Source: Meghimatium bilineatum
Lineage: Eukaryota; Mollusca; Gastropoda; Stylommatophora; Philomycidae
Direction: 5' to 3'
Length of the DNA stretch: 64,000 nt
Assembly: GCA_034231615.1 (NCBI GenBank)
Contig: CM067307.1
Location: 7,991,013-8,055,012, forward strand
Shown here piece after piece: positions 1 through 64,000 of the stretch (position 1 is the first letter of the stretch; every line of letters begins with the position of its first letter). Below the pieces are notes generated by a model that was not told the origin of the DNA, did no database searches, and worked only from the letters and a program-made list of their open reading frames with translations. Made by a program: the position numbers and the translations under genes.

Positions 1-273
1 CACACACACGAATACAGATTACAGTTAGAACAGACTGAATTGAATGTTCGAGTAGAAACTTTATAGGCTATTAGAATACAAAACATAAGAACAGGGTGAC
101 CAGATGTCCCAGTTACCGGAGTATATTGGGTTAATTGGGACAGTAGCAGTTTTTTTATGCTGTGTCCCAGTGTCTAAAAAACGTTTTTGGAAGTGCAATT
201 GTCCCAGGTTGTTTTTACATCAATAGTTTGTCATAATAGGCCTATAAGTAGCTTAATTGGCTGAATTTATGCT
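1..273. other. unassigned intergenic sequence
   Basis: AT-rich sequence with no open frame, splice-bounded exon or tandem repeat that I can support. It ends at the target-site duplication of the adjacent LINE. Confidence 0.5.
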
Positions 274-432
274 TCTTTTTCTTCTTCTTTCGTTCACTTG
301 AAACATGTCTATATATGTAATTCTGTCTCCTTAATAAAACTCACTGTCTTTTGTAGTTCATACAGTGTCCCATAGAGTTTTGATTCCAGTGTTGTTTCCT
401 CTGGCCAATATGTATGCCTCAGCGTTTCATGC

Positions 433-2616
433 TCAGAACACTCTTGAAGTATATGTTTGGCACTCTGTGCTGCCTGTCCACATGGCTGTTTTGCCAATCT
501 TGAACTTTGTATACATGTGACTGCAGAGTCGGTTATGTCCTGTTCTGAGAAGTAGAATTATAACTTGCTCTGATCTGTTCATAATGTGATAGTCATCTTG
601 TGTTGGCGTTTGTGGCTTTCTTATTGCCTTGATCATCTGTTTTTTCTGATGGTAGGTGATTGGTATATCTAGTTGGTCTTCGGCAGCACCTTCCTTAGCC
701 AGTTGGTCTGCTTTTTCATTTCCTGGTATTCCACAGTGAGAGGGTATCCACTGCATGGTTACCCTATACTGGTAAGACAATTCGCTAAGTAGTTTTTTCA
801 AGTCTGTTAGTTTTCCAGACTGGAGAGCTTGAAGCACTGACCTTGCATCTGTCAGGAATACCACAGGCTGTAGGTCAGAGTTGGAGTTCAGCAGTTTTTT
901 AGCTGCCACACTAATTGCCTGGATTTCTGCATCATAATTATTGCAGAATTTTCCTGTCGGTGTTCTGATTGTATCTCTAGGCTTGTGTGGATATTCTATA
1001 TATACACCTGCACCTCCATTCCTCACAGCATTATGTGCTGACCCATCTGTGTACACTCTGACCCATATATCTTGTGGATATTCCTCATCCAGGAAACTGA
1101 GGGTGACTGTCATTCGCTGCACACTGTTCTGTTCGTCCTCGCTTAGTATTCCTTTCACATGGGTCTGAATGTGTATTGGCATTCCATGGCTTTCACTCCA
1201 CAGGGTTTGTTCTGGTACAGACCTTAATGGGCTATCAACTTCAGGTAGGTCTGTAAGTTGTCTACGGAGTCGTTTAGCTTGATGGATAAAGCTGCTCCTT
1301 TTCAGTCGCCCCATTGCTAGATTTTGGAATCTTTCCTTCATTGGATGACTTGGCATACACTGGAACTTTTCTGCTTGAATTAGTACTTTTGTGTCTCTGC
1401 GTTCGCCTAGTGTTTGCATTCTTCCCATTTTCTGCATCTCTGCTATGGGTGTTGATTTCATTGCTCCCAACATTATTCTAAGTGCCTGGTTTTGCACTTT
1501 ATCTAGATCTTGCAATGTGGTGTTTGATGCAGGACACCACGCAGCTGAACCATATTCCAGGTGTGGTCTTATGCCTTGCTGGTAAACTTTACTAAGTATA
1601 TTTCCACTGGCTCCCCATGTGGTTCCACTTAGTTTTCTCAGGATAGCTAACTTCCTCCTGGCTTTTGTTGTTGCTTTGTTTATGTGCTGCTTCCATGTCA
1701 GCTTATCATCAAAAGTAACTCCGAGGTATGTGGGTTGTTTGTCTTCTTTCAAGAGCTCTCCATCTATCTTGATATGACCAGCTTTTTGTTTTGGCGAGAG
1801 AGTAAAGAGTGTAGTGCTGCACTTATCTGTGTTAATGCTGACGCACCATCTATATGTCCATAAGGTTAGGGCATCGATAGCGATAGCTCTTTGTATTTGT
1901 TTAGTGGCCACTGTTGCATGTTCTTCCGTGCACCAGATCACCAAGTCGTCAGCATACATTGCCACTTTGATACCCTGTGGTAGTTCAGCAACTAGGTCAT
2001 TGATGTAAACCAAGAAAAGTGTGGGTGTCAGGACCTGGGGGACTCCATGACGCAGTAGAACTTTCTTGCTCTTGCGACCATCTAATTGTACCCTGGCTCT
2101 TCTATTATGCAGGTATGCTTTTACCCATTTGTACATTCTTGAGCTAACCCTGCAATTTCGCAATTTCTTTAGGAGCCCTTCTTTCCAGACCTTATCAAAT
2201 GCTTTCCTGAGGTCTATCCATGCTGCTAGTACCAGTTTCTTTTCTTGGAAGGCATCCTCAATCTCTTGGGAGAGGTAGGTTGCCTGATCTTCAGTAGAGT
2301 AGCACTGTCTGAAACCTGCTTGCTGTGATACCAGAAGGTTTTCACTTTCAAGGTACCACTGCATCCTAAGATTGATAATGCGCTCCATTGTTTTACATAG
2401 ACAGCTTGTGAGGCTGATGGGCCTGTAGTTGGAGACTGTGTTGTCATCTTTTCCTGATTTGAGGAGTGGTATCATTATTGCTTCTCTCCACGCCTGTGGT
2501 ACATTACCTGTGGACCAACTTCTGTTAAAGATCTGCAGTAGCTTTGCTCTTGCTGCAATTCCCAGGTTTCTAATCATTTCATTTGACACTCCATCAGCTC
2601 CAGGGGACTTTTTCAT
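433..2616 (-). pseudogene. LINE ORF2 fragment: reverse transcriptase plus RNase H
   Basis: 727 codons remain open. Reverse transcriptase motifs are seen in order: NYRPISLTS, QAGFRQCYSTEDQ, IDLRKAFDKVW, GVPQ...LYINDL-type motif, and the catalytic MYADD. An RNase HI domain follows with [22 protein letters not shown] and the C-terminal [17 protein letters not shown], giving the acidic catalytic set plus His. The frame breaks near position 485, where this copy lacks 8 bases present in the second copy (near 38705), so the CxC-type tail is read from another frame (309-497). The element is therefore not autonomous. Confidence 0.9.
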
Positions 2617-2717
2617 TTTTAATTTGGATATTGCATGCTCCAGTTCTCTCTTTTTGATTGGTGCCTCCAGGTATGTTCACCTTGTCCAATGTTTTGCTGG
2701 TTCTCTCGAACCTCCTG

Positions 2718-3209
2718 TTATTTGTCTGGGCTGACTTTGACGTTATTGTCTTCTGCAAAGTAATCAGCTGCATGTTTACCTGTTAAAATGTTGCTATCTT
2801 TATAAAGTGTGATCCTGGTATTTCTTCCTGTACCTTCATCATTTAGTTGAATTACAAGTTTCCATAATTTCCTAGTATCTTTTTCTAGGTTCAGCGACTC
2901 TGTTTTTTCTTTCCAGCTGCTCCGTCTGGCTTTTAACTTGGCTCTTTGAAATTTAGCCTTTGCTTGCTGATATTTGTTGTGATGTTCTTGGCTAGGTCTG
3001 TTCTCAGTCTGCTGTCTAGATGTTTCCATCTCATTTTGCAGCTTTTCTAGTTCATCATTCCAGTAGGGTTTGTAGTTTTTGCATGCCCCCCTGGGTATGG
3101 TTTTACTAACAGCATGTAGTATACATCTATTAAATTCACTTACTGCTCTATTGATGTCTTTGTCCAAGTTCATGTCCTTAGCTAGAACACTGGTTAAATG
3201 CTGGTACAT
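2718..3209 (-). pseudogene. LINE ORF2 fragment: linker between endonuclease and RT
   Basis: A lysine- and glutamine-rich charged segment that continues the LINE polyprotein after a frameshift near 3205. It matches the usual region between endonuclease and RT palm and has no catalytic motif of its own. A second, plus-strand copy of its last part lies at 6545-6657. It runs into a stop at 2718, and the next RT segment starts in another frame. Confidence 0.7.
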
Positions 3210-3895
3210 TTTCCAGTCTGCCCTTTATAGTTCCACCTAGTGAGCATGCTGCTGTCCTTGGTAAATTCATTGTGGATTTCCAGAAATACTGGTCTGTGGT
3301 CACTACCTCCAACGACACGTGTGATGTTCCATTCCAAGCCTGGTGAGTGGAATGCCAGGTCTGGTATAGAGGTGGTGTGCCATGCTCTCGAGTAGAAGGT
3401 TGGTGAGTCTGCTGGCTGGTTAATAAGGATGAGATTATTTTCATCCTGCCTGCTCTCAAGTTCCTCACCTCTCTTGTCGATATGATCGTAGCCCCAGCTC
3501 TGAGAGTGGCTGTTGAAGTCACCACACACCATAAGTCTCTCTTTGTCTGGAATTGTGTCTAGTGCTAATGGTTTATCATTTGAGCAGTAGTAGTTCAGGA
3601 GATGGAATTCTGCACTGTCTGTTTTTGGGTGGAGCATCTGGTATTCTGCCCCTTCCATATATACTTCCAGCTGACATGCGCTGATATTGTTTTTAACAAG
3701 TGTCAGAATTCCACCCTTTCGCCTGTCCTTTCTGTCAGACCGGTAGCACTGGTAGCCTCTGATTTTGAAGGCTATGTCGCTGCTGAGGTGTGTTTCTTGG
3801 ATACAGCATATACTAACTTGTTCTTCACTGAGGACATTTTCAAGTTCCAATTTGTTTGCTGTATCCATCTCTTTTACTGTTGACACCCTCAGCAT
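3194..3895 (-). pseudogene. LINE ORF2 fragment: AP-type endonuclease
   Basis: This segment shows the exonuclease-endonuclease-phosphatase fold signature: CIQETHL near residue 33, GDFNSHSQSWG in the middle and GGSDHRPV near the end. In LINEs this enzyme nicks target DNA to prime reverse transcription. The frame is shifted at both ends: the true ORF2 start lies upstream near 3917 in another frame, and the protein continues downstream in the 2718-3209 frame. The catalytic Glu, Asp and His motifs are intact, but the reading frame is not. Confidence 0.85.
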
Positions 3896-4182
3896 TCCAG
3901 TGCATTATTTTTATTGGTCGTTTGTTTGTTTGGCCAGTAGCTCTATTCCCTTGCCTCCTGGCTCCTCGGGGCAATTGAGAAGGACTTTCAGTAACAGAGG
4001 TTGGGCCCTTTCGAGGCATCCTGATTATCTGTGCGCCTTTTGGCTGGATGCCTCCGTCTTCAGCACTCTGCTTACTTGGGCAGGACTATGGTCCTGCCCA
4101 ACCAGTCTTAGTTTCCAGCCACTGATGGCTGGACTAAGCCCCATCACCTCTGCACGGTGCTGGTCTCGATGGGGTAATTTAT

Positions 4183-4338
4183 GCTGAAACAATACATGTT
4201 ATCATATAGCCTATACAAACTTGGGCTGAATCTATACATGTTCGCATGTAGCCAATACAAACTTGTGCCGAAACTATACATGTTTGTATGTAGCCTATAC
4301 AAACTTGTGCCAAAACTACCCGGTATACATGTTAACAT
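4183..4338. repeat. minisatellite, about 40-bp unit, 4 copies
   Basis: Four diverged units built on CTATACATGTT...GTAGCC(A/T)ATACAAACTTG, directly next to the LINE's upstream target-site duplication. Confidence 0.75.
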
Positions 4339-4844
4339 ATATACAAACCTTGATCTGAAAAGTCAAAGACATCTTGATTATTAAGAACAAGATGGTGGAG
4401 TTAAAATTGTAAAATGTTCTCATAGTTTGTAGTTTATAAATTATCAGTTATTATTCATTGTCATATAGCGATTTCTGAATTAATTATCAGTTACTATTCA
4501 CTTTCACATCCTGATTTCTGAGTAAATAAACAAATACAAATATTTTGCTAGCTTATTTTTGTGTGATTATTTGTATTTGTATAGTGGTGGTTTTTTTTCG
4601 AAATCTGTCACTGCATAAACAGGAAAGAACATTTCAGTAATCATAAAAATGAATTAATCAGATAATCTCTGGCACTTGTGGTAATTAAAAATGAACTAGA
4701 TGATGGACTATAAATCAAAGGAGACTTTTGCTTTTCAAGGATTTGTGTGGATCTACTGTTCAGGGCATGGTGATGTGTGCAAACTCAGCTGTTGTCTCTT
4801 TATATATCTATTTATTGTCTTTCCTTTGCTTTTTCTGTTAGGTG
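4339..4844. other. AT-rich intergenic or intronic sequence
   Basis: No supported gene. A short degenerate duplication around TAATTATCAGTTA(T/C)TATTCA is visible at 4440-4505. Confidence 0.4.
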
Positions 4845-5216
4845 CTACAGGATTGAATAACAACTCATTTTTGGACTATGACGCTTGGTGGCTTGATATG
4901 CAGTAATATTGTGATGTCTCAGGATGTTGGTAATCCACCTACTTCTTGGTCTTCCTCTACCTTTTGGTGTTTCCATTCTTATGTATGCTCTTGCTGCTGG
5001 CCAATATGGGTTCATTCTCATTAAGTGGCTGTACCATTTCAATCTATATTTTTCAACATATTTGACCACAGATATTATTCCATCAGTTCTTGTAATATCT
5101 TCATTCCTCACATGATCTCTTGTTCTATTTACTGTTTTTATTAGACATCTCATTTCACACAGATTACATTTTCTTTCTTGATCTTTTGTAGTGTCCATGT
5201 TTGACTTTAATATCAC
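4845..5216 (-). pseudogene. non-LTR retrotransposon ORF2 C-terminal remnant
   Basis: A short minus-strand open segment contains KYRLKWYSHLMRMNP and a GRGRPRSRW motif. This is the conserved C-terminal tail found downstream of the RT in RTE/Jockey-like LINEs. It is an isolated fragment without RT catalytic motifs, of the same general class as the fragment at 53863-54246. Confidence 0.7.
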
Positions 5217-5459
5217 AATGTTGGAATGAAGATTTAATTTACTATTTGCATTTTATTTTCCAATGAGATAGATGTGCATTTCAAGATTGGTGTTAAGTTT
5301 ATAATTTATATAGTTGGCTTTTTGAATTTTATCTCAATCTCTCTGTCCATTCTTCTGTCATCTGTAAAAATTCTCCCATAATATTTAAATTCCTACACTT
5401 GTTTCGGTAGTTGATAAATTATCTTTATGTCGATTGTATTGGGTTCTCTGCCTATAGAC

Positions 5460-5628
5460 TCTTCTTCTTCTTCTTTAGCGTTCATTCTCAAACTCCCAAT
5501 GGATCTCCCTTGTAGCAGAACAATGGTCCTACTACTAGATTTTCAGCAGGATTTAGTCCAGAGAATGGAAATGCGTTGTGCTACCGTTTTATTTGCGCCA
5601 ATGGCCCGGCACATCCGCCTTCGGCGGG
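5460..5628 (-). mobile_element. GAA-tailed SINE, group 1
   Basis: Full-length group 1 copy. On the minus strand it starts CCGCCGAAG and ends in (GAA)n. It is flanked by the 11-bp duplication TGCCTATAGAC (5449-5459 and 5629-5639), which supports retrotransposition. The internal palindrome around AGGACCATGGTCCT is diverged. Confidence 0.85.
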
Positions 5629-5880
5629 TGCCTATAGACATTAATTATATTTTAGCTGTTGTGCTGACTACAAAGGTCCCTGTGACAGTTATTGTCAACT
5701 GAATTGTTCATTTGCATTTAGATGTTGTTTCAACCTGCTTGTAAACTGTAAAACTGTGTTTTATGTTTCTACGTGCTCTCGTATACAGTTTTACTGCAAT
5801 CCCATCTATTCACTGTCACAAAAAATTGTGAATATGTTGGGTTTTTTTCAAGACGTTTCTAGAAGGATAACCTAGCTTGT

Positions 5881-6158
5881 ATTCTTTTACGTTAATTCTC
5901 AAACTCCTGAAGATTATCAGGATGTGGTACGGAGAATGGAACATGTGGTTTCATGGTTTACAGCTAAGCTGTGATATCTGTTCCTTTTGGTCTAACACAT
6001 CCAACTTCAGCATGGCTTCTGGGTCACTTTGACACTATATGGTATGAATAGCCAACTCCACCACCAAAAGCTTCTTAGGTACCTCTTATGACATGCATGG
6101 AAGGTAAACAGTGTTTGCTATTCTTTGCTCCCCTTTTGGGCCCCCAGAAACACAGTAT
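5881..6158 (-). mobile_element. GAA-tailed SINE, group 2
   Basis: A diverged group 2 copy. In plus-strand order it has the shared 3' module (TTCTCAAACTCCTG...), a middle module (ACTTCAGCATGGCTT) and the head module (TATTCTTTGCTCCCC). Confidence 0.75.
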
Positions 6159-6326
6159 TCAAGTTAACAAATTTTTTACAATTTTGCTAGTGAAATAAAA
6201 AAAATTATTAGACCATACAAGGATTTAAATCTGTGCCCTCAAGATTGTGAGGCAGTAATTTATTTTCCCAGCCACACACTCCTTAAATTGTTCATTCATA
6301 ATGATCTCAAATAATAAACAACTCAC

Positions 6327-6444
6327 CTCTTTCTCTGATGTATTTCCAGCTGTGCCTGTGATAGTGTCCTCCATTCTTGTATGATCACCAGCATCAAGTT
6401 CAAATTTATGAACTATGAGACGACTCCCTTTGTCGAGTGCAGAT
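6327..6444 (-). CDS. probable exon 2 of unidentified gene
   Basis: On the minus strand a 118-nt segment is bounded by an acceptor (TTATTTTGATCAG, AG at 6446-6445) and a strong donor GTGAGT (6326-6321). Exon 1 at 9072-10015 ends with two bases of a codon. Here one base completes it and 39 codons follow exactly, from SALDKGSRL to NTSEKE. This phase match, plus the hydrophilic amino-acid content, makes it a good candidate for the next exon of the same gene. It ends in phase 0. No further exon was found downstream in the window. The product is not recognised. Confidence 0.6.
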
Positions 6445-6544
6445 CTGATCAAAATAAGTGGAAATAATTCCATCATTTCTTATCTACATTACGCATGCAG
6501 TTGTGTCTGTGTGTCTCACACTATACTATATATAAAGAAATAAA

Positions 6545-6657
6545 GAAGGTACAGGAAGAAATACCAGGATCACACTTTATAAAGATAGCAACATTTTAAC
6601 AGGTAAACATGCAGCTGATTACTTTGCAGATTCCTTTGCAGAAGACAATAATGTGTG
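6545..6657 (+). mobile_element. fragment of the I/Nimb LINE (linker region)
   Basis: The plus-strand sequence closely matches the complement of 2735-2835 of the LINE (GATCACACTTTATAAAGATA, CAGCTGATTACTTTGCAGA). It has 15 extra bases around TTGCAGATTCCTTTGCAG relative to that copy, so this copy may preserve the ancestral sequence. Confidence 0.8.
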
Positions 6658-7165
6658 TCTCACTAGACAAATCACCCATGCAACAGAAAACCTTAGTAGA
6701 TGACATGCTGTTACATTGAGGTTATGGTTATCTTCTTATAGAAGCTTCATGGCACGTCATCTATACAATTATCCTTCTCATGCTTTTATTTTGTTGTTGC
6801 GATGTATTTTTGTTATTTGTATATATGGATGCATCCTCTGTGGCTGGGAGGGAGCCAGAGATGTACTGCGCAGCACTGGGGAGGAGGAAACTGACAGAAC
6901 TGCTTTTTTCTATGGCTGAGGCCCATCATAGAGACACAGTGACTCAGGATGTGACAATCCTTTTGACTTGATCATTTGGTTGCATGCCTGGAGCAATAGA
7001 GAAGTTCAGCATAACTAGTAGTCAATTGGTGGTGGAGAATGGGCACAGTGAACCCTATCTTGGCTCCAGTGGCTCAGAGCTGTGCATAGGTTGAAACCTA
7101 TTTCTTTCACAATGATAATCCTGAGTTTTAAAACGTTATTATACTCTTTTTTTAAATTAAAATTT
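6658..7165. other. unassigned sequence
   Basis: I see no gene or recognisable repeat here. The segment around 6840-6960 is less AT-rich than its surroundings, but its short open frames lack splice or start context. Confidence 0.35.
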
Positions 7166-7169
7166 TGTA

Positions 7170-7320
7170 GTGTCTATTCAGATACTCCCACTGGATATCT
7201 CTTTTAGCACGACAATGGTCCAGCTAGATTTCTAGCTGGAGGTAGTTCAGAGAATGAAAATTTACTGTTTTGCAGTTTTATTTGTGTCAATGGCTTGACA
7301 CATTCAGCTTCTCTTCTGTA
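7170..7320 (-). mobile_element. GAA-tailed SINE, group 1, degenerate
   Basis: Recognised by CTCCCACTGGATATCTCTTT, GACAATGGTCC, TAGTTCAGAGAATG and TTTATTTGTGTCAATGG in the right order and spacing. Confidence 0.65.
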
Positions 7321-7329
7321 CATTCAGTT

Positions 7330-7640
7330 AAAAGTCACAAACTTGGAGAAGTTACAATCTTCAAATATTTTGGGTCCAAAATATGCGATGGAAAATCAGG
7401 AAATTAGATTAAGATAAGATTTGTGATGGCAATTCAGAAAATCCTGGATTGATAACATCAAGGAATTGTCTGAACATGATTTTTCTACACTCATTTTAAT
7501 AGCTGAGGATAGAGTTGTTTGGATAACTAATTGTACTGGTGTCTCCAGTGTGGCACCCCTATACCCTGACAGTTTATGGATCTTATATATTATATTTAGT
7601 GTTTTACCAGTTCCAAATGGGTCAAAGGGCATGAGCCCAT
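7330..7640 (+). mobile_element. RTE-like LINE 3' remnant
   Basis: Shares AAAATCCTGGATT, GATTTTTCTACACTCAT and the closing TGTGGCACCCCTATACC with the better-preserved plus-strand copy at 41640-41890. That copy shows the LINE C-terminal motif WFGHV. This copy has an internal deletion and many stops. Confidence 0.6.
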
Positions 7641-7924
7641 GGACCGCTGGATCAGCAACCAACCAACCAGTTCCAATGAATGGTGGATGTCCGTAGCAAT
7701 ATTTCTATTAAGCGAGAATGTGCTCACAGCCTATTTATCAGCTTATTTGCATAGCATGCTGGCCTCTTTTTCCACCCATCTGAATGTTGGCCAAGGTCAT
7801 TATTGCATAATATTTAATCGCTGTCTGGGTTGCTATCTCAGAGTTAAAAGGAGAATAGGAATGACAAAAAATACTTTCAATGACATGAAGAAAATAACAT
7901 CTAAACAAATTACAATCTAAACAT

Positions 7925-8160
7925 GAGAATTATAAAATGCTACATTTATTCTGTATTGATGTAGGCCTATGGCTCAGAAACATGGACAATGAACAAACAA
8001 TTAGGAAAAATATTTGATGCATTTGAGATGTGGATATATAGAAGAATAGGGAGAACTTCATGAAAAGAGAAGAAAAGGAACAAAAAGGTTCTAACAACAC
8101 TTGGTAGAGAACTATTGAAAGAAATAAAGATCAAATAAATAAAGCATTTTGGAAATATTA
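7925..8160 (+). mobile_element. LINE remnant (older RTE/Jockey-like family)
   Basis: AAAATGCTACATTTATTCTG, ATGGCTCAGAAACATGG and GGTTCTAACAACACTT match 53700-53880 plus 54540-54600. This uninterrupted copy shows that the other one carries an insertion. YGSETWT-type coding content is visible but broken. Confidence 0.7.
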
Positions 8161-8504
8161 ACTCATCCCGCCTGTAAAAATGATATATCGTGGTAGAGAC
8201 TCCCTCATTTCAGACATATTCGCAATTATTCGTTTTTGAAGATATGCCATCTTAATTTGCTTCGTTTGGATCATAAATGACAAGTATTAACTTATTTAGA
8301 CTTTAACATTTACAAATCTCGCTAACGAAAGAAAATCATCATGGTATTGTGTGATTAAACACCTGTGACATATTTATTTTAAATTAAAATTCGAACATGG
8401 TAGGTTCAGCTTTTCTGAAATCAAGTTTGTGCAGTTCTTGATTGTTTATCCAACTAATTAATTACTTGTTGAGTAACTTATACCTTGTTCTGAATAATAA
8501 GTAA

Positions 8505-8662
8505 TCCGCCGAAGACGGATGTGTTGGGCCATTGGCGCAAATAAAACGGCAACACAACGCATTTCCATTCTCTGGACTATATTCGACTGGAAATCTTGTA
8601 GGAGCATTGTCCTGTTACAAGAGAAATCCAGCAGGAGTTTGAGAATGAACGCTGAAGAAGAA
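8505..8662 (+). mobile_element. GAA-tailed SINE, group 1
   Basis: Full-length copy from CCGCCGAAGACGGATGTG to GAACGCTGAAGAAGAA, flanked by the perfect 13-bp duplication GAATAATAAGTAA (8492-8504 and 8663-8675). One of the cleanest insertions in the window. Confidence 0.9.
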
Positions 8663-9071
8663 GAATAATAAGTAAAACTGCAGTAAAACCAAGTTCTAGT
8701 ATGTGAAAAACATGACGGTGTTTAATTGCTAATGAAACACAGAACTAAACAGTACTCTTATAACAATGACAGAGTACTATAAATGTTTCTCAATGTGGAC
8801 CATCCGGCCTCCATAAGAGGACCACAGTGTCTTTCAGAAACACTATGAAAGAAAATGTAAAAATTGACTCGTCTGGGTGGGGCACACAAAAATAATTATG
8901 TGGATTAAATCTAATAAGACATGCAACAAAAACTTCAAGGAGAATTGATAACCTCTTGTTTTAGTTTTAAGGGGTAACGAGTAAAAATTGTTCTGAAAGG
9001 CGGCCACAGGCAAAGAAAGGTTGAGAACCACTGCTAAATACCAAATCTCATAACATAGTTGTTCTACTTAC

Positions 9072-10015
9072 CCTGGTAGCTTCACAATTTTTGTAGGAAT
9101 AGTATTAGAAGCATGCAATTTCATCATCATGGACTCAGATTTTATGAGAAGGGCACTACTAACTTCTGGAGAAAACACAGTGTCAGTCAATCCTGCTTTT
9201 TGAGAATGTTCCCCAGCTTGAAATGGTTCAAAATTATTCAGAAGTGTACTGATATCAGTTGCCCGTAAAGGAGACTGTGCTTTCTTATAGCTTCGCAAGC
9301 TTGCATTCATTATTTGTCTGTGTTGATCCTGTTTATTTCTGAATTGTGCTGGTGAAATCTGCTGAGCTTTGACTTGCGTTTGGCAATCTTGTTTAGTATT
9401 CTGTACAATTGTCATTTCATTTTGCGAAAAAGGCAAAGTTGTAATCTGCTGATTAATATCCTTACAAACAGCAGGAGGTGAACACTTATTGCATATAAAC
9501 AGTTTCTGGGCTTCTATCGCATCATTTTTAGTTGCTGACAAGCCAACACTGTCAGAGCAAATATGTTCTTTTCTGTACTGTTCAATGTAGTGCTTTTCGT
9601 CTGCATAGTGCCGAAATACAAAGTCACGAGCAGGGGTACCTTTATTTCGTGTGTCAAGCGATGTTTTTTCCTTACTGACAGTGCCTTTAGACTTCGAAGA
9701 CGCATTGTTTTGTGTCTTTCTGTAAACAACATCAGGATCATCAAGCCATCCACAAATTGGACCTGTCCGAGACTCTCGTAATAATTTAAGCAAATAAGCA
9801 TTATTACTTCTGGTTCCATTTATTACATCGTCTGATATTGCATTACTATCAGATATCGCATAATTATTTATGCGACGACTTTTCCGAATTTGGTTTGTCA
9901 ATATGTCTGTAGCATATATTTCATCGTCTGCTTCCAACAACCTTTGCTGAATCTGGTCGTCTTGCAGAAAAGGGCTAGGCCTAAATTTGAAATCATCATC
10001 TTCAGCAGTAATCAT
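9072..10015 (-). CDS. first coding exon of unidentified gene
   Basis: A long minus-strand exon of 314 codons plus two bases. The open frame reaches 10036, but the first ATG is at 10015-10013 (MITAEDDDF). It ends at a consensus donor GTAAGTAG (9071-9064) after ...KIVKLPG. The protein is hydrophilic and largely disorder-prone: an acidic start, an Arg/Asn-rich segment (RKSRRINNY), then SRTGPICGWLDDPD, which looks like a small conserved island, and later a Cys cluster CNKCSPPAVC near residues 180-190. There is no signal peptide or membrane segment. I do not recognise the family. The next exon is probably 6444-6327, whose phase fits. The gene is head-to-head with INPP5E, with 3.7 kb between start codons. 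Confidence 0.75.
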
Positions 10016-11430
10016 TATTTTGACATAATTGTTCAAATTTACTACTATTGTTCATCTTTGAGCCATGCACGAATAGTGTTAAGCCTGTCATAACTTTATA
10101 CAAAGTCATGTAATACTTCATTCATCTGCAGTCGTATTCGAACGTCGTTTGTATTCCAAACTCCGTGCAGAACACACAAACCTCGGTTGGCAGGCACGCT
10201 CTTTAGAACATTACACACTTCCGCTGTTCTAGAATTCATACATATAGTCTGTAATAGTTACATCATTTTATGCCTTCTCAATTTGTACATAATTTTTGTA
10301 CTCTAAAAGTATCATGCTAGTGCTAAAAGTAAAATATATCAAATTATTTAATTTTTAAAATAAAAATATGCGTATTATTATATTAAAGTTGCGCTATATT
10401 TAGCGTTATTGGGCTTAGATTGTACAATGACGATAACAGCCATAACGACATGTACCACAATTGGTTGTTTAAAAATGTCATGATATAAAATAACTGTTAT
10501 TACTTATAATTATTCAAAATTTATATTAAAATTAGAGATATGTTTTATAGATGAGTTAAAGTTTTATAACAATTACAACATTATTACTTGTCGTAAATAT
10601 AAACAGAAAAGCGGATGTTTGTTTCCAAGACATGCGCATTTTGTATGTTTGTACATTCCTGTTTACCTCGGCAACTGATGTGTATATTTGTATATTGTAT
10701 ACTACTTGACTTAAACGTTAGTATACTTATTGTGTTTCATCACATATTATGCAATTAATAAACAAATTGATATTAGGTCGCTTTTGTTTTGAGGTTCACT
10801 ACCTTTGCAACATTGAAGTTTCCAATTTGCCTATAATCACCACCAGTGTTAATTAATAATTATAATTGTCTTACTGCCAAGAACAAATTTACAACGTCTG
10901 TGAGTGTAGGTAGGGATAACCCTTCATTTATGATCTAATTCTAGATAAATCATGATCTTCAGTAAAGCAGATAAGGAGTTTCTAGTCTCTGCTCGAAGAA
11001 GATGATGTTCATCTGGTGTATGTTGTTGTTTGTTGAGTACCCCAGCAATTGCGAGCGGTTAGCTCTTACTATGTGAATGTGCAGTGGGGTGGTTTTTCTG
11101 AACTTTCATTATTCATTCATACCCAGGAGACTTCAGTTTTCGACTTATTGTAATGCCTATTGAAGTAGCCATCTACTCAGATTGTATAGATAGTATAGTA
11201 TACAAATTGTACAGATAACATGCAACAAAGCTTCCATAAGAGAGCCTCAATATAACTGCATGTTATCTACTAAGGTTTTCTGTTGCATGAGTTGGTTTAT
11301 CTAGTGGCCATTAGTGGGACCCACAGACGCAACTGCATGCATTCATCTGGTGTAAAAATGAATATCATAATTCAAGCTTCACCCTTGAACAGGGATAAAT
11401 AGGCCTAAATAATTCATTTAGTAAATGATT
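10016..11430. other. intergenic region upstream of the unknown gene
   Basis: No coding sequence seen. 10130-10250 is richer in CpG than its surroundings and may hold the promoter or 5' leader of the minus-strand gene. 11214-11271 has a small perfect inverted repeat, AGATAACATGCA/TGCATGTTATCT. Confidence 0.4.
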
Positions 11431-11437
11431 TACTTCA

Positions 11438-11840
11438 TTGTACTTGGGAACTATCTTTCTCAACAGAGTGGCATGCATCCTGCTGAGAGTACTACTCATA
11501 GCATATAACTCTGGAGCTTCAAGCAATTATCTTCAGAGGGTCTTAAAAAATTATAATATAAACAAGACGCCACCAATATCGAACCCGCAGTGTGACTTTT
11601 ATTTGTTTGGACCCTTAAAGAAAGCTCTAAATGGACAATGATTTCACCCTAATGAAAATGTTACAGTGGTGACTAAATAGTTCAATGAGCAAACGAAGTC
11701 ACTGGATAGAATTCTCTCACGCGTTCATCCATAACTCTGTACTTTTGGTATTATGTATAAGCGCCTCAAAAACAACACGCAACCGGACTATGTTTGGCTC
11801 CTTTATAGTTTGACTCATTTGCCAACCTGTGGTACTCACT
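11438..11840 (+). pseudogene. mariner-type transposase C-terminal remnant
   Basis: The plus-strand frame contains NPQCDFYLFGPLKKALNGQ followed by a broken FHPNE segment. This corresponds to the region around the third catalytic acidic residue of mariner transposases (PDLxPCDYxLFxxLK type). Stops at 11639 and after break the frame, and no N-terminal domain or terminal repeats were found. Confidence 0.65.
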
Positions 11841-12051
11841 GAAAAACTTAAAAGTTCTCCTGTGCTCCATCAAAGTTGAACATTAATATGACTGGGTGAC
11901 CTTTTTACCTCTGAACTATAACGCAATGGTCTAACAAATGTAAACATTTGATTTCGGCAAGGTCTACTGAGTAATAGTAAATAAATAAATAACTAAATGG
12001 TCGGAGGGTGTCCAACAAAGTGGAGGGTGCCACAGTAACCAAAGTAACAAA

Positions 12052-12412
12052 TAGTAATGCAAAATTAGATAAACTGGTTACTGGAAATACCTAACTATGA
12101 ACAAATTTAGAAGAAAAGGTATATAAAAAACATGCAATAAAGCAAACCAGAACAATTTTCTACATTGCGGTCCTATTGGGACCTTTTTCAAGAACCACAA
12201 AAAACACCAAACCGTAAATATATAAGCCACTAGAATGACTTGATCCTGTCTCTCTTACTGAAGCAACAAGGTCAAGTGAAAATATGCAGAGCATGTCTAA
12301 TAAATATTGCATTTTGTTTTGTTTTATTGCATGTTTTTTATATACTTTATCATCTAAATGTGTTCATAGTTAGGTATTTCCAGTAACTTGTTTATCTAAT
12401 TTTGCATTACTA
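12052..12412. mobile_element. fold-back MITE with about 97-bp inverted arms
   Basis: The left arm 12052-12148 and right arm 12316-12412 are reverse complements over about 97 bases with only a handful of mismatches. Both ends read TAGTAATGCAAAATTAGATA outward to inward. The central 167 bases have no coding capacity. It is non-autonomous, and no transposase gene in the window shares these ends. Confidence 0.75.
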
Positions 12413-13747
12413 TGAGTAATAGTAATTAGCATTATTGCATTTTTATCTGCATTTAATGTTTCAATTGAAGTTCATGAGAATTAATATATTAGCTATAGTG
12501 TCTACTTTCGCGTTTCTGTTATTTATTTTGGTAATGGGATCTATAAAATGAACCATTTCAATTTCACATTTGTGTCCTGAAGGCTTACTGTGCACAATTA
12601 GAAATTTGGAAAGGCGAGATTATGCACCATTCATAAATACACAATGATGAGCACTTGAACATATGGTTCGGATAGTCATGTCAGCAGTGTGTAGGACTCA
12701 TGTACTGTCAATCTGTGTTCATTCTACAGGGAATGTTTTTTTCTCACTACATTATAAGAAAAATATTCACATCTATTCTATTTTCCATTTCTGTTTTATT
12801 CTTGGGCAACTCCAGACATTGCTAATAGAATAATAGAATAATGTGAATATTTTTCGACATTTCTAGGAATGTAGCCAAAATATGGGCAAAACCGCCCCTC
12901 CTTTTTGAAATATGTATCTAAGGCCCTGACTACATATCTGTTGCCTCTGATTTTCTACTTCACTATCTCCTGTTTATTTAATATCCAAGACTCACATTCT
13001 TATGTTAGAATCTGTGGTATTAGCTTCTTGACAACATGCTACAATAGTGTATTCAAATAATTCAAAGAAACATACTCCCATCTTTACTAATTTTTGTTTG
13101 TTTTATTCTTGCTCAGGCATTGCTTCTAGTATTATATATGTGTATTATATATATATATATACACACAATTTAATCCTATATCCTATAGGTATAAAATATA
13201 TGCTAATAGTTTACATAAAGCAAATTATACAAATAGCTTTATATAAATAACCAAATGTAATTCAGTGAAATATTGATATAAACTATAATATGTTGATTTT
13301 TTTTTCTGTGTAAGGTATCTGTAGTAAAGAATTCTGAAAATCAGCACCAGACTGCTGGAAAGGTATCAATCATTTCAACTTCAGCATAACTTGGAGGCTG
13401 TGTCATGGCAACAACATTGAGCAAACAGATTTCTAGGATAGGAAAGACAACTTTGAAAATGTGTTATCCAGTTTAAATTTGTCATCAAGATACAGAGATC
13501 TACAGAGAGCCAAATATGTAGAAAGAATGGAAGCTCAACTTTGGAAATCACACACAAACAGCAACATATTATTTGTTTCTCCTTAGATATTTGTTTTTCA
13601 TGATCACATAAGATCATTAGTTTTCTATTTCCATGACTTCATAGCCAAATTTTTGTGCCATCTTATGATAATTTAAAGTCAGTATGCAACCGAGAAATTT
13701 GAGTTTTATTTATATAAATTGATACTAACGGCACATTCTTTGATCAG
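12413..13747. other. intergenic sequence upstream of INPP5E
   Basis: AT-rich, with a short (TA)n/(AC)n microsatellite at 13130-13167. No exon supported. TTCTTTGATCAG ending at 13747 could be a 3' splice site of a 5' UTR intron one base before the INPP5E start codon. Confidence 0.4.
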
Positions 13748-13748
13748 A

Positions 13749-15385
13749 ATGCAAAATTCCGTCATAATGGTTGCTGAAGAAAATGATGGAACAAAAAATA
13801 TAATATCTTCTAATTCGAGACTGCGTGCAAAGAAGAAAAGTACATTAACCAAACTCAAACAAAGGAAACAGAAGGAATTAGGTTCGAGAACTTCTTTGAA
13901 TAATGAAATAATAGATGCAACTACCTTCTTGGAGAAAGAAGATGACAGTTCATACAAGCCAGTGATTGCACAAAATGCTACCAATGAATCAAAAACAGCC
14001 TTGCTGTTACACTCAGCTGGCGATGCACAAATGGTTGATCTAGATGAGTATAGTTTTTCTACTAGAGATCATTTAGAAGAACATTTAGAGCGGCCAAGAC
14101 CAAAACCTCGAGGACGAAGACAGTCATCTGATGTGATTGTTGATAGTTTGAGTAATAAAATTCAACCAATCACTCGAACCAATGACAACAAAGAAATTAG
14201 TATCAGAAAACATGACAGTTCAGATGAAACAAGAATCCAGATTTTTAAAAACCTTAAAATGGATAATGACCAATTAGATTCTATTGAACCAACTATTAGC
14301 CAAAGCAGTTTTATCCCAAAGCCACCATCAACTCCTCGCAAGCCGAGATCAAATCCTCGAACTCCAAGGGGTTTCTTTCTTGCTGGGAAAGAAGATAAAC
14401 GTTTAAGAGAACCATGGTCGTCTGGTGATGAACCTGATGTAGAAGAGAAAAAGGAAAAGAGTAATAGAATCAATCATGTGCTGAAGTCTGCAGATTCTAA
14501 AGAAATTGTTGAAGAATTCAACTTGGCAAACAAAACAAATCCTATTAGTGATGTTATGAATGATAGCTTAGGGAACCCTCTTTCATCTGCAGAAGTCCCT
14601 GGGAAATCTATATACAGGCCAAGGTTAAAACGAGACTCAAGTGTAAGCAGTTTGCAGGGTGATTTAAAAGATATTACTTCAATAGAGCTTTCTGAGTCAC
14701 CAAAATACAACATTTTAACCCCATCTCAAATTTACAAATCAGATTCTGTAACCAGTGAGCAATCTTTAAATAGCTCAACATCAAAATTAAATGGCAATTC
14801 TGTTCAAGAGTCTTTACAAGGTCATTCTCTGAGACCGACAATTCTTCCCAGAAGTATAGACTCAAGTGAACATCTTCATCAAAAACCTGATTCATGTATC
14901 TCAGAATCTGAAATGAAGATTGAAGGAAACAGCTATTTATTTAACATATCTCATTTGTCAATAAATACATACAGTGACAATGATGGGTCTTCAAATTATG
15001 AAAGGACAGATAATGTTTTACATAGGTTTAATGAGCAACTCTTAACAAATACAGATTCAAACGGTCACTATACTGAGACACTGGATACGTCAGAATCTCC
15101 AACGAAAACACATTCAGTGCCATCATCTTCAAGAGCAGCACGCCTTGTCCCTATAAGCCCAAGGTCACAACCACCATCATTGCCAGAAGGGCTCTCCTCA
15201 AAGAGTTTGCGAACAATGTACAAAATAGATCCTGATGTCTATTCGAAAACTGGTCTAGTATATTTGGGAGCAGGTGTGGATAAATCGGACTCAGGCACTA
15301 TTAGTAATGGAGATCGTTTATCACAGAGGTCTTTTACTTCAACAAGTGTACTGCCAGTTATAACTACAAAGGAGGCAAGATCAAG
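13749..15385 (+). CDS. INPP5E: INPP5E coding exon 1 (disordered N-terminus)
   Basis: 545 codons plus two bases. A low-complexity, Ser/Lys/Asp-rich protein with basic proline motifs [10 protein letters not shown] (about residue 115) and [19 protein letters not shown] (about 190-208), the type seen in INPP5E N-termini as SH3 or other partner sites. [13 protein letters not shown] (about 295) and [16 protein letters not shown] (about 460) look like phosphorylation-rich patches. The donor is AAG|GTCAGT at 15386. The open frame runs 67 nt past the donor but loses family similarity. Confidence 0.92.
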
Positions 15386-18300
15386 GTCAGTGATTTATGA
15401 TTATCTTTCATGTCAGCAGATAACTCATAGTTCAGATATTGCAGATAGATAGTTTCATAGAAACTTAAATGGTAATTCCATTTTCATTCATTGGAAGAAA
15501 ATATTATAAACAAATGCACCACCTAAGAGGGATATGGTAGGCCAATGACACCACAATGCATTTCATTCTCTGGACTATGTCCTGCTTGAAATATAGTAGG
15601 ACCATTGTCCTGCTACTAGAGAGATCCAGCGGGAGTTTGAGAATGAATGCTGGAGATGTTTACCAATGCATTTGTTTTTCTGTGATCCCTAGGGGTTGTC
15701 ACTTGAAGTTACAAATCTATGTGGTACTTTTGGCAGACAGAGTTGAGAGAGACTAAGCACATATGAAAAACCCAAGTACAATGAAGTCAATCCGCTAAGC
15801 ATAAGTCAAAGATATTATGTCCTCCAAATGTTTGTTCATTGTTTGTGTTTCATATTGATTTTGAGGTATTAGCCAGCTTCTTTGTATTCAAAGCAGATCC
15901 ATTATTGATCAGACTAGAATAGATCAAAGTTTGTGCATGCTGATGGTTCTTATAACTTGCTGGTTAAATGCACTTCTCACTCTGCTTTGGATACATATGC
16001 AACATTTATCATCAAATTCTGTCCAGATATATCATTAATGACAGTGTACACATCCAGTAGGTGATTGCTAAGCAACCTAACATATATCCTTGTTCATCAT
16101 CAACTGACCGATAATGATAAATACATTCATGTAGAATATCTCTTACTTGTTAGAGAGAAAAATCAGTGTAAATAGACAAAAATAATGCATATGAACAGAA
16201 ATGAACTCAAACCTACAATATTCATTGACAAAGAACAACTTTAAAATGTCAGCAACTTTTAATATCTTAGGTAAACTATCAACAGCACAGGAGATTGATC
16301 AGCAGAGATTAGGAAGAGATTAGTAATGGCCCTACAAAAAAGCATCACAGATTTAAAAAATTTATGGCAAGAGGAAAACAGAGGAACAAAATTACAACTA
16401 TTAAGAAGCTATATTTTTCCAGTGTTAACACATGGTTGTGAGATGTGGGCAATGACATCCACTAGAGAAAATAAAATACAGCATTCAAAATGAAATCCTA
16501 AGAATATCATGGACTGAAAGATGAACCAACACAGACGTTAGCAAAGACGTGAACATAAAAGAAAACTGGCTCCTCAAAACTATTAAAAAACACAAGCTAA
16601 CATATTTTAGACATTTAAAAAGACACAATGGTTTAGAAAGATTAATCATGGAGGGAAAAGTTCCAGAAAAGAGAACAAAAGATTAACCAAGAATGGACAA
16701 AAGATGGACTCATGATATTGAAGACCTTCTGAACATAACACTGGAAGGGGCTGGGCAAATTGCACAGATCTAAGAAGCTTACAGAGTGGCAGTGAGGACA
16801 ACGCTCTGTAAAGAACACATTACATGATGAGACTATCTCTAGACAACTGTATATTTTCATATAATTACTGACAAAATTTCTCCATATTTTTCCCAAATTT
16901 AGGAGTAGTCGTCGAGAAAGCGTGATTGGTGGGTCTCCATCAACACTGGGTACAGATGAGCTTGATCGTTACTTCCCGGAGAGAAAAGTCAGTATTTTTG
17001 TTGGAACTTGGAATATGAATGAACAAAAGGTAAACTTGAAATTAGTTTGTGGAATGATGCTTACCATCTTCTTCTTCAGCATTAGTTATCAAACTTCTGC
17101 ATATTAGCAGGATGTAGTCCGGAGAATGGAAAGTGTTTCATGGTTTACAGCTTGGCTGCAATATCTGCGCCCTTTGGTTTGGCACATCCGACTTCAGTAT
17201 GACTTCTGGGTCACTTGATCATCTATGGGATAACTCCAACCCTAACATCTCATTAGCCACATCATACAGTATGTATGGCGATATTAGTGTCACTATTCTT
17301 TGCTCCCCTTTCTGGAACATACAGGAGTATACTTACCTGTTTAAATGTTTTTGCATAGAGGATTGACTGTTACCAGTATCCTCTAGCACTCTAGTATCCC
17401 ATAATATATTCTATTCCTCTCAACAGAGAGAAACAGAACGCCATACCTTCTGAGAGTGTCACTTAAAATATGTAACTCCGTAGCTGAAATAAGTACCTTG
17501 GAAAAAAAAGCTTATCTGTTCCAGGCACCATAGTTTTTTCTTCTGCATTCAATTACAAAATAACCAGCACGAGTATTCATGTGATTTGAGCCAGAGAGGT
17601 TGAAGTATATTCTGCTTCCAGTTTTACAGTGGAACTGAGTTATTTGCACCTTTCAGTATAATGTTGTGCTATTCAAACCTTCAACTTCATGTACACAATG
17701 ACTTGATCATGTCTGTTGTATGACCATACATCAGAACTTTGATTCTTGTTGCTGAAACAATATAACTGCCCTGAAACACCATCCATACTCTTGTGATCTG
17801 GTACTCAATACTATAGTGCATTCATCAATAGATGAGCACAGATATTGTCTATTATCTCCATAATTACTGAGCGTATGGGCTTCATATTTTACATGAGTGC
17901 ATTATTTCATAACCACGTTAAAGATTTATGATAAATTATTATCTCGACTGAACAGATTTATCGCAGCAGTTGCTACGAATGTCATTTTTAAGATAGCAAT
18001 GATTTGATTTTATATGGAAAATAAATTTTACAGTAATTGCTGGTATATATGTATCGTTCATTTGTTGTTACATATATTAAAAATTAAGTATTTAGAATGT
18101 ACTATTTTTTCTGTTGTGTTGAGATTATATGCAATGACATATAAAGTTAACAGTTAAACATTTGTGAAATTGTAGTATTATTTACATTCTTGTTAATATA
18201 AAATAAACGTAAACATACATTGTACTTACCATAGTCATCATCAACTTCATCCTAATGTGAAAATTGTAAGTACTAGTGGTGGCATTCTGAAATCTTCGAC

Positions 18301-21300
18301 CAAAATATTTTCTAATTTCATGTAATAATGTTGAGAAATTCCAAAATGCCCAGCCTTTAACATTATCACTTCAGACCAAATGTTGGCAACCTCTTCTCCT
18401 TACACCTTCTACTTTGCTCTGCAGGATTGTTTTAGAGAAATTCATTTCTCATCAAATGGTGAAATCTCACAAACTTACTATGTTTAATGATTGTCAATAT
18501 TGTCTTGTTGTCCAACAAGGGTATAAACTATATATCTCACATGTCAAAGAAGATATATATCATCATAAATATATGTGTCACTTCAGTTGTGTTGTTTTCA
18601 TATTTCAATATTATCTTGATGTTATCTAAATCCTTCTTCTTCTCTGTCTTCCCTGGCCTTCTTTCTAAGTCATCTTATTTCTCTATTCATAATCTGATGA
18701 ATCATAAAGATCGATAATTGTAGTTGGTTGAATGAAGCGTAATCCATCCTTCAGCCATTATTCTTCTTCCACTTTCAATATATGGTCTTAAAATTTTATC
18801 CAAAATGCTTCATCATTGGCAGAGAGCATATAATATGCAATTTTCTGAACATCGTTAAGTTTAAAGGTTTTATTTTGCTTTGCCACAGCTCCCTGAATTT
18901 TATCCCAAACAAATTCTATTTGATTTAAATGTGAATGGTACGTTAGTAATCTTATACATCTATGTCCATGCTCCTGTATAATTTAATCAATGAGGAAAGT
19001 CTTTGCTCTGTGTGCGTTCGTTACCAGCAACAGTAACTCTGGTTTCAGTTAATTTCAGTAAATGGAATATGCTCTTGTTTAAGCCATATTGTGTATTTCT
19101 TCCTTAGTGGATGAGGATGTAGGGATATTATTTTCACATGCTACAACATTGTGGTAGGAAGCGTTGTTCATAACCAGACAGGAGGGTCTATCTAATAATG
19201 GAAGCACTATTTTCTCTATCTACCCTCTAAATATATGACCATTCGTCTCAGCATGGTAGTCTCGATTATTGGTAGATATGGAGATGAAAATGACACCACA
19301 CTACAAACACGTCGAATATGTGATACACCTTTGAGTAAACTGCAGTTTAGCTATTATTCTAAGATATAACTATGAAAATTCTAAATTAAACGCTTATTGA
19401 ATTTCACGCTCATGAAAGAATGTAATTCTGTTCCTAGATTGATTAGTTTTGTGTGCACGAGAAGCATTTCACTATCTCATATATTTATATATATTAGGAA
19501 TGTTTATTATCATCTTCGCTGCCCGACATGTCCATAGGTGCTCAGATCTCTGCTTCAGTAAATCTCTCAGGGTATAGCGACAGGTGGTTTCTGTGATATT
19601 TTTGAAATCTTTGTTAGGTGTTCTCTATCCACCATGTCTATCCTCACTCCCAAATCTTTGTTAGGTGTTATCTATCCACCATGTCTATCCTCACTCCCAA
19701 ATCTTTGTTAGGTGTTATCTATCCACCATGTCTATCCTCACTCCCACATCTTTGTTAGGTGTTCTCTATCCACCATGTCTATCCTCACTCCCAGTTATCT
19801 ATCCACCATGTCTATCCTCACTTCTAATTCGTAATAATAATACATATAGAAAGACACATAGTCTTCTTCTTCTTCAGCGTACATTCTCAAACTCCTGCTG
19901 AATTCTCTTGTAGCAGGACATGTCCTACTAGATTTACAGCAGAATTTAGTCCAGAGAATGGAAATGCGTTGTGTCGCTGTTTTATTTGCGCCAATGGCCC
20001 GACACATCCGGCTTTGGCAGGAGACACATAGTAATGCTTACTTTTTATATATGACTGTTTGTCCTGGTAGGTTATATAAAGAAAGCGCCTTGCCCCTTTG
20101 CACTAACCCCGTCTTTACTTTGTTTTTTAGTTGTAAGGGAAAGACAACTCCTACATGCGTAGAAACAATCAGAAATTCAGGAGATGCCAGGAAATGGTTT
20201 AATACACCATTGACTGACTCTTAGGGTCTCCCCTCTGGATTTTCTGCAGGGGTTTACTCTCTTAGTCTAACGCAGTCCTGTTCTAACCCATTAGGTGGCA
20301 GGTGAATAAGTAAAACAAAAGACAGATATTGAGACAAGACATGCATGTCTGATCAATGTGGGATTATATGTGTGATTATATAATGTGGGATTATATGTGT
20401 GATCATATAATGTGGGATTATATGTGTGATTATATGTGTGATTATATATGATTCTCTATTGCCAGGATGTCAGATCATCGCTTGATGATTTTATTCTCCC
20501 AGAAAAGTGTGACTATGTGCAGGATATATATGCTATAGGCACGCAGGAGAACAGTATTCACAAGTAAGTTATGACACAATTTTCTGGTGGGTATGGGCAA
20601 TGATTCTTTTAATTCCCATTTCACCATGAAGATTGTTAGTGAAATTAGCCCTCCAGTAGTAGACAATAATCTGCAGAAGACAACTAAAATGACTGGGTTA
20701 TGTGCGAAGAGTGAACAATAATCGGTTCATTATGGGAATGAGTGACCACATCACATGCAAAGTAGCAGTGACTCTGATTCATTCTACAATAAACACTACA
20801 TACATATGAAGTGCCTCTAAGCACACAAACTTGCTAAAATCGTCTAAAGGCTGAAACAGTCATTCAGTGGACTTACCAAGTGAAGTTAGCTCTCCGTTAG
20901 TAGGTTTGCCATAGTGGAGTGCACTCTATTTTAGTAATAGTGGAGTGCACTCTATTTTAGTAATAGTGGAGTGCACTCTATTTTAGTAACCATCATGGTG
21001 GAATAAGCTCTTTGATAGTGTTTATGCTTGACATAGTGGAGTTAGCTCTCTGGTAGTAGGCTTGCCATAATGGAGTTAGCTCTCTGGTAGTAGGCTTACC
21101 ATAATGGAGTTAGCTCTCTGGTAGTAGGCTTACATATGGTAACCATTTGACCATATGATGTGGCTTTTCTTCCAGTGAAATTCCTCCAACATACATCTTT
21201 ACAGTTCTATTTCATGTCATTCTCCTTCTGTAAGTCTCACAGGTGGTACCAGATGGTCTCCTAGGTGGCAGGGGATACCAAATTGTCTCCTAGGTTGCAG

Positions 21301-24300
21301 CGGATACCAGATGGTCTCCTAGGTGGCAGGTGGTACCAGAAGGTCTCCTAGGTGGTAGGTGGTACCAGATGGGCCTACAAAGCTGAAGACTCAGAGGTAT
21401 ATTCTATGTTCCTGGCAGAACATGATTATCCTGGGATACTGTTAAACACTGGAACTCCTCCCTTTGAGGATCAAATATGCACCCATAAATATGGTGGATA
21501 GAGAACTGGGAGTGAGGATAGACATGGTACATAGAGAACTGGAAGTGAGGATAGACATGGTACATAGAGAACTGGAAGTGAGGATAGACATGGTACATAG
21601 AGAACTGGAAGTGAGGATAGACATGGTACATAGAGAACTGGAAGTGAGGATAGACATGGTACATAGAGAACTAGAAGTGAGGATAGACATGGTACATAGA
21701 GAACTAGAAGTGAGGATAGACATGGTACATAGAGAACTGGAAGTGAGGATAGACATGGTACATAGAGAACTGGAAGTGAGGATAGACATGGTACATAGAG
21801 AACTAGAAGTGAGGATAGACATGGTACATAGAGAACTGGAAGTGAGGATAGACATGGTACATAGAGAACTGGAAGTGAGGATAGACATGGTACATAGAGA
21901 ACTGGAAGTGAGGATAGACATGGTACATAGAGAACTGGAAGTGAGGATAGACATGGTACATAGAGAACTGGAAGTGAGGATAGACATGGTACATAGAGAA
22001 CTGGAAGTGAGGATAGACATGGTACATAGAGAACTGGAAGTGAGGATAGACATGGTACATAGAGAACTGGAAGTGAGGATAGACATGGTACATAGAGAAC
22101 TGGAAGTGAGGATAGACATGGTACATAGAGAACTGGAAGTGAGGATAGACATGGTACATAGAGAACTGGAAGTGAGGATAGACATGGTACATAGAGAACT
22201 GGAAGTGAGGATAGACATGGTACATAGAGAACTGGAAGTGAGGATAGACATGGTACATAGAGAACTGGAAGTGAGGATAGACATGGTACATAGAGAACTA
22301 GAAGTGAGGATAGACATGGTACATAGAGAACTGGAAGTGAGGATAGACATGGTACATAGAGAACTGGAAGTGAGGATAGACATGGTACATAGAGAACTGG
22401 AAGTGAGGATAGACATGGTACATAGAGAACTGGAAGTGAGGATAGACATGGTACATAGAGAACTAGAAGTGAGGATAGACATGGTACATAGAGAACTAAT
22501 AGTGAGGATAGACATGGTACATAGAGAACTAGAAGTGAGGATAGACATGGTACATAGAGAACTGGAAGTGAGGATAGACATGGTACATAGAGAACTAATA
22601 GTGAGGATAGACATGGTACATAGAGAACTAATAGTGAGGATAGACATGGTACATAGAGAACTAGAAGTGAGGATAGACATGGTACATAGAGAACTAGAAG
22701 TGAGGATAGACATGGTACATAGAGAACTAGAAGTGAGGATAGACATGGTACATAGAGAACTAGAAGTGAGGATAGACATGGTACATAGAGAACTGGAAGT
22801 GAGGATAGACATGGTACATAGAGAACTGGAAGTGAGGATAGATATGGTACATAGAGAACTAGAAGTGAGGATAGACATGGTACATAGAGAACTAGAAGTG
22901 AGGATAGACATGGTACATAGAGAACTGGAAGTGAGGATAGACATGGTACATAGAGAACTGGAAGTGAGGATAGACATGGTACATAGAGAACTAGAAGTGA
23001 GGAAAAACCATGCTTTTGAAACAAGCAAACCTCATATGAGATCTATCTATCTATCTATCTATCTATCTATTTATCTATCTATTTATCTTTCTCTAATCTA
23101 TGTTCCGTTTGCACCAAATAAATTACATAGGGTATATCTCAGTGCTCTGCAGTTCCAGTGATGTTACTATGTAATTCTTGCATATTCTTGAGATATTCTA
23201 GTTATGCATTCTTTGATGGTTGTTCTGCGAAGAGTCTCTTGCTGTTCCTCTTTTTCATTTCCTACCTGGTACACATTTTAATACTTGTAGTGGCAGTCTG
23301 TGCATTCTAAGTACATGTCTGATATCATTTCAGCGTATTCTTCTTACTGTTGTAGAAACATATTGCTGTTTGGTGTCTTCTCTTACTTGCTTGTTTGACT
23401 TGAATTATTCTCAACAAATATTACAGTTTTGTAAGACATTTATTTTCAATTTAATTTAATTTCTTCTCCAGTGCTTTCATTACTTTCCAGGTTTCGCAGC
23501 CATATGTTAGTTAATATGGGTATTACATTGGAGTTTTACAAGAGCTACCTGTTCATAGTTAATTCATCATCATCATTTTTCCTATTTATCATATTGTATT
23601 TAATCATACAATTATTGTAGAAAGGAATGGGAGATCAAAGTTCAAGAAACACTTGGGCCATCTCATGTGATGTTTCACTCAGTGTCCCTTGGATCCTTGC
23701 ATTTAGCTGTGTACATACGTCGTGACCTTACCTGGTTCTGCTCATGTAAGTTGTATTTGATTTAATACTGGTTACAGACTGACAAATAGAAGTAGTCAGG
23801 GATGTGGAAAGTATGAAAGGTGGGCAGTAATGTGAAAGGTAGACGGTAATGTTATTAGTAGACAATAATGTGGCGGATGTGTTGTAATGTAGAATTTAGG
23901 CAATAATGTTAGGGGATGTGCCATAATGTAAAAGGTTGTACATAGAAATAAAGAATTAGAATAGAGAAAGATTATTTTTTATAAAACTAGACTGAGTTAG
24001 GTTGAGTACGTAGGTATCTAAGGAAGACGTTTCTTTTATATCTTTAATGTGTACCCAAATATACATGAATGTATGTGCCTGAAAAAATTTTCTGATAAAA
24101 TGTTGTCATTCTGTGTTTCTTTAAAAAAAAATTTAGTTTAATCTACAATGACTTGACAAGAATGTAGGTTGCCAATTTATTATTCTAATTTTTAAAATGT
24201 CTTAGCAGTATTGTATTGTTTTATTCTTCTTTTCCTTTATTGATTCAGTGGCCTCTTAAGCTTTTGCCCCTTGATACATTGTCATATAGGGAAATTTACA

Positions 24301-27300
24301 TGTGTCACCTGTGTGGCAAACAAGACCTAGACTTCTGGTTAAGGGGGCAAAGAATAGGGCCACTGTCTTCTTTCTAGCTATGTTGTAGGAGGCAACTAAA
24401 GAAAGTTTGGAGATAGTTAGCAACCTGTCACCTGTGAAAAAATCATCATTGTCATATCCTGTCTCAATTTTATTAGTGATAACACCTATGATGATAACAC
24501 CTATGAGGATAACACCTTTGATGATAACACCTATGAGGAAAACACCTATGATAATGTATTATTGTCGGATAACCTCAAAGAGTTCAGTTATTATTTATTC
24601 TCAGTTTTTTACTTTTGTCTTCTGTCAAATAATCCCTATGGATGACAAAGGTATGCAGTCCAGCTGACATTGCACCTCTGTCATTTTTGTGATAGACACC
24701 TGGACACCTATGTAACATGGAATGTTATATGTGCTATCATTGTGAATGGGTCATTGTGAATTATCATTGTAATTTGACAAGGATGATGAAATATTTGACC
24801 CAGAGATGTGAGCTGTGTCTCTGGCAGGAGTGGTAATCCTGGGCTAGTGGCACACTGAAGTGCCTTCCTTCTGGGACTAAAGAGGCATCCATAGACCCCC
24901 CCCCCTACCACCACACACACATCTATACCTTTGAAATCTTATATGAATCTGGGTGTTATCGTAGTTACACAACCGAGAAGAACCGGTGCTTTTGTCAGAA
25001 AAATTATGGGTTGTCAAGAGTTACCTGCTCACAGCTAAAGGGATTATGCCGGTGTTTATCAGTTGAGCAAGATGACAGATTTCTAAATACAAGTAGGTTA
25101 AATGCCCATGTCAGCTTGTGCAGATTTTCTGTATTTTTCACTTAATATCTATATTATACACCTTTTAGCTAACTGTGGAGCACAGGGCCTTCACAAACAT
25201 GCTCCATTTTTTCCCATCTTTATCTATTGTTTCCAGCTCTATCTGTATCCTTCCAAACCTGGAATGAGGAAGACAAAGAGATACCCTAGAAAGAATTAGA
25301 TGCAGAAACACAAAGGAAGGTTTGGAAGGATGTAAAACAGGCATTGTTTACAATGATTTCCGTTGGTCTTTCAACGTTGGTTTGTCCTATCCATCTCCAT
25401 CAATGTTTCCTGAGTTCTTCCTCCAATGGAGTTTGTTTAGTTCTTCCTCCACTGGAATTTGTTTATTTCTTTGCACACGTTCCTCATTAGTATTCCTATT
25501 AAATAATTTCAAATCTTCTATGCTATGTAGTCATCCATTGCTAAGAGGTTATAGTTTTCACGTTGTCCCTTGTACTCCAAGTTTTCTGGTACAAAATATA
25601 CTCCGGTTTAATTATGGGGATATCTGTAGTTAGTGGTTACGCTGTTTATCTTGTGCTCAAGAAAGATTATCGCTTAATACCAGAGTTATGTGCTGTTAGT
25701 TGTACACTCAATAGGAAACATACTGTTTTATTGAGAGGGGCAGAGTACCTATGGAAAACAACCTAAATAATTAAATTAATTCTCTTATATCTTTTGAGCC
25801 CTTTTATAATTTAATATGCCCATACTGGCCTGTAATAAAGTGTTCTTTGGAAAAATTGCCATATTGAAGCTAGCTGTAGTTGTAATATAGAATCTGTTGT
25901 AGGCATTCAAAATATAAAATCATGAGCTATTTTTTTTGCTAAAATAAAAACAATAATTCTTCAGGAAGTGGACAGGCACAGATTTTGTACTGCTACATTT
26001 TTGTCATTGTTTTTTGTGTGTTGCAAACTTGATTATTCATTGATAACTTGATTAATGGATGTGACCTCCTGTGTCTAGATCCTGAGGACGATGCCATTTC
26101 TCTTCGTTCTGTGACTATGATCAAGACAAAGGGAGCTGTTGGTATTTGTTTCACTCTCTTCGGTACATCATACTTATTTATCAACTGCCATTTAACATGT
26201 AAGTGAGCACACTTTATATCTTCATACATTTCTTGTTTGTGTTTTGTTCACAAGTTGACATTTTGTAAAGGCTGTTGAAGTTTATGTTTTGTTCATCTAT
26301 TTTATTATTTGTACCAGTAGTTATTTTGTTGTTTCTATCAGTAGTTTTTATTTTGTTATTTGTACCAGCAATTATTAGGTTGCTTGTACCGGTGATTATT
26401 TTGTTGTTTGTACCAGTAGTTGTTATTTTGTTTGGTCCAGTATTTGTAATGGTGTTGTTGTCCCAATATTTGTTATGATGTTGTTGTCCCAGTAGTTATG
26501 GTCTTGCTGTCCCAGTAGTTATGGTGTTGCTGTCCCAGTAGTTATGGTGTTGCTGTCCCAGTAGTTATGGTGTTGTTGTCCCAGTAGTTATGGTGTTGCT
26601 GTCCCAGTAGTTATGATGTTCTTTTCCCGGTAGTTATGGTTTTGTTGTCTCAGTATTCATTATAGTATTGTCCCAATAGTTATCACAGTTTTGTTGTCCC
26701 AGTAATTGTTTTATTATTTGTCCCAGTAGTATTTACGCTGTTGTTTGCCAGAGTAATTATTTTTTTGTTTATTTGACCTAGTTGCTGTATTGTTGCTGTT
26801 TGTTCAAGAGGAAGATGCATTGTTGTTTAGCCCAGTATTTGTCATACTGTTATCTGCGATAGCATGTCTGTGATATTTGTTCTTGCTGTTGCTTGTAGGT
26901 TCAATTTTATTTATTTCTTGCTTGACCAATTTTTTTTTTACAATCCATGATTTTAACTTATCTTTTGTTTAGCTGACAGAAGCAATGAAACCACCCGCAA
27001 GAAAAGCCGTCTGCAAGACTACTATAAAGTTATATCAGAAATGAAACTTCCAAAGCTGGCAGCAATTTCTTCCACATCAGAAAAACCAAGTATGATTTTA
27101 AGGGCATTAACCTTTAGCACACTGAATTAAAATTACGCAATTACTGCACATTTATCTGGCCATATCCTGTGTATTGTGCAACATAAATCCTCTATTTAAC
27201 CTTAGTTTTACTTTTCTTTTCCCAACATTTACTTAAAATATGTTTGGCTTATATTTTGTAGACTTAATTTAGTTGTAGTGTTAATTTATCTTGTCAGAAG

Positions 27301-30300
27301 CTAATTTGCATAATCAATTACTTAAATATTCCTTCAAATGTCAAAGTCGGATGTCAGGCCATTGCCGCAAATACAACGGTGACAAAACGGATTTCCATTC
27401 TCTAGACTACAACCTGCTGGAAATCTTATTGGACCATTGTCCAACATGAGAGAACTGGTGGGAGTTTGAGAATGAAGGCACACACAAAGATGTATATATT
27501 CCTTCAAGTCCTTTTTTTGTGCTTATTTGGTAGGTTATTGTTTGTAAATTCTTGTATTACAGCAGATGTCACTACAATTTTTGACTGCATGTTCTGGTGT
27601 GGTGATCTCAATTTTCGAATTGAACGCAAGCGTCATGTTGTTGAGAGAAAGGTTAACCAGATTTCTTCAGAAGAGTTCCCACATTTTGAGACACTTCTTG
27701 GAGGTGACCAACTCCTTAACTATATGGCAGAAGGTACTTGAGATTGTCTGAGCTGATCTTTTTATTATTGTCATGTTTCTTATGCATCAACACTTTCTTT
27801 AACACACCTTTTTCTGCCAAGTCTTTCTTTTCACTACCAACTTTTTCTGCCAAGTCTTTCTTTTCACTACCACCTTTTTCTGCCAAGTCTTTCTTTTCAC
27901 TACCACCTTTTTCTGCCAAGTCTTTCTTTTCACTACCACCTTTTTCTGCCAAGTCTTTCTTTTCACTACCACCTTTTTCTGCCAAGTCTTTCTTTTCACT
28001 ACCACCTTTTTCTGCCAAGTCTTTCTTTTCACTACCACCTTTTTCTGCCACGTCTTTCTTTTCACTACCACCTTTTTCTGCCAAGTCTTTCTTTTCACTA
28101 CCACCTTTTACTGCCAAGTCTTTCTTTTCACTACCACCTTTTTCTGCCAAGTCTTTCTTTTCACTACCACCTTTTTCTGCCAAGTCTTTCTTTTCACTAC
28201 CACCTTTTTCTGCCAAGTCTTTCTTTTCACTACCACCTTTTTCTGCCAAGTCTTTCTTTTCACTACCACCTTTTTCTGCCAAGTCTTTCTTTTCACTACC
28301 ACCTTTTTCTGCCAAGTCTTTCTTTTCACTACCACCTTTTTCTGCCAAGTCTTTCTTTTCACTACCACCTTTTTCTGCCAAGTCTTTCTTTTCACTACCA
28401 CCTTTTTCTGCCAAGTCTTTCTTTTCACTACCACCTTTTTCTGCCAAGTCTTTCTTTTCACTACCACCTTTTTCTGCCAAGACTTTTTTCACAACTCTAT
28501 TTTTTTAGCATGATAATTTTTATGGGTGATGATTTTTTTTAATTATTAACAATCAAGAAACAAAATTCGGACTTTAATTTTTTTTTTCGCTTGCAAGAAG
28601 AAATATAATAGAGTAGGAGACAGAGTGTTATACAAGAAACAGGTTAGAACATCTAAGTTAGATGACAAATGGGAAGAAGGCTATGTTATTTTGAGAAAAA
28701 CAGGACCAGTAAGTTATCATATCAAACATCAGTTAGAAGGAAAATTGATCAAGACCCATGTAAAACATTTAAGATTAGATGTGGAGTTACCAGAGTTAGA
28801 AAAGCCAGATACAACAGAGCAGCCTATTACAACTAGATATGTAGATTCCTCAGAACCCAAATCATCACTATTATATATCACCACTATGAAACATAGTAAG
28901 TATTGTTCATTTGTTACAGAGATAAGAAACACACTAAGTATTGTTCATGTCTTACAGAGATAAAAAAACACACTAAGTATTGTTCATGTCTTACAGAGAT
29001 AAAAACACACTAAGTATTGTTCATGTCTTACAGAGATAAAAAACACACTACCGGGTAAGTATTGTTCATGTCTTACAGAGATAAAAAACACACTAAGTAT
29101 TGTTCATGTGTTACAGAGATAAAAAAACACACTAAGTATTGTTCATGTCTTACTGAGATAAAAAAACACACTAAGTATTGTTCATGTGTTACAGAGATAA
29201 GAAACACACTAAGTATTGTTCATGTATTACAGAGATAAGAAACACACTAAGTATTGTTCATGTGTTACAGAGATAAGAAACACACTAAGTATTGTTCATG
29301 TGTTACAGAGATAAAAAACACACTAAGTATTGTTCATGTGTTACAGAGATAAAAACACACTAAGTATTTTTCATGTGTTACAGAGATAAGAAACACACTA
29401 AGTATTGTTCATGTGTTACAGAGGTAAAAAAAACATGCCAAGAATTGTTCATAGCTTTTTTTTTTTTGTTTAATTGGTATGAATGAATGTTATTTGTCTT
29501 CAGGCAAACCCATAGGTTCTTATTTATTACCAATAAATGTGGTAGGGTATGAATGCTAGTGGTTCCAGTTTCTTACTGGTTAACTACACTTCTCATTCTG
29601 TTGCACAGATTCCTAGTCCTGTTTATCTGTGTTACACTACACTTCTATCGTAGCCTCCATCTTTTACAGTGTCCAAATTAGCAGGTTCTTACAAAGTAGC
29701 ATAAGCACATGTCATACTGGGTCATTGCTTAATGAACTGACATCATAGCACTCCTGTCAGGCCCTTAGATGATCACTTTCTTCCAGCTAATGGTTCCAGT
29801 GTCCTTCTGATTAAACACACTTTATATTGTGCAGTGGTTTCAGTCCTTACTCTCACATTTAATGTTGAATTTCTTAAATCTCTATCTAAATCCGTTATCA
29901 ACCACAGTGTCAGTGAGTGTGCTGCTAGCAAAATAATAGTAACATGTTAGCATCCCATGCATGTCGTGAGAGGTGACTTAAGAGGTTTGGTAGGGGTTTG
30001 GGCTGTCTTATCCCATGGTCCAAGTGTCTCAAAAGCCATGCTGAAGTCAGATGTATCAGGTCAAAAGACAGTTATTTCAACCAGACTGTAAACCATGACA
30101 CAACGTATTTTTTTCTATGTACTATATATTGTTGACCAGCAGGAGTTTGAGAATGAATGCAGAAGATGAATTGCAGTATCAACTTCCAACTGGTGGTTGC
30201 TAAGCAATATGATCATGTTTCTATTGTCCATCACTGAGATGCCTCAGTTACAAGACTGTATTCTCTCTCTCTACATTAGTGCCAGGAGACCCATAGTAGC

Positions 30301-33300
30301 AGATCCATGTGAAACTCCAGAGATTAGAAGTAGCTATAGACCAGAGATTAGAAGTAGCTATAGACCAGAGATTAGAAGTAGCTATAGACCAGAGATGGTG
30401 GGTAACCTTTGTAAACCACTGTGATAAATTTCAACTTATTTATCTGTGATTCGGCCAAACAAACTGTTTTTAGTTCTTTGACGTTTGAAAGAATGTCATA
30501 GCAACTGCTGCTAATTGTAGACAGTTTTCTAAAATAAAAATAGTTGCGCTTGCAGTTGCTGAGTTTGAAATAAAATGAACTGTCATCTCCGATGTAACAT
30601 TTTACTCACATTGAAAACATTACAAGCACTAAACATGACAAATGGTCATCATCACTTTCGACGAATGAACAACAAACAAAAAAGCATATCAAAGGATGCT
30701 GCCTAACATTGTCTCCAAAAATCTATTTCAATCTGAACACCATTTTCAGTTAGCAACATCAAAGGTTTGACATAATATTTCTTCCTTACCACTGTTTAGC
30801 ATTGTATTTTATAGTTTGACTGAGATAGCTTGTGATTTTTATATTTTCTGAGCTCAGAGACTAGTGCATATGGTCATTTTACTTCAGCTTTGTGGACCAG
30901 TGAAAATGGATTGGATTTGGACCGTTGCCCATATTTTGTCCACCCAAACTATAGATGCACTCATAACAATACTCTTTTATTTAGATCTTTTGAAATATGA
31001 ATTAGAAGTCATATCAATTACCATGAAATATGAATTAGAAGTCATATCAATTACCATTTTAAAAAATTGAGTATTTCTCAACCTCCATCTTCATAATGTA
31101 AATATTTCTGACAAGCGGCCATACCAAGTGCATAAGCTCCAAAACTCTAGCCAGATTTCTAATCACAACACAGTTTAGAGCCATCTCTGAATATAAACAA
31201 TACACTTGATCTAATTACCTGAATTCTAGAAGAAAAAATATTTGGTTCACAATAACATACCGGTAGTTAATTAATGTTTAAGCATTCACATTTTTTCAGG
31301 TAAAATATTTGGTGGTTTCCAAGAAGGCCGCATCAACTTCAATCCAACTTTCAAATTTGACTTAGATACTGACACATATGACAGTTCTTCCAAGAATAGA
31401 GTGCCTTCATATACGGTATGTTCATTTAATATGCATACAAGCGGTTTTCCTTTTATTGTCTATTGTCTTTCTTCAGGTGAATGATGATTGGTAGTATCCA
31501 TACTTGTCATTTAGCATAGAGGTGGGAACCTCAGTAGTCACTCCAAGACCAGATGTGTTGCCTTGGTTGTGTTGAGTTCATGTTTGTTTTAGATTATCTT
31601 GATGTTTTCTATTTACCATTTTCTTGGCTCTACATCCAAATATTCTTTTGTTATATGCTCTTATTGTTATTTGGTTTGGGTTCATTCTCGTAAGGTGAAT
31701 TTATGTTTCGTTTTATTAGTTCACAGAAACATTCTTACATTGTCCTATACTTTTCTATATTCACAGCTTAGAGAGTAATTGTTGAAAATTGATAATAGGA
31801 AATAACTGCAGAAAAACTGTAATCCAGCAGGACAAACTTGGAAACAGGGTAATGAAGTGTTACTAATTTCTGGAAACATGGTAATGAAGTTTTACTAATT
31901 TCTGGAAACAGGGTAATGAAGTTTTACTAATTTCTGGAAAGAGGGTAATGAAGTTTTGCTAATCACTAGAAACACACAGGATAACACGGACAAAATTGAT
32001 GTTTCTACCAAAAGGCCTTTATCAAGTACATAAGATCACATGACAATTAAGGAACATCACAGTACAAATATGCAGTAGATTAAGCGAGTTAACATGATAG
32101 TAAACCCAATGAGAGGACCCTAAGGCAGTTAATAGTGCATGTGTGTCATTCTCTGTCATCCCTGTTGGTTCCAGATATCTGTTCTACCTTTCTCTAGGAG
32201 CTCATCAACAGGGTCCATAGGTGGTTAGTACAAATTGGACCAAATTCTAGTCCTATATTACCACTGCACAGGCAAAGCTGGCTAAATCTGTGAGGGAGGA
32301 TGCCCCACCTTTACAATATTTTTCTAACAGAGCTGCCACACTCATCCGTGTATCACATGGGTGCACAAGACATAACTAAATGATGTGCCACTAAAGATAG
32401 TACATAGCTTCAATTACCTCTGATCCACAGTAACACGCACACTATCACTCGCTCAGGAAATCAACATATGTATAGGAAAAACATCTACAACCTTTAGAAA
32501 ACTGTCAGAGAGAGCATGTAAAAGCTCAAAATTGACTTCGAAGACTGAAATGCTCAGCATATTATTGTATGGATCAGAAACATGGACACCGTACTCAATT
32601 CACAAAAAGAGGCTAAATATGTCTCATATGCAGTGTCTTGACAAAATATTGAACATCATATGCTACACATACATTGACAAGGTTACTAACATGAAAGTCT
32701 TGCAGCGAACTATCCAGGGCCGGATTTAGACTTGATAAGGCCCTAAGCTATTTGAGATATGGGGCCTTTTATATGTCCTTTATATGTAATATGTGAAATT
32801 ACTCACTCAGACTTTTTTTTTTCTCGGGGCCCTAAACTATAGCTTATGTAGCTTATATGTAAATCCTGCACTAATGCCATTCCTCTACTCTTTGCTCAGA
32901 CATAGACTTTTACGATTGTGTGGACATGTCAAATTGCACTCAGAAAGAGACATTTAAGATGGTTTTGCCATGTCAAATTGCACTCAGAAAGAGACATTTA
33001 AGATGGTCTTGCCATGTCAAAAAAATGTTAAAAAATAAAATTCCCCAGGAAATTAGGTGAAAATTCATGTCGTGGACGGCACAGGGGCAGACCAAACCTG
33101 AGATATAAGGACATCTGTAAAACTGAGATATAAGGACATCTGTAAAACTGAGATATAAGGACATCTCTAAAACTTAGATATATGGATATCTGTAAAACTG
33201 AAATATAAGAACATCCGTAAAACTGAAATATAAGGATATCTGTAAAACTGAATAAAAGGGCATTTGTAAAACTGAGATTTAAGGATATCTGTAAAAATGA

Positions 33301-36300
33301 GATATTGGAACATCTGTAAAACTAAGATATAAGGATATCTGTAAAAATGAGATATTGGAACATCTGCAAAACTGCATTGAACAATTTTATGAATCCAAAT
33401 TCCTTGGAAGAACTGGCTAATGGTGTATAGCGCTACATTAAGACATCCAATTGTCTGAGAGAGCCCTGAGGAAGAAACCTTAAGACAAACGATAATGAAT
33501 GGCAGCTGCCACCCTTGAATACAGATTTGCTATGTATATACTGCTCTTGCCCTGATCAGAAATTGGCCTAATCTGTCACGAGGGGGATTTAAATTTGAGA
33601 GCTTTGTTGCCCATATGTAACTTTTACACTGATCTGTTTCCTGACTGTCTATAAATATGTGACAAGCCATCATCACCATCATCATCACTGACAACACAGA
33701 AAAAAAATCCACTATAAACATGACACTTAGATTTCCTCATAACATTATATTTTTGTGGGCTAATTTGAACACTAATTGTAGAAGTTTCCAACTTTTATTT
33801 TACTAGTGGCAAGAACTGAAACAAATGACTACATTACAAAGATCAAGCTGAAATACACACATATCACAGCCATGCTGTAAACTACGATACAGCATATTCT
33901 GTTCTCCTGGCTACATCCTGTTAAGCAGCAGGAGTTTGAGAATGAAACTTGCAGTGTAATTTGATCCAGAGATCTCAATATAATATTTTGCTAGTTTAAA
34001 ATAAAGCTGATATATTATCATTTTGGCCCAGCTCATACAATTTCAACATCGGCATGAGTCCCTTATATATTGCTTGATTTATTAATACAGTGGTATCCCT
34101 CTGCACTGCATCCTTTTATAACAAATTGCACTATTTAACAATACTTTTCAAAATTCCCAATACCCCAGAAGATGGATGTGTCAGGAAGTTGACGCAAATA
34201 ATACGGCGGCACAACCGGCACAAGTTTGAGAATGAATGCTGAAGAACAAGAAGAAAATTCCCAATTATATTTATTATTTATTGTTTATAATATAACAAAT
34301 TTCTTTTATTACATTCATATTTTGTCAGTCCGGACCAAGTTTTATAATCGGTTCCACTGTATCGCTGTAGTCTCCTATCCAATTGTATATTATTTTTCTT
34401 GTCTGCCAAATCCTGCAGGACCGAATCATGTTTCGCAGTAAGAAAAAACATGATATAACCTGTACTCAGTATGATGCTGTTATGAGCGTCAAGACTTCTG
34501 ACCACCGACCAGTATATGGGATTTATGAGACAGCCATTAAACCTGGCAAGGACAAGTGAGTATGAATTTATGTTTCTCATTATTTTTAATGTGAAGGTTG
34601 TTTTTTTTTTGTTTGGTCTCTTTGACCGTCATTTCTAATTTCAACTTCATTTCCTGAGTTTTAATTATGGAGACAAATACAGAATTTTGGCCTGACATAT
34701 TTGACTTCGGCATGCCTTCTATGGCACTTGGCCCTCTATAGGATAGAACAGCCAACTTCACCCCCAAAACCTCCTTAGTCACTGCTTAACAAATACATGT
34801 TCAGTTGCTAGATATAGAACATTCTCCACTCTGTATGCACCACCATAATGGTATTTTATAATATGAACACAAACAGTATTTCTGTTAGATTCTTAGAGAA
34901 GTTGTTGTCATCATGCGCAATTGTGGCACAGGGCGATGGGGCAATGGATCGCGCTGACGTTTTGAACTCCTTAAGAGATATAACATGCGAGAGTGAGACT
35001 AATGTGCATGAGGATTCCTTTTCAATGGCCAGGATTAAAGATCAGGGATTGAAATGTGGTGTTGCTAGAAGTGAACATTTTGGAGGGCGCAGAAGAATGA
35101 TGGTCAACCAGCATAGGACCGATACTATCAGCAGAAGTGTAATGGCGGATACACTCAAGGAGAGATCGGAGCAACTATGGACGTGTCCAGTTTGCAGTGA
35201 TGATGATCCGACAACTAACTAGAAGTCGTTGTCATCCTATATTTGCCAGTGGCCCCAGTTGTGGACAATGTTTGTCCATGCTCCTCTAGCCTAGAAAGAA
35301 AGAGATACCAGGTAAATCCTAAGTGCCTGGGAACAACTCAATGCAATGAACTAGAGATGTATAGGCTACACAAAGTAATAAGGAAAGAATCGAAAAAAAT
35401 GGAAATATATAAAGGAGTGTTATTATATGAAAATACACAACACACTAACAACTTAAAAAAAAAACAGATGATGTGACTAAAAAGTCTTCATGAGGATAAA
35501 AACAAAACATGAATATTACACAGAGACACATAGTATGATAGGAAGGAAAGAGCAAAAGCTGATAATTACAGAGAGGTGATACAAAGAAGAAAAAGAAGAC
35601 GGAAGACAAGTAAAACAAAATAAGAAGAAAGAGCAAATGAATAAGTATAACAAAAGAAAAATCTACCTACTTATCTGAATAATGAAATGTTATCCAGTGT
35701 AGTTGAGCTGCAAGGAGAAACTAAAATCGACTGACCATTATTTTGAGCACCATTTAGAGCAGCACCTCTATTATGTGATCGGAAATCTGAACGGTGACAG
35801 CTGCCATGATGAGATTCTACTGCCTCTTGCCATCTCAGCACTGCAAGTTATTAGCCACAATGCTGTCCTTCATGATGATAATGCAGGACCGCACCATTCC
35901 CATGCAGTAAATGTTTTCCTGCAACAAACGGCTGTCAATAGAATGGATTGACCTGCAAACAGTTCTGATGTGAATCACATAGAACATTTTTGGGACAAGC
36001 GTGGGCAATGAGTTAAGCAACATCAGTGATCTCCTGCAACTCGTCATGAACTACTTCTGGTACTTCAGCATCAGTAACAGGCAGTTCCCCAATGTTTCAT
36101 TTGCAAACTATTCATTTCCTTGCGACAGCAGTGCATTGTATGTATTGCAAACAATGGAGGACACACCATACAAACAATGTTGACATTTGTTGTTATTTTC
36201 ATTAATTTTGGAAAATGGAAGTTGTGTTGTTTGCTGTGCTGTCATTTTACATAGTTAATGCTCAGTAACGGTTAAGATCATAGAGGTGCCACATTGGAAA

Positions 36301-39300
36301 CATCTATACAGAAAGCTCTCCAAGCATACCCTATATTTTGTCATACGGACAAGTGTGCAATAATCAGTCTGGCCATTTCTTGATGCTATCAAGCAAAGAT
36401 TTTCTTTTTCTAACTCTTGTCCTTCTAACCACAACTGTTCCTTTCAGGACAATCTTTAAAAGCTAATTGTGTCTCGTTTCACGTCCACCCACTGTCAACA
36501 GTGGTTCCTGCCAATCTGGCATGTGCAGTTATTTTATCTCAAAAATATTTTCTGTACATTCTTAACAGCAAATCCGTGTAACGCACGCCTGTGGCACTTG
36601 TATTCAGACGTCTGCAATCTTCTTTCTGTATCTGCAATGATTGTCCATATTTCACATCTATACAAAAGAATAGATAGTACCAGAAGTATATGCTACACTG
36701 TGGCAGGATATAACGATAGAAATATATCCAAGAATAGAGACAAATATATCCAATAGAGACAAATATGTTCAAGAAAAGAGACAAATATGTCCAAGAATAG
36801 AGACAAATATGTCCAAGAATAGAGACAAATATTTCCAAGAAAAGAGACAATGATGTCCAAGAATAGAGACAAATATGTCCAAGAAAAGAGACAAATATGT
36901 CCAAGAATAGAGACAAATATGTCCAAGAATAGAGACAAATATGTCCAAGAATAGAGACAAATATGTCCAAGAAAAGAGACAAATATGTCCAAGAATAGAG
37001 ACAAATATGTCCAAGAAAAGAGACAAATATGTCCAAGACTAGAGACAAATATGTCCAAGAAAAGAGACAAATATGTCCAAGACTAGAGACAAATATGTCC
37101 AAGACTAGAGACAAATATATCCAAGAATAGAGACAAATATGTCCAAGAAAAGAGACAAATATGTCCAAGACTAGAGACAAATATGTCCAAGAAAAGAGAC
37201 AAATATGTCCAAGACTAGAGACAAATATGTCCAAGACTAGAGACAAATATATCCAAGAATAGAGACAAATATGTCCAAGACTAGAGACAAATATGTCCAA
37301 GAAAAGAGACAAATATGTCCAAGAATAGAGACAAATATGTCCAAGAAAAGAGACAAATATGTCCAAGACTAGAGACAAATATGTCCAAGACTAGAGACAA
37401 ATATGTCCAAGAATAGAGACAAATATGTCCAAGAAAAGTGACAAATATGTCCAAGACTAGAGACAAATATGTCCAAGAATAGAGACAAATATGTCCAAGA
37501 ATAGAGACAAATGAAAACATCCTCATGTCTTATGCACCCAAGGATGTGTAAACATCTTAGAGGGTACAAGGGCATGATTGATGTGTTTGTGTGTAGAGAT
37601 TCCAAGGGTTTGATTGATGTGTTTGTGTGTAGGGGATCCAATGACACAGTGGATGTGTTTGTGTGCGTGTGTGCAGGTGATAAGATACATTTACTTCCAT
37701 AGAAAAAGAAAAATAAGTGGTCAACCACATTTTGTAATTTTTATTGTATTAATGTTTCAGCGTGATATACTCTGTTGGCCATTTTGATAAATCAGTCTAT
37801 ACAGAAGGTAGGTTGTTCATAGTCCATGCTACTGATTATTTCTTTCCTCTATCCTACCCTTTATGTCTATTTAGTTTCCTTCTACTTTTTCTTTTCTATT
37901 TCTGGTCTGTTTATAGTAGCACTTTCTCTTAATCAGAAGCTCACTTTCTCTTCATTCATTTGTGTATTTTCTATACATATAGCTTGTTGTATTATGAATA
38001 TTGGTGAATGAGACAGTTGCTGGTTGTATTATGAATATTGGTGAATGAGACAGTTGCTGGTTGTATTATGAATACTGTTTGATGAGGCAGTTGCTGGTTG
38101 TATTATGAATATTGGTGAATGAGACAGTTGCTGGTTGTATTATGAATATAGGTGAATGAGACAATTGCTGGTTGTATTATGAATACTGTTGAATGAGACA
38201 ATTGCTGGTTGTATTATGAATATTGGTGAATGAGACAGTTGCTGGTTGTATTATGAATATAGGTGAATGAGACAATTGCTGGTTGTATTATGAATACTGT
38301 TGAATGAGACAATTGCTGGTTGTATTATGAATACTGTTGAATGAGACAATTGCTGGTTGTATTATGAATATTGGTGAATGAGACAGTTGCTGGTTGTATT
38401 ATGAATATAGGTGAATGAGACAATTGCTGGTTGTATTATGAATACTGTTGAATGAGACAATTGCTGGTTGTATTATGAATACTGGTGAATGAGACTTCTT
38501 CTTCTTCTTTCGTTCACTTGAAACATGTCTATATCTGTAATTCTGTCTCCTTAATAAAACTCACTGTCTTTTGTAGTTCATACGGTGTCCCATAGAGTTT
38601 TGATTCCAGTGTTGTTTCCTCTGGCCAATATGTCTGCCTCAGCGTTTCATGCTCAGAACACTCTTGAAGTATATGTTTGGCACTCTGTGCTGCCTGTCCA
38701 CATGTACACATGGCTGTGTTGCCAATCTTGAACTTTGTATACATGTGACTGCGGAGTCGGTTGTGTCCTGTTCTGAGATGTAGAATTATAACTTGTTCTG
38801 ATCTGTTCATAATGTGATAGTCATCTTGTGTTGGTGTTTGTGGCTTTCTTATTGACTTGATCATCTGTTTTTTCTGATGGTAGGTGATTGGTATATCTGG
38901 TTGGTCTTCAGCAGCACCTTCCTTAGCCAGTTGGTCTGCTTTTTCATTTCCTGGTATTCCACAGTGAGAGGGTATCCAATGCATGGTTACCCTATACTGG
39001 TAAGACAATTCGCTAAGTAGTTTTTTCAAGTCTGTTAGTTTTTCAGACTGGAGAGCTTGAAGCACTGACCTTGCATCTGTCAGGAATACCACAGGCTGTA
39101 GGTCAGAGTTGGAGTTCAGCAGTTTTTTAGCTGCCACACTAATTGCCTGGATTTCTGCATCATAATTATTGCAGAATTTTCCTGTTTGTGTTCTGATTGT
39201 ATCTCTAGGCTTGTGTGGATATTCTATATATACACCTGCACCTCCATTCCTCACGGCATTCTGTGCTGACCCATCTGTGTATACTGGTGAATGAGACAAT

Positions 39301-39743
39301 TGCTGGTTGTATTATGAATACTGTTGAATGAGACAATTGCTGGTTGTATTATGAATACTGTTGAATGAGACAATTGCTGGTTGTATTATGAATACTGTTG
39401 AATGAGACAGTTGCTGGCTGTATTATGAATACTGTTGAATGAGGCAGTTTCTGATTGTACGGATGCACTGATGTATTTACTGAAACAGGTAATAGAATAC
39501 TTATGGACATGTATGGTGTGTGCTGATGATAACCTGCTCTCACAACTCATCTGTTTTTGGAAGCTGAATGCATGTTGGTCTGTCCAGATTGCTATATCCC
39601 AGTTCATAGACCAAAAACAAATAATTTCACTTGATCACATTTCCTAATTTTGATTTATTTGTCTGTCTTCTTTAGGGATTCGTCGAAGAACAGAAATTAG
39701 GCCAGAGAGAAAAAAACAAAGTGTTGTCTGTGCCATTCAGTGA
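13749..39743 (+). CDS. INPP5E: inositol polyphosphate 5-phosphatase E (whole gene, 11 coding exons)
   Basis: Encodes a phosphoinositide 5-phosphatase that removes the 5-phosphate from PI(3,4,5)P3 and PI(4,5)P2. The family acts at cilia and endomembranes and is lipid-anchored. Coding exons: 13749-15385, 16903-17029, 20466-20563, 23621-23745, 26079-26198, 26973-27089, 27563-27733, 31300-31415, 34419-34555, 37761-37807, 39676-39743. They sum to 2,763 nt (920 aa) with every phase matching and GT/AG at every intron. Residues 1-545 form a long hydrophilic, Pro/Ser-rich N-terminus. The phosphatase domain follows: GTWNMNEQ (580-587), IGTQEN (612-617), WCGDLNFR (753-760), PSYTDR across exons 8/9, KTSDHRPVY (862-870). 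It ends in the CaaX box CAIQ (917-920), as expected for farnesylated INPP5E. The N-terminus is longer than in the vertebrate protein (about 640 aa total). The ATG at 13749 was chosen because the frame upstream has no other ATG before a stop; M7 (13767) is an alternative. Confidence 0.94.
15528..15655 (+). mobile_element. GAA-tailed SINE, group 1 (INPP5E intron 1)
   Basis: 5'-eroded copy. ATTCTCTGGACTATGTCCTG, GAGAGATCCAGCGGGAG and TTGAGAATGAATGCTG are all present in the sense orientation of the gene. Confidence 0.75.
15930..16115 (+). repeat. possible old dispersed repeat
   Basis: CTTGCTGGTTAAATGCACTT and GGTGATTGCTAAGCAACCTA resemble 29570-29600 and 30185-30210 in intron 7 (ACTGGTTAACTACACTT, GGTGGTTGCTAAGCAA). 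The similarity is short and patchy. Confidence 0.35.
16290..16840 (+). mobile_element. RTE/Jockey-like LINE C-terminal remnant (INPP5E intron 1)
   Basis: The plus strand encodes, through several frameshifts, the typical post-RT LINE tail: [16 protein letters not shown], then [16 protein letters not shown]-type, and a closing [18 protein letters not shown]-type segment. No RT catalytic motif remains. Confidence 0.65.
16903..17029 (+). CDS. INPP5E: INPP5E coding exon 2
   Basis: The acceptor is CCCAAATTTAG (16892-16902) and the donor AAAAG|GTAAAC. Encodes residues 546-588, [20 protein letters not shown], the first conserved strand and the WNM motif of the phosphatase domain. Ends in phase 0. 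Confidence 0.93.
17068..17325 (-). mobile_element. GAA-tailed SINE, group 2 (INPP5E intron 2)
   Basis: Begins 38 nt after the exon 2 donor, antisense to the gene. Carries AGGATGTAGTCCGGAGAATG, ATATCTGCGCCCTTTGG, ACTTCAGTATGACTT and TATTCTTTGCTCCCCTTT in group 2 order. Confidence 0.8.
18640..19250 (-). pseudogene. DDE-type transposase remnant (INPP5E intron 2)
   Basis: The minus strand encodes, with frameshifts, [16 protein letters not shown] near 19170, then [32 protein letters not shown] and [20 protein letters not shown]. This is the core of a DDE_3-type transposase family: the second catalytic Asp is replaced by Asn in VMNNASYH, while the Glu in NQIEFVW remains. No terminal repeats were identified. 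Confidence 0.6.
19620..19818. repeat. minisatellite, about 45-bp unit, 4-5 copies (INPP5E intron 2)
   Basis: Unit core CTATCCACCATGTCTATCCT followed by CACTCCCAAATCTTTGTTAG. The core is the inverse complement of the 33-bp array unit at 21488-23003 in the next intron. Confidence 0.85.
19863..20021 (-). mobile_element. GAA-tailed SINE, group 1 (INPP5E intron 2)
   Basis: Full-length copy flanked by the perfect 11-bp duplication AGACACATAGT (19852-19862 and 20022-20032). Confidence 0.9.
20350..20452. repeat. short tandem repeat, ATATGTGTGATTATATAATGTGGGATT unit
   Basis: Three to four units immediately before the exon 3 acceptor region. AT-rich and slippage-prone. Confidence 0.8.
20466..20563 (+). 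CDS. INPP5E: INPP5E coding exon 3
   Basis: The acceptor is CTCTATTGCCAG and the donor CAA|GTAAGT. Encodes residues 589-621, including LDDFILPEK and the conserved [10 protein letters not shown] with the catalytic Gln-Glu pair at 615-616. Confidence 0.93.
20915..21372. repeat. cluster of three small tandem arrays (INPP5E intron 3)
   Basis: TAGTGGAGTGCACTCTATTT is repeated three times (20929-21000). GTTAGCTCTCTGGTAGTAGG is repeated three times (21042-21135). AGGTGGTACCAGATGGTCTC-type units are repeated five times (21240-21372). The last lies inside a group 3 element (see 21200-21487). Confidence 0.8.
21200..21487 (+). mobile_element. group 3 dispersed repeat, 3' part
   Basis: CATGATTATCCTGGGATACT, CCTCCCTTTGAGGA and ATATGCACCCATAAA align with 40640-40735 (TGATGATCCTTGGATACTGT, TCTCCCTTCAGGGACTAAAC). 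A tandem expansion has grown inside it. Confidence 0.55.
21488..23003. repeat. 33-bp minisatellite, about 46 copies (INPP5E intron 3)
   Basis: Unit GATAGACATGGTACATAGAG + AACTGGAAGTGAG. Because 33 is a multiple of 3 and no unit frame has a stop, one plus frame and two minus frames stay open for over 500 codons (for example repeated [11 protein letters not shown]). Units vary at only a few positions (CTGGAAG, CTAGAAG, CTAATAG, GATATGG). I treat it as non-coding satellite because it lies wholly in an intron. Confidence 0.95.
23039..23092. repeat. (ATCT)n microsatellite
   Basis: About 13 ATCT/TTAT units directly downstream of the 33-bp array. Confidence 0.95.
23621..23745 (+). CDS. INPP5E: INPP5E coding exon 4
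   Basis: The acceptor is ATTATTGTAG and the donor TCAT|GTAAGT. Encodes residues 621-663, [16 protein letters not shown] to [13 protein letters not shown], the conserved segment after the catalytic QE motif. Confidence 0.93.
24290..24925 (+). mobile_element. group 3 dispersed repeat (INPP5E intron 4)
   Basis: About 630 bp alignable with 40105-40740. Shared landmarks are AAAGAATAGGGC, GGAGGCAACTAAAGAAAGTT, CTTTTGTCTTCTGTCAAAT, GCACCTCTGTC and GGCATCCATAGACCCCC. The first 70 bp resemble the head of group 2 SINEs (GGGGAGCAAAGAATAGCAAC). Confidence 0.65.
24472..24552. repeat. GATAACACCTATGAT minisatellite, 15-bp unit
   Basis: Five to six units inside the group 3 element of intron 4. Confidence 0.85.
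26079..26198 (+). CDS. INPP5E: INPP5E coding exon 5
   Basis: The acceptor is CTGTGTCTAG and the donor ACAT|GTAAGT. Encodes residues 663-703, including [20 protein letters not shown], the conserved KG-G(A/V)xGI strand and the FINCHL strand of the phosphatase fold. Confidence 0.93.
26290..26760. repeat. degenerate minisatellite, GTTGTTGTCCCAGTAGTTAT unit (INPP5E intron 5)
   Basis: About 20 units of 21-27 bp. The most regular stretch is 26470-26640. It fills most of intron 5. Confidence 0.85.
26973..27089 (+). CDS. INPP5E: INPP5E coding exon 6
   Basis: The acceptor is CTTTTGTTTAG and the donor CCAA|GTATGA. Encodes residues 703-742, [17 protein letters not shown]. This is the helix between the KTKG strand and the DVTT...GD motif, with the usual length for the family. 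Confidence 0.92.
27346..27478 (+). mobile_element. GAA-tailed SINE, group 1 (INPP5E intron 6)
   Basis: AGTCGGATGTCAGGCCATTG, CATTCTCTAGACTACAACCT and GAGTTTGAGAATGAAGGC are present. The tail is lost. Confidence 0.8.
27563..27733 (+). CDS. INPP5E: INPP5E coding exon 7
   Basis: The donor is GAAG|GTACTT. Encodes residues 742-799 with [28 protein letters not shown] (753-760) contains the metal and substrate-binding Asp-Asn pair typical of 5-phosphatases. The acceptor is a tandem TTACAGCAG (NAGNAG); using the second AG would replace Thr-Asp by a single Asn at 742-743. Confidence 0.93.
27806..28487. repeat. 33-bp minisatellite, about 20 copies (INPP5E intron 7)
   Basis: Unit TCTTTCTTTTCACTACCACC + TTTTTCTGCCAAG, beginning about 70 nt after the exon 7 donor. 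Very homogeneous, with single-base variants at 28050 and 28110 only. The sense strand is almost pure pyrimidine until CCAAG. Frames are open on both strands because 33 is divisible by 3. Confidence 0.96.
28588..28880 (+). pseudogene. LTR retrotransposon pol fragment: integrase C-terminal region
   Basis: The frame reads [20 protein letters not shown], then [21 protein letters not shown] and THVKHLRLD. This is the GPY/F-like module at the C-terminus of Ty3/Gypsy-type integrases. The fragment is isolated: no RT, protease or LTR is nearby. It runs directly into the minisatellite that follows. Confidence 0.75.
28886..29452. repeat. minisatellite, 37-38-bp unit, about 14 copies (INPP5E intron 7)
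   Basis: Unit TAAGTATTGTTCATGTGTTA + CAGAGATAAGAAACACAC. Grows directly from the end of the integrase remnant. One unit (29050) carries an ACCGGGT interruption. Confidence 0.95.
29945..30172 (+). mobile_element. GAA-tailed SINE, group 2 (INPP5E intron 7)
   Basis: Sense-oriented, 5'-eroded copy. CATGCATGTCGTGAGAGG, CTTATCCCATGGTC, GCCATGCTGAAGTCAGATG and GAGTTTGAGAATGAATGCAG are present. Confidence 0.75.
30315..30396. repeat. 24-bp tandem repeat, 3-4 copies
   Basis: Unit CAGAGATTAGAAGTAGCTAT + AGAC, perfectly repeated. Confidence 0.92.
31300..31415 (+). CDS. INPP5E: INPP5E coding exon 8
   Basis: The acceptor is CATTTTTTCAG and the donor ATACG|GTATGT. Encodes residues 799-837, [20 protein letters not shown] to VPSYT. 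It holds the conserved F-P-T-K/Y-F-D segment and the start of PSYTDR. Confidence 0.93.
31450..31795 (-). mobile_element. LINE 3' remnant (INPP5E intron 8)
   Basis: ATGATTGGTAGTATCCATAC and CAGATGTGTTGCCTTGGTTG align with 53918-54020, where the minus strand still encodes a LINE C-terminus. Here the frame is gone. Confidence 0.65.
31838..31965. repeat. 32-bp tandem repeat, 4 copies
   Basis: Unit GGAAACAGGGTAATGAAGTT + TTACTAATTTCT. Confidence 0.9.
32390..33490 (+). mobile_element. RTE-like LINE remnant with internal minisatellite (INPP5E intron 8)
   Basis: The frame at 32532-32729 reads [20 protein letters not shown], a LINE post-RT motif. A downstream frame reads [17 protein letters not shown] near 33070-33108, followed by the closing [10 protein letters not shown] at 33390. 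Between the last two lies a tandem array expanded from the LRYKDICK codons. Confidence 0.7.
33096..33372. repeat. minisatellite, about 25-bp unit, 11 copies, born inside LINE coding sequence
   Basis: Unit CTGAGATATAAGGACATCTG + TAAAA. The first unit is in frame with the LINE C-terminal motif [13 protein letters not shown], so the array is an expansion of that codon stretch. Confidence 0.85.
33858..33948 (+). mobile_element. GAA-tailed SINE, group 2, 3' part (INPP5E intron 8)
   Basis: CACAGCCATGCTGTAAAC, ATTCTGTTCTCCTGGCTAC and GCAGGAGTTTGAGAATG. The head is missing. Confidence 0.75.
34167..34256 (+). mobile_element. GAA-tailed SINE, group 1, internally deleted (INPP5E intron 8)
   Basis: The head GAAGATGGATGTGTCAGG and tail AGTTTGAGAATGAATGCTGA are joined, with the middle about 70 bp missing. 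Confidence 0.75.
34419..34555 (+). CDS. INPP5E: INPP5E coding exon 9
   Basis: The acceptor is CAAATCCTGCAG and the donor ACAA|GTGAGT. Encodes residues 838-883: [12 protein letters not shown], then [20 protein letters not shown] (864-869) is the family's catalytic His motif. Confidence 0.94.
34625..34790 (-). mobile_element. GAA-tailed SINE, group 2, partial (INPP5E intron 9)
   Basis: ACTTCGGCATGCCTTC, GGATAGAACAGCCAACTTC and AAAACCTCCTTAGTCACT match the group 2 middle and head. The 3' part is eroded. Confidence 0.65.
34848..35222 (+). other. unidentified 124-codon open frame (INPP5E intron 9)
   Basis: Open from an upstream non-ATG codon. Internal ATGs include the one before [11 protein letters not shown]. 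It is hydrophilic, with a closing [11 protein letters not shown] that contains a CxxC pair. It has base composition closer to coding than its surroundings but no splice signals or recognised family. It may be a fragment of a retrotransposon gag-like protein or a chance frame. Confidence 0.25.
35690..36190 (+). pseudogene. Tc1-type transposase remnant (INPP5E intron 9)
   Basis: The frame contains [20 protein letters not shown], then RMD and (after a TGA in place of TGG) [16 protein letters not shown]. This is the D...DNAxPH...NxIEHxWD core of the Tc1 DD34E catalytic domain. Downstream GGHTIQT resembles the C-terminal end of Tc1 transposases. Stops make it inactive, and no terminal repeats were found. 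Confidence 0.8.
36715..37512. repeat. 22-bp minisatellite, about 36 copies (INPP5E intron 9)
   Basis: Unit AGAGACAAATATGTCCAAGA + AT, with AT/AA/CT variation at the end of each unit. Lies 250 nt before exon 10. The long open frames on the minus strand are products of the repeat. Confidence 0.96.
37554..37670. repeat. short tandem repeat, GATGTGTTTGTGTGTAG unit
   Basis: Three loosely related units about 42 bp apart. Confidence 0.6.
37761..37807 (+). CDS. INPP5E: INPP5E coding exon 10
   Basis: 47-nt microexon-sized exon. The acceptor is TTAATGTTTCAG and the donor GAAG|GTAGGT. Encodes residues 883-899, [16 protein letters not shown], aligning with the stretch between the phosphatase domain and the C-terminal tail of INPP5E. 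Confidence 0.88.
37985..38478. repeat. 37-bp minisatellite, left part (INPP5E intron 10)
   Basis: About 13 units of GAATGAGACAATTGCTGGTT + GTATTATGAATACTGTT, with variants ATTGGT and ATAGGT. It continues at 39281 after a LINE insertion. Confidence 0.95.
38496..39280 (-). mobile_element. 5'-truncated I/Nimb LINE inserted in a minisatellite
   Basis: Nearly identical to 281-1050 of the other LINE. It carries the RNase H and C-terminal tail ([20 protein letters not shown] to the end), with an intact frame of about 256 codons (38529-39299). The flanking 17-bp direct repeat ATACTGGTGAATGAGAC (38479-38495, 39281-39297) is read as a target-site duplication: this ACTGGT variant occurs nowhere else in the array. 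It keeps the 8 bases (near 38705) that the longer copy has lost, giving the [19 protein letters not shown]-type Cys motif. Confidence 0.9.
39281..39452. repeat. 37-bp minisatellite, right part (INPP5E intron 10)
   Basis: Continuation of the array at 37985-38478, about 4.5 units, split by the LINE. Confidence 0.93.
39676..39743 (+). CDS. INPP5E: INPP5E terminal coding exon 11 with CaaX box
   Basis: The acceptor is GTCTTCTTTAG. Encodes [20 protein letters not shown] and IQ, then TGA at 39741. The basic stretch followed by CAIQ is a prenylation signal; a Gln, Met or Ser at the last position favours farnesyl transfer. This matches the farnesylated C-terminus of the family. Confidence 0.92.
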
Positions 39744-40104
39744 CAGTAATGTTCCAAGAGGAGCATAGGACACTTGACAGCTATTGCTTCCAGTGTTACA
39801 CTAGTTTCAGGATTTCTTAGGTGTAGGTTATCATGACTTTCTATTAGCAAGCAATGTCACTAAATAATCCTTATTAGCAATATCATACTAAAAAATTCCC
39901 AGATTTATTCTAATTACCATTTCCTGATCTAGCAGGCATTTCTGGCTGAAAAATATTTTAGCTTAACTGAGGGACGAAACCCTGAACCACAGTGTTAGGA
40001 AAGGCAGAGCTTCAACAACTATGCTACTATGGTTCCATCCTTGCTGACATTTGAATCCACAAATGTACAACCAAGTAAAGTATGAAGACTTATAACCAGA
40101 AAGG

Positions 40105-40740
40105 ATTGGCCTTGTGGCAACTGGGGTCTGGACTTTTAGTTCAGGGTGAAAAGAATAGGGCTGCTATTTTCTTCCCAGGCATGTCATAGGAGGTGACTAA
40201 GGAAAGTTGGAGTGATAGGATGACAACCTGCCACCTGTGAAAAAAAATTATTGTCACTTGCATGTCTTGTCTTGATTTCTTATTTTTGTCTTCTGTCAAA
40301 TGGTACCCATGGATTATGAAGAGATACAGGCTAATGGAAATTGCACCCTAGTTCTTTTGTGGTAATCACCTAGGTGGCAGGGAATGCTAGGTGTGCCATT
40401 ACTGCAGATGGATCAACGGTTCTGACAGAGGAATGATGGACTGGTTGGTTCTTCTTCTTCTTCAGCGTTCATTCTCAAACTCCCGCTGGATATCCCTTGT
40501 AGTAGGACCATGGTCCTACTAGATTTCCAGCAGGATGTAGTCCAGAGAATGGAAATGTGTTGTATCACCGTTTTATTTTTGCCAATGGCCCGACACATCC
40601 GTCTTCGTCGGAAAGGTTGGTTCAAAGATGTATGCTACGCTCATGGCAGGACCTGATGATCCTTGGATACTGTTACATTGGAGTGTCTCCCTTCAGGGAC
40701 TAAACATGCATCCATGCACGCCCCTAACACAACCATGCCT
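40105..40740 (+). mobile_element. group 3 dispersed repeat with nested group 1 SINE
   Basis: Aligns with 24290-24925 (AAAGAATAGGGCTGC, TGTCATAGGAGGTGACTAAG, CTTTTGTCTTCTGTCAAATG, TGCATCCATGCACGCCCC). A group 1 SINE has inserted into it at 40452-40615. Confidence 0.65.
40452..40615 (-). mobile_element. GAA-tailed SINE, group 1
   Basis: Well-preserved copy flanked by the 9-bp duplication GGTTGGTTC (40443-40451, 40616-40624), inserted in a group 3 repeat. Group 1 was therefore active after that group 3 copy. Confidence 0.88.
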
Positions 40741-41227
40741 TACTGAAAGAGTAGATAACTTGCAAAATAAAAATCTAAAATATTCAAGTAAACACTTAAT
40801 GCACAACCAGCATTCAGATAACGAAACAAATATTTGAAAGAATTTCAATTACCATTTTGTGAAACCCTTCACTAGAACCAAATTTTTCATCTGTGTCCAG
40901 CTATACAAGACAATGTAACACATGCTACTGTAATGTCCAAAATACTTTCCTCTAAGTTAACTTTTCTCTATGCTGTTGAATTTCATACAATTACAATTTC
41001 TATCTATCTATCTATCTATACGCTGTATCCCTCCCTTTTTGTCTTGCGGCGTCAGCGGTAGAAGCTACCGACAGTGTAGAAGCTAGTACTAGTAATATTG
41101 CTCGTAGGATACAAATATAGTTCTCAGAAGTCAATTACAATTTACCTATTGATATTTTATATTTTATCCTGTCCAGTGTACCAAATCCCAATTATCACAT
41201 TCATACGATGAGATGTACTTGTAAAAT

Positions 41228-41408
41228 AAATAAAACCTGGTTAAGTCTGGTGAATTGTTGTCTAATTGTGTAATAAAACCTGGTTACGTCTGGTGAATTG
41301 TTGTCTAATTGTGTAATAAAACCTGGTTACGTCTGGTGAATTGTTGTCTAATTGTGTAATAAAACCTGGTTACGTCTGGTGAATTGTTGTCTAATTGTGT
41401 AATAAAAC
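41228..41408. repeat. 43-bp tandem repeat, 4 copies
   Basis: Unit AATAAAACCTGGTTACGTCT + GGTGAATTGTTGTCTAATTGTGT. Confidence 0.94.
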
Positions 41409-41467
41409 TGATTTTCAACAGAGAACAATGATAAATAAGGTTTGTCATCAATTGTTCGGTTGTTTAC

Positions 41468-41606
41468 CTTCTTTAGTGGTCATTCTTAAAGTCCTGCTGA
41501 ATCTCTCTTGTAGCAGGACAATGGTCCTGCTAGTTTTCCAGCAGGATGCAGTTCACAGAATGGAAATTTGTTGTGTCGCTGTTTTATTTGCACAAATTGC
41601 CAGCGA
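41468..41606 (-). mobile_element. GAA-tailed SINE, group 1
   Basis: CTTCTTTAGTGGTCATTCTT, TCTCTTGTAGCAGGACAATG, CAGGATGCAGTTCACAG and TGTCGCTGTTTTATTTGC are present. The 5' end is truncated. Confidence 0.82.
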
Positions 41607-41639
41607 ATAAATAAATTAGCAGGCTATCACAAACCACTT

Positions 41640-41890
41640 TTGACAGTAGTGAAATGGTGTAAACTTATGTGGTTTGGACATGTAATGAGAGACGACTCAA
41701 TTTCTAAAATCATTTGAGAGTAGTAGGAGAGCTGGCAAAAGAAAATCCTGGATTAATCAAATCAAGGTCCTGACATGATTATTCTACACTCATCCAAATG
41801 GCTGACTACAGTAGGTGTTGGAGGGCTTTTTGTGCTGATGTAGCCACTGTGGCACACCTCCAATCCTGACAAGTTATGGGTCTTACATAT
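41640..41890 (+). mobile_element. RTE-like LINE 3' remnant
   Basis: The frame reads TVVKWCKLMWFGHVMRDDS, then RAGKRKSWINQIK, and a closing ALCADVATVAHLQS. This is the LINE C-terminal tail. Related to 7330-7640. Confidence 0.75.
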
Positions 41891-42059
41891 ATTTCTTCAC
41901 AAAAATATGAAATGCAACTTTGTAAAATACTGGACAATCTGATACATAAGATTTTGTTATTAAAAAAACAATAAGTATAATGAGTGTTCAGAAACAAGTA
42001 TTTAATCAAACCATAAAAAAATATGACACAAAAACATTTCATGCTTATCTGGCCTGTTT

Positions 42060-42441
42060 GTGAGTTTAGATATGATAGTTTTCACTTGCCAACTACCAAT
42101 CAATGACATTCACCCACTAAATATCAACTGGCCAGCAATGACTTGTGATAATACAAAAACTGTACATTTTTCTAAAATTAAATTAACCAAAATTGTCAGC
42201 AAAGTAAAACAAGGTGGCAAGAAACAGGAAATATATTAAAGCAGCACAACTTGAAAGAAATATTAGCAGTTTATCATTTGTCACAAAACATAACATTCTT
42301 TAACTTGAAACCAACAGTACAAATGTATAATTTGTCACAAAACAATAAAAAAAATAATACTAAGCTTATATACTGTCTTCATAACTCTTACGTTCAAAGT
42401 TTGACTCACAGATGAGATTGACTCAGCTTCACCAGACTATA

Positions 42442-42445
<4 letters not shown>
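42060..42445. other. AT-rich intergenic sequence
   Basis: No gene supported. TGTACAAATGTATAATTTGTCACAAAACA-type short repeats occur near 42275-42345. Confidence 0.35.

Positions 42446-42472
<27 letters not shown>
42446..42472. repeat. homopolymer run of 27 G
   Basis: An uninterrupted run of 27 G on the plus strand. Could fold into G-quadruplexes; the exact length is prone to sequencing and assembly error. Confidence 0.95.
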
Positions 42473-42489
42473 AGACGTCTGGCATAAAA

Positions 42490-43060
42490 TGACCATAACA
42501 AACTGAAAAAATAATAAAAGATAAGTAAAGGGGTAACTTATTTGAGATGCGTCTAGTACAAGACTGCTTGAAATGAATGGTCACACACGTATGGCTTTGA
42601 AGTAAAATAGTGGACAATAGAAGCCAGCGAGGCGGTTTCGCCAGGTGAAAGAAATACAGACAGCAAGTTTACCACAATAAAGGAGACACGGAGGCAAGAA
42701 AAACACCCGCAGGTAAGAAAGAGCAATAAAGATTATGCAATAGCATAGTTCGTTGAAAGACGCACCAAAGTGGGAGGCAGAGCCGTAGAGCAAAAAACAG
42801 GAGGGGGGTTAAGTTTAAACCATTACTCAAACCAAATGGTCATAGAGACAGATAACAGAGGATAAGAGAAATGCAGAGGAGAAGAAGAAGAGAAAGGGGT
42901 GGATAGACGTGGACCCAAAGAAAGACGGAGATACGTCACTCAAGGAAGGAATATGGAAGTGGGAGGGAACCCAAAGGACACAGGGAATACACAGCAGAAG
43001 AGGGGGGAGGGGCTATCACAGGGAAACATAACTGAAAAATTGTGTACAAGTGTAACAAGA
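42490..43060. other. purine-rich intergenic sequence
   Basis: A plus-strand A/G-rich stretch (for example 42795-42990) with no coding signal. Confidence 0.4.
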
Positions 43061-43084
43061 CATTAATTTCACTTCAAACAAATG

Positions 43085-43240
43085 CAGAGACGTACTAATA
43101 TAAAGATAAGACAGAGGGACTTGCTAAGACAAGACAGAGGGACTTCTGATATAACATAGACAAGACAAAGGGACTTGCTGATCAAACAAAGACGAGACAG
43201 GAGGACTTACTGATATAACAAAGATAATACAGAGGGATGT
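43085..43240. repeat. tandem repeat, about 45-bp unit, 4 copies
   Basis: Units based on AGACAAGACAGAGGGACTT + GCTGATATAACAAAG, degenerate. Confidence 0.75.
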
Positions 43241-43671
43241 TGCAATATTTAGACAGTTCCTCGTATATGATAGTCTTGGAACAAGGAACTTTTCTGATAA
43301 ATAAAACCAGATTATTATAGAATCATCATCATTAAGTGTCATCTCCGCAACAAAGGCTGCAATAGATTAGATTACAGATCATGAAAGACGACTACAGTAT
43401 AACGTATTTCACTGATGGAATAATCTACTTGTAGTATCTCTCAATTTTGTATATGTTTAGCACATGTTCTACGATTTTACTGATTATAATAGTTTTTATT
43501 TTTGGGGTGTTCTAGAAGTCTGGTATTCATCAGTATTAGCAGAGTACAATTGGGAAATTGAACATGCTGGAACTTTAATCCCTGTATGCTAGTTTTTGTG
43601 AATGATAGAATTAATGTAGTATCTGGTCAACAAGAACCACTGTTATAATTCGTGAAACTTCGTTAACTCAG

Positions 43672-43770
43672 GTGGTACGGGAACATGAGGCATTCCTCGA
43701 TGACAAGATGTTCTTCAAGATATGGTGGAGGGTGGAAGAAGATGAGGTGGGTAGAAGACAACACGGCTGA
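43672..43770 (+). CDS. possible isolated exon
   Basis: After GTTAACTCAG (AG at 43670-43671) a frame reads VVREHEAFLDDKMFFKIWWR, then VEEDE, followed by a donor-like GTGGGT at 43747 or read-through to TGA at 43768. As an internal exon it would be 75 nt, phase 0-0. The composition (Trp-Trp, acidic, no low complexity) looks like real protein. I found no neighbouring exon and do not recognise it. Confidence 0.3.
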   Translation: MVREHEAFLDDKMFFKIWWRVEEDEVGRRQHG

Positions 43771-44175
43771 ATAATATCAAGTACTGGGCTGTGTGTGAAG
43801 TTCCAAACTCATCAGGATGTTAGAGAATAGAGATGCATGGAGATCTTTCTGCATTAAATGTCTCAATGTAACACCGCTACGACCCTGATGTGTTATGGGT
43901 TTTATTATTCTGGTTTTTTAATCTGTGCTACTATTACCTCTCCAGTATTATCTAACATCCAACTACTTCATTCAATTATGTATCTCCTTCCTCAGTTCCT
44001 CAAAAATTGGTTTGGGAACAAAAATAAAACAACACAGGCAATAAAAGTAATATTCAGCATTCAATAGAAATAATAAATCTTTCACATGAAATATTGTCAA
44101 AGAAATGTAGAAAAATAAATATTGAAATTGTTTTGTAAAATGGACGGGATGTTAATATTTATTTAGCTTGTCATA

Positions 44176-44444
44176 AAAAGTAAAAGTAACCCATAGCATT
44201 TATTAATGCCGTAGGGGTGTGAGATGTTAGCGATCTCACATTTCACAGGCTCTGCAAATGAGGGCGGTAGCCATCTCCTCTCCCTCGCAGTCTTTACTTC
44301 CCGGATTAATCCGGTACCCATTTAAGGCTGGGTCGACCTGGGAGCCGTTGCGATCTGAAAACATTTCCGCCTCAACTGGGGAATGAACCCAGGACCACTC
44401 ATATGCGAAGCCAGTGCACTAACCACTGCGCTAACGCTGCTCCC
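44176..44444 (-). mobile_element. tRNA-derived SINE
   Basis: On the minus strand the element starts GGGAGCAGCGTTAGCGCAGT, with A box TTAGCGCAGTGGTTAGTGC and B box GGTCCTGGGTTCATTCC in tRNA spacing (44375-44444). About 190 bp of tRNA-unrelated body follows (GGTCGACCCAGCC, GGATTAATCCGG). A perfect 12-bp target-site duplication, TAGCTTGTCATA, flanks it (44164-44175, 44445-44456). Different from the GAA-tailed SINEs. Confidence 0.9.
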
Positions 44445-44586
44445 TAGCTTGTCATACATGCTCCTGGAAACTACTGTAACAATTTCTGTACGTCTCTATC
44501 TCTCTATGTGCTATGTCTTTTACTAATGTTGTTCTTGATTAGAAACTGGCTTCACAGCATGTGGGACATTCCCATAAGAGCCTCGC

Positions 44587-44712
44587 TCCAGCAGCCATCC
44601 CAGTGTATGTAGACTCAGAGTCCTGGTCAGGTGTTGATTGTGTGATCTTCCAGCAGCCATCCCAGTGTATGTAGACTCAGAGTCCTGGTCAGGTGTTGAT
44701 TGTGTGATCTTC
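44587..44712. repeat. tandem duplication, about 63-bp unit, 2 copies
   Basis: CAGCAGCCATCCCAGTGTAT...GTGATCTTC occurs twice in a row at the 3' end of the RNase H fragment. Confidence 0.9.
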
Positions 44713-45136
44713 GGGACTTTCCAAAAAATTTACTTTTCCTTCCTCACCTCTAGATACTCCCATTTCTAACATTCTCTGTATGTGTGTTTTCTCAGCCTCA
44801 TTGATATCTGCATCTTGAAATGAATTTATAACTGCCTTCATTAAGTCTGCTTTATCTCTTCTCAACACTGTGCCGTCTATCGCCGCATTGCCAGCCAATA
44901 AGTTGTCTCTCTCGTTTCCTCTGACCCCAGCATGACCAGGGCAGTATATCCATGTAATGCTCTGGACAACTGAGTTGTTCAATAAGTCCCACCATTCTTT
45001 TCTTAGCATGAACTTTTCTATCTTGCGCAACATGTTTTGAGAGTCTGTGAGTATTACCGAGTGTGTTGATGTATCAGTTATCAGCCAATTAAGTGCTGCT
45101 GTAACTCCCTCTATCTCCATCCTCATGCTCGATGTG
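44689..45136 (-). pseudogene. LINE-type RNase H fragment
   Basis: The frame reads SMRMEIEGVTAALNWLITD, then VILTDSQNMLRKI, WIYCPGHAGVRGNERDNLLA and a C-terminal THIQRMLEMGVSRGE. The RNase H E, D, H and D positions are present, but the first strand (TDGS) is missing. The family differs from the I/Nimb copies (44689 vs 433). A short plus-strand relative lies at 47640-47815. Confidence 0.75.
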
Positions 45137-45139
45137 ACA

Positions 45140-45715
45140 GTGGAATATGCTTAAAGATTTCTCAACCAACTCTCTATCGTCTTACATTTTCTGTGAAAAT
45201 ACTACTGAGATATATGAACTCCAATACTTGTTTTACTCCTATGTTGTCTATCTGTATATTGAAAGGGCTCTTTCTTTACTATTGCCATTATTTCGCAATA
45301 ATGAAATGTCTGTTTGTGTTAATATTTCTAGAACTGGCAATTGTTATTTCAAATAAAACACAAGTACAATTATTGGACGGAATAAGTATGTGAAACATTA
45401 GCAAATAAAACTTATGAACAAGTACATACAATCTTCATATATATGGATTTCAAACATGTAACAAACAAGACTTATGTAATAAATAGCATTCTCAGACCTG
45501 GACTAAGACATTATCTCTTTATCGCCGGTAAAACTGAGACTTAGACCCACTCATTGTGCCAGTACGTCAATAAATTTATTTTTAAAGTGACCTAAATATG
45601 CTACAGCAGGACAAGAAAATCATTAAGGATATAAAGAGTGAAGTTATTTTGTGACTTCAACATGTGACCAGATTTTTAGCTTGTTTCACATATTAAGAAT
45701 AATTTTAATCATAAT
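45140..45715. other. AT-rich intergenic sequence
   Basis: No supported gene or repeat. Confidence 0.35.
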
Positions 45716-45727
45716 TTGGTCACATTC

Positions 45728-46001
45728 TTCTTCTGCATTCGTTCTCAAACTCCTGCAGATTAGCAAGATGTAGTTCAGAGAACGGAATGCGCTGAGTCAC
45801 GGTTTACAGCATGGCTGCGATATCTGCGCCTTTCATCCTGACACATCTGACTTCAGCATGGCTTTGGGTCACTGACCCTATATTGGATGGGACAACCAAC
45901 ACCATCCCATAACCTCCTTAGTCGCCTCTTACGACATGCATGGAAGGTAAACGGTGTTGCTATTCTTTGCTCCCCTTTTGAGCCCCGGCAACACACGGGG
46001 G
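45728..46001 (-). mobile_element. GAA-tailed SINE, group 2 (best copy)
   Basis: Nearly complete copy, minus strand from CCCGTGTGTTGCCGGGGC to GAACGAATGCAGAAGAA, flanked by the perfect 10-bp duplication GGTCACATTC (45718-45727, 46002-46011). Confidence 0.9.
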
Positions 46002-46144
46002 GGTCACATTCATTTGTGGAATGAAAGTCGATTCTAGAAATATGGAAAATAGGTCATCAAAAATGTGACGAAGTGAGCAAAATAGGAAGTAATTATATTG
46101 AATTCAGTAAACAACATTAATTTTTTGCTCAAACTGGCCAGGTT

Positions 46145-46316
46145 TTTGGTTTTGAAAATGTCATCTTTTCACTATAAATACAGCTATGAAATACATTATA
46201 TTTCACTATAAATACAGCAATGAAATACATTATATTTCACTATAAATACAGCTATGAAATACATTATATTTCACTATAAATACAGCTATGAAATATATTA
46301 TATTTTACTATAAATT
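46145..46316. repeat. 34-bp tandem repeat, 5 copies
   Basis: Unit TTTCACTATAAATACAGCTA + TGAAATACATTATA. Confidence 0.94.
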
Positions 46317-46667
46317 TGTATACCCACTATAAAACCTATAAAGATTAATAGGCTGACAACTTGCACATATATTCTGTATACTGTAAAGAACATATACAAG
46401 TTTTTAAGTAATATGCCTGTAATGATTTTCCATATTTACCCGTAGTATTTAATATATTCTTTATTTTTTAATCAAGTTTTAATCAAAATAAAACATTCAC
46501 GGGATATTTTGGACTTAAATACAGAATGATCCTTCTAGAATTTGACAGGGATTGGTAACCTGTACTAGTTGGCACATATGCAAATGCTAGCAATAAACAT
46601 TATTTAACATTAAGTTTTCAAGTATTTACATATAAAATTGTTTCCACTTTTTATACAAAATACTTAT

Positions 46668-47005
46668 TACAATTTCCTATAGAAAACAAACAAACCAACC
46701 AACAAACAGTAGAAGCCATCAATAACATCAAATAAAATTTCCTATGGAAAGTGCTTATACAAACCAACAAATGGCAGATACCATCAATAACATCAAATAA
46801 AATTTCCTATGGAAAGTGCTTACATAAACCAACAAATGGCAGATACCATCAATAACATCAAATAAAATTTCCTATGGAAAGTGCTTATACAAACCAACAA
46901 ATGGCAGATGCCATCAATAACCTTATATAAAGTTTCTTATAGAAAGTACTTAGACAAACCACTAAATGGCAGATACCATCATATAAGATTTCCTATGGAA
47001 TGAAA
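46668..47005. repeat. minisatellite, about 64-bp unit, 5 copies
   Basis: Unit AAATTTCCTATGGAAAGTGC + TTATACAAACCAACAAATGG + CAGATACCATCAATAACATCAAAT, with decay toward the right. Confidence 0.93.
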
Positions 47006-47635
47006 AAAAAAACATAGAGAACTATAAATTCTTGTACCTCCATACCAGTACAATTTAACCTTTAGAGCTCTGGATTAAAATTACGCAATTTTTCTCCTGC
47101 ACCAGGATTCTTTTTGAAAAATTTGTGTTATTTATGGTGAGTGTTTGGTAAACGCAAAAACTTTTTTATTTGTGAAGATATCAAAATAATTTTTACACAT
47201 GTAAATAATGGCGTGAATAATGAATATAATTGTGTTTTGTTGCTGTTGTATGTATGATATGGCAGTTGTGAGCAAGTTGTGAAGTTGAAAATTGGGGGAA
47301 AAATCTCACAACGTCATTTTAGAAATAGCAAATATAATTTCTTGACGACCCTAATACTTGAGCAATATGTAGCACACATTGATAAACTCCTCCTAAATAC
47401 ATATTCTTGTTATATATTTATATATGTTGTTTCATATCCAAACTATTATAATATGGACTGAAAAAACTACCGTAATAAAACATGAAGAAATCAGATACAA
47501 TATCCGTTCGTTCAAGGCCGATGCAACGTTTTTATTTTAAATGCCAACATATGGCATGCTGATACATGTGTTGACTGGTAAAGCCTTGGTGAACGGCACC
47601 GAGATAAGAAGAGACAGGATTTAATTTATTAGAGC
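47006..47635. other. AT-rich intergenic sequence
   Basis: No gene supported. A frame at 47279-47461 is short and has no homology that I recognise. Confidence 0.35.
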
Positions 47636-47639
47636 AGTC

Positions 47640-47815
47640 GCGGATACCCTACGAGAAGAAAGTTGAACGAGACAATATACATATTCAGAGAATGGTAGAA
47701 ATGGGAGTGACTAGAGGTGCTAGGAGAAAGTGCTCCCTCTCTGGAAAGATCAGAAGAACGTGTAATCAACAACTGACTGGGACACTGAGCGTATACACTT
47801 TTAGATGACTGATAT
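47640..47815 (+). mobile_element. small LINE fragment related to 44689-45136
   Basis: The frame reads ETIYIFREW-type, then RMVEMGVTRGARRKCSLSGK and IRRTCNQQL. RMVEMGVTRGA corresponds to RMLEMGVSRGE of the minus-strand RNase H fragment, so the two are related copies in opposite orientation. Confidence 0.55.
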
Positions 47816-48004
47816 GAGAACCCTATATAAACATGATCTTTCTGTCATTATGAGTTTACGTTTATTTTTTTTTTGATGTGATTGTATATGCTTGACATTA
47901 ATAGCGCAGTTATGGAATGATAATCATTTTGTATAATACTATTTTGGTGTTCATGTTCACATTTTTGTTTTGGTATATAGATCTCAAGATCTAATATCTA
48001 TAGA

Positions 48005-48095
48005 TCTAACATCTGCCCAAGTACACGAAAGACTATACTGCCCAAGTACATGAAATGCTATACTGCCCCAGTACATGAAATACTATGGTGCTTAA
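48005..48095. repeat. 26-bp tandem repeat, 3 copies
   Basis: Unit TGCCCAAGTACATGAAATGC + TATACT. Confidence 0.8.
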
Positions 48096-48624
48096 GCCCA
48101 TATGTTGAATTTCTTCTGTGCTTTTACCTTTCTTTTTTCCATTTGCTGATATAATTCATTTATTTTTTCCTTTTGCTGATATAATGCCTTTCTTTTTTCC
48201 TTTTGATGATATGATGCCTCTGGTAAGTGAACTCCTCACCTTTTTATTGGTTGACCATTGATGAAAGTCATGATCATTCTTTCTTCTTTAATGATGGTCA
48301 TTAACTCAGTATTTTTAGACAAATTAATCAATGTCTTTATTCTTAAAATACTGAAATAAATCTCTAAAAACAAGAAAGTGCCATAATTCTAAAAATACAA
48401 ACAAGATCCTAAAAAAAAAGTTAACATTCTACTAAAAATGGCAAATTTTGTAAAGCTCTTTAAAAATCTCATTATAGTGAGGGAATAAAAAAATTTTGTT
48501 CAAATATAATTGTTTTCCATCAAATTGTGTGTAATATATTTTACCACAATCTAACAAAGAATTGAGATTTTTGTTTTGGTGTTTTCAAATTGGCAATCCT
48601 ATAATCCTGAAGTGCTATGAGTTG

Positions 48625-48700
48625 AATAGATCTAATCAAGTTACATGACAGTTATGATGACTAGATCTATAGATCTAATCAAGTTACATGACAGTTATGA
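48625..48700. repeat. tandem duplication, 38-bp unit, 2 copies
   Basis: TAGATCTAATCAAGTTACAT + GACAGTTATGA occurs twice. Confidence 0.85.
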
Positions 48701-48726
48701 AATCACCCATGTTTTCCATGAATCCA

Positions 48727-48866
48727 AAAGGGGAGCAAATGTATGGCAACACTGTATTTGTCATGAATGTTGTAAGAAGCTACTAAAGAGGTTTTTGCGG
48801 GTGGAGTTGGCTGTCCCATCCCATAGCGGGTCAAAATGATCTGGAGTCATTCTGAAGTTTGATGTG
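48727..48866 (+). mobile_element. GAA-tailed SINE, group 2, head and middle only
   Basis: AAAGGGGAGCAAATGTATGG, GGAGTTGGCTGTCCCATCCC and CATTCTGAAGTTTGATGTG match group 2. Truncated 20 bp before a group 1 insertion. Confidence 0.7.
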
Positions 48867-48886
48867 TAAAGTTGGAAGATGAGGAT

Positions 48887-49040
48887 CCTGTCAAAGACGG
48901 GTGTGTTGGGCCATTGGTGTAAATAAAAAAGATGACTTCATTCTCTGGACTACATCTTGCTGGAAATCTAATGGGATGATTGTCCTGCTTCAAGAGATAT
49001 CCAACGAGAGTTTGAGAATGAACACTGAAGTAGAAAAAGA
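48887..49040 (+). mobile_element. GAA-tailed SINE, group 1
   Basis: Complete copy with the perfect 11-bp target-site duplication AAGATGAGGAT (48876-48886, 49041-49051). Confidence 0.88.
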
Positions 49041-49051
49041 AAGATGAGGAT

Positions 49052-49283
49052 ATTGCAAAAGTAAAACTTCACTGCCTGGCATTGGAAAAAAAAGTAAAAC
49101 TTCACTGCCTGGCATTGGGAAAAAGTAAAACTTTACTGCCTGGCATTGGGAAAAAGTAAAACTTCACTGCCGGGCATTGGAAAAAATAAAACTTCACTGC
49201 CTGGCATTGGAAAAAGTAAAACTTCACTGCTTGGCATTGGAAAAAAAGTAAAACTTCACTGCTTGACATTGGAAAAAAGTGAC
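49052..49283. repeat. 30-bp minisatellite, 8 copies
   Basis: Unit AAAAGTAAAACTTCACTGCC + TGGCATTGGA. Starts at the downstream target-site duplication of the SINE at 48887. Confidence 0.94.
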
Positions 49284-49841
49284 AAATTTATACTTCTTCA
49301 AGGTTCTCAAAGAAAAAAATATCAAGAACATAACAGTTTTCACACATCTAAACAAGTTCTGCTAAAGGTATAGGCCTACTACACCTTCTCCACCAATGGT
49401 AGTCTTGAAGCAAGACTGGCGCCTGTATTATTTATTAAAATCAGAAAACAACAAAAATTTAACAGGCAATGAATAATACTGAGCATACAACAAAAATCCT
49501 AACAATATTTTGATGGAATGTACCTGGAATAGTAAAACAAATTGCCAGGAAGGATAAGTGTTAAAGCCATGCCTTTATATAATTTAAATAAAATATTCAT
49601 GTCCAAACTTGGTCACATATTCTCTCATTCTGAAATATAACAGCAAATATTTTTATGTTGACCACCTCCCCCAGTAACAGGGAATGGTAGTCATATAGCT
49701 TGCAATGTCACAGTGTTGTGAGATATAACCTACCTCACACTACCTAGCTCCAGTTTTCTTATGGTGAAGTGGTCAGTGCTTTTTCTTGTGTTTACTATCC
49801 CAATTGTGCTAGGTTGACCACTCTGGGTTTTCAAATCAAAA

Positions 49842-49999
49842 CTCCACCAAAGACGGATATATCAGGTCACTGGTGCAAATAAATCAATGACATCCCATTT
49901 CCTTTCTATGGATTACATCCTGTTGGAAATCTAGTAGGATCATTGTCCTGCTACAAGAGATATTCAGTGGGAGTTTGAGAATGAACGTTGAAGAAGAAG
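49842..49999 (+). mobile_element. GAA-tailed SINE, group 1
   Basis: Complete copy flanked by the 9-bp duplication AAATCAAAA (49833-49841, 50000-50008). Confidence 0.85.
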
Positions 50000-50190
50000 A
50001 AATCAAAATATTGAACTTATCCATTCTCCAGTACTAATGTCTATAATGCCTAGTATATCTTAGTCCACGCTAATATTTATTCTTGTCGAGGAACATTATT
50101 TAAGAACAAATACAAATCTGTTATTAAATAATTCAAGAAAATATTATACAGTGATGTTTATATGTCAAGGGATTCATATCAAAATTCTAT

Positions 50191-50350
50191 CTTCTTCTTC
50201 GTCGTTCATTCTCAAACTCCCAACTGGATCTGCCTTACAGCAGAACCATGGTCTTACTATATTTCCAGCAGGATGTAGTCCAGAGAATGGAAATGCGTTG
50301 TGTCGCCGTTTTATTTGTGCCCGTGTCCCGACACATCCATCTTCGGCTGG
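50191..50350 (-). mobile_element. GAA-tailed SINE, group 1
   Basis: Complete copy. CTTCTTCTTCGTCGTTCATT through CACATCCATCTTCGGC. Flanks are similar but no exact duplication is visible. Confidence 0.85.
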
Positions 50351-50484
50351 AAAAAATTATATAACTCTATTATTATTTACTAACCTAGACCCTAAAGCAT
50401 CTTCAGGTAGAACATCCATGAAAGTTATAATGAACGTAATGACTGCCACCATCTTTCTGATTGTCACCACTTCAACACCAAATT

Positions 50485-50645
50485 CTTCTTCTACAGCGTT
50501 CATTCTCAAACTCCCGCTAGATCTCTTTTGTAGCAGGACAATGGTTCTACCAGATTTCTAGCAGAACGAAATGCAGAGAATGGAAATGCATAGTGTCGCC
50601 GTTTTATTTGCACCAATGGCACGACACATCCATCTTCAGCAGTAA
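50485..50645 (-). mobile_element. GAA-tailed SINE, group 1
   Basis: Complete copy 135 bp from the previous one, in the same orientation. Confidence 0.83.
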
Positions 50646-50649
50646 CCCT

Positions 50650-50860
50650 ATATAACTGTCACCATCTTTCCACCCTGATTGTCACCACCTTCAACCCCAT
50701 ATGACTGTCACTATCTTTCCACCCTGCCTGTTTGTCACCACCTTCAACCCCATATGACTGTCACCATCTTTCCATCTTACTTGATTGCCTCTTTCCACCA
50801 TACTTGACAGTCACCATCTTTCCGTCATACACTGAATGTCATCTTTCCACCATGTTTAAC
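50650..50860. repeat. degenerate tandem repeat, TGTCACCATCTTTCCACC unit
   Basis: Five to six units of 35-55 bp, diverged. Confidence 0.75.
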
Positions 50861-51307
50861 TAAGAACTAGAGATGAATGTCCACCGGGTTTACATAAAAT
50901 GTGAAATATAACTATAAAAAGTCCTATACTCACCTCCATATTAGCATATTACTGAATGATAATAATGTCACAAAACACTTTGATTTATATAACATCAAGT
51001 ATTACACTTGACATTATTTTGTGAACAAGTATCAAGTTTAACAGCTCCATTTCTAACATAAATACATAGCAAAGCTAGTATGGGGATACAGAAAAAAATA
51101 CTAACTAACAATCTTGAGAGAAAAAGGTAATAAAATAGCTTGATATCTTGTCAGCACTAACCTAGTCTGATGTAAATCTTGAGAGAGAGAGAAAACAGTC
51201 AAAATTACACACGATTCAGTAAAGAGTCATTAGTTATATTTACAAGACGTGGGCTCACAGCATCCATCTTGAATATATTACCCATGATTTCTGCAAAGAA
51301 AGAGTTC

Positions 51308-51496
51308 TCACTGAGCAATCTGTTGTTGCTGAATCTGGGAAACTGGCTGTTGATGCTGCTGCACTTGGAGTTGTCTCTGCTGCTGCTGTTGTTGATCAAA
51401 CATGTGGTACACCTTCTTGGCAACCTCATAGACATATTTAATGTCTGGACGCTGGTCAGGGTCTGGGTTAATGCACATATTCACCAAAGAACGCAG
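51308..51496 (-). CDS. NEK6/7 terminal exon with Gln-rich tail
   Basis: The acceptor is TATGTGTTACAG (AG at 51498-51497). Stop TGA at 51310-51308. Encodes [20 protein letters not shown], then [14 protein letters not shown], then a tail of about 29 residues with 17-18 Gln, ending QQQQIAQ. Vertebrate NEK6/7 end a few residues after this helix. Confidence 0.93.
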   Translation of the reverse strand: MRSLVNMCINPDPDQRPDIKYVYEVAKKVYHMFDQQQQQQRQLQVQQHQQPVSQIQQQQIAQ

Positions 51497-54400
51497 CTGT
51501 AACACATACAAAATTTATGAAACTGAAGAACTTTATATAATTATGTTTAGTGCAGTAATCTTACATCATTCTGCAACCTTTTCACAATATTTGTATTGGA
51601 AGCCTGTCTGGCACAGTTAATAAATTGTCATTGACACAACTCATATTCTTAACATTGAAACTATTCTAATGAAGTCAAAGATTCCTTGGGTAAATGATAT
51701 CCCTAACATTGACACTATTCTAATACATGTGCATTAGAATAGTGTCAATGTTAGGGATATCATTTCCCCAAGGAATCTTTGACTGCATTAGAATGTGTCA
51801 ATGTTAGGGATATCATTTCCCCAAGGAATCTTTGACTTCATTAGAATGTGTCAATGTTAGGGATATCATTTTCCCAAGGAATCTTTGACTTCATTAGAAT
51901 AGTGTCAATGTTACGGATATCATTTTCCCAAGGAATCTTTGACTTCATTAGAATAGTGTCAATGTTAGGGATATCATTTCCCCAAGGAATCTTTGACTTC
52001 ATTAGAATAGTGTCAATGTTAGGGATATCATTTCCCCAAGGAATCTTTGACTTCATTAGAATGTGTCAATGTTAGGGATATCATTTCCCCAAGGAATCTA
52101 TGACTTCATTAGAATGTGTCAATATTAGGGATATCATTTACCCAAGGAATCTTTGACTTCATTAGAATGTGTCAATGTTAGGGATATCATTTCCCCAAGG
52201 AATCTTTGACTCCATTAGAATAGTGTCAATGTTAGGGATATCATTTCCCCAAGGAATCTTTGACTTCATTAGAATGTGTAAATGTTAGGGATATCATTTT
52301 CCCAAGGAATATTTGACTTCATTAGAATAGTGTCAATGTTAGGGATATCATTTTCCCAAGGAATCTTTGACTCCATTAGAATAGTGTCAATGTTAGGGAT
52401 ATCATTTCCCCAAGGAATCTTTGACTGTGGGCCGACACGATTACCAACACCATGTCATGGACTATCAGAAAATGTAATACTATCTGCTCTTAATAAAAGG
52501 TAAAGGTAGGTCCCATGATAGCAACCTGCCATTGGGTATCAAGATAACTCTTCATGTACTAAACTCCTTATTAAAGCGCCCAAAAAAAATCCCATTTATT
52601 TGCCCTTACTTCTGCATTCATTCCTAAACTTCTGCTAATTAACATAAAGCAGTTATGGATGCATCGTTTTATGTTTTACAGTTTGGCTGTGACATCTCTG
52701 CATATCAACCTGACACATCCAACTTTAGCATAGCATTTTTGGTCATTGATCTTTCTTAACCAACCCCATGCCCAACCTCCTTAGCCAACTCTTACAACAT
52801 GCATTTAAAAAAGTCAGTGTTACTTTTCTCTGCCACCCTTTGGCTCCTGAGAACACACAAGCACTGCCTAGCTTATCAAAAACACTTATAATATTTAATT
52901 TTTTCTAGCCTTGCTTTAAAAAAAACAATATGCATGTATCTGCCCAGTCCAGAAGGAAAAAAAGAGGAATGTACCTGCTCGGAATAACAATCTGCTGGCA
53001 AGGGAGGGTAATCACATTGCTCAATCTTCTTACACAAAGAAAATAAATTCATCTTGTCTCCATAAAAAGGTGACTGCAAAGCTGCCATCTGAAACAAATC
53101 AAAGAAATATCCAGAAATAGCTACAGAGAGGTATCTGAACAAAATAACACACAGATTATCTACGCTAGTGCATCTGCTGTGGTAGCTTTTTTTTTCTTTT
53201 CTACACCAGCTCTCAAACCCCTGTAGATTAGCAAAATTTAGCCTGGAGAACAGAATACATTATGGTTTACAGCTTGGCAACAATATCTGTGCCTGTTGGT
53301 CTGACTTCAGCATAGTTTCTGGGTCACTTGGCCCTCGCCTCTTACAACTTGAATGGCAGGTAACATTGTCACTATTCTTTGCTCTCCTTTTGGGCTCTGG
53401 CAACACTTGAGCAAGGTTGGAGTAATTTTAGTAAAAGTACATTTTGTTGTTGGTTTACAAAAGTGCAGCAATATTTAGCGAAGCACATTATTTTGTGCAT
53501 TTGTTGTCATTTTCTTTGAAAAGCTAAAAGACACACCTAACCTTCCTTAATCTCCTCTTATATATGTATACATAATAGTAATAGACTTAATATGATTTCT
53601 TCTGCTTTTAGTAACACACTGATGAGTCAAAGTGTTTAAGTGCTACTCTCATAACTTTTATAACTAAATCATAGTTATATTCCTCTCACATAACTAAAAA
53701 TGAGAATTATAAAATGCTACATCTATTCTATATTAATGTATGGCTCAGAAACATGGACAATGAACAAACAACTCTTGAAACAGAATTGATGCCTTTAAGA
53801 TGTGGATATATAGAAAAATAGGGAGAACATCATGGAAAGATAAGAAAACAAACAAAGAGGTTCTAACAACACTTTGTATGAAAAAAAAACCGATTATATT
53901 GTCTATTGTTTTTTAAAACTGGTTGATAGCATCCACACTTGCCGTTAAGCGTAGGGGTAGGAGCTGTAAGTTTCAAAACCAGATGTGATGCCTCAGTTGT
54001 ACTGAGTCCATGTTTGTGGAGGGTGGTCGTGATGTTATCGATCCATCTCTTTCTCAGTCTTCCCTTTGCTCTGTATCCCGCTGACCGTTTGTTATAAGCT
54101 CTCAGTGGTATTTGGCTTGGGTCCATTCTGATAAGGTGACCAAACCACTTTATCTGCTGACGTTCTATATATTCGATACAAGGCATTGTTCCTACTGTTT
54201 TTCTGAAACCTTCATAATTTCGTACTCTGAGCAGTTTGGTGACCATAGCTGCTTTTCTTAAACACTTTATCTCACATGTGATAATTTTTCTCTGCTGCGA
54301 GGTTGTTAAAGACCATGTTTGTCATTGGTAACAAAGTGTTGGTATTAAAATTGTAGATATTATCTGTCTATTTATGTCCATATTGATTTTTGGATGCAGG

Positions 54401-57400
54401 AGTAATGGTAAAAGTTGATAAGTCACTGCATTTTATTTCTAACATCTTGATACTATTTCTCTGACCAGTTTTCCATTTTCTGAAAAAAAAACACTTCCTA
54501 AATATTTGAATTCTTTTGTTTGTTTCACTGCTGAAACTATTAAAGAACTATTAAAGGAAATAAAGATCAAACAAAGAAAAATATTTTGGACATATTAAAA
54601 GACATGACACAACACATTGTTGAAGACCTTACTTGAGAGTAAAGTTAAGAGAAGGCGAGCAAGAGGGAATCAGAGATACAAGTAGGAGAGTAATACAACA
54701 GGATGGACATGTTACAGTCTAGCAGCATGCACCAACAAAGTAGGAGACAGTGGATGTTTGAAGGTCCATTGCAGCCAACCTATATTGTAGAGATGGCACT
54801 TGATGATGAATTCCAACATTAACTACAGCAGAAACACATCACAAAATGTATCGCAAGAATATCTCACCAAAGACACATAATAGAACAAAATAATTTGACA
54901 AAGAAAAAACACAAATGTCACATTGAAATCACATTACCTCATATAGTAGACATCCCAGGGACCAAATGTCTGATTTAAAGTTGTAGGCTTTCTCGTGGAT
55001 TCTCTCTGGGGACATGTAGTATGGTGTCCCAACTGCAACAAGGAGTGATAGATACAATCATCAGCAACATACCTTATTATATACAATCACTAGTCAAATA
55101 TAGGGCTACATACGAACATCAACTACACACAAACTACATATGGTGATCAGCCACAAACAGCATTAGATACAAACACTATTCACAAACAGTGCTACACACA
55201 ACCACGATCCACAGAGTTACATATAAAAACCATCGCACAATCAGGGCTACACAAAGACCATCTCACAATAGGGATAAACAAAGACCATCTCACAATCAGG
55301 GCTACACAAAGACCATATCACAATCAGGGCTACACACAGACCATCTCACAATCAGGGCTACACTAAGACTATCTCATAATCAGGGCTACATACAACTACT
55401 ATCTACAAACAGAGCTACTTACAATCATTATTCACAAATGGTGCTGCATACAACCAGCTGCCAAAAACGGTTACATACAATCCCAGACATGCGTAATACA
55501 TAACCACACACAAGAATCAACAATATATATTCATGACTGGGTAGATGGCCGAATGGCTAGAGCATCAATCTCAGAACCACATGGAACTGTATGCAGTTAT
55601 GTATACACATCTGGGATTGTGTGCAGGCATGACTCAGATTCAAACCACGGTTGGGACTGAATGTTATCTTCCAGCTTGGGACTGGATGTTATCTTCCATC
55701 TTGGGACTGGATGTTATCTTTCACAGGTACAATAAATAAACTCTTCTTGTACATGCTGTGTCAAAAACTATTGCAAAGCAGCCTTTATTTCCACTGCCCA
55801 CAAACAGTCATGGTACAAAACTAAAGCAGGTCTCAGAGTTAAAATATTTAGGAAGCGTCTTTACAGAAAATGGCAAACTCGATAGAGAGATCGAAACAAG
55901 ATGTCAGAAAGCCAATGCTGTAACTTACCAGCTATCGCCAGTACTTAAACACCCATCAATCTGCATGGGTACAAAATTACAACTGATAAAAAGTATTTTA
56001 TACCAACTCTGTGTTACCAGTGTCAGTGTATCTTGACAAAGATACTAGTGAAAAAGATCTCAGTATGTGAAATGAGATATTTGGGGAACGCTATAAATGT
56101 CACAAGAAGAATCAGGTGGAGAAATTAAGATATTAGGAAAGAAATAAAGACTATCTCAAGTCAAGAGTACATCGAAAGACAGCAAACGAAAGACAGATGG
56201 TTTGGTCGCTTCATGAGAATTGAATAAACGTGACCAGCGCTTCGTGCATATAACAGCAGAAGATGGAGCTATAATGCACGAGGAAGACCAAGAACTTCTT
56301 GGGTAGAGATAATCAAAGAAACCTTAATGAGACACGGCTAACCAAGGTAAATGCAACCTAAATGGCCAAACTCAAAGGAGATAACTCCAATTTTCCCTCA
56401 TGACGATTAACAGCAAAAGTGGAAATGATTCTTCTTCTTCTGCGTTCGTTCTCAAACTCCTGCAGATTAACAGGATGTAGTCCGGAGAATGGAATGTGTT
56501 GTGTCATGGTTTACAGCATTGTTGCGATATCTGACACATCCGACTTCAGCATGGCTTTGGGTCACTGACCATATATGGCTATATGGGATGGGACAGCCAA
56601 CTCCATCCCATAACCTCCTTAGTCGCCTTAAACGACATGCGTGGAAGGTAAACAGTGTTGCTATTCTTTGCTCTCCTTTCGGGCCCCGGCAACACACGGG
56701 CGGTGGAAATTATAAAAGCCCCCCCTCCAAACTCCTTAATATAATAAGGTACTAAGCATTGTTTATAAAATCATCAATATGTCATTACATTCGAACACCA
56801 TAACATACATGTATTACATATATGCATTAGTCACAGACCATTAAAAAAACATCACAAAAGTATCTTTTTTTTTCTTGTGGGTGTGTTCAGTGGTGTTAAA
56901 GTAAGAATAGTTCAAACAAAATATATCCATATTGTAGGGCACAGCTAACCAAATATATCCATATTGTAGGACACAGCTAACCAAATATATCTTTTTGGGG
57001 ACACAGCTAACCAAATATATCCATATTGTAGGACACAGCTAACCAAATATATTCAGAAAGGGCTATACCACAACATCAACAAACCTAGAGACGTTGCACA
57101 GCATCTACAAACCTACAAACTTAGAGACATCACACATAATCTACAAACCTAGAGACATCGCTGCTGTTGTCTTGGAGCTGAAGAATCTACCAAGACCAAG
57201 GTCACCCAGTTTGACAATTCCCTGGGCAGTGATGAAAACATTGGCAGGTTTAATATCTGAAACAATTCAAATGAATGGCATAGACATAAAATCTTTTTAA
57301 ATTATAATATATAAGAATGATATACTTCTGCATTCGTTCTCAAACTCCTGCAGATTAGCAGGATGTAGTCCGGAGAATGGAATGCGCTGTGTTATGGTTT

Positions 57401-60400
57401 ACAAAATTGTTGCGATGTATGCGCTTTTCGGCCTGACACATTAAACTTTAGCATGGCTTTAGGTCACTTTTACTCTATATGGGATGGACAGCCAACTGTG
57501 TTGCTATTCTTTGTTCCCCTCTCGAGCCCTGGCAACACATGGGTGAATGATATACTAAAGTCTGCTTAGCAATGCTAAACCGCCGAAGACGGATGTGTTG
57601 GGCCATTGGCGCAAATAAAAAGACAACACAACGCATTTCCATCCTTTGGACTACATCCTACTGGAAATCTAGTAGGACCATGGTCCTGCTGTAAGGGAGA
57701 TCCAGCCGAAGTTTGAGAATGAACGCTGAAGAAGAAGAATTTGATGGAAGATAAAAGTAAGAAATTGAGTCAAGATGCGACAATGATGATTTTTTTAACA
57801 AGTTACAGCTTGTCAGCCCATTCACCAACTTTTCTTAGTTGCCTCTTATGACATGTCTGAAAAGAAGACAGCAACCTGTTCTTTGTACTCTGAACTAGAA
57901 GTCCAGGCCCTGGTTGCCACACAGTCTAATTTATTCAATATACTTCTTCTTCAGTCGTTGATTGATTGTGAGAAGAATTACTGCACTCCAGGTAAACCCA
58001 TAGGTTCACAGTCTCTCCATGCTGATATGCATGATGATGATTTCAGTGTCTCGATTGTTGAACACAAACCTCATTCTGTCCCTCAGATTCAAGTCCTACT
58101 CATACCACACTGAATACAAATTTCTCCCAATGGAGAATTCTGTGATTCTGCTGTCTTCTACCAGATGGCTTCACACACTCCATACCCAGACTTTCTTATT
58201 CACTTTGGGCAATATAGAAAGTCTGGTAGTAAGGTAAGTCTGGCAGTAAGGTAAGTCTGGCAATAAAGTAATCTGTCATTATAGGTAAGTCTGGTAGTAA
58301 GGTAAGTCTGGCAATAAAGTAAATCTGTCAATAAGGTAAGTCTGGAAGTAAGGTAATTCTGGTAATAAGGAAATTCTGGTAATAAGGAAATTCTGGTAAT
58401 AAGGAAATTCTGGTAATAAGGAAATTCAAGTAATAAGGAAATTCTGATAATAAGGAAATTATGGCAGTAAGGAAATTCTAGCAATAAGGAAATTCTAGCA
58501 GTAAGGAAATTCTGGCAGTAAGGAAATTCTAGTAATAAGGAAATTCTGGCAGTAAGGAAATTCTAGTAATAAGGAAATTCTGGCAGTAAGGAAATTCTAG
58601 TAATAAGGAAATTCTGGCAGTAAGGAAATTCTAGTAATAAGGAAATTCTGGCAGTAAGGAAATTCTAGTAATAAGGAAATTCTGGTAATAAGGAAATTCT
58701 AGTAATAAGGAAATTCTAGTAATAAGGAAATTCTGGTAATAAGGAAATTCTGGCAGTAAGGAAATTCTGGCAGTAAGGAAATTCTGGTAATAAGGAAATT
58801 ATGGTAGTAAGGAAATTATAGTAATAAGGAAATTATAGTAATAAGGAAATTATAGTAATAAGGAAATTCTTGCAGTAAGGAAATTCTTGCAGTAAGGAAA
58901 TTCTGGCAGTAAGGAAATTCTTGTAGTAAGGAAATTCTGGCAGTAAGGAAATTCTTGCAGTAAGAAATTCTGGCAGTAAGGAAATTCTTGCAGTAAGAAA
59001 TTCTTGCAGTAAGGAAATTCTTGCAGTAAGGAAATTCTTGCAGTAAGGAAATTCTTGCAGTAAGGAAATTCTGGCAGTAAGGAAATTCTTGTAGTAAGGA
59101 AATTCTTGCAGTAAGGAAATTCTGGCAAAAAGGAAATTCTTGCAGTAAGGAAATTCTGGCAGTAAGGAAATTCTTACAGTAAGAATAGAAGAGGTAATCA
59201 AAGAATATTCTAAGATTATCAAATAATTACACAGACCTCTGTGCATGATTCTTTTTGAGTGCATGTGATCAAGAGCGCTGCAGATCTGAAAAAAGTACTT
59301 CCAGATGGTCTTCTCAGGAATAAGTCGACACTGCTTCTTAAAATGCTGTTGAAAAAAAAAATATGTTAACTTAAGTAAGTTGTACTTGTTATATTGATGT
59401 TAACTTAATGGAGTTATACTTGTTATATTGATGTTAACTTAAGTGAGTTATACTTATTATATTGATGTTAACTTAAGTAAGTTGTACTTGTTATATTGAT
59501 GTTAACTTAAGTAAGTTGTACTTGTTATATTGATGTTAACTTAAGTGAGTTATACTTATTATATTGATGTTAACTTAAGTAAGTTATACTTATAATATTG
59601 ATGTTAACTTAAGTAAGTTATACTTATTATATTGATGTTAACTTAAGTAAGTTGTACTTATTATATTGATATTAACTTAAGTAAGTTATACTTATTATAT
59701 TGATGTTAACTTAAGTAAGTTATACTTATTATATTGATGTTCAATGCTACATAACCCCCCTATACAATATATCCATATGTTAGTATAGGGGGGTTATGTA
59801 GCATTGAAGGGTTCCCTTCCTCACATCTAATGACAGGGTCATATTACACAATATATTTTTAATTTTTCTGAATTCAAAAGTATATAGAGTTACAAAACTA
59901 AATATGTTCAAATGTCAAAATTATATGTCCTCTCAAGAATTTGTTGATAAATTGCTATTGTTGTTGTGTTTATATAGGTAGTTCAAAAGAAAGACTACCT
60001 ATTGTGGGTGTATTGATCAAGGTAGATCTGATGATAAAATAATTTATTATAAAAAGACAAAATGTTTAACCTTTTCCTTCTTTTGAAAAAAAAAAAAAAA
60101 AGATGGCAGCTTGAAGTATGAGTTTCTAAAGTAAATTAAAAAAACTGCAGTAACATTTATAAAATGTCTTGTTACTAACTCTTATCATTCGTCCCAGGTC
60201 TCCTGCATCAGCCAGCTCCAAGACAATGTTCAGTTCATTATTCTCAATGAATGAATCCAGGTACTTAATAACATTAGGGTGGTCCAGTTGCTGAAATAGA
60301 AGTATTTCCAGATTTTAATGTGTTCTAACTTTGCAATCCAATCTGGCATACAATATGTAAAGCAGTCTCAAAGTTTCGAAAATCAAAAATGCTATTTTAT

Positions 60401-61671
60401 TTTATAATTTGAAAAATTTTAATGTAAGCACATTTTTGGCATAAAAGGTAATGGCAGTTCAGAACATAGTTATCAACCAAGAATTGTTTAGCTGTAGGCA
60501 ATATAGTTAGATTATATTATAGGCAATATACATATCTTCAGTAGGTTGCCATTGCTTTCTGAACAATCCCTACACACAATTGCCTGCGTCAGGGTTTCTT
60601 CTTCTTCATCATTCATTCTCAAACTCCCACTGGATATCTCTTGTGGCAGGACCATGGTCCTATTAGATTTCCAAAAGGATGTAGTCCAGAGAATGGAACT
60701 GCGTTGTGTCACTGTTTTATTTGCACCAATGGCCTGACACATCCGTCTTCGGCGGAGCGGCAGGGTCTGAGCTTGTACCTTTAGGCCTACTACTGTACCT
60801 GTCTGCTACAGAACTGGACAATTTTGATCATGACAAACCATTGTTTATACTAAATTAAGTCATAAAAAAGACTACAAATGGAGGTTCTTTCCTAGGAACC
60901 GGACTTATATTTCCCACTTATTACACTATTTATCAATATTAGTATGTCAAGTGTTACAATGAAAAACACATGTAGTGAAATTTTTTAAAACCTGAAAATT
61001 AATTTGGTCCATACCTAAAAATAATCAAGTCCTGAAAGAGTTAATAGATAGAATTAGAAACGATAACATCCGACAGATAACCAAAACAATACCAGTATTG
61101 AAAAACATGTGCACAAATTATTTTAAAATCTCTAAAAACAGAAAAGTTATTGCGTTTACCAAACACCCACTAAAAATAACACACATTTTCAAAAAATAAT
61201 CCAGTGGCAGGGGAGAGATTGTGTTATTTTAATTCAGTGTGCTAGAGGTTAAGATGACATTGAAAGAAAATATTAATTTAACAGTTACAACATCTATTTT
61301 AAACATCACCAAAATAGGAAAGACACATCATAAAAAATTCAAGTAAGACATAAAATGTACAGGTGAGACACATCATAAAAAGTACAGGTGGTCTCACCTG
61401 TGTCTACATCATAAAAAAATTAGGTAAGACATCATAAAAAGTATACGAGAGACACACCATAGAACTACATGAAAGACACATTATAAAAACTACAGGAAAA
61501 TCCTACCTCTTGACAGGTAATATACTGGTAATATATTTATTCCAACACTAGTATACATATAACTTTCCCTCCCAATGAACTTGATAAGAATTCTACCACT
61601 AGACTCACCTTCAATAAATCAATCTCTTTCATGCAGTCATTTCTAGCTTTGGCATCCATCATCTCAAAGAT
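51308..61671 (-). CDS. NEK6/NEK7-type serine/threonine kinase (7 exons, N-terminus outside window)
   Basis: Minus-strand exons, in order: 61671-61609, 60290-60180, 59345-59237, 57256-57149, 55032-54938, 53088-52975, 51496-51308. All junctions are phase-consistent with GT/AG, giving 262 residues. The kinase runs from helix C ([16 protein letters not shown]) through hinge [12 protein letters not shown], catalytic MHR|DIKPAN, DLGLG (DFG equivalent, as in NEK6/7), activation loop [31 protein letters not shown], to [19 protein letters not shown] and the absence of any domain after the kinase other than the tail identify NEK6/7 rather than larger NEKs. The family acts in mitotic spindle and centrosome signalling; NEK7 also in the NLRP3 inflammasome of vertebrates. 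The glycine loop exon(s), about 60 residues, must lie above 64000. KYLDSF resembles NEK6 and VNMCINPDP resembles NEK7, so this is likely the single pre-duplication gene. The C-terminus carries a Gln-rich extension. Confidence 0.93.
51640..52427. repeat. 54-bp minisatellite, about 14 copies, first units inverted (NEK last intron)
   Basis: Unit TCAATGTTAGGGATATCATT + TCCCCAAGGAATCTTTGACT + TCATTAGAATAGTG. The first 1.5 units (51640-51724) are in inverted orientation, creating a hairpin with 51-nt arms at 51674-51724 / 51733-51783 (one mismatch, 8-nt loop). Confidence 0.95.
52608..52861 (-). mobile_element. GAA-tailed SINE, group 2 (NEK last intron)
   Basis: TTCTGCATTCATTCCTAAAC, ATCAACCTGACACATCCAAC and TTCTCTGCCACCCTTTGGC in group 2 order. 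Same orientation as the gene. Confidence 0.75.
52975..53088 (-). CDS. NEK6/7 kinase exon ([11 protein letters not shown])
   Basis: 114 nt, phase 0 at both ends. The acceptor is TTGTTTCAG and the donor GAGCAG|GTACAT. Encodes the kinase helix F to helix G region: [31 protein letters not shown]. Confidence 0.94.
53192..53412 (-). mobile_element. GAA-tailed SINE, group 2
   Basis: Eroded copy: CTCTCAAACCCCTGTAGATT, AATATCTGTGCCTGTTGG and TATTCTTTGCTCTCCTTTTG. Confidence 0.7.
53695..54840 (+). mobile_element. old LINE remnant interrupted by a second LINE fragment
   Basis: The plus-strand remnant 53695-53878 plus about 54540-54840 is one element, as shown by the uninterrupted copy at 7925-8160. 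Between the halves lies a minus-strand LINE fragment. Confidence 0.7.
53863..54540 (-). pseudogene. nested LINE C-terminal fragment
   Basis: A minus-strand frame (54246-53863) reads [39 protein letters not shown] and [13 protein letters not shown], the LINE post-RT tail. Inserted in the older plus-strand LINE. Related to 55750-56390 and 31450-31795. Confidence 0.75.
54938..55032 (-). CDS. NEK6/7 kinase exon (GTPYYMSPE)
   Basis: 95 nt. The acceptor is CCTTGTTGCAG and the donor TATGAG|GTAATG. Encodes (V)[17 protein letters not shown] and [14 protein letters not shown]: the P+1 loop, the APE-equivalent SPE and subdomain IX. Confidence 0.94.
55190..55465. repeat. minisatellite, 28-bp unit, about 9 copies
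   Basis: Unit ATCTCACAATCAGGGCTACA + CAAAGACC, degenerate at both ends, in a NEK intron. Confidence 0.88.
55535..55742 (+). mobile_element. possible tRNA-derived SINE remnant
   Basis: GATGGCCGAATGGCTAGAGC resembles a pol III A box, and CAGATTCAAACCACG about 90 nt on resembles a B box. It is followed by a 20-bp tandem CTTGGGACTGGATGTTATCT (three times) and an AATAAATAAA end. Confidence 0.5.
55750..56390 (+). mobile_element. RTE/Jockey-like LINE ORF2 remnant
   Basis: The frame reads [40 protein letters not shown] and [18 protein letters not shown], the RT thumb and post-RT region. It frameshifts near 56035 and continues as EYIERQQ(T)K...[14 protein letters not shown]. Interrupted by stops. 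Confidence 0.85.
56428..56701 (-). mobile_element. GAA-tailed SINE, group 2
   Basis: Near-complete copy; flanking GTGGAAAT at 56419 and 56703 may be the target-site duplication. Confidence 0.85.
56927..57055. repeat. 32-bp tandem repeat, 4 copies
   Basis: Unit CCAAATATATCCATATTGTA + GGACACAGCTAA. Confidence 0.93.
57149..57256 (-). CDS. NEK6/7 kinase exon (DIKPANVF)
   Basis: 108 nt. The acceptor is TTGTTTCAG and the donor CTCTAG|GTTTGT. Encodes [20 protein letters not shown], then [16 protein letters not shown]: catalytic loop, DLG metal motif and the activation segment with phosphorylatable Ser/Thr. Confidence 0.94.
57327..57544 (-). mobile_element. GAA-tailed SINE, group 2, internally deleted
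   Basis: Flanked by the perfect 12-bp duplication GAATGATATACT (57315-57326, 57545-57556). Part of the middle/head between CAGCCAACT and GTGTTGC is missing. Confidence 0.87.
57582..57740 (+). mobile_element. GAA-tailed SINE, group 1
   Basis: Complete copy: CCGCCGAAGACGGATGTGTT to GAATGAACGCTGAAGAAGAA. Antisense to the NEK gene. Confidence 0.88.
57770..57945 (-). mobile_element. group 3 dispersed repeat, head fragment
   Basis: The complement of this segment (TGTGTGGCAACCAGGGCCTG, GTCTTCTTTTCAGACATGTC, AGAGGCAACTAAGAAAAGTT) matches 24300-24450 and 40105-40250. Confidence 0.7.
58205..59185. repeat. 17-bp minisatellite, about 57 copies (NEK intron)
   Basis: Unit AGTAAGGAAATTCTGGC in plus orientation, with variants AATAAGG, TTCTAGT, TTCTTGC; the left edge is built on AGGTAAGTCTGGC. 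Sense (minus) strand units read TTTCCTTACTGCCAG. It begins 50 nt after the donor of the 59237 exon. Confidence 0.96.
59237..59345 (-). CDS. NEK6/7 kinase exon ([10 protein letters not shown])
   Basis: 109 nt. The acceptor is TTTTTTTTTCAACAG and the donor CAGAG|GTCTGT. Encodes [36 protein letters not shown], helix E up to the His-Arg of HRD. Confidence 0.94.
59358..59740. repeat. 34-bp minisatellite, about 11 copies
   Basis: Unit GTTAACTTAAGTAAGTTATA + CTTATTATATTGAT, starting 12 nt upstream of the exon's acceptor on the minus strand, so it abuts the branch-point region. Confidence 0.95.
59740..59808. repeat. perfect 26-bp inverted repeat (hairpin)
   Basis: Arms 59740-59765 and 59783-59808 (TTCAATGCTACATAACCCCC + CTATAC and complement), loop of 17 nt. 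Confidence 0.95.
60180..60290 (-). CDS. NEK6/7 kinase exon ([11 protein letters not shown])
   Basis: 111 nt, phase 0-0. The acceptor is CTTCTATTTCAG and the donor ATAAGA|GTTAGT. Encodes [37 protein letters not shown], strands 4-5 and the hinge. Confidence 0.94.
60597..60759 (-). mobile_element. GAA-tailed SINE, group 1
   Basis: Complete copy in a NEK intron, sense orientation. CTTCTTCTTCATCATTCATT to CATCCGTCTTCGGCGG. Confidence 0.87.
61330..61500. repeat. degenerate tandem repeat, GACACATCATAAAAAGTACAGG unit
   Basis: Six irregular units of 22-35 bp in a NEK intron. Confidence 0.75.
61609..61671 (-). CDS. NEK6/7 kinase exon (helix C)
   Basis: 63 nt, phase 0-0. The acceptor is ATTCATGTTTCAG and the donor TTGAAG|GTGAGT. 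Encodes [20 protein letters not shown](K), containing the helix C Glu that pairs with the catalytic Lys of the missing upstream exon. Confidence 0.93.
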
Positions 61672-61757
61672 CTGAAACATGAATGAGAGATGACAGATGA
61701 TGGTGGCAGACCCTGAAAGCATGAGTTTGTCAAGCTTGTTCCCTTATGCTAGGTGAT

Positions 61758-61915
61758 TATTCTTCAGCATTCATTCTCAAACTCCAGCTGGATCTCTCTT
61801 GTAGAAGGAAAATGGTCCTACTAGATTTCCAACAGGAGGCAGTCCAGAGAATGGAAAATGTGTTTTGTTACTATTTTATTTGTGCCAGTGTCCTGACACA
61901 TTTTTCTTCAGTGGA
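61758..61915 (-). mobile_element. GAA-tailed SINE, group 1, diverged
   Basis: CAGCATTCATTCTCAAACTC, GGTCCTACTAGATTTCCAAC and GCCAGTGTCCTGACACAT are recognisable. Sense to the gene. Confidence 0.78.
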
Positions 61916-61929
61916 ATGCTAAGTGATGA

Positions 61930-62634
61930 AGTTCTACTTTCAGCTCCTATTGGTGATTCAAGAATTACTATTTGATAGAGAAGTTTTCCAAAGCTTTAGC
62001 AAGCCTAAATTACTATTTACTTAAGGTGGATGTAGGGTGAAATACCATGAGTTGAGCTGTTTTCTACTTCAAGAGATCTTTGAAGGTGATTTTCTGCAAT
62101 CTCAAACATTGTTCTCTCTAAGTTGTGTAGCATGTGCACTCATCAGAAGGTTTTGTGCATATGATTTAACATTCTGTGCACAAAATCCAGAACTGCAGAC
62201 TTCTTCCTGTTCGAAGTTTAGTATGTCTACACAGTAAGTCCAGTTTTCTTAATAAATACTGCTGTATTTGAAAGCTCCTCAGTGCTCCCAAACAGCTTTC
62301 TGTGGATATCCGTCTCTATGGGCCAGTATTCCTCCCTTCAAATATATACTTAAAAATGTCTTCAAATACTACATCTAGTAATTTGCTCATGCAACTTTAT
62401 GTGTGTTGAAACCACCATCTGATCAACATATGCAGGACATTTTATTAGAGGGAGCGTAGATCTCGACACTCAGTAAACAGTCCCCATATTAGTAGGCAAG
62501 TTATGGATCAAATAAAAGGGTTCATTTTCTCTCAGCTGTCCAAGCATGGGTCTTCTGAAGTCTTCCTAACAGATGACAAAAGGTATACATAATAGTGGCT
62601 TCTGTGGCTCACAGATTGAAAATTCTTTTCATTC
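61930..62634. other. NEK intronic sequence, nothing recognised
   Basis: No exon or known repeat. I looked on the minus strand for the VALKK glycine-loop exon and did not find it. Confidence 0.4.
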
Positions 62635-62645
62635 ACTACTATAAA

Positions 62646-62921
62646 CCGCCTGTGTGTTGTCGGCCCGAAAGGGGAGCGAAGAATAGCAACACTATTTACC
62701 TTCCATGCATGTCGTAAAAGGCGACTAAGGAGGTTATGAGAATGAGTTGGCTGTCCCATCCCATATAGGGTCAGTGACCCAAAGCCATGCTGAAGTCGGA
62801 TGTGTCAGGCCGAAAGGCGCAGATATCGCAGCACTGCTTTAAACCATGACACAGCGCATTCTGTTCTCTGGACTACATCCTGCTAATCTGCAGGAGTTTG
62901 AGAACGAACGCAGAAGAAGAG
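62646..62921 (+). mobile_element. GAA-tailed SINE, group 2
   Basis: Well-preserved copy: TGTGTGTTGTCGGCCCGAAA, TGCATGTCGTAAAAGGCGAC, GCCATGCTGAAGTCGGATG and GAACGAACGCAGAAGAAGA. Flanks ACTACTATAAA (62635-62645) and ACTACAATAAA (62922-62932) are a target-site duplication with one mismatch. Confidence 0.88.
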
Positions 62922-62932
62922 ACTACAATAAA

Positions 62933-64000
62933 CACATGTTTATCATCTAGGCCTAGTCTACAGGTAGTGTTTTGGTAGACACTTCTATAGGAACAGATAA
63001 AATTAAAGTGGGTTTGACTTGCATACAACAAAATGTTTAAAAAAATTAGCTGTAGAAATGTAAAAGAGGAAAAAATTTACCCATACCAGTAGGCCTACAA
63101 ACAGTCATTCAAAACCTTCAACAGTCAATCAAAACCTTCCGAGTCGGAATTCTACTGGAAAAACGACATCAGTTATGTGAAATCGGTGATGTCACAATTA
63201 ATAGGCCTACCACAAATTTCCTCCTCATTGTCAGAAACTAGTGGTAAAATCAAAATCAATAGTGAAAATGTCTTCTCTGTGTCTCTCACTTTTGAAAAGC
63301 GGTTCCAAACATGTCATTCCACCATAATTGATACCCGTAGGTTAATTGCACAATCCTCACTCACATTTATTACCATATAGTCTCTACAAGGTAAACATAT
63401 AGTAACTAAATTCAAATTCTTATGCATCTTTTAGAAACAAAGACATCTGATGGTGCCCATTTGTCTCGTCATTCTTTCATCGTATTGTTTCCCGCTTAGA
63501 TTTTACTGTCTACTGTATTTTTCGTCTGAACCTTGTGGCAAGATAGTTAAGTAGTAATTACTATTCACTAGCGCAGTTCCACATCAGAACGCCCAGACAC
63601 CAAACACAAACAATTTGTTCAGGAAAGTATGGTCTGTTGTTACAAAGTTGCGCCACATATGATAAGTCATCTATAGACATGGTTAGGGAATGCCATGCTG
63701 TATCATCTTTGGATGCATTGTTCTCAGAATACAATGGCCCTATTCATTCCTTGATTCCTTTATTCAGGTAATGTGTGAGTGAGGCAAATGAAAGGAATGC
63801 CCTTGCAACTTACAGTTGCTAAAGTTTGTGTTAATTTCCATTTAGCATGTTCATTCATTCTTATAATAACAAGATTCCATGGCATTATTACCAGCATTAT
63901 TACGTTATTTCTACGTCAGAACAGAAATAGAAGTCACAACAAAGGCAACTAAAATGAACATAAGCCACATAGAGACATGCAAAAGCTGTACTTTCATCTC
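62933..64000. other. unassigned, probably NEK intron
   Basis: AT-rich, no supported exon on either strand. If the NEK transcript continues upstream it must cross this region. Confidence 0.4.

Follow-up and report, generated by a model that had tools for sequence, protein, structure and literature searches.

Three SINE groups of Meghimatium bilineatum resemble composites of LINE ends and keep a folded domain also found near LINE 5' ends

The three groups of GAA-tailed SINEs described here are probably (we put it at about 0.7, from sequence comparison) non-autonomous retroposons derived from the end regions of single-ORF, Ingi-like LINEs. They look like LINE-end composites of the SIDE/RIME kind and not like tRNA-derived elements, because they have both a 3' end and a folded 59-nt domain (D5) in common with LINEs, in which D5 lies near the 5' end, and because no tRNA head was found on them. 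Groups 1 and 2 populate the window, that is, the whole stretch of 64,000 nucleotides analyzed (contig CM067307.1, positions 7,991,013 to 8,055,012). Group 3, found elsewhere in the genome, also carries D5 and the tail, and its body is longer than in groups 1 and 2.

The preliminary description of this DNA had distinguished two SINE groups, and profile searches with nhmmer recovered both, with 16 places for group 1 and at least 12 for group 2 (12 to 15, according to how small fragments are treated). All of the following copies were located with nhmmer; target-site duplications (TSDs) are given where present.

5458..5637, minus strand: group 1 SINE; TSD GTCTATAGGCA
7163..7313, minus strand: group 1 SINE, decayed
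8496..8671, plus strand: group 1 SINE; TSD GAATAATAAGTAA; D5 at 8508-8566
15510..15662, plus strand: group 1 SINE, decayed
19857..20033, minus strand: group 1 SINE; TSD ACTATGTGTCT
27339..27479, plus strand: group 1 SINE, decayed
34154..34260, plus strand: group 1 SINE, two pieces
40448..40622, minus strand: group 1 SINE; TSD GAACCAACC
41463..41603, minus strand: group 1 SINE, decayed
48882..49043, plus strand: group 1 SINE; TSD AAGATGAGGAT
49836..50006, plus strand: group 1 SINE; TSD AAATCAAAA
50183..50361, minus strand: group 1 SINE
50477..50652, minus strand: group 1 SINE
57571..57745, plus strand: group 1 SINE, exact tail
60592..60759, minus strand: group 1 SINE
61752..61924, minus strand: group 1 SINE
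5868..6162, minus strand: group 2 SINE
17060..17331, minus strand: group 2 SINE
29909..30183, plus strand: group 2 SINE
33843..33946, plus strand: group 2 SINE, partial
34685..34799, minus strand: group 2 SINE, partial
45713..46013, minus strand: group 2 SINE; TSD GAATGTGACC
48697..48881, plus strand: group 2 SINE, 5' part, adjoins a group 1 copy
52606..52866, minus strand: group 2 SINE, decayed
53193..53416, minus strand: group 2 SINE, decayed, two pieces
56419..56716, minus strand: group 2 SINE; TSD ATTTCCAC
57311..57560, minus strand: group 2 SINE, two pieces; TSD AGTATATCATTC
62634..62930, plus strand: group 2 SINE; TSD of 12 bp with one mismatch; D5 at 62789-62862

The nine TSDs reported earlier are all present. 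Seven are exact in a scripted comparison (5458, 8496, 19857, 40448, 45713, 48882 and 49836), the one at 62634 has its single mismatch, and the 12-bp duplication at 57327 was read by eye. The SINE 5' ends are precise: 24 of 48 near-full-length copies (18 of 32 in group 1 and 6 of 16 in group 2) have an exact TSD of at least 7 bp at the 5' boundary, and mismatched flanks, used as a control, give 61 of 2,256. In these 24 copies the TSDs are 8 to 13 bp long, with a median of 11.

The earlier statement that all copies end in GAACGC(T/A)GAAGAAGAA was too strong. The exact motif stands at only 4 places in the window, with 10 places at no more than one mismatch and 19 at no more than two, and two of the 19 are not group 1 or 2 ends (38511, a LINE end, and 17550). 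The tails are common to the copies but decayed, and median divergence from the consensus is 12.8% in group 1 and 16.5% in group 2. Across the 1.61-Gb genome, 85,158 places match the SINE end when up to one mismatch is allowed (reversed control, 0), and the exact tail motif occurs at 54,222 versus 4 for the reversed motif. We sampled 20 tails, picked by eye from the 100 exact-motif places listed minus those among the listed places with at most one mismatch, and omitting six known LINE C places, L001, L007 and places beyond 4.3 Mb. Eight belonged to group 3, five clearly and one weakly (L047) to LINE C, five to group 1 or 2, and one was left unassigned (L035); membership of group 3 was judged by eye, with L038 and L050 as variants, and L049 and L052 resemble duplicates.

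The impression that the SINEs have no obvious tRNA head held up, and no pol III head was found either. ARAGORN detected 0 tRNA genes, and Rfam gave no tRNA or 5S match on the SINE places; one sub-threshold Rfam tRNA match lies at 44368-44440, away from them. We considered tRNA, 5S, 7SL and snRNA heads, and Rfam and ARAGORN found none; in the Rfam searches every host RNA family stayed below its cut-off. For A and B box motifs, the best combined scores were 16 and 18 of 23, and 495 and 320 of 500 shuffles, respectively, were equally good. A group 2 copy matched Giardia GlsR16 (62780-62846, overlapping D5) with 22.4 bits, where the cut-off is 100, and with an E-value of 0.006 for the short stretch and 1.2 for the whole window, which we take as chance.

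What, then, does the 5' part of the SINEs resemble? A structure model (R1) was trained on 20 SINE copies only and had seen no LINE; its training copies were picked by eye and were mostly among the best (12 of the 26 full-domain matches in group 1, 8 of the 17 in group 2). We searched 291,929 bases from 30 sources. The LINE 5' regions among them came from three copies of LINE A, one each of LINE C and LINE D, and L024, which is internally deleted. R1 found D5 in five LINEs, with E-values from 6e-8 to 2e-4: L020 (5.8e-8), L010 (3.8e-7) and the window copy (2.1e-5) in LINE A, and L029 (LINE C, 2.2e-5) and L006 (LINE D, 2.3e-4) outside it. Later it also found D5 in L030 (LINE C, 3.4e-6), and it missed the D5 of L024. 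At E ≤ 1e-3 there were 70 matches, namely, 63 group 1 or 2 SINEs, the five LINEs and two group 3 relatives. LINE A is represented in the window by the following features.

276..4174, minus strand: LINE A copy, 5' end to tail; TSD AGCATAAATT; EN, RT and RNase H (Pfam)
276..300, minus strand: LINE A 3' end, GTGAACGAAAGAAGAAG (sequence)
4010..4064, minus strand: D5 domain near the LINE A 5' end; R1 E-value 2.1e-5, sequence-only R2 E-value 0.019 for a partial domain
4100..4174, minus strand: candidate HDV-like ribozyme at the exact LINE A 5' terminus (strict descriptor)
6538..6654, plus strand: LINE A fragment (sequence comparison)
38496..39285, minus strand: 5'-truncated LINE A copy with the same tail; 98% identical to L010; RNase H (Pfam)

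The copy at 276..4174 has small internal deletions and broken frames and shares 96% identity with L010 across 3.8 kb. In L010, LINE A has one long ORF (then a frameshift), and the roughly 380 nt between its 5' end and EN leave no room for an ORF1. The preliminary description had called this element an I/Nimb LINE, a type that we take to carry an ORF1 upstream of the EN-RT ORF. Because LINE A has a single ORF, it looks Ingi-like rather than I/Nimb-like, and we use the clade name Ingi provisionally for LINE A and LINE C. HDV-like ribozymes are double pseudoknots of P1, P2, P3 and P4 with C-N-R-A in J4/2, and they cleave at the 5' end. Our descriptor for this fold, composed after LINE A had been seen, has three matches in 629,688 nt, each at a LINE A 5' end. 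The candidate ribozyme had no Rfam match in the window stretch or L010, and L006 and L024 were not matched by the descriptor.

The likeness between SINE and LINE D5 lies mainly in folding, with compensatory changes in the stem: a sequence-only model (R2) recovers just two of the five LINEs, weakly (E-values of 0.0012 for L029 and 0.019 for the window copy), and L010, L020 and L006 are missing from its matches at E ≤ 10. This control weakens the case from sequence. Full SINE profiles (nhmmer) list only L006, at 0.018, blastn of the SINE consensuses against LINE C gives weak pieces only, and identity within D5 is limited outside GCYGAAGWCGGA, GCC..GGC-GCA and ACGCA. All of this would suit SINEs that merely borrowed a LINE 3' end, with a head of other origin and a D5 likeness due to chance or convergence. 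However, a model naive to LINEs finds all five of these LINE 5' regions (though not that of L024) and nothing outside the SINE/LINE set at E ≤ 1e-3, and the outer stem of D5 covaries, which leaves such borrowing an unlikely account. In the covariation analysis, 26 cells changed on both sides versus 9.1 in shuffles (0 of 500); A2 was fitted to the model structure, so that its pair counts lean towards that structure. One stem pair of D5 in LINE A was A-T in 29, T-A in 70 and mismatched in 1 of the first 100 of 3,568 matches, counted by eye.

Over the EN or RT pieces used for comparison, LINE C and LINE D share 44 to 57% identity with LINE A, and D5 occurs in all three families, which argues that it is old in LINEs. 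LINE C has an open EN frame that runs through D5, with an upstream ATG, and its D5 may therefore be coding. Could a LINE instead have acquired D5 and the tail from a SINE, or from a host RNA common to both? Homology alone has no direction, and the SINE copies show greater divergence than the LINE copies compared; nevertheless, the presence of D5 in three such families and the lack of a host RNA family at its cut-off make this direction highly improbable.

The 5' part common to SINEs and LINEs is the inner D5; the very 5' terminus of LINE A is absent from the SINEs. Among the LINEs compared, nothing corresponds to most of the SINE body or to roughly the first 150 nt of group 2, and no clear LINE with a group 2 head was found beside nine head-only matches. 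The latter result and the missing LINE A terminus speak against a direct origin of the SINEs as SIDEs of one lost or unsampled LINE with group 2 or 3 ends, followed by shrinkage to group 1. Such an origin is nonetheless quite conceivable, if somewhat short of even odds. Group 3 combines D5 and tail with its longer body, SIDEs are known from the ingi lineage (PMC4035085), and L024 2455-2711 (minus strand) is just such a product of LINE A, in which about the first 217 nt are joined to the last 43 nt. This direct junction of two LINE ends is a single copy; for groups 1 to 3 we found no direct parent.

Derivation from LINE ends leaves the question of the partner. The preliminary description had proposed that the resident LINE copies share GAACG and a GAA tail with the SINEs and that their machinery mobilizes them. 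The common GAACG-(GAA)n end is confirmed, and together with precise 5' ends, LINE-sized TSDs and the lack of a pol III head it favors mobilization by LINE machinery. The choice of partner fares less well: the window LINE (family A) terminates in GTGAACGAAAGAAG, with two LINE ends at 295 and 38515 (both minus strand), and is not the best tail match, whereas LINE C ends exactly in GAACGCAGAAGAAG, as the SINEs do. This end occurs at 2,835 places genome-wide (control, 0), and the places fetched were LINE C in 5 of 5. Another LINE therefore matches the tails better, which tells in part against the proposal, yet LINE C is a relative of LINE A: it matches the LINE A EN, RT and RNase H proteins in broken frames, with 44% identity in the EN region and 51 to 54% in two RT pieces. 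TSD lengths, which the preliminary description had suggested comparing, are similar, 8 to 13 bp in SINEs versus 10 to 14 bp in eight LINE copies (10 to 12 bp in three of LINE A, 10 to 14 bp in five of LINE C).

Outside the GAA repeat, the 3' identity of SINEs and LINEs amounts to about 7 nt. Just before the tail, a hairpin folds in the SINE consensuses and in LINE C; its stem is CATTCTC/GAGAATG in group 1 and CGTTCTC/GAGAACG in group 2, a compensatory difference. LINE A hardly folds one (-1.2 kcal/mol on the last 37 nt), and hence we claim no 3' hairpin for the LINEs as a set. The 600-nt flanks downstream of other presumed LINE frames had the tail motif with at most two mismatches in 0 of 15; 12 of these frames were called LINE by resemblance alone, Pfam being blank for the two queries, and some flanks were interrupted.

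LINE A and LINE C copies differ among themselves by 2.6 to 4.1% (three of each), and divergence of the SINE copies is several-fold higher, in a comparison with full-length or exact-tail LINE copies, a choice that favors young ones. Given this choice of copies, the age gap does no more than lower the likelihood that present LINE A was the mover. That the window LINE A itself moved the group 1 and 2 copies is very doubtful: GAACG-(GAA)n and TSD size are in common, but its tail GAACGAAAG differs from GAACGCW, to which LINE C is an exact match, and the LINE A copies compared, in the biased sample, are younger than the SINEs. On these grounds of tail and age we rejected LINE A as sole partner. Since the compared copies of LINE A and LINE C are both younger than the SINE copies, the partner was perhaps an earlier member of the lineage.

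In known SINE-LINE pairs with a common 3' tail, the SINEs are derived from tRNA or 7SL. The elements described here are like those in that the SINE 3' end matches a LINE; unlike them, they have a LINE 5'-region domain where no tRNA, 5S or 7SL head or pol III boxes were found. The Vingi-derived non-autonomous families of hedgehogs are internal-deletion derivatives of an Ingi-related LINE. In trypanosomes, the 5' ends of L1Tc/NARTc and ingi/RIME share a 77-nt stretch that serves as both promoter and HDV-like ribozyme, as PMC4035085 reports. Like RIME with ingi and NARTc with L1Tc, our SINEs resemble short, truncated versions of LINEs; unlike those pairs, they have the inner D5 in common instead of the LINE 5' terminus or ribozyme, a domain found across several SINE groups and several LINE families. 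In Drosophila, R2 SIDEs likewise join 5' and 3' LINE RNA ends and are moved in trans (PMC3414825), but they keep the 5' ribozyme and sit in rRNA gene loci, whereas the SINEs here are dispersed in tens of thousands. The lepidopteran SIDE Persaeus, which derives from the CR1 LINE Zenon, is also high-copy and has the LINE 5'UTR and 3' end (PMC6740152). It is 71 to 99% identical to these ends, whereas our SINEs resemble LINEs mainly by RNA folding in the 5' part and over a short stretch at the 3' end. PMC6740152 calls SIDEs of non-LTR elements rare, naming fruit flies, a mosquito and Trypanosoma brucei; against this stand the more than 85,000 SINE ends with at most one mismatch counted here. Gastropod SINE papers aside, none of the papers listed by full-text literature searches, judged by titles and abstract openings, concerned these SINEs or D5; D5 may be a named SINE domain (compare the gastropod SINE papers of Luchetti et al. 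and Matetovici et al., cited in PMC11203168).

Why would a short element keep both ends? We hypothesize that a LINE protein recognizes GAACG-(GAA)n at the RNA end for priming and that D5 would have been retained in the SINEs as a requirement of the LINE protein or of the element's own transcription. How a LINE protein selects its RNA is generally explained by the 3' end alone. Non-coding SINEs that keep a covarying fold found near LINE 5' ends argue that 5' RNA structure matters for movement in trans too. More tentatively, D5 could be a second RNA handle, such that the LINE protein must grip the folded 5' domain as well as GAACG-(GAA)n, and at least three separate SINE groups would owe their success to having kept just these two. 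If this two-handle model is true, group 1, at about 160 nt, would be near the minimal retrotransposable RNA for this LINE lineage, and it offers a compact system for testing the model directly.

The SINEs of the window are best read as composites of the ends of a LINE lineage, combining a folded 5' domain of 59 nt (D5) with a GAACGCW(GAA)n tail. Copies were located in the window with nhmmer profiles, for which 31 copies of group 1 and 14 of group 2 served as input. Counting remnants, group 1 is present 16 times and group 2 from 12 to 15 times, in agreement with the preliminary description of at least 16 and 12. The uniform tail it had ascribed to them is present as a motif, but exact GAACGCWGAAGAAGAA occurs at only 4 window places, and at 10 with up to one mismatch. 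In the genome (1,612,235,226 bases in 32 contigs, with the window at C10:7991013-8055012), pattern searches, whose counts are lower bounds, placed exact GAACGCWGAAGAAGAA at at least 54,222 positions versus 4 for the reversed motif, and the longer SINE end GTTTGAGAAYGAACGCWGAAGAAG, with up to one mismatch, at at least 85,158 (control, 0). Alignments were drawn from the window and 54 fetched loci (L handles below). Target-site duplications (TSDs) were present at all nine positions reported earlier. An exact 5'-boundary TSD (8-13 bp, median 11) accompanies 24 of 48 near-full-length copies, against 61 of 2256 when flanks were exchanged among copies; in the remaining 24 it may have decayed or be absent. 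We searched the SINEs for a tRNA or pol III head and found none, as the earlier remark on tRNA heads had it.

Which LINE shares this tail? Domains for endonuclease, RT and RNase H were recognised in the window copy of the resident family, LINE A, and three copies complete from 5' end to tail measure 3.9-4.0 kb and are flanked by TSDs of 10-12 bp. The copy in L010 has one long ORF, and the stretch between its 5' end and the endonuclease, ~380 nt, is too short to hold ORF1. LINE A presumably resembles Ingi more than I/Nimb, the earlier label. Its end, GTGAACGAAAGAAGAAG, occurs with up to one mismatch at at least 21,241 places genome-wide (control, 0). One of the first eight loci with an exact SINE tail, L005, lacked a SINE match and held a second LINE, LINE C, whose end CATGCTGAACGCAGAAGAAG recurs with up to one mismatch at at least 2,835 places genome-wide (control, 0). 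All five fetched copies with this end belonged to LINE C and had TSDs of 10-14 bp, and a single copy in L009 has the related end GGCGAACGCAAGAAGAAG. The motif was absent within 600 nt in all 15 flanks of other presumed LINEs, 12 of them LINEs by resemblance only. Since the LINE C end matches and those 15 flanks lack the motif, the proposed match between SINE tail and resident LINE stands for the lineage, but its best fit is LINE C and not LINE A. L049 (C1:3930220) and L052 (C1:4188980), ~260 kb apart, appear to be duplicates with a matching LINE C and SINE arrangement.

D5 was sought in 291,929 bases with R1, a structure-aware covariance model trained on SINEs alone (20 copies, 12 of group 1 and 8 of group 2). 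Besides SINEs, it matched five LINEs near their 5' ends.

R1 matches in LINEs (E-values, rough for covariance models of such short calibration)
Two LINE A copies: 5.8e-8, 3.8e-7
Window LINE A: 2.1e-5
LINE C: 2.2e-5
LINE D, a further family: 2.3e-4

R1 also matched another LINE C copy, retrieved afterwards, at 3.4e-6. Of 70 matches at E ≤1e-3, 63 overlapped group 1 or 2 SINE matches, 5 were these LINEs, and 2 (L014, L016) were old elements related to a third SINE group. R2, a sequence-only control with the same alignment, recovered L029 (E 0.0012) as well as the window LINE (E 0.019) and missed L010, L020 and L006 up to E 10; full SINE sequence profiles listed L006, at 0.018, as the only LINE. 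Because sequence recovers few LINEs, and weakly, the likeness lies mainly in the fold, an outer stem that encloses a GCC-loop-GGC hairpin with GCA after it.

D5 outer stems
SINEs: TGTGTC/GACACA
LINE A: GGCAAC/GTTGCC or GGCATC/GATGCC
LINE D: GATGCC/GGTATC

In the D5 alignment, 8 of 9 pairs show two-sided change in some copy, and cells with such change number 26 versus 9.1 in shuffles (0/500), on an alignment that was fitted to the model and so favours covariation, with related copies inflating the count. Of the LINE A matches in the genome, at least 3,568, the first 100 listed were counted by eye: the varying stem pair is A-T in 29 of them and T-A in 70, with a mismatch in the remaining one. 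This variation, though clean, is one inherited double change.

In L010, D5 ends 16 nt upstream of the first in-frame methionine, in a frame open across D5 that has no methionine upstream of it. In LINE C (L029, L030) D5 lies within an open stretch of the endonuclease frame, with methionines on either side. From this placement, D5 is 5'UTR in LINE A and could be coding in LINE C. The D5-spanning peptides of the two families are not alike, which fits conservation at the RNA level.

The third SINE group, which carries D5 as well as GAGAGCGAACGCTGAAGAAG, was seen in L036, L037, L041, L048, L051 and L054, with variants in L038 and L050. Its old relatives (L014 7058, L016 5401) end in GCGAAYGC followed by AAAACAAA, not GAA repeats. 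An internally deleted LINE A copy at L024 2455-2711 (-) joins roughly the first 217 nt to the last 43 nt; we found no TSD there, and R1 did not match it.

The first 75 nt of LINE A are compatible with an HDV-like ribozyme fold: P1 (CCCCATC/GATGGGG) begins at the first base, P2 is GGCCAG/CTGGTC, P3 is ACC/GGT, P4 is present, and J4/2 contains CTAA. A strict descriptor had three matches in 629,688 nt, all at LINE A 5' ends and none in a SINE.

Candidate HDV-like self-cleaving ribozymes at the exact LINE A 5' end
Window 4100-4174 (-)
L010 4862
L020 5638

The ribozyme is only a candidate, because the descriptor was composed after LINE A had been seen, the L006 and L024 copies do not satisfy it, and an Rfam search of the LINE A 5' end gave no match. 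HDV-like ribozymes are known from the L1Tc/ingi lineage, according to PMC4035085. LINE C apparently starts with CCT and a 16-G run in two copies (L029 1066 (+); L030 165, reverse strand); flanking repeats in L029 are likewise CCTGGGG, so the boundary there is unsure.

The window also holds many long minisatellites (units of 33, 22, 54, 17 bp and more; 66 rows of tandem repeats in 64 kb), listed here with two other features.

Other window features
21491-23003, 27805-28486, 36720-37512, 51732-52426, 58217-59183 and others: minisatellites
58833-59399 (-): weak protein kinase match under the Pfam cut-off, adjoining a 17 bp minisatellite; we take it as possibly a NEK-type exon
28550-28963 (+): open frame, putatively similar to a Ty3/gypsy integrase C-terminus

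Divergence from consensus has a median of 12.8% (minimum 5.7%) in group 1 and 16.5% (4.7%) in group 2. Pairwise differences are 2.6-4.1% among three LINE A and 3.4-3.5% among three LINE C copies, chosen as full-length or exact-tailed and thus biased to young ones. The SINE bursts look older than the LINE copies in this young-biased sample, and the gap counts against the simplest form of both the preliminary reading and ours.

The closest known systems are SIDEs, short elements derived from LINE ends by internal deletion: RIME/NARTc (PMC4035085), R2 SIDEs (PMC3414825) and Persaeus (PMC6740152). Unlike these, the SINEs here lack the LINE 5' terminus, have a single domain in common across several SINE groups and LINE families, and reach very high copy number. 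The claim to novelty is limited in scope, being made against the named SIDEs; work on gastropod SINEs is cited in PMC11203168.

Most likely, a LINE protein would take up, in trans, RNA with these ends, and priming at the (GAA)n end would lead to insertion with TSDs of 8-13 bp. Since the SINEs have no coding capacity, we infer that they most plausibly kept D5 for recognition of the RNA or for its transcription, and not for translation.
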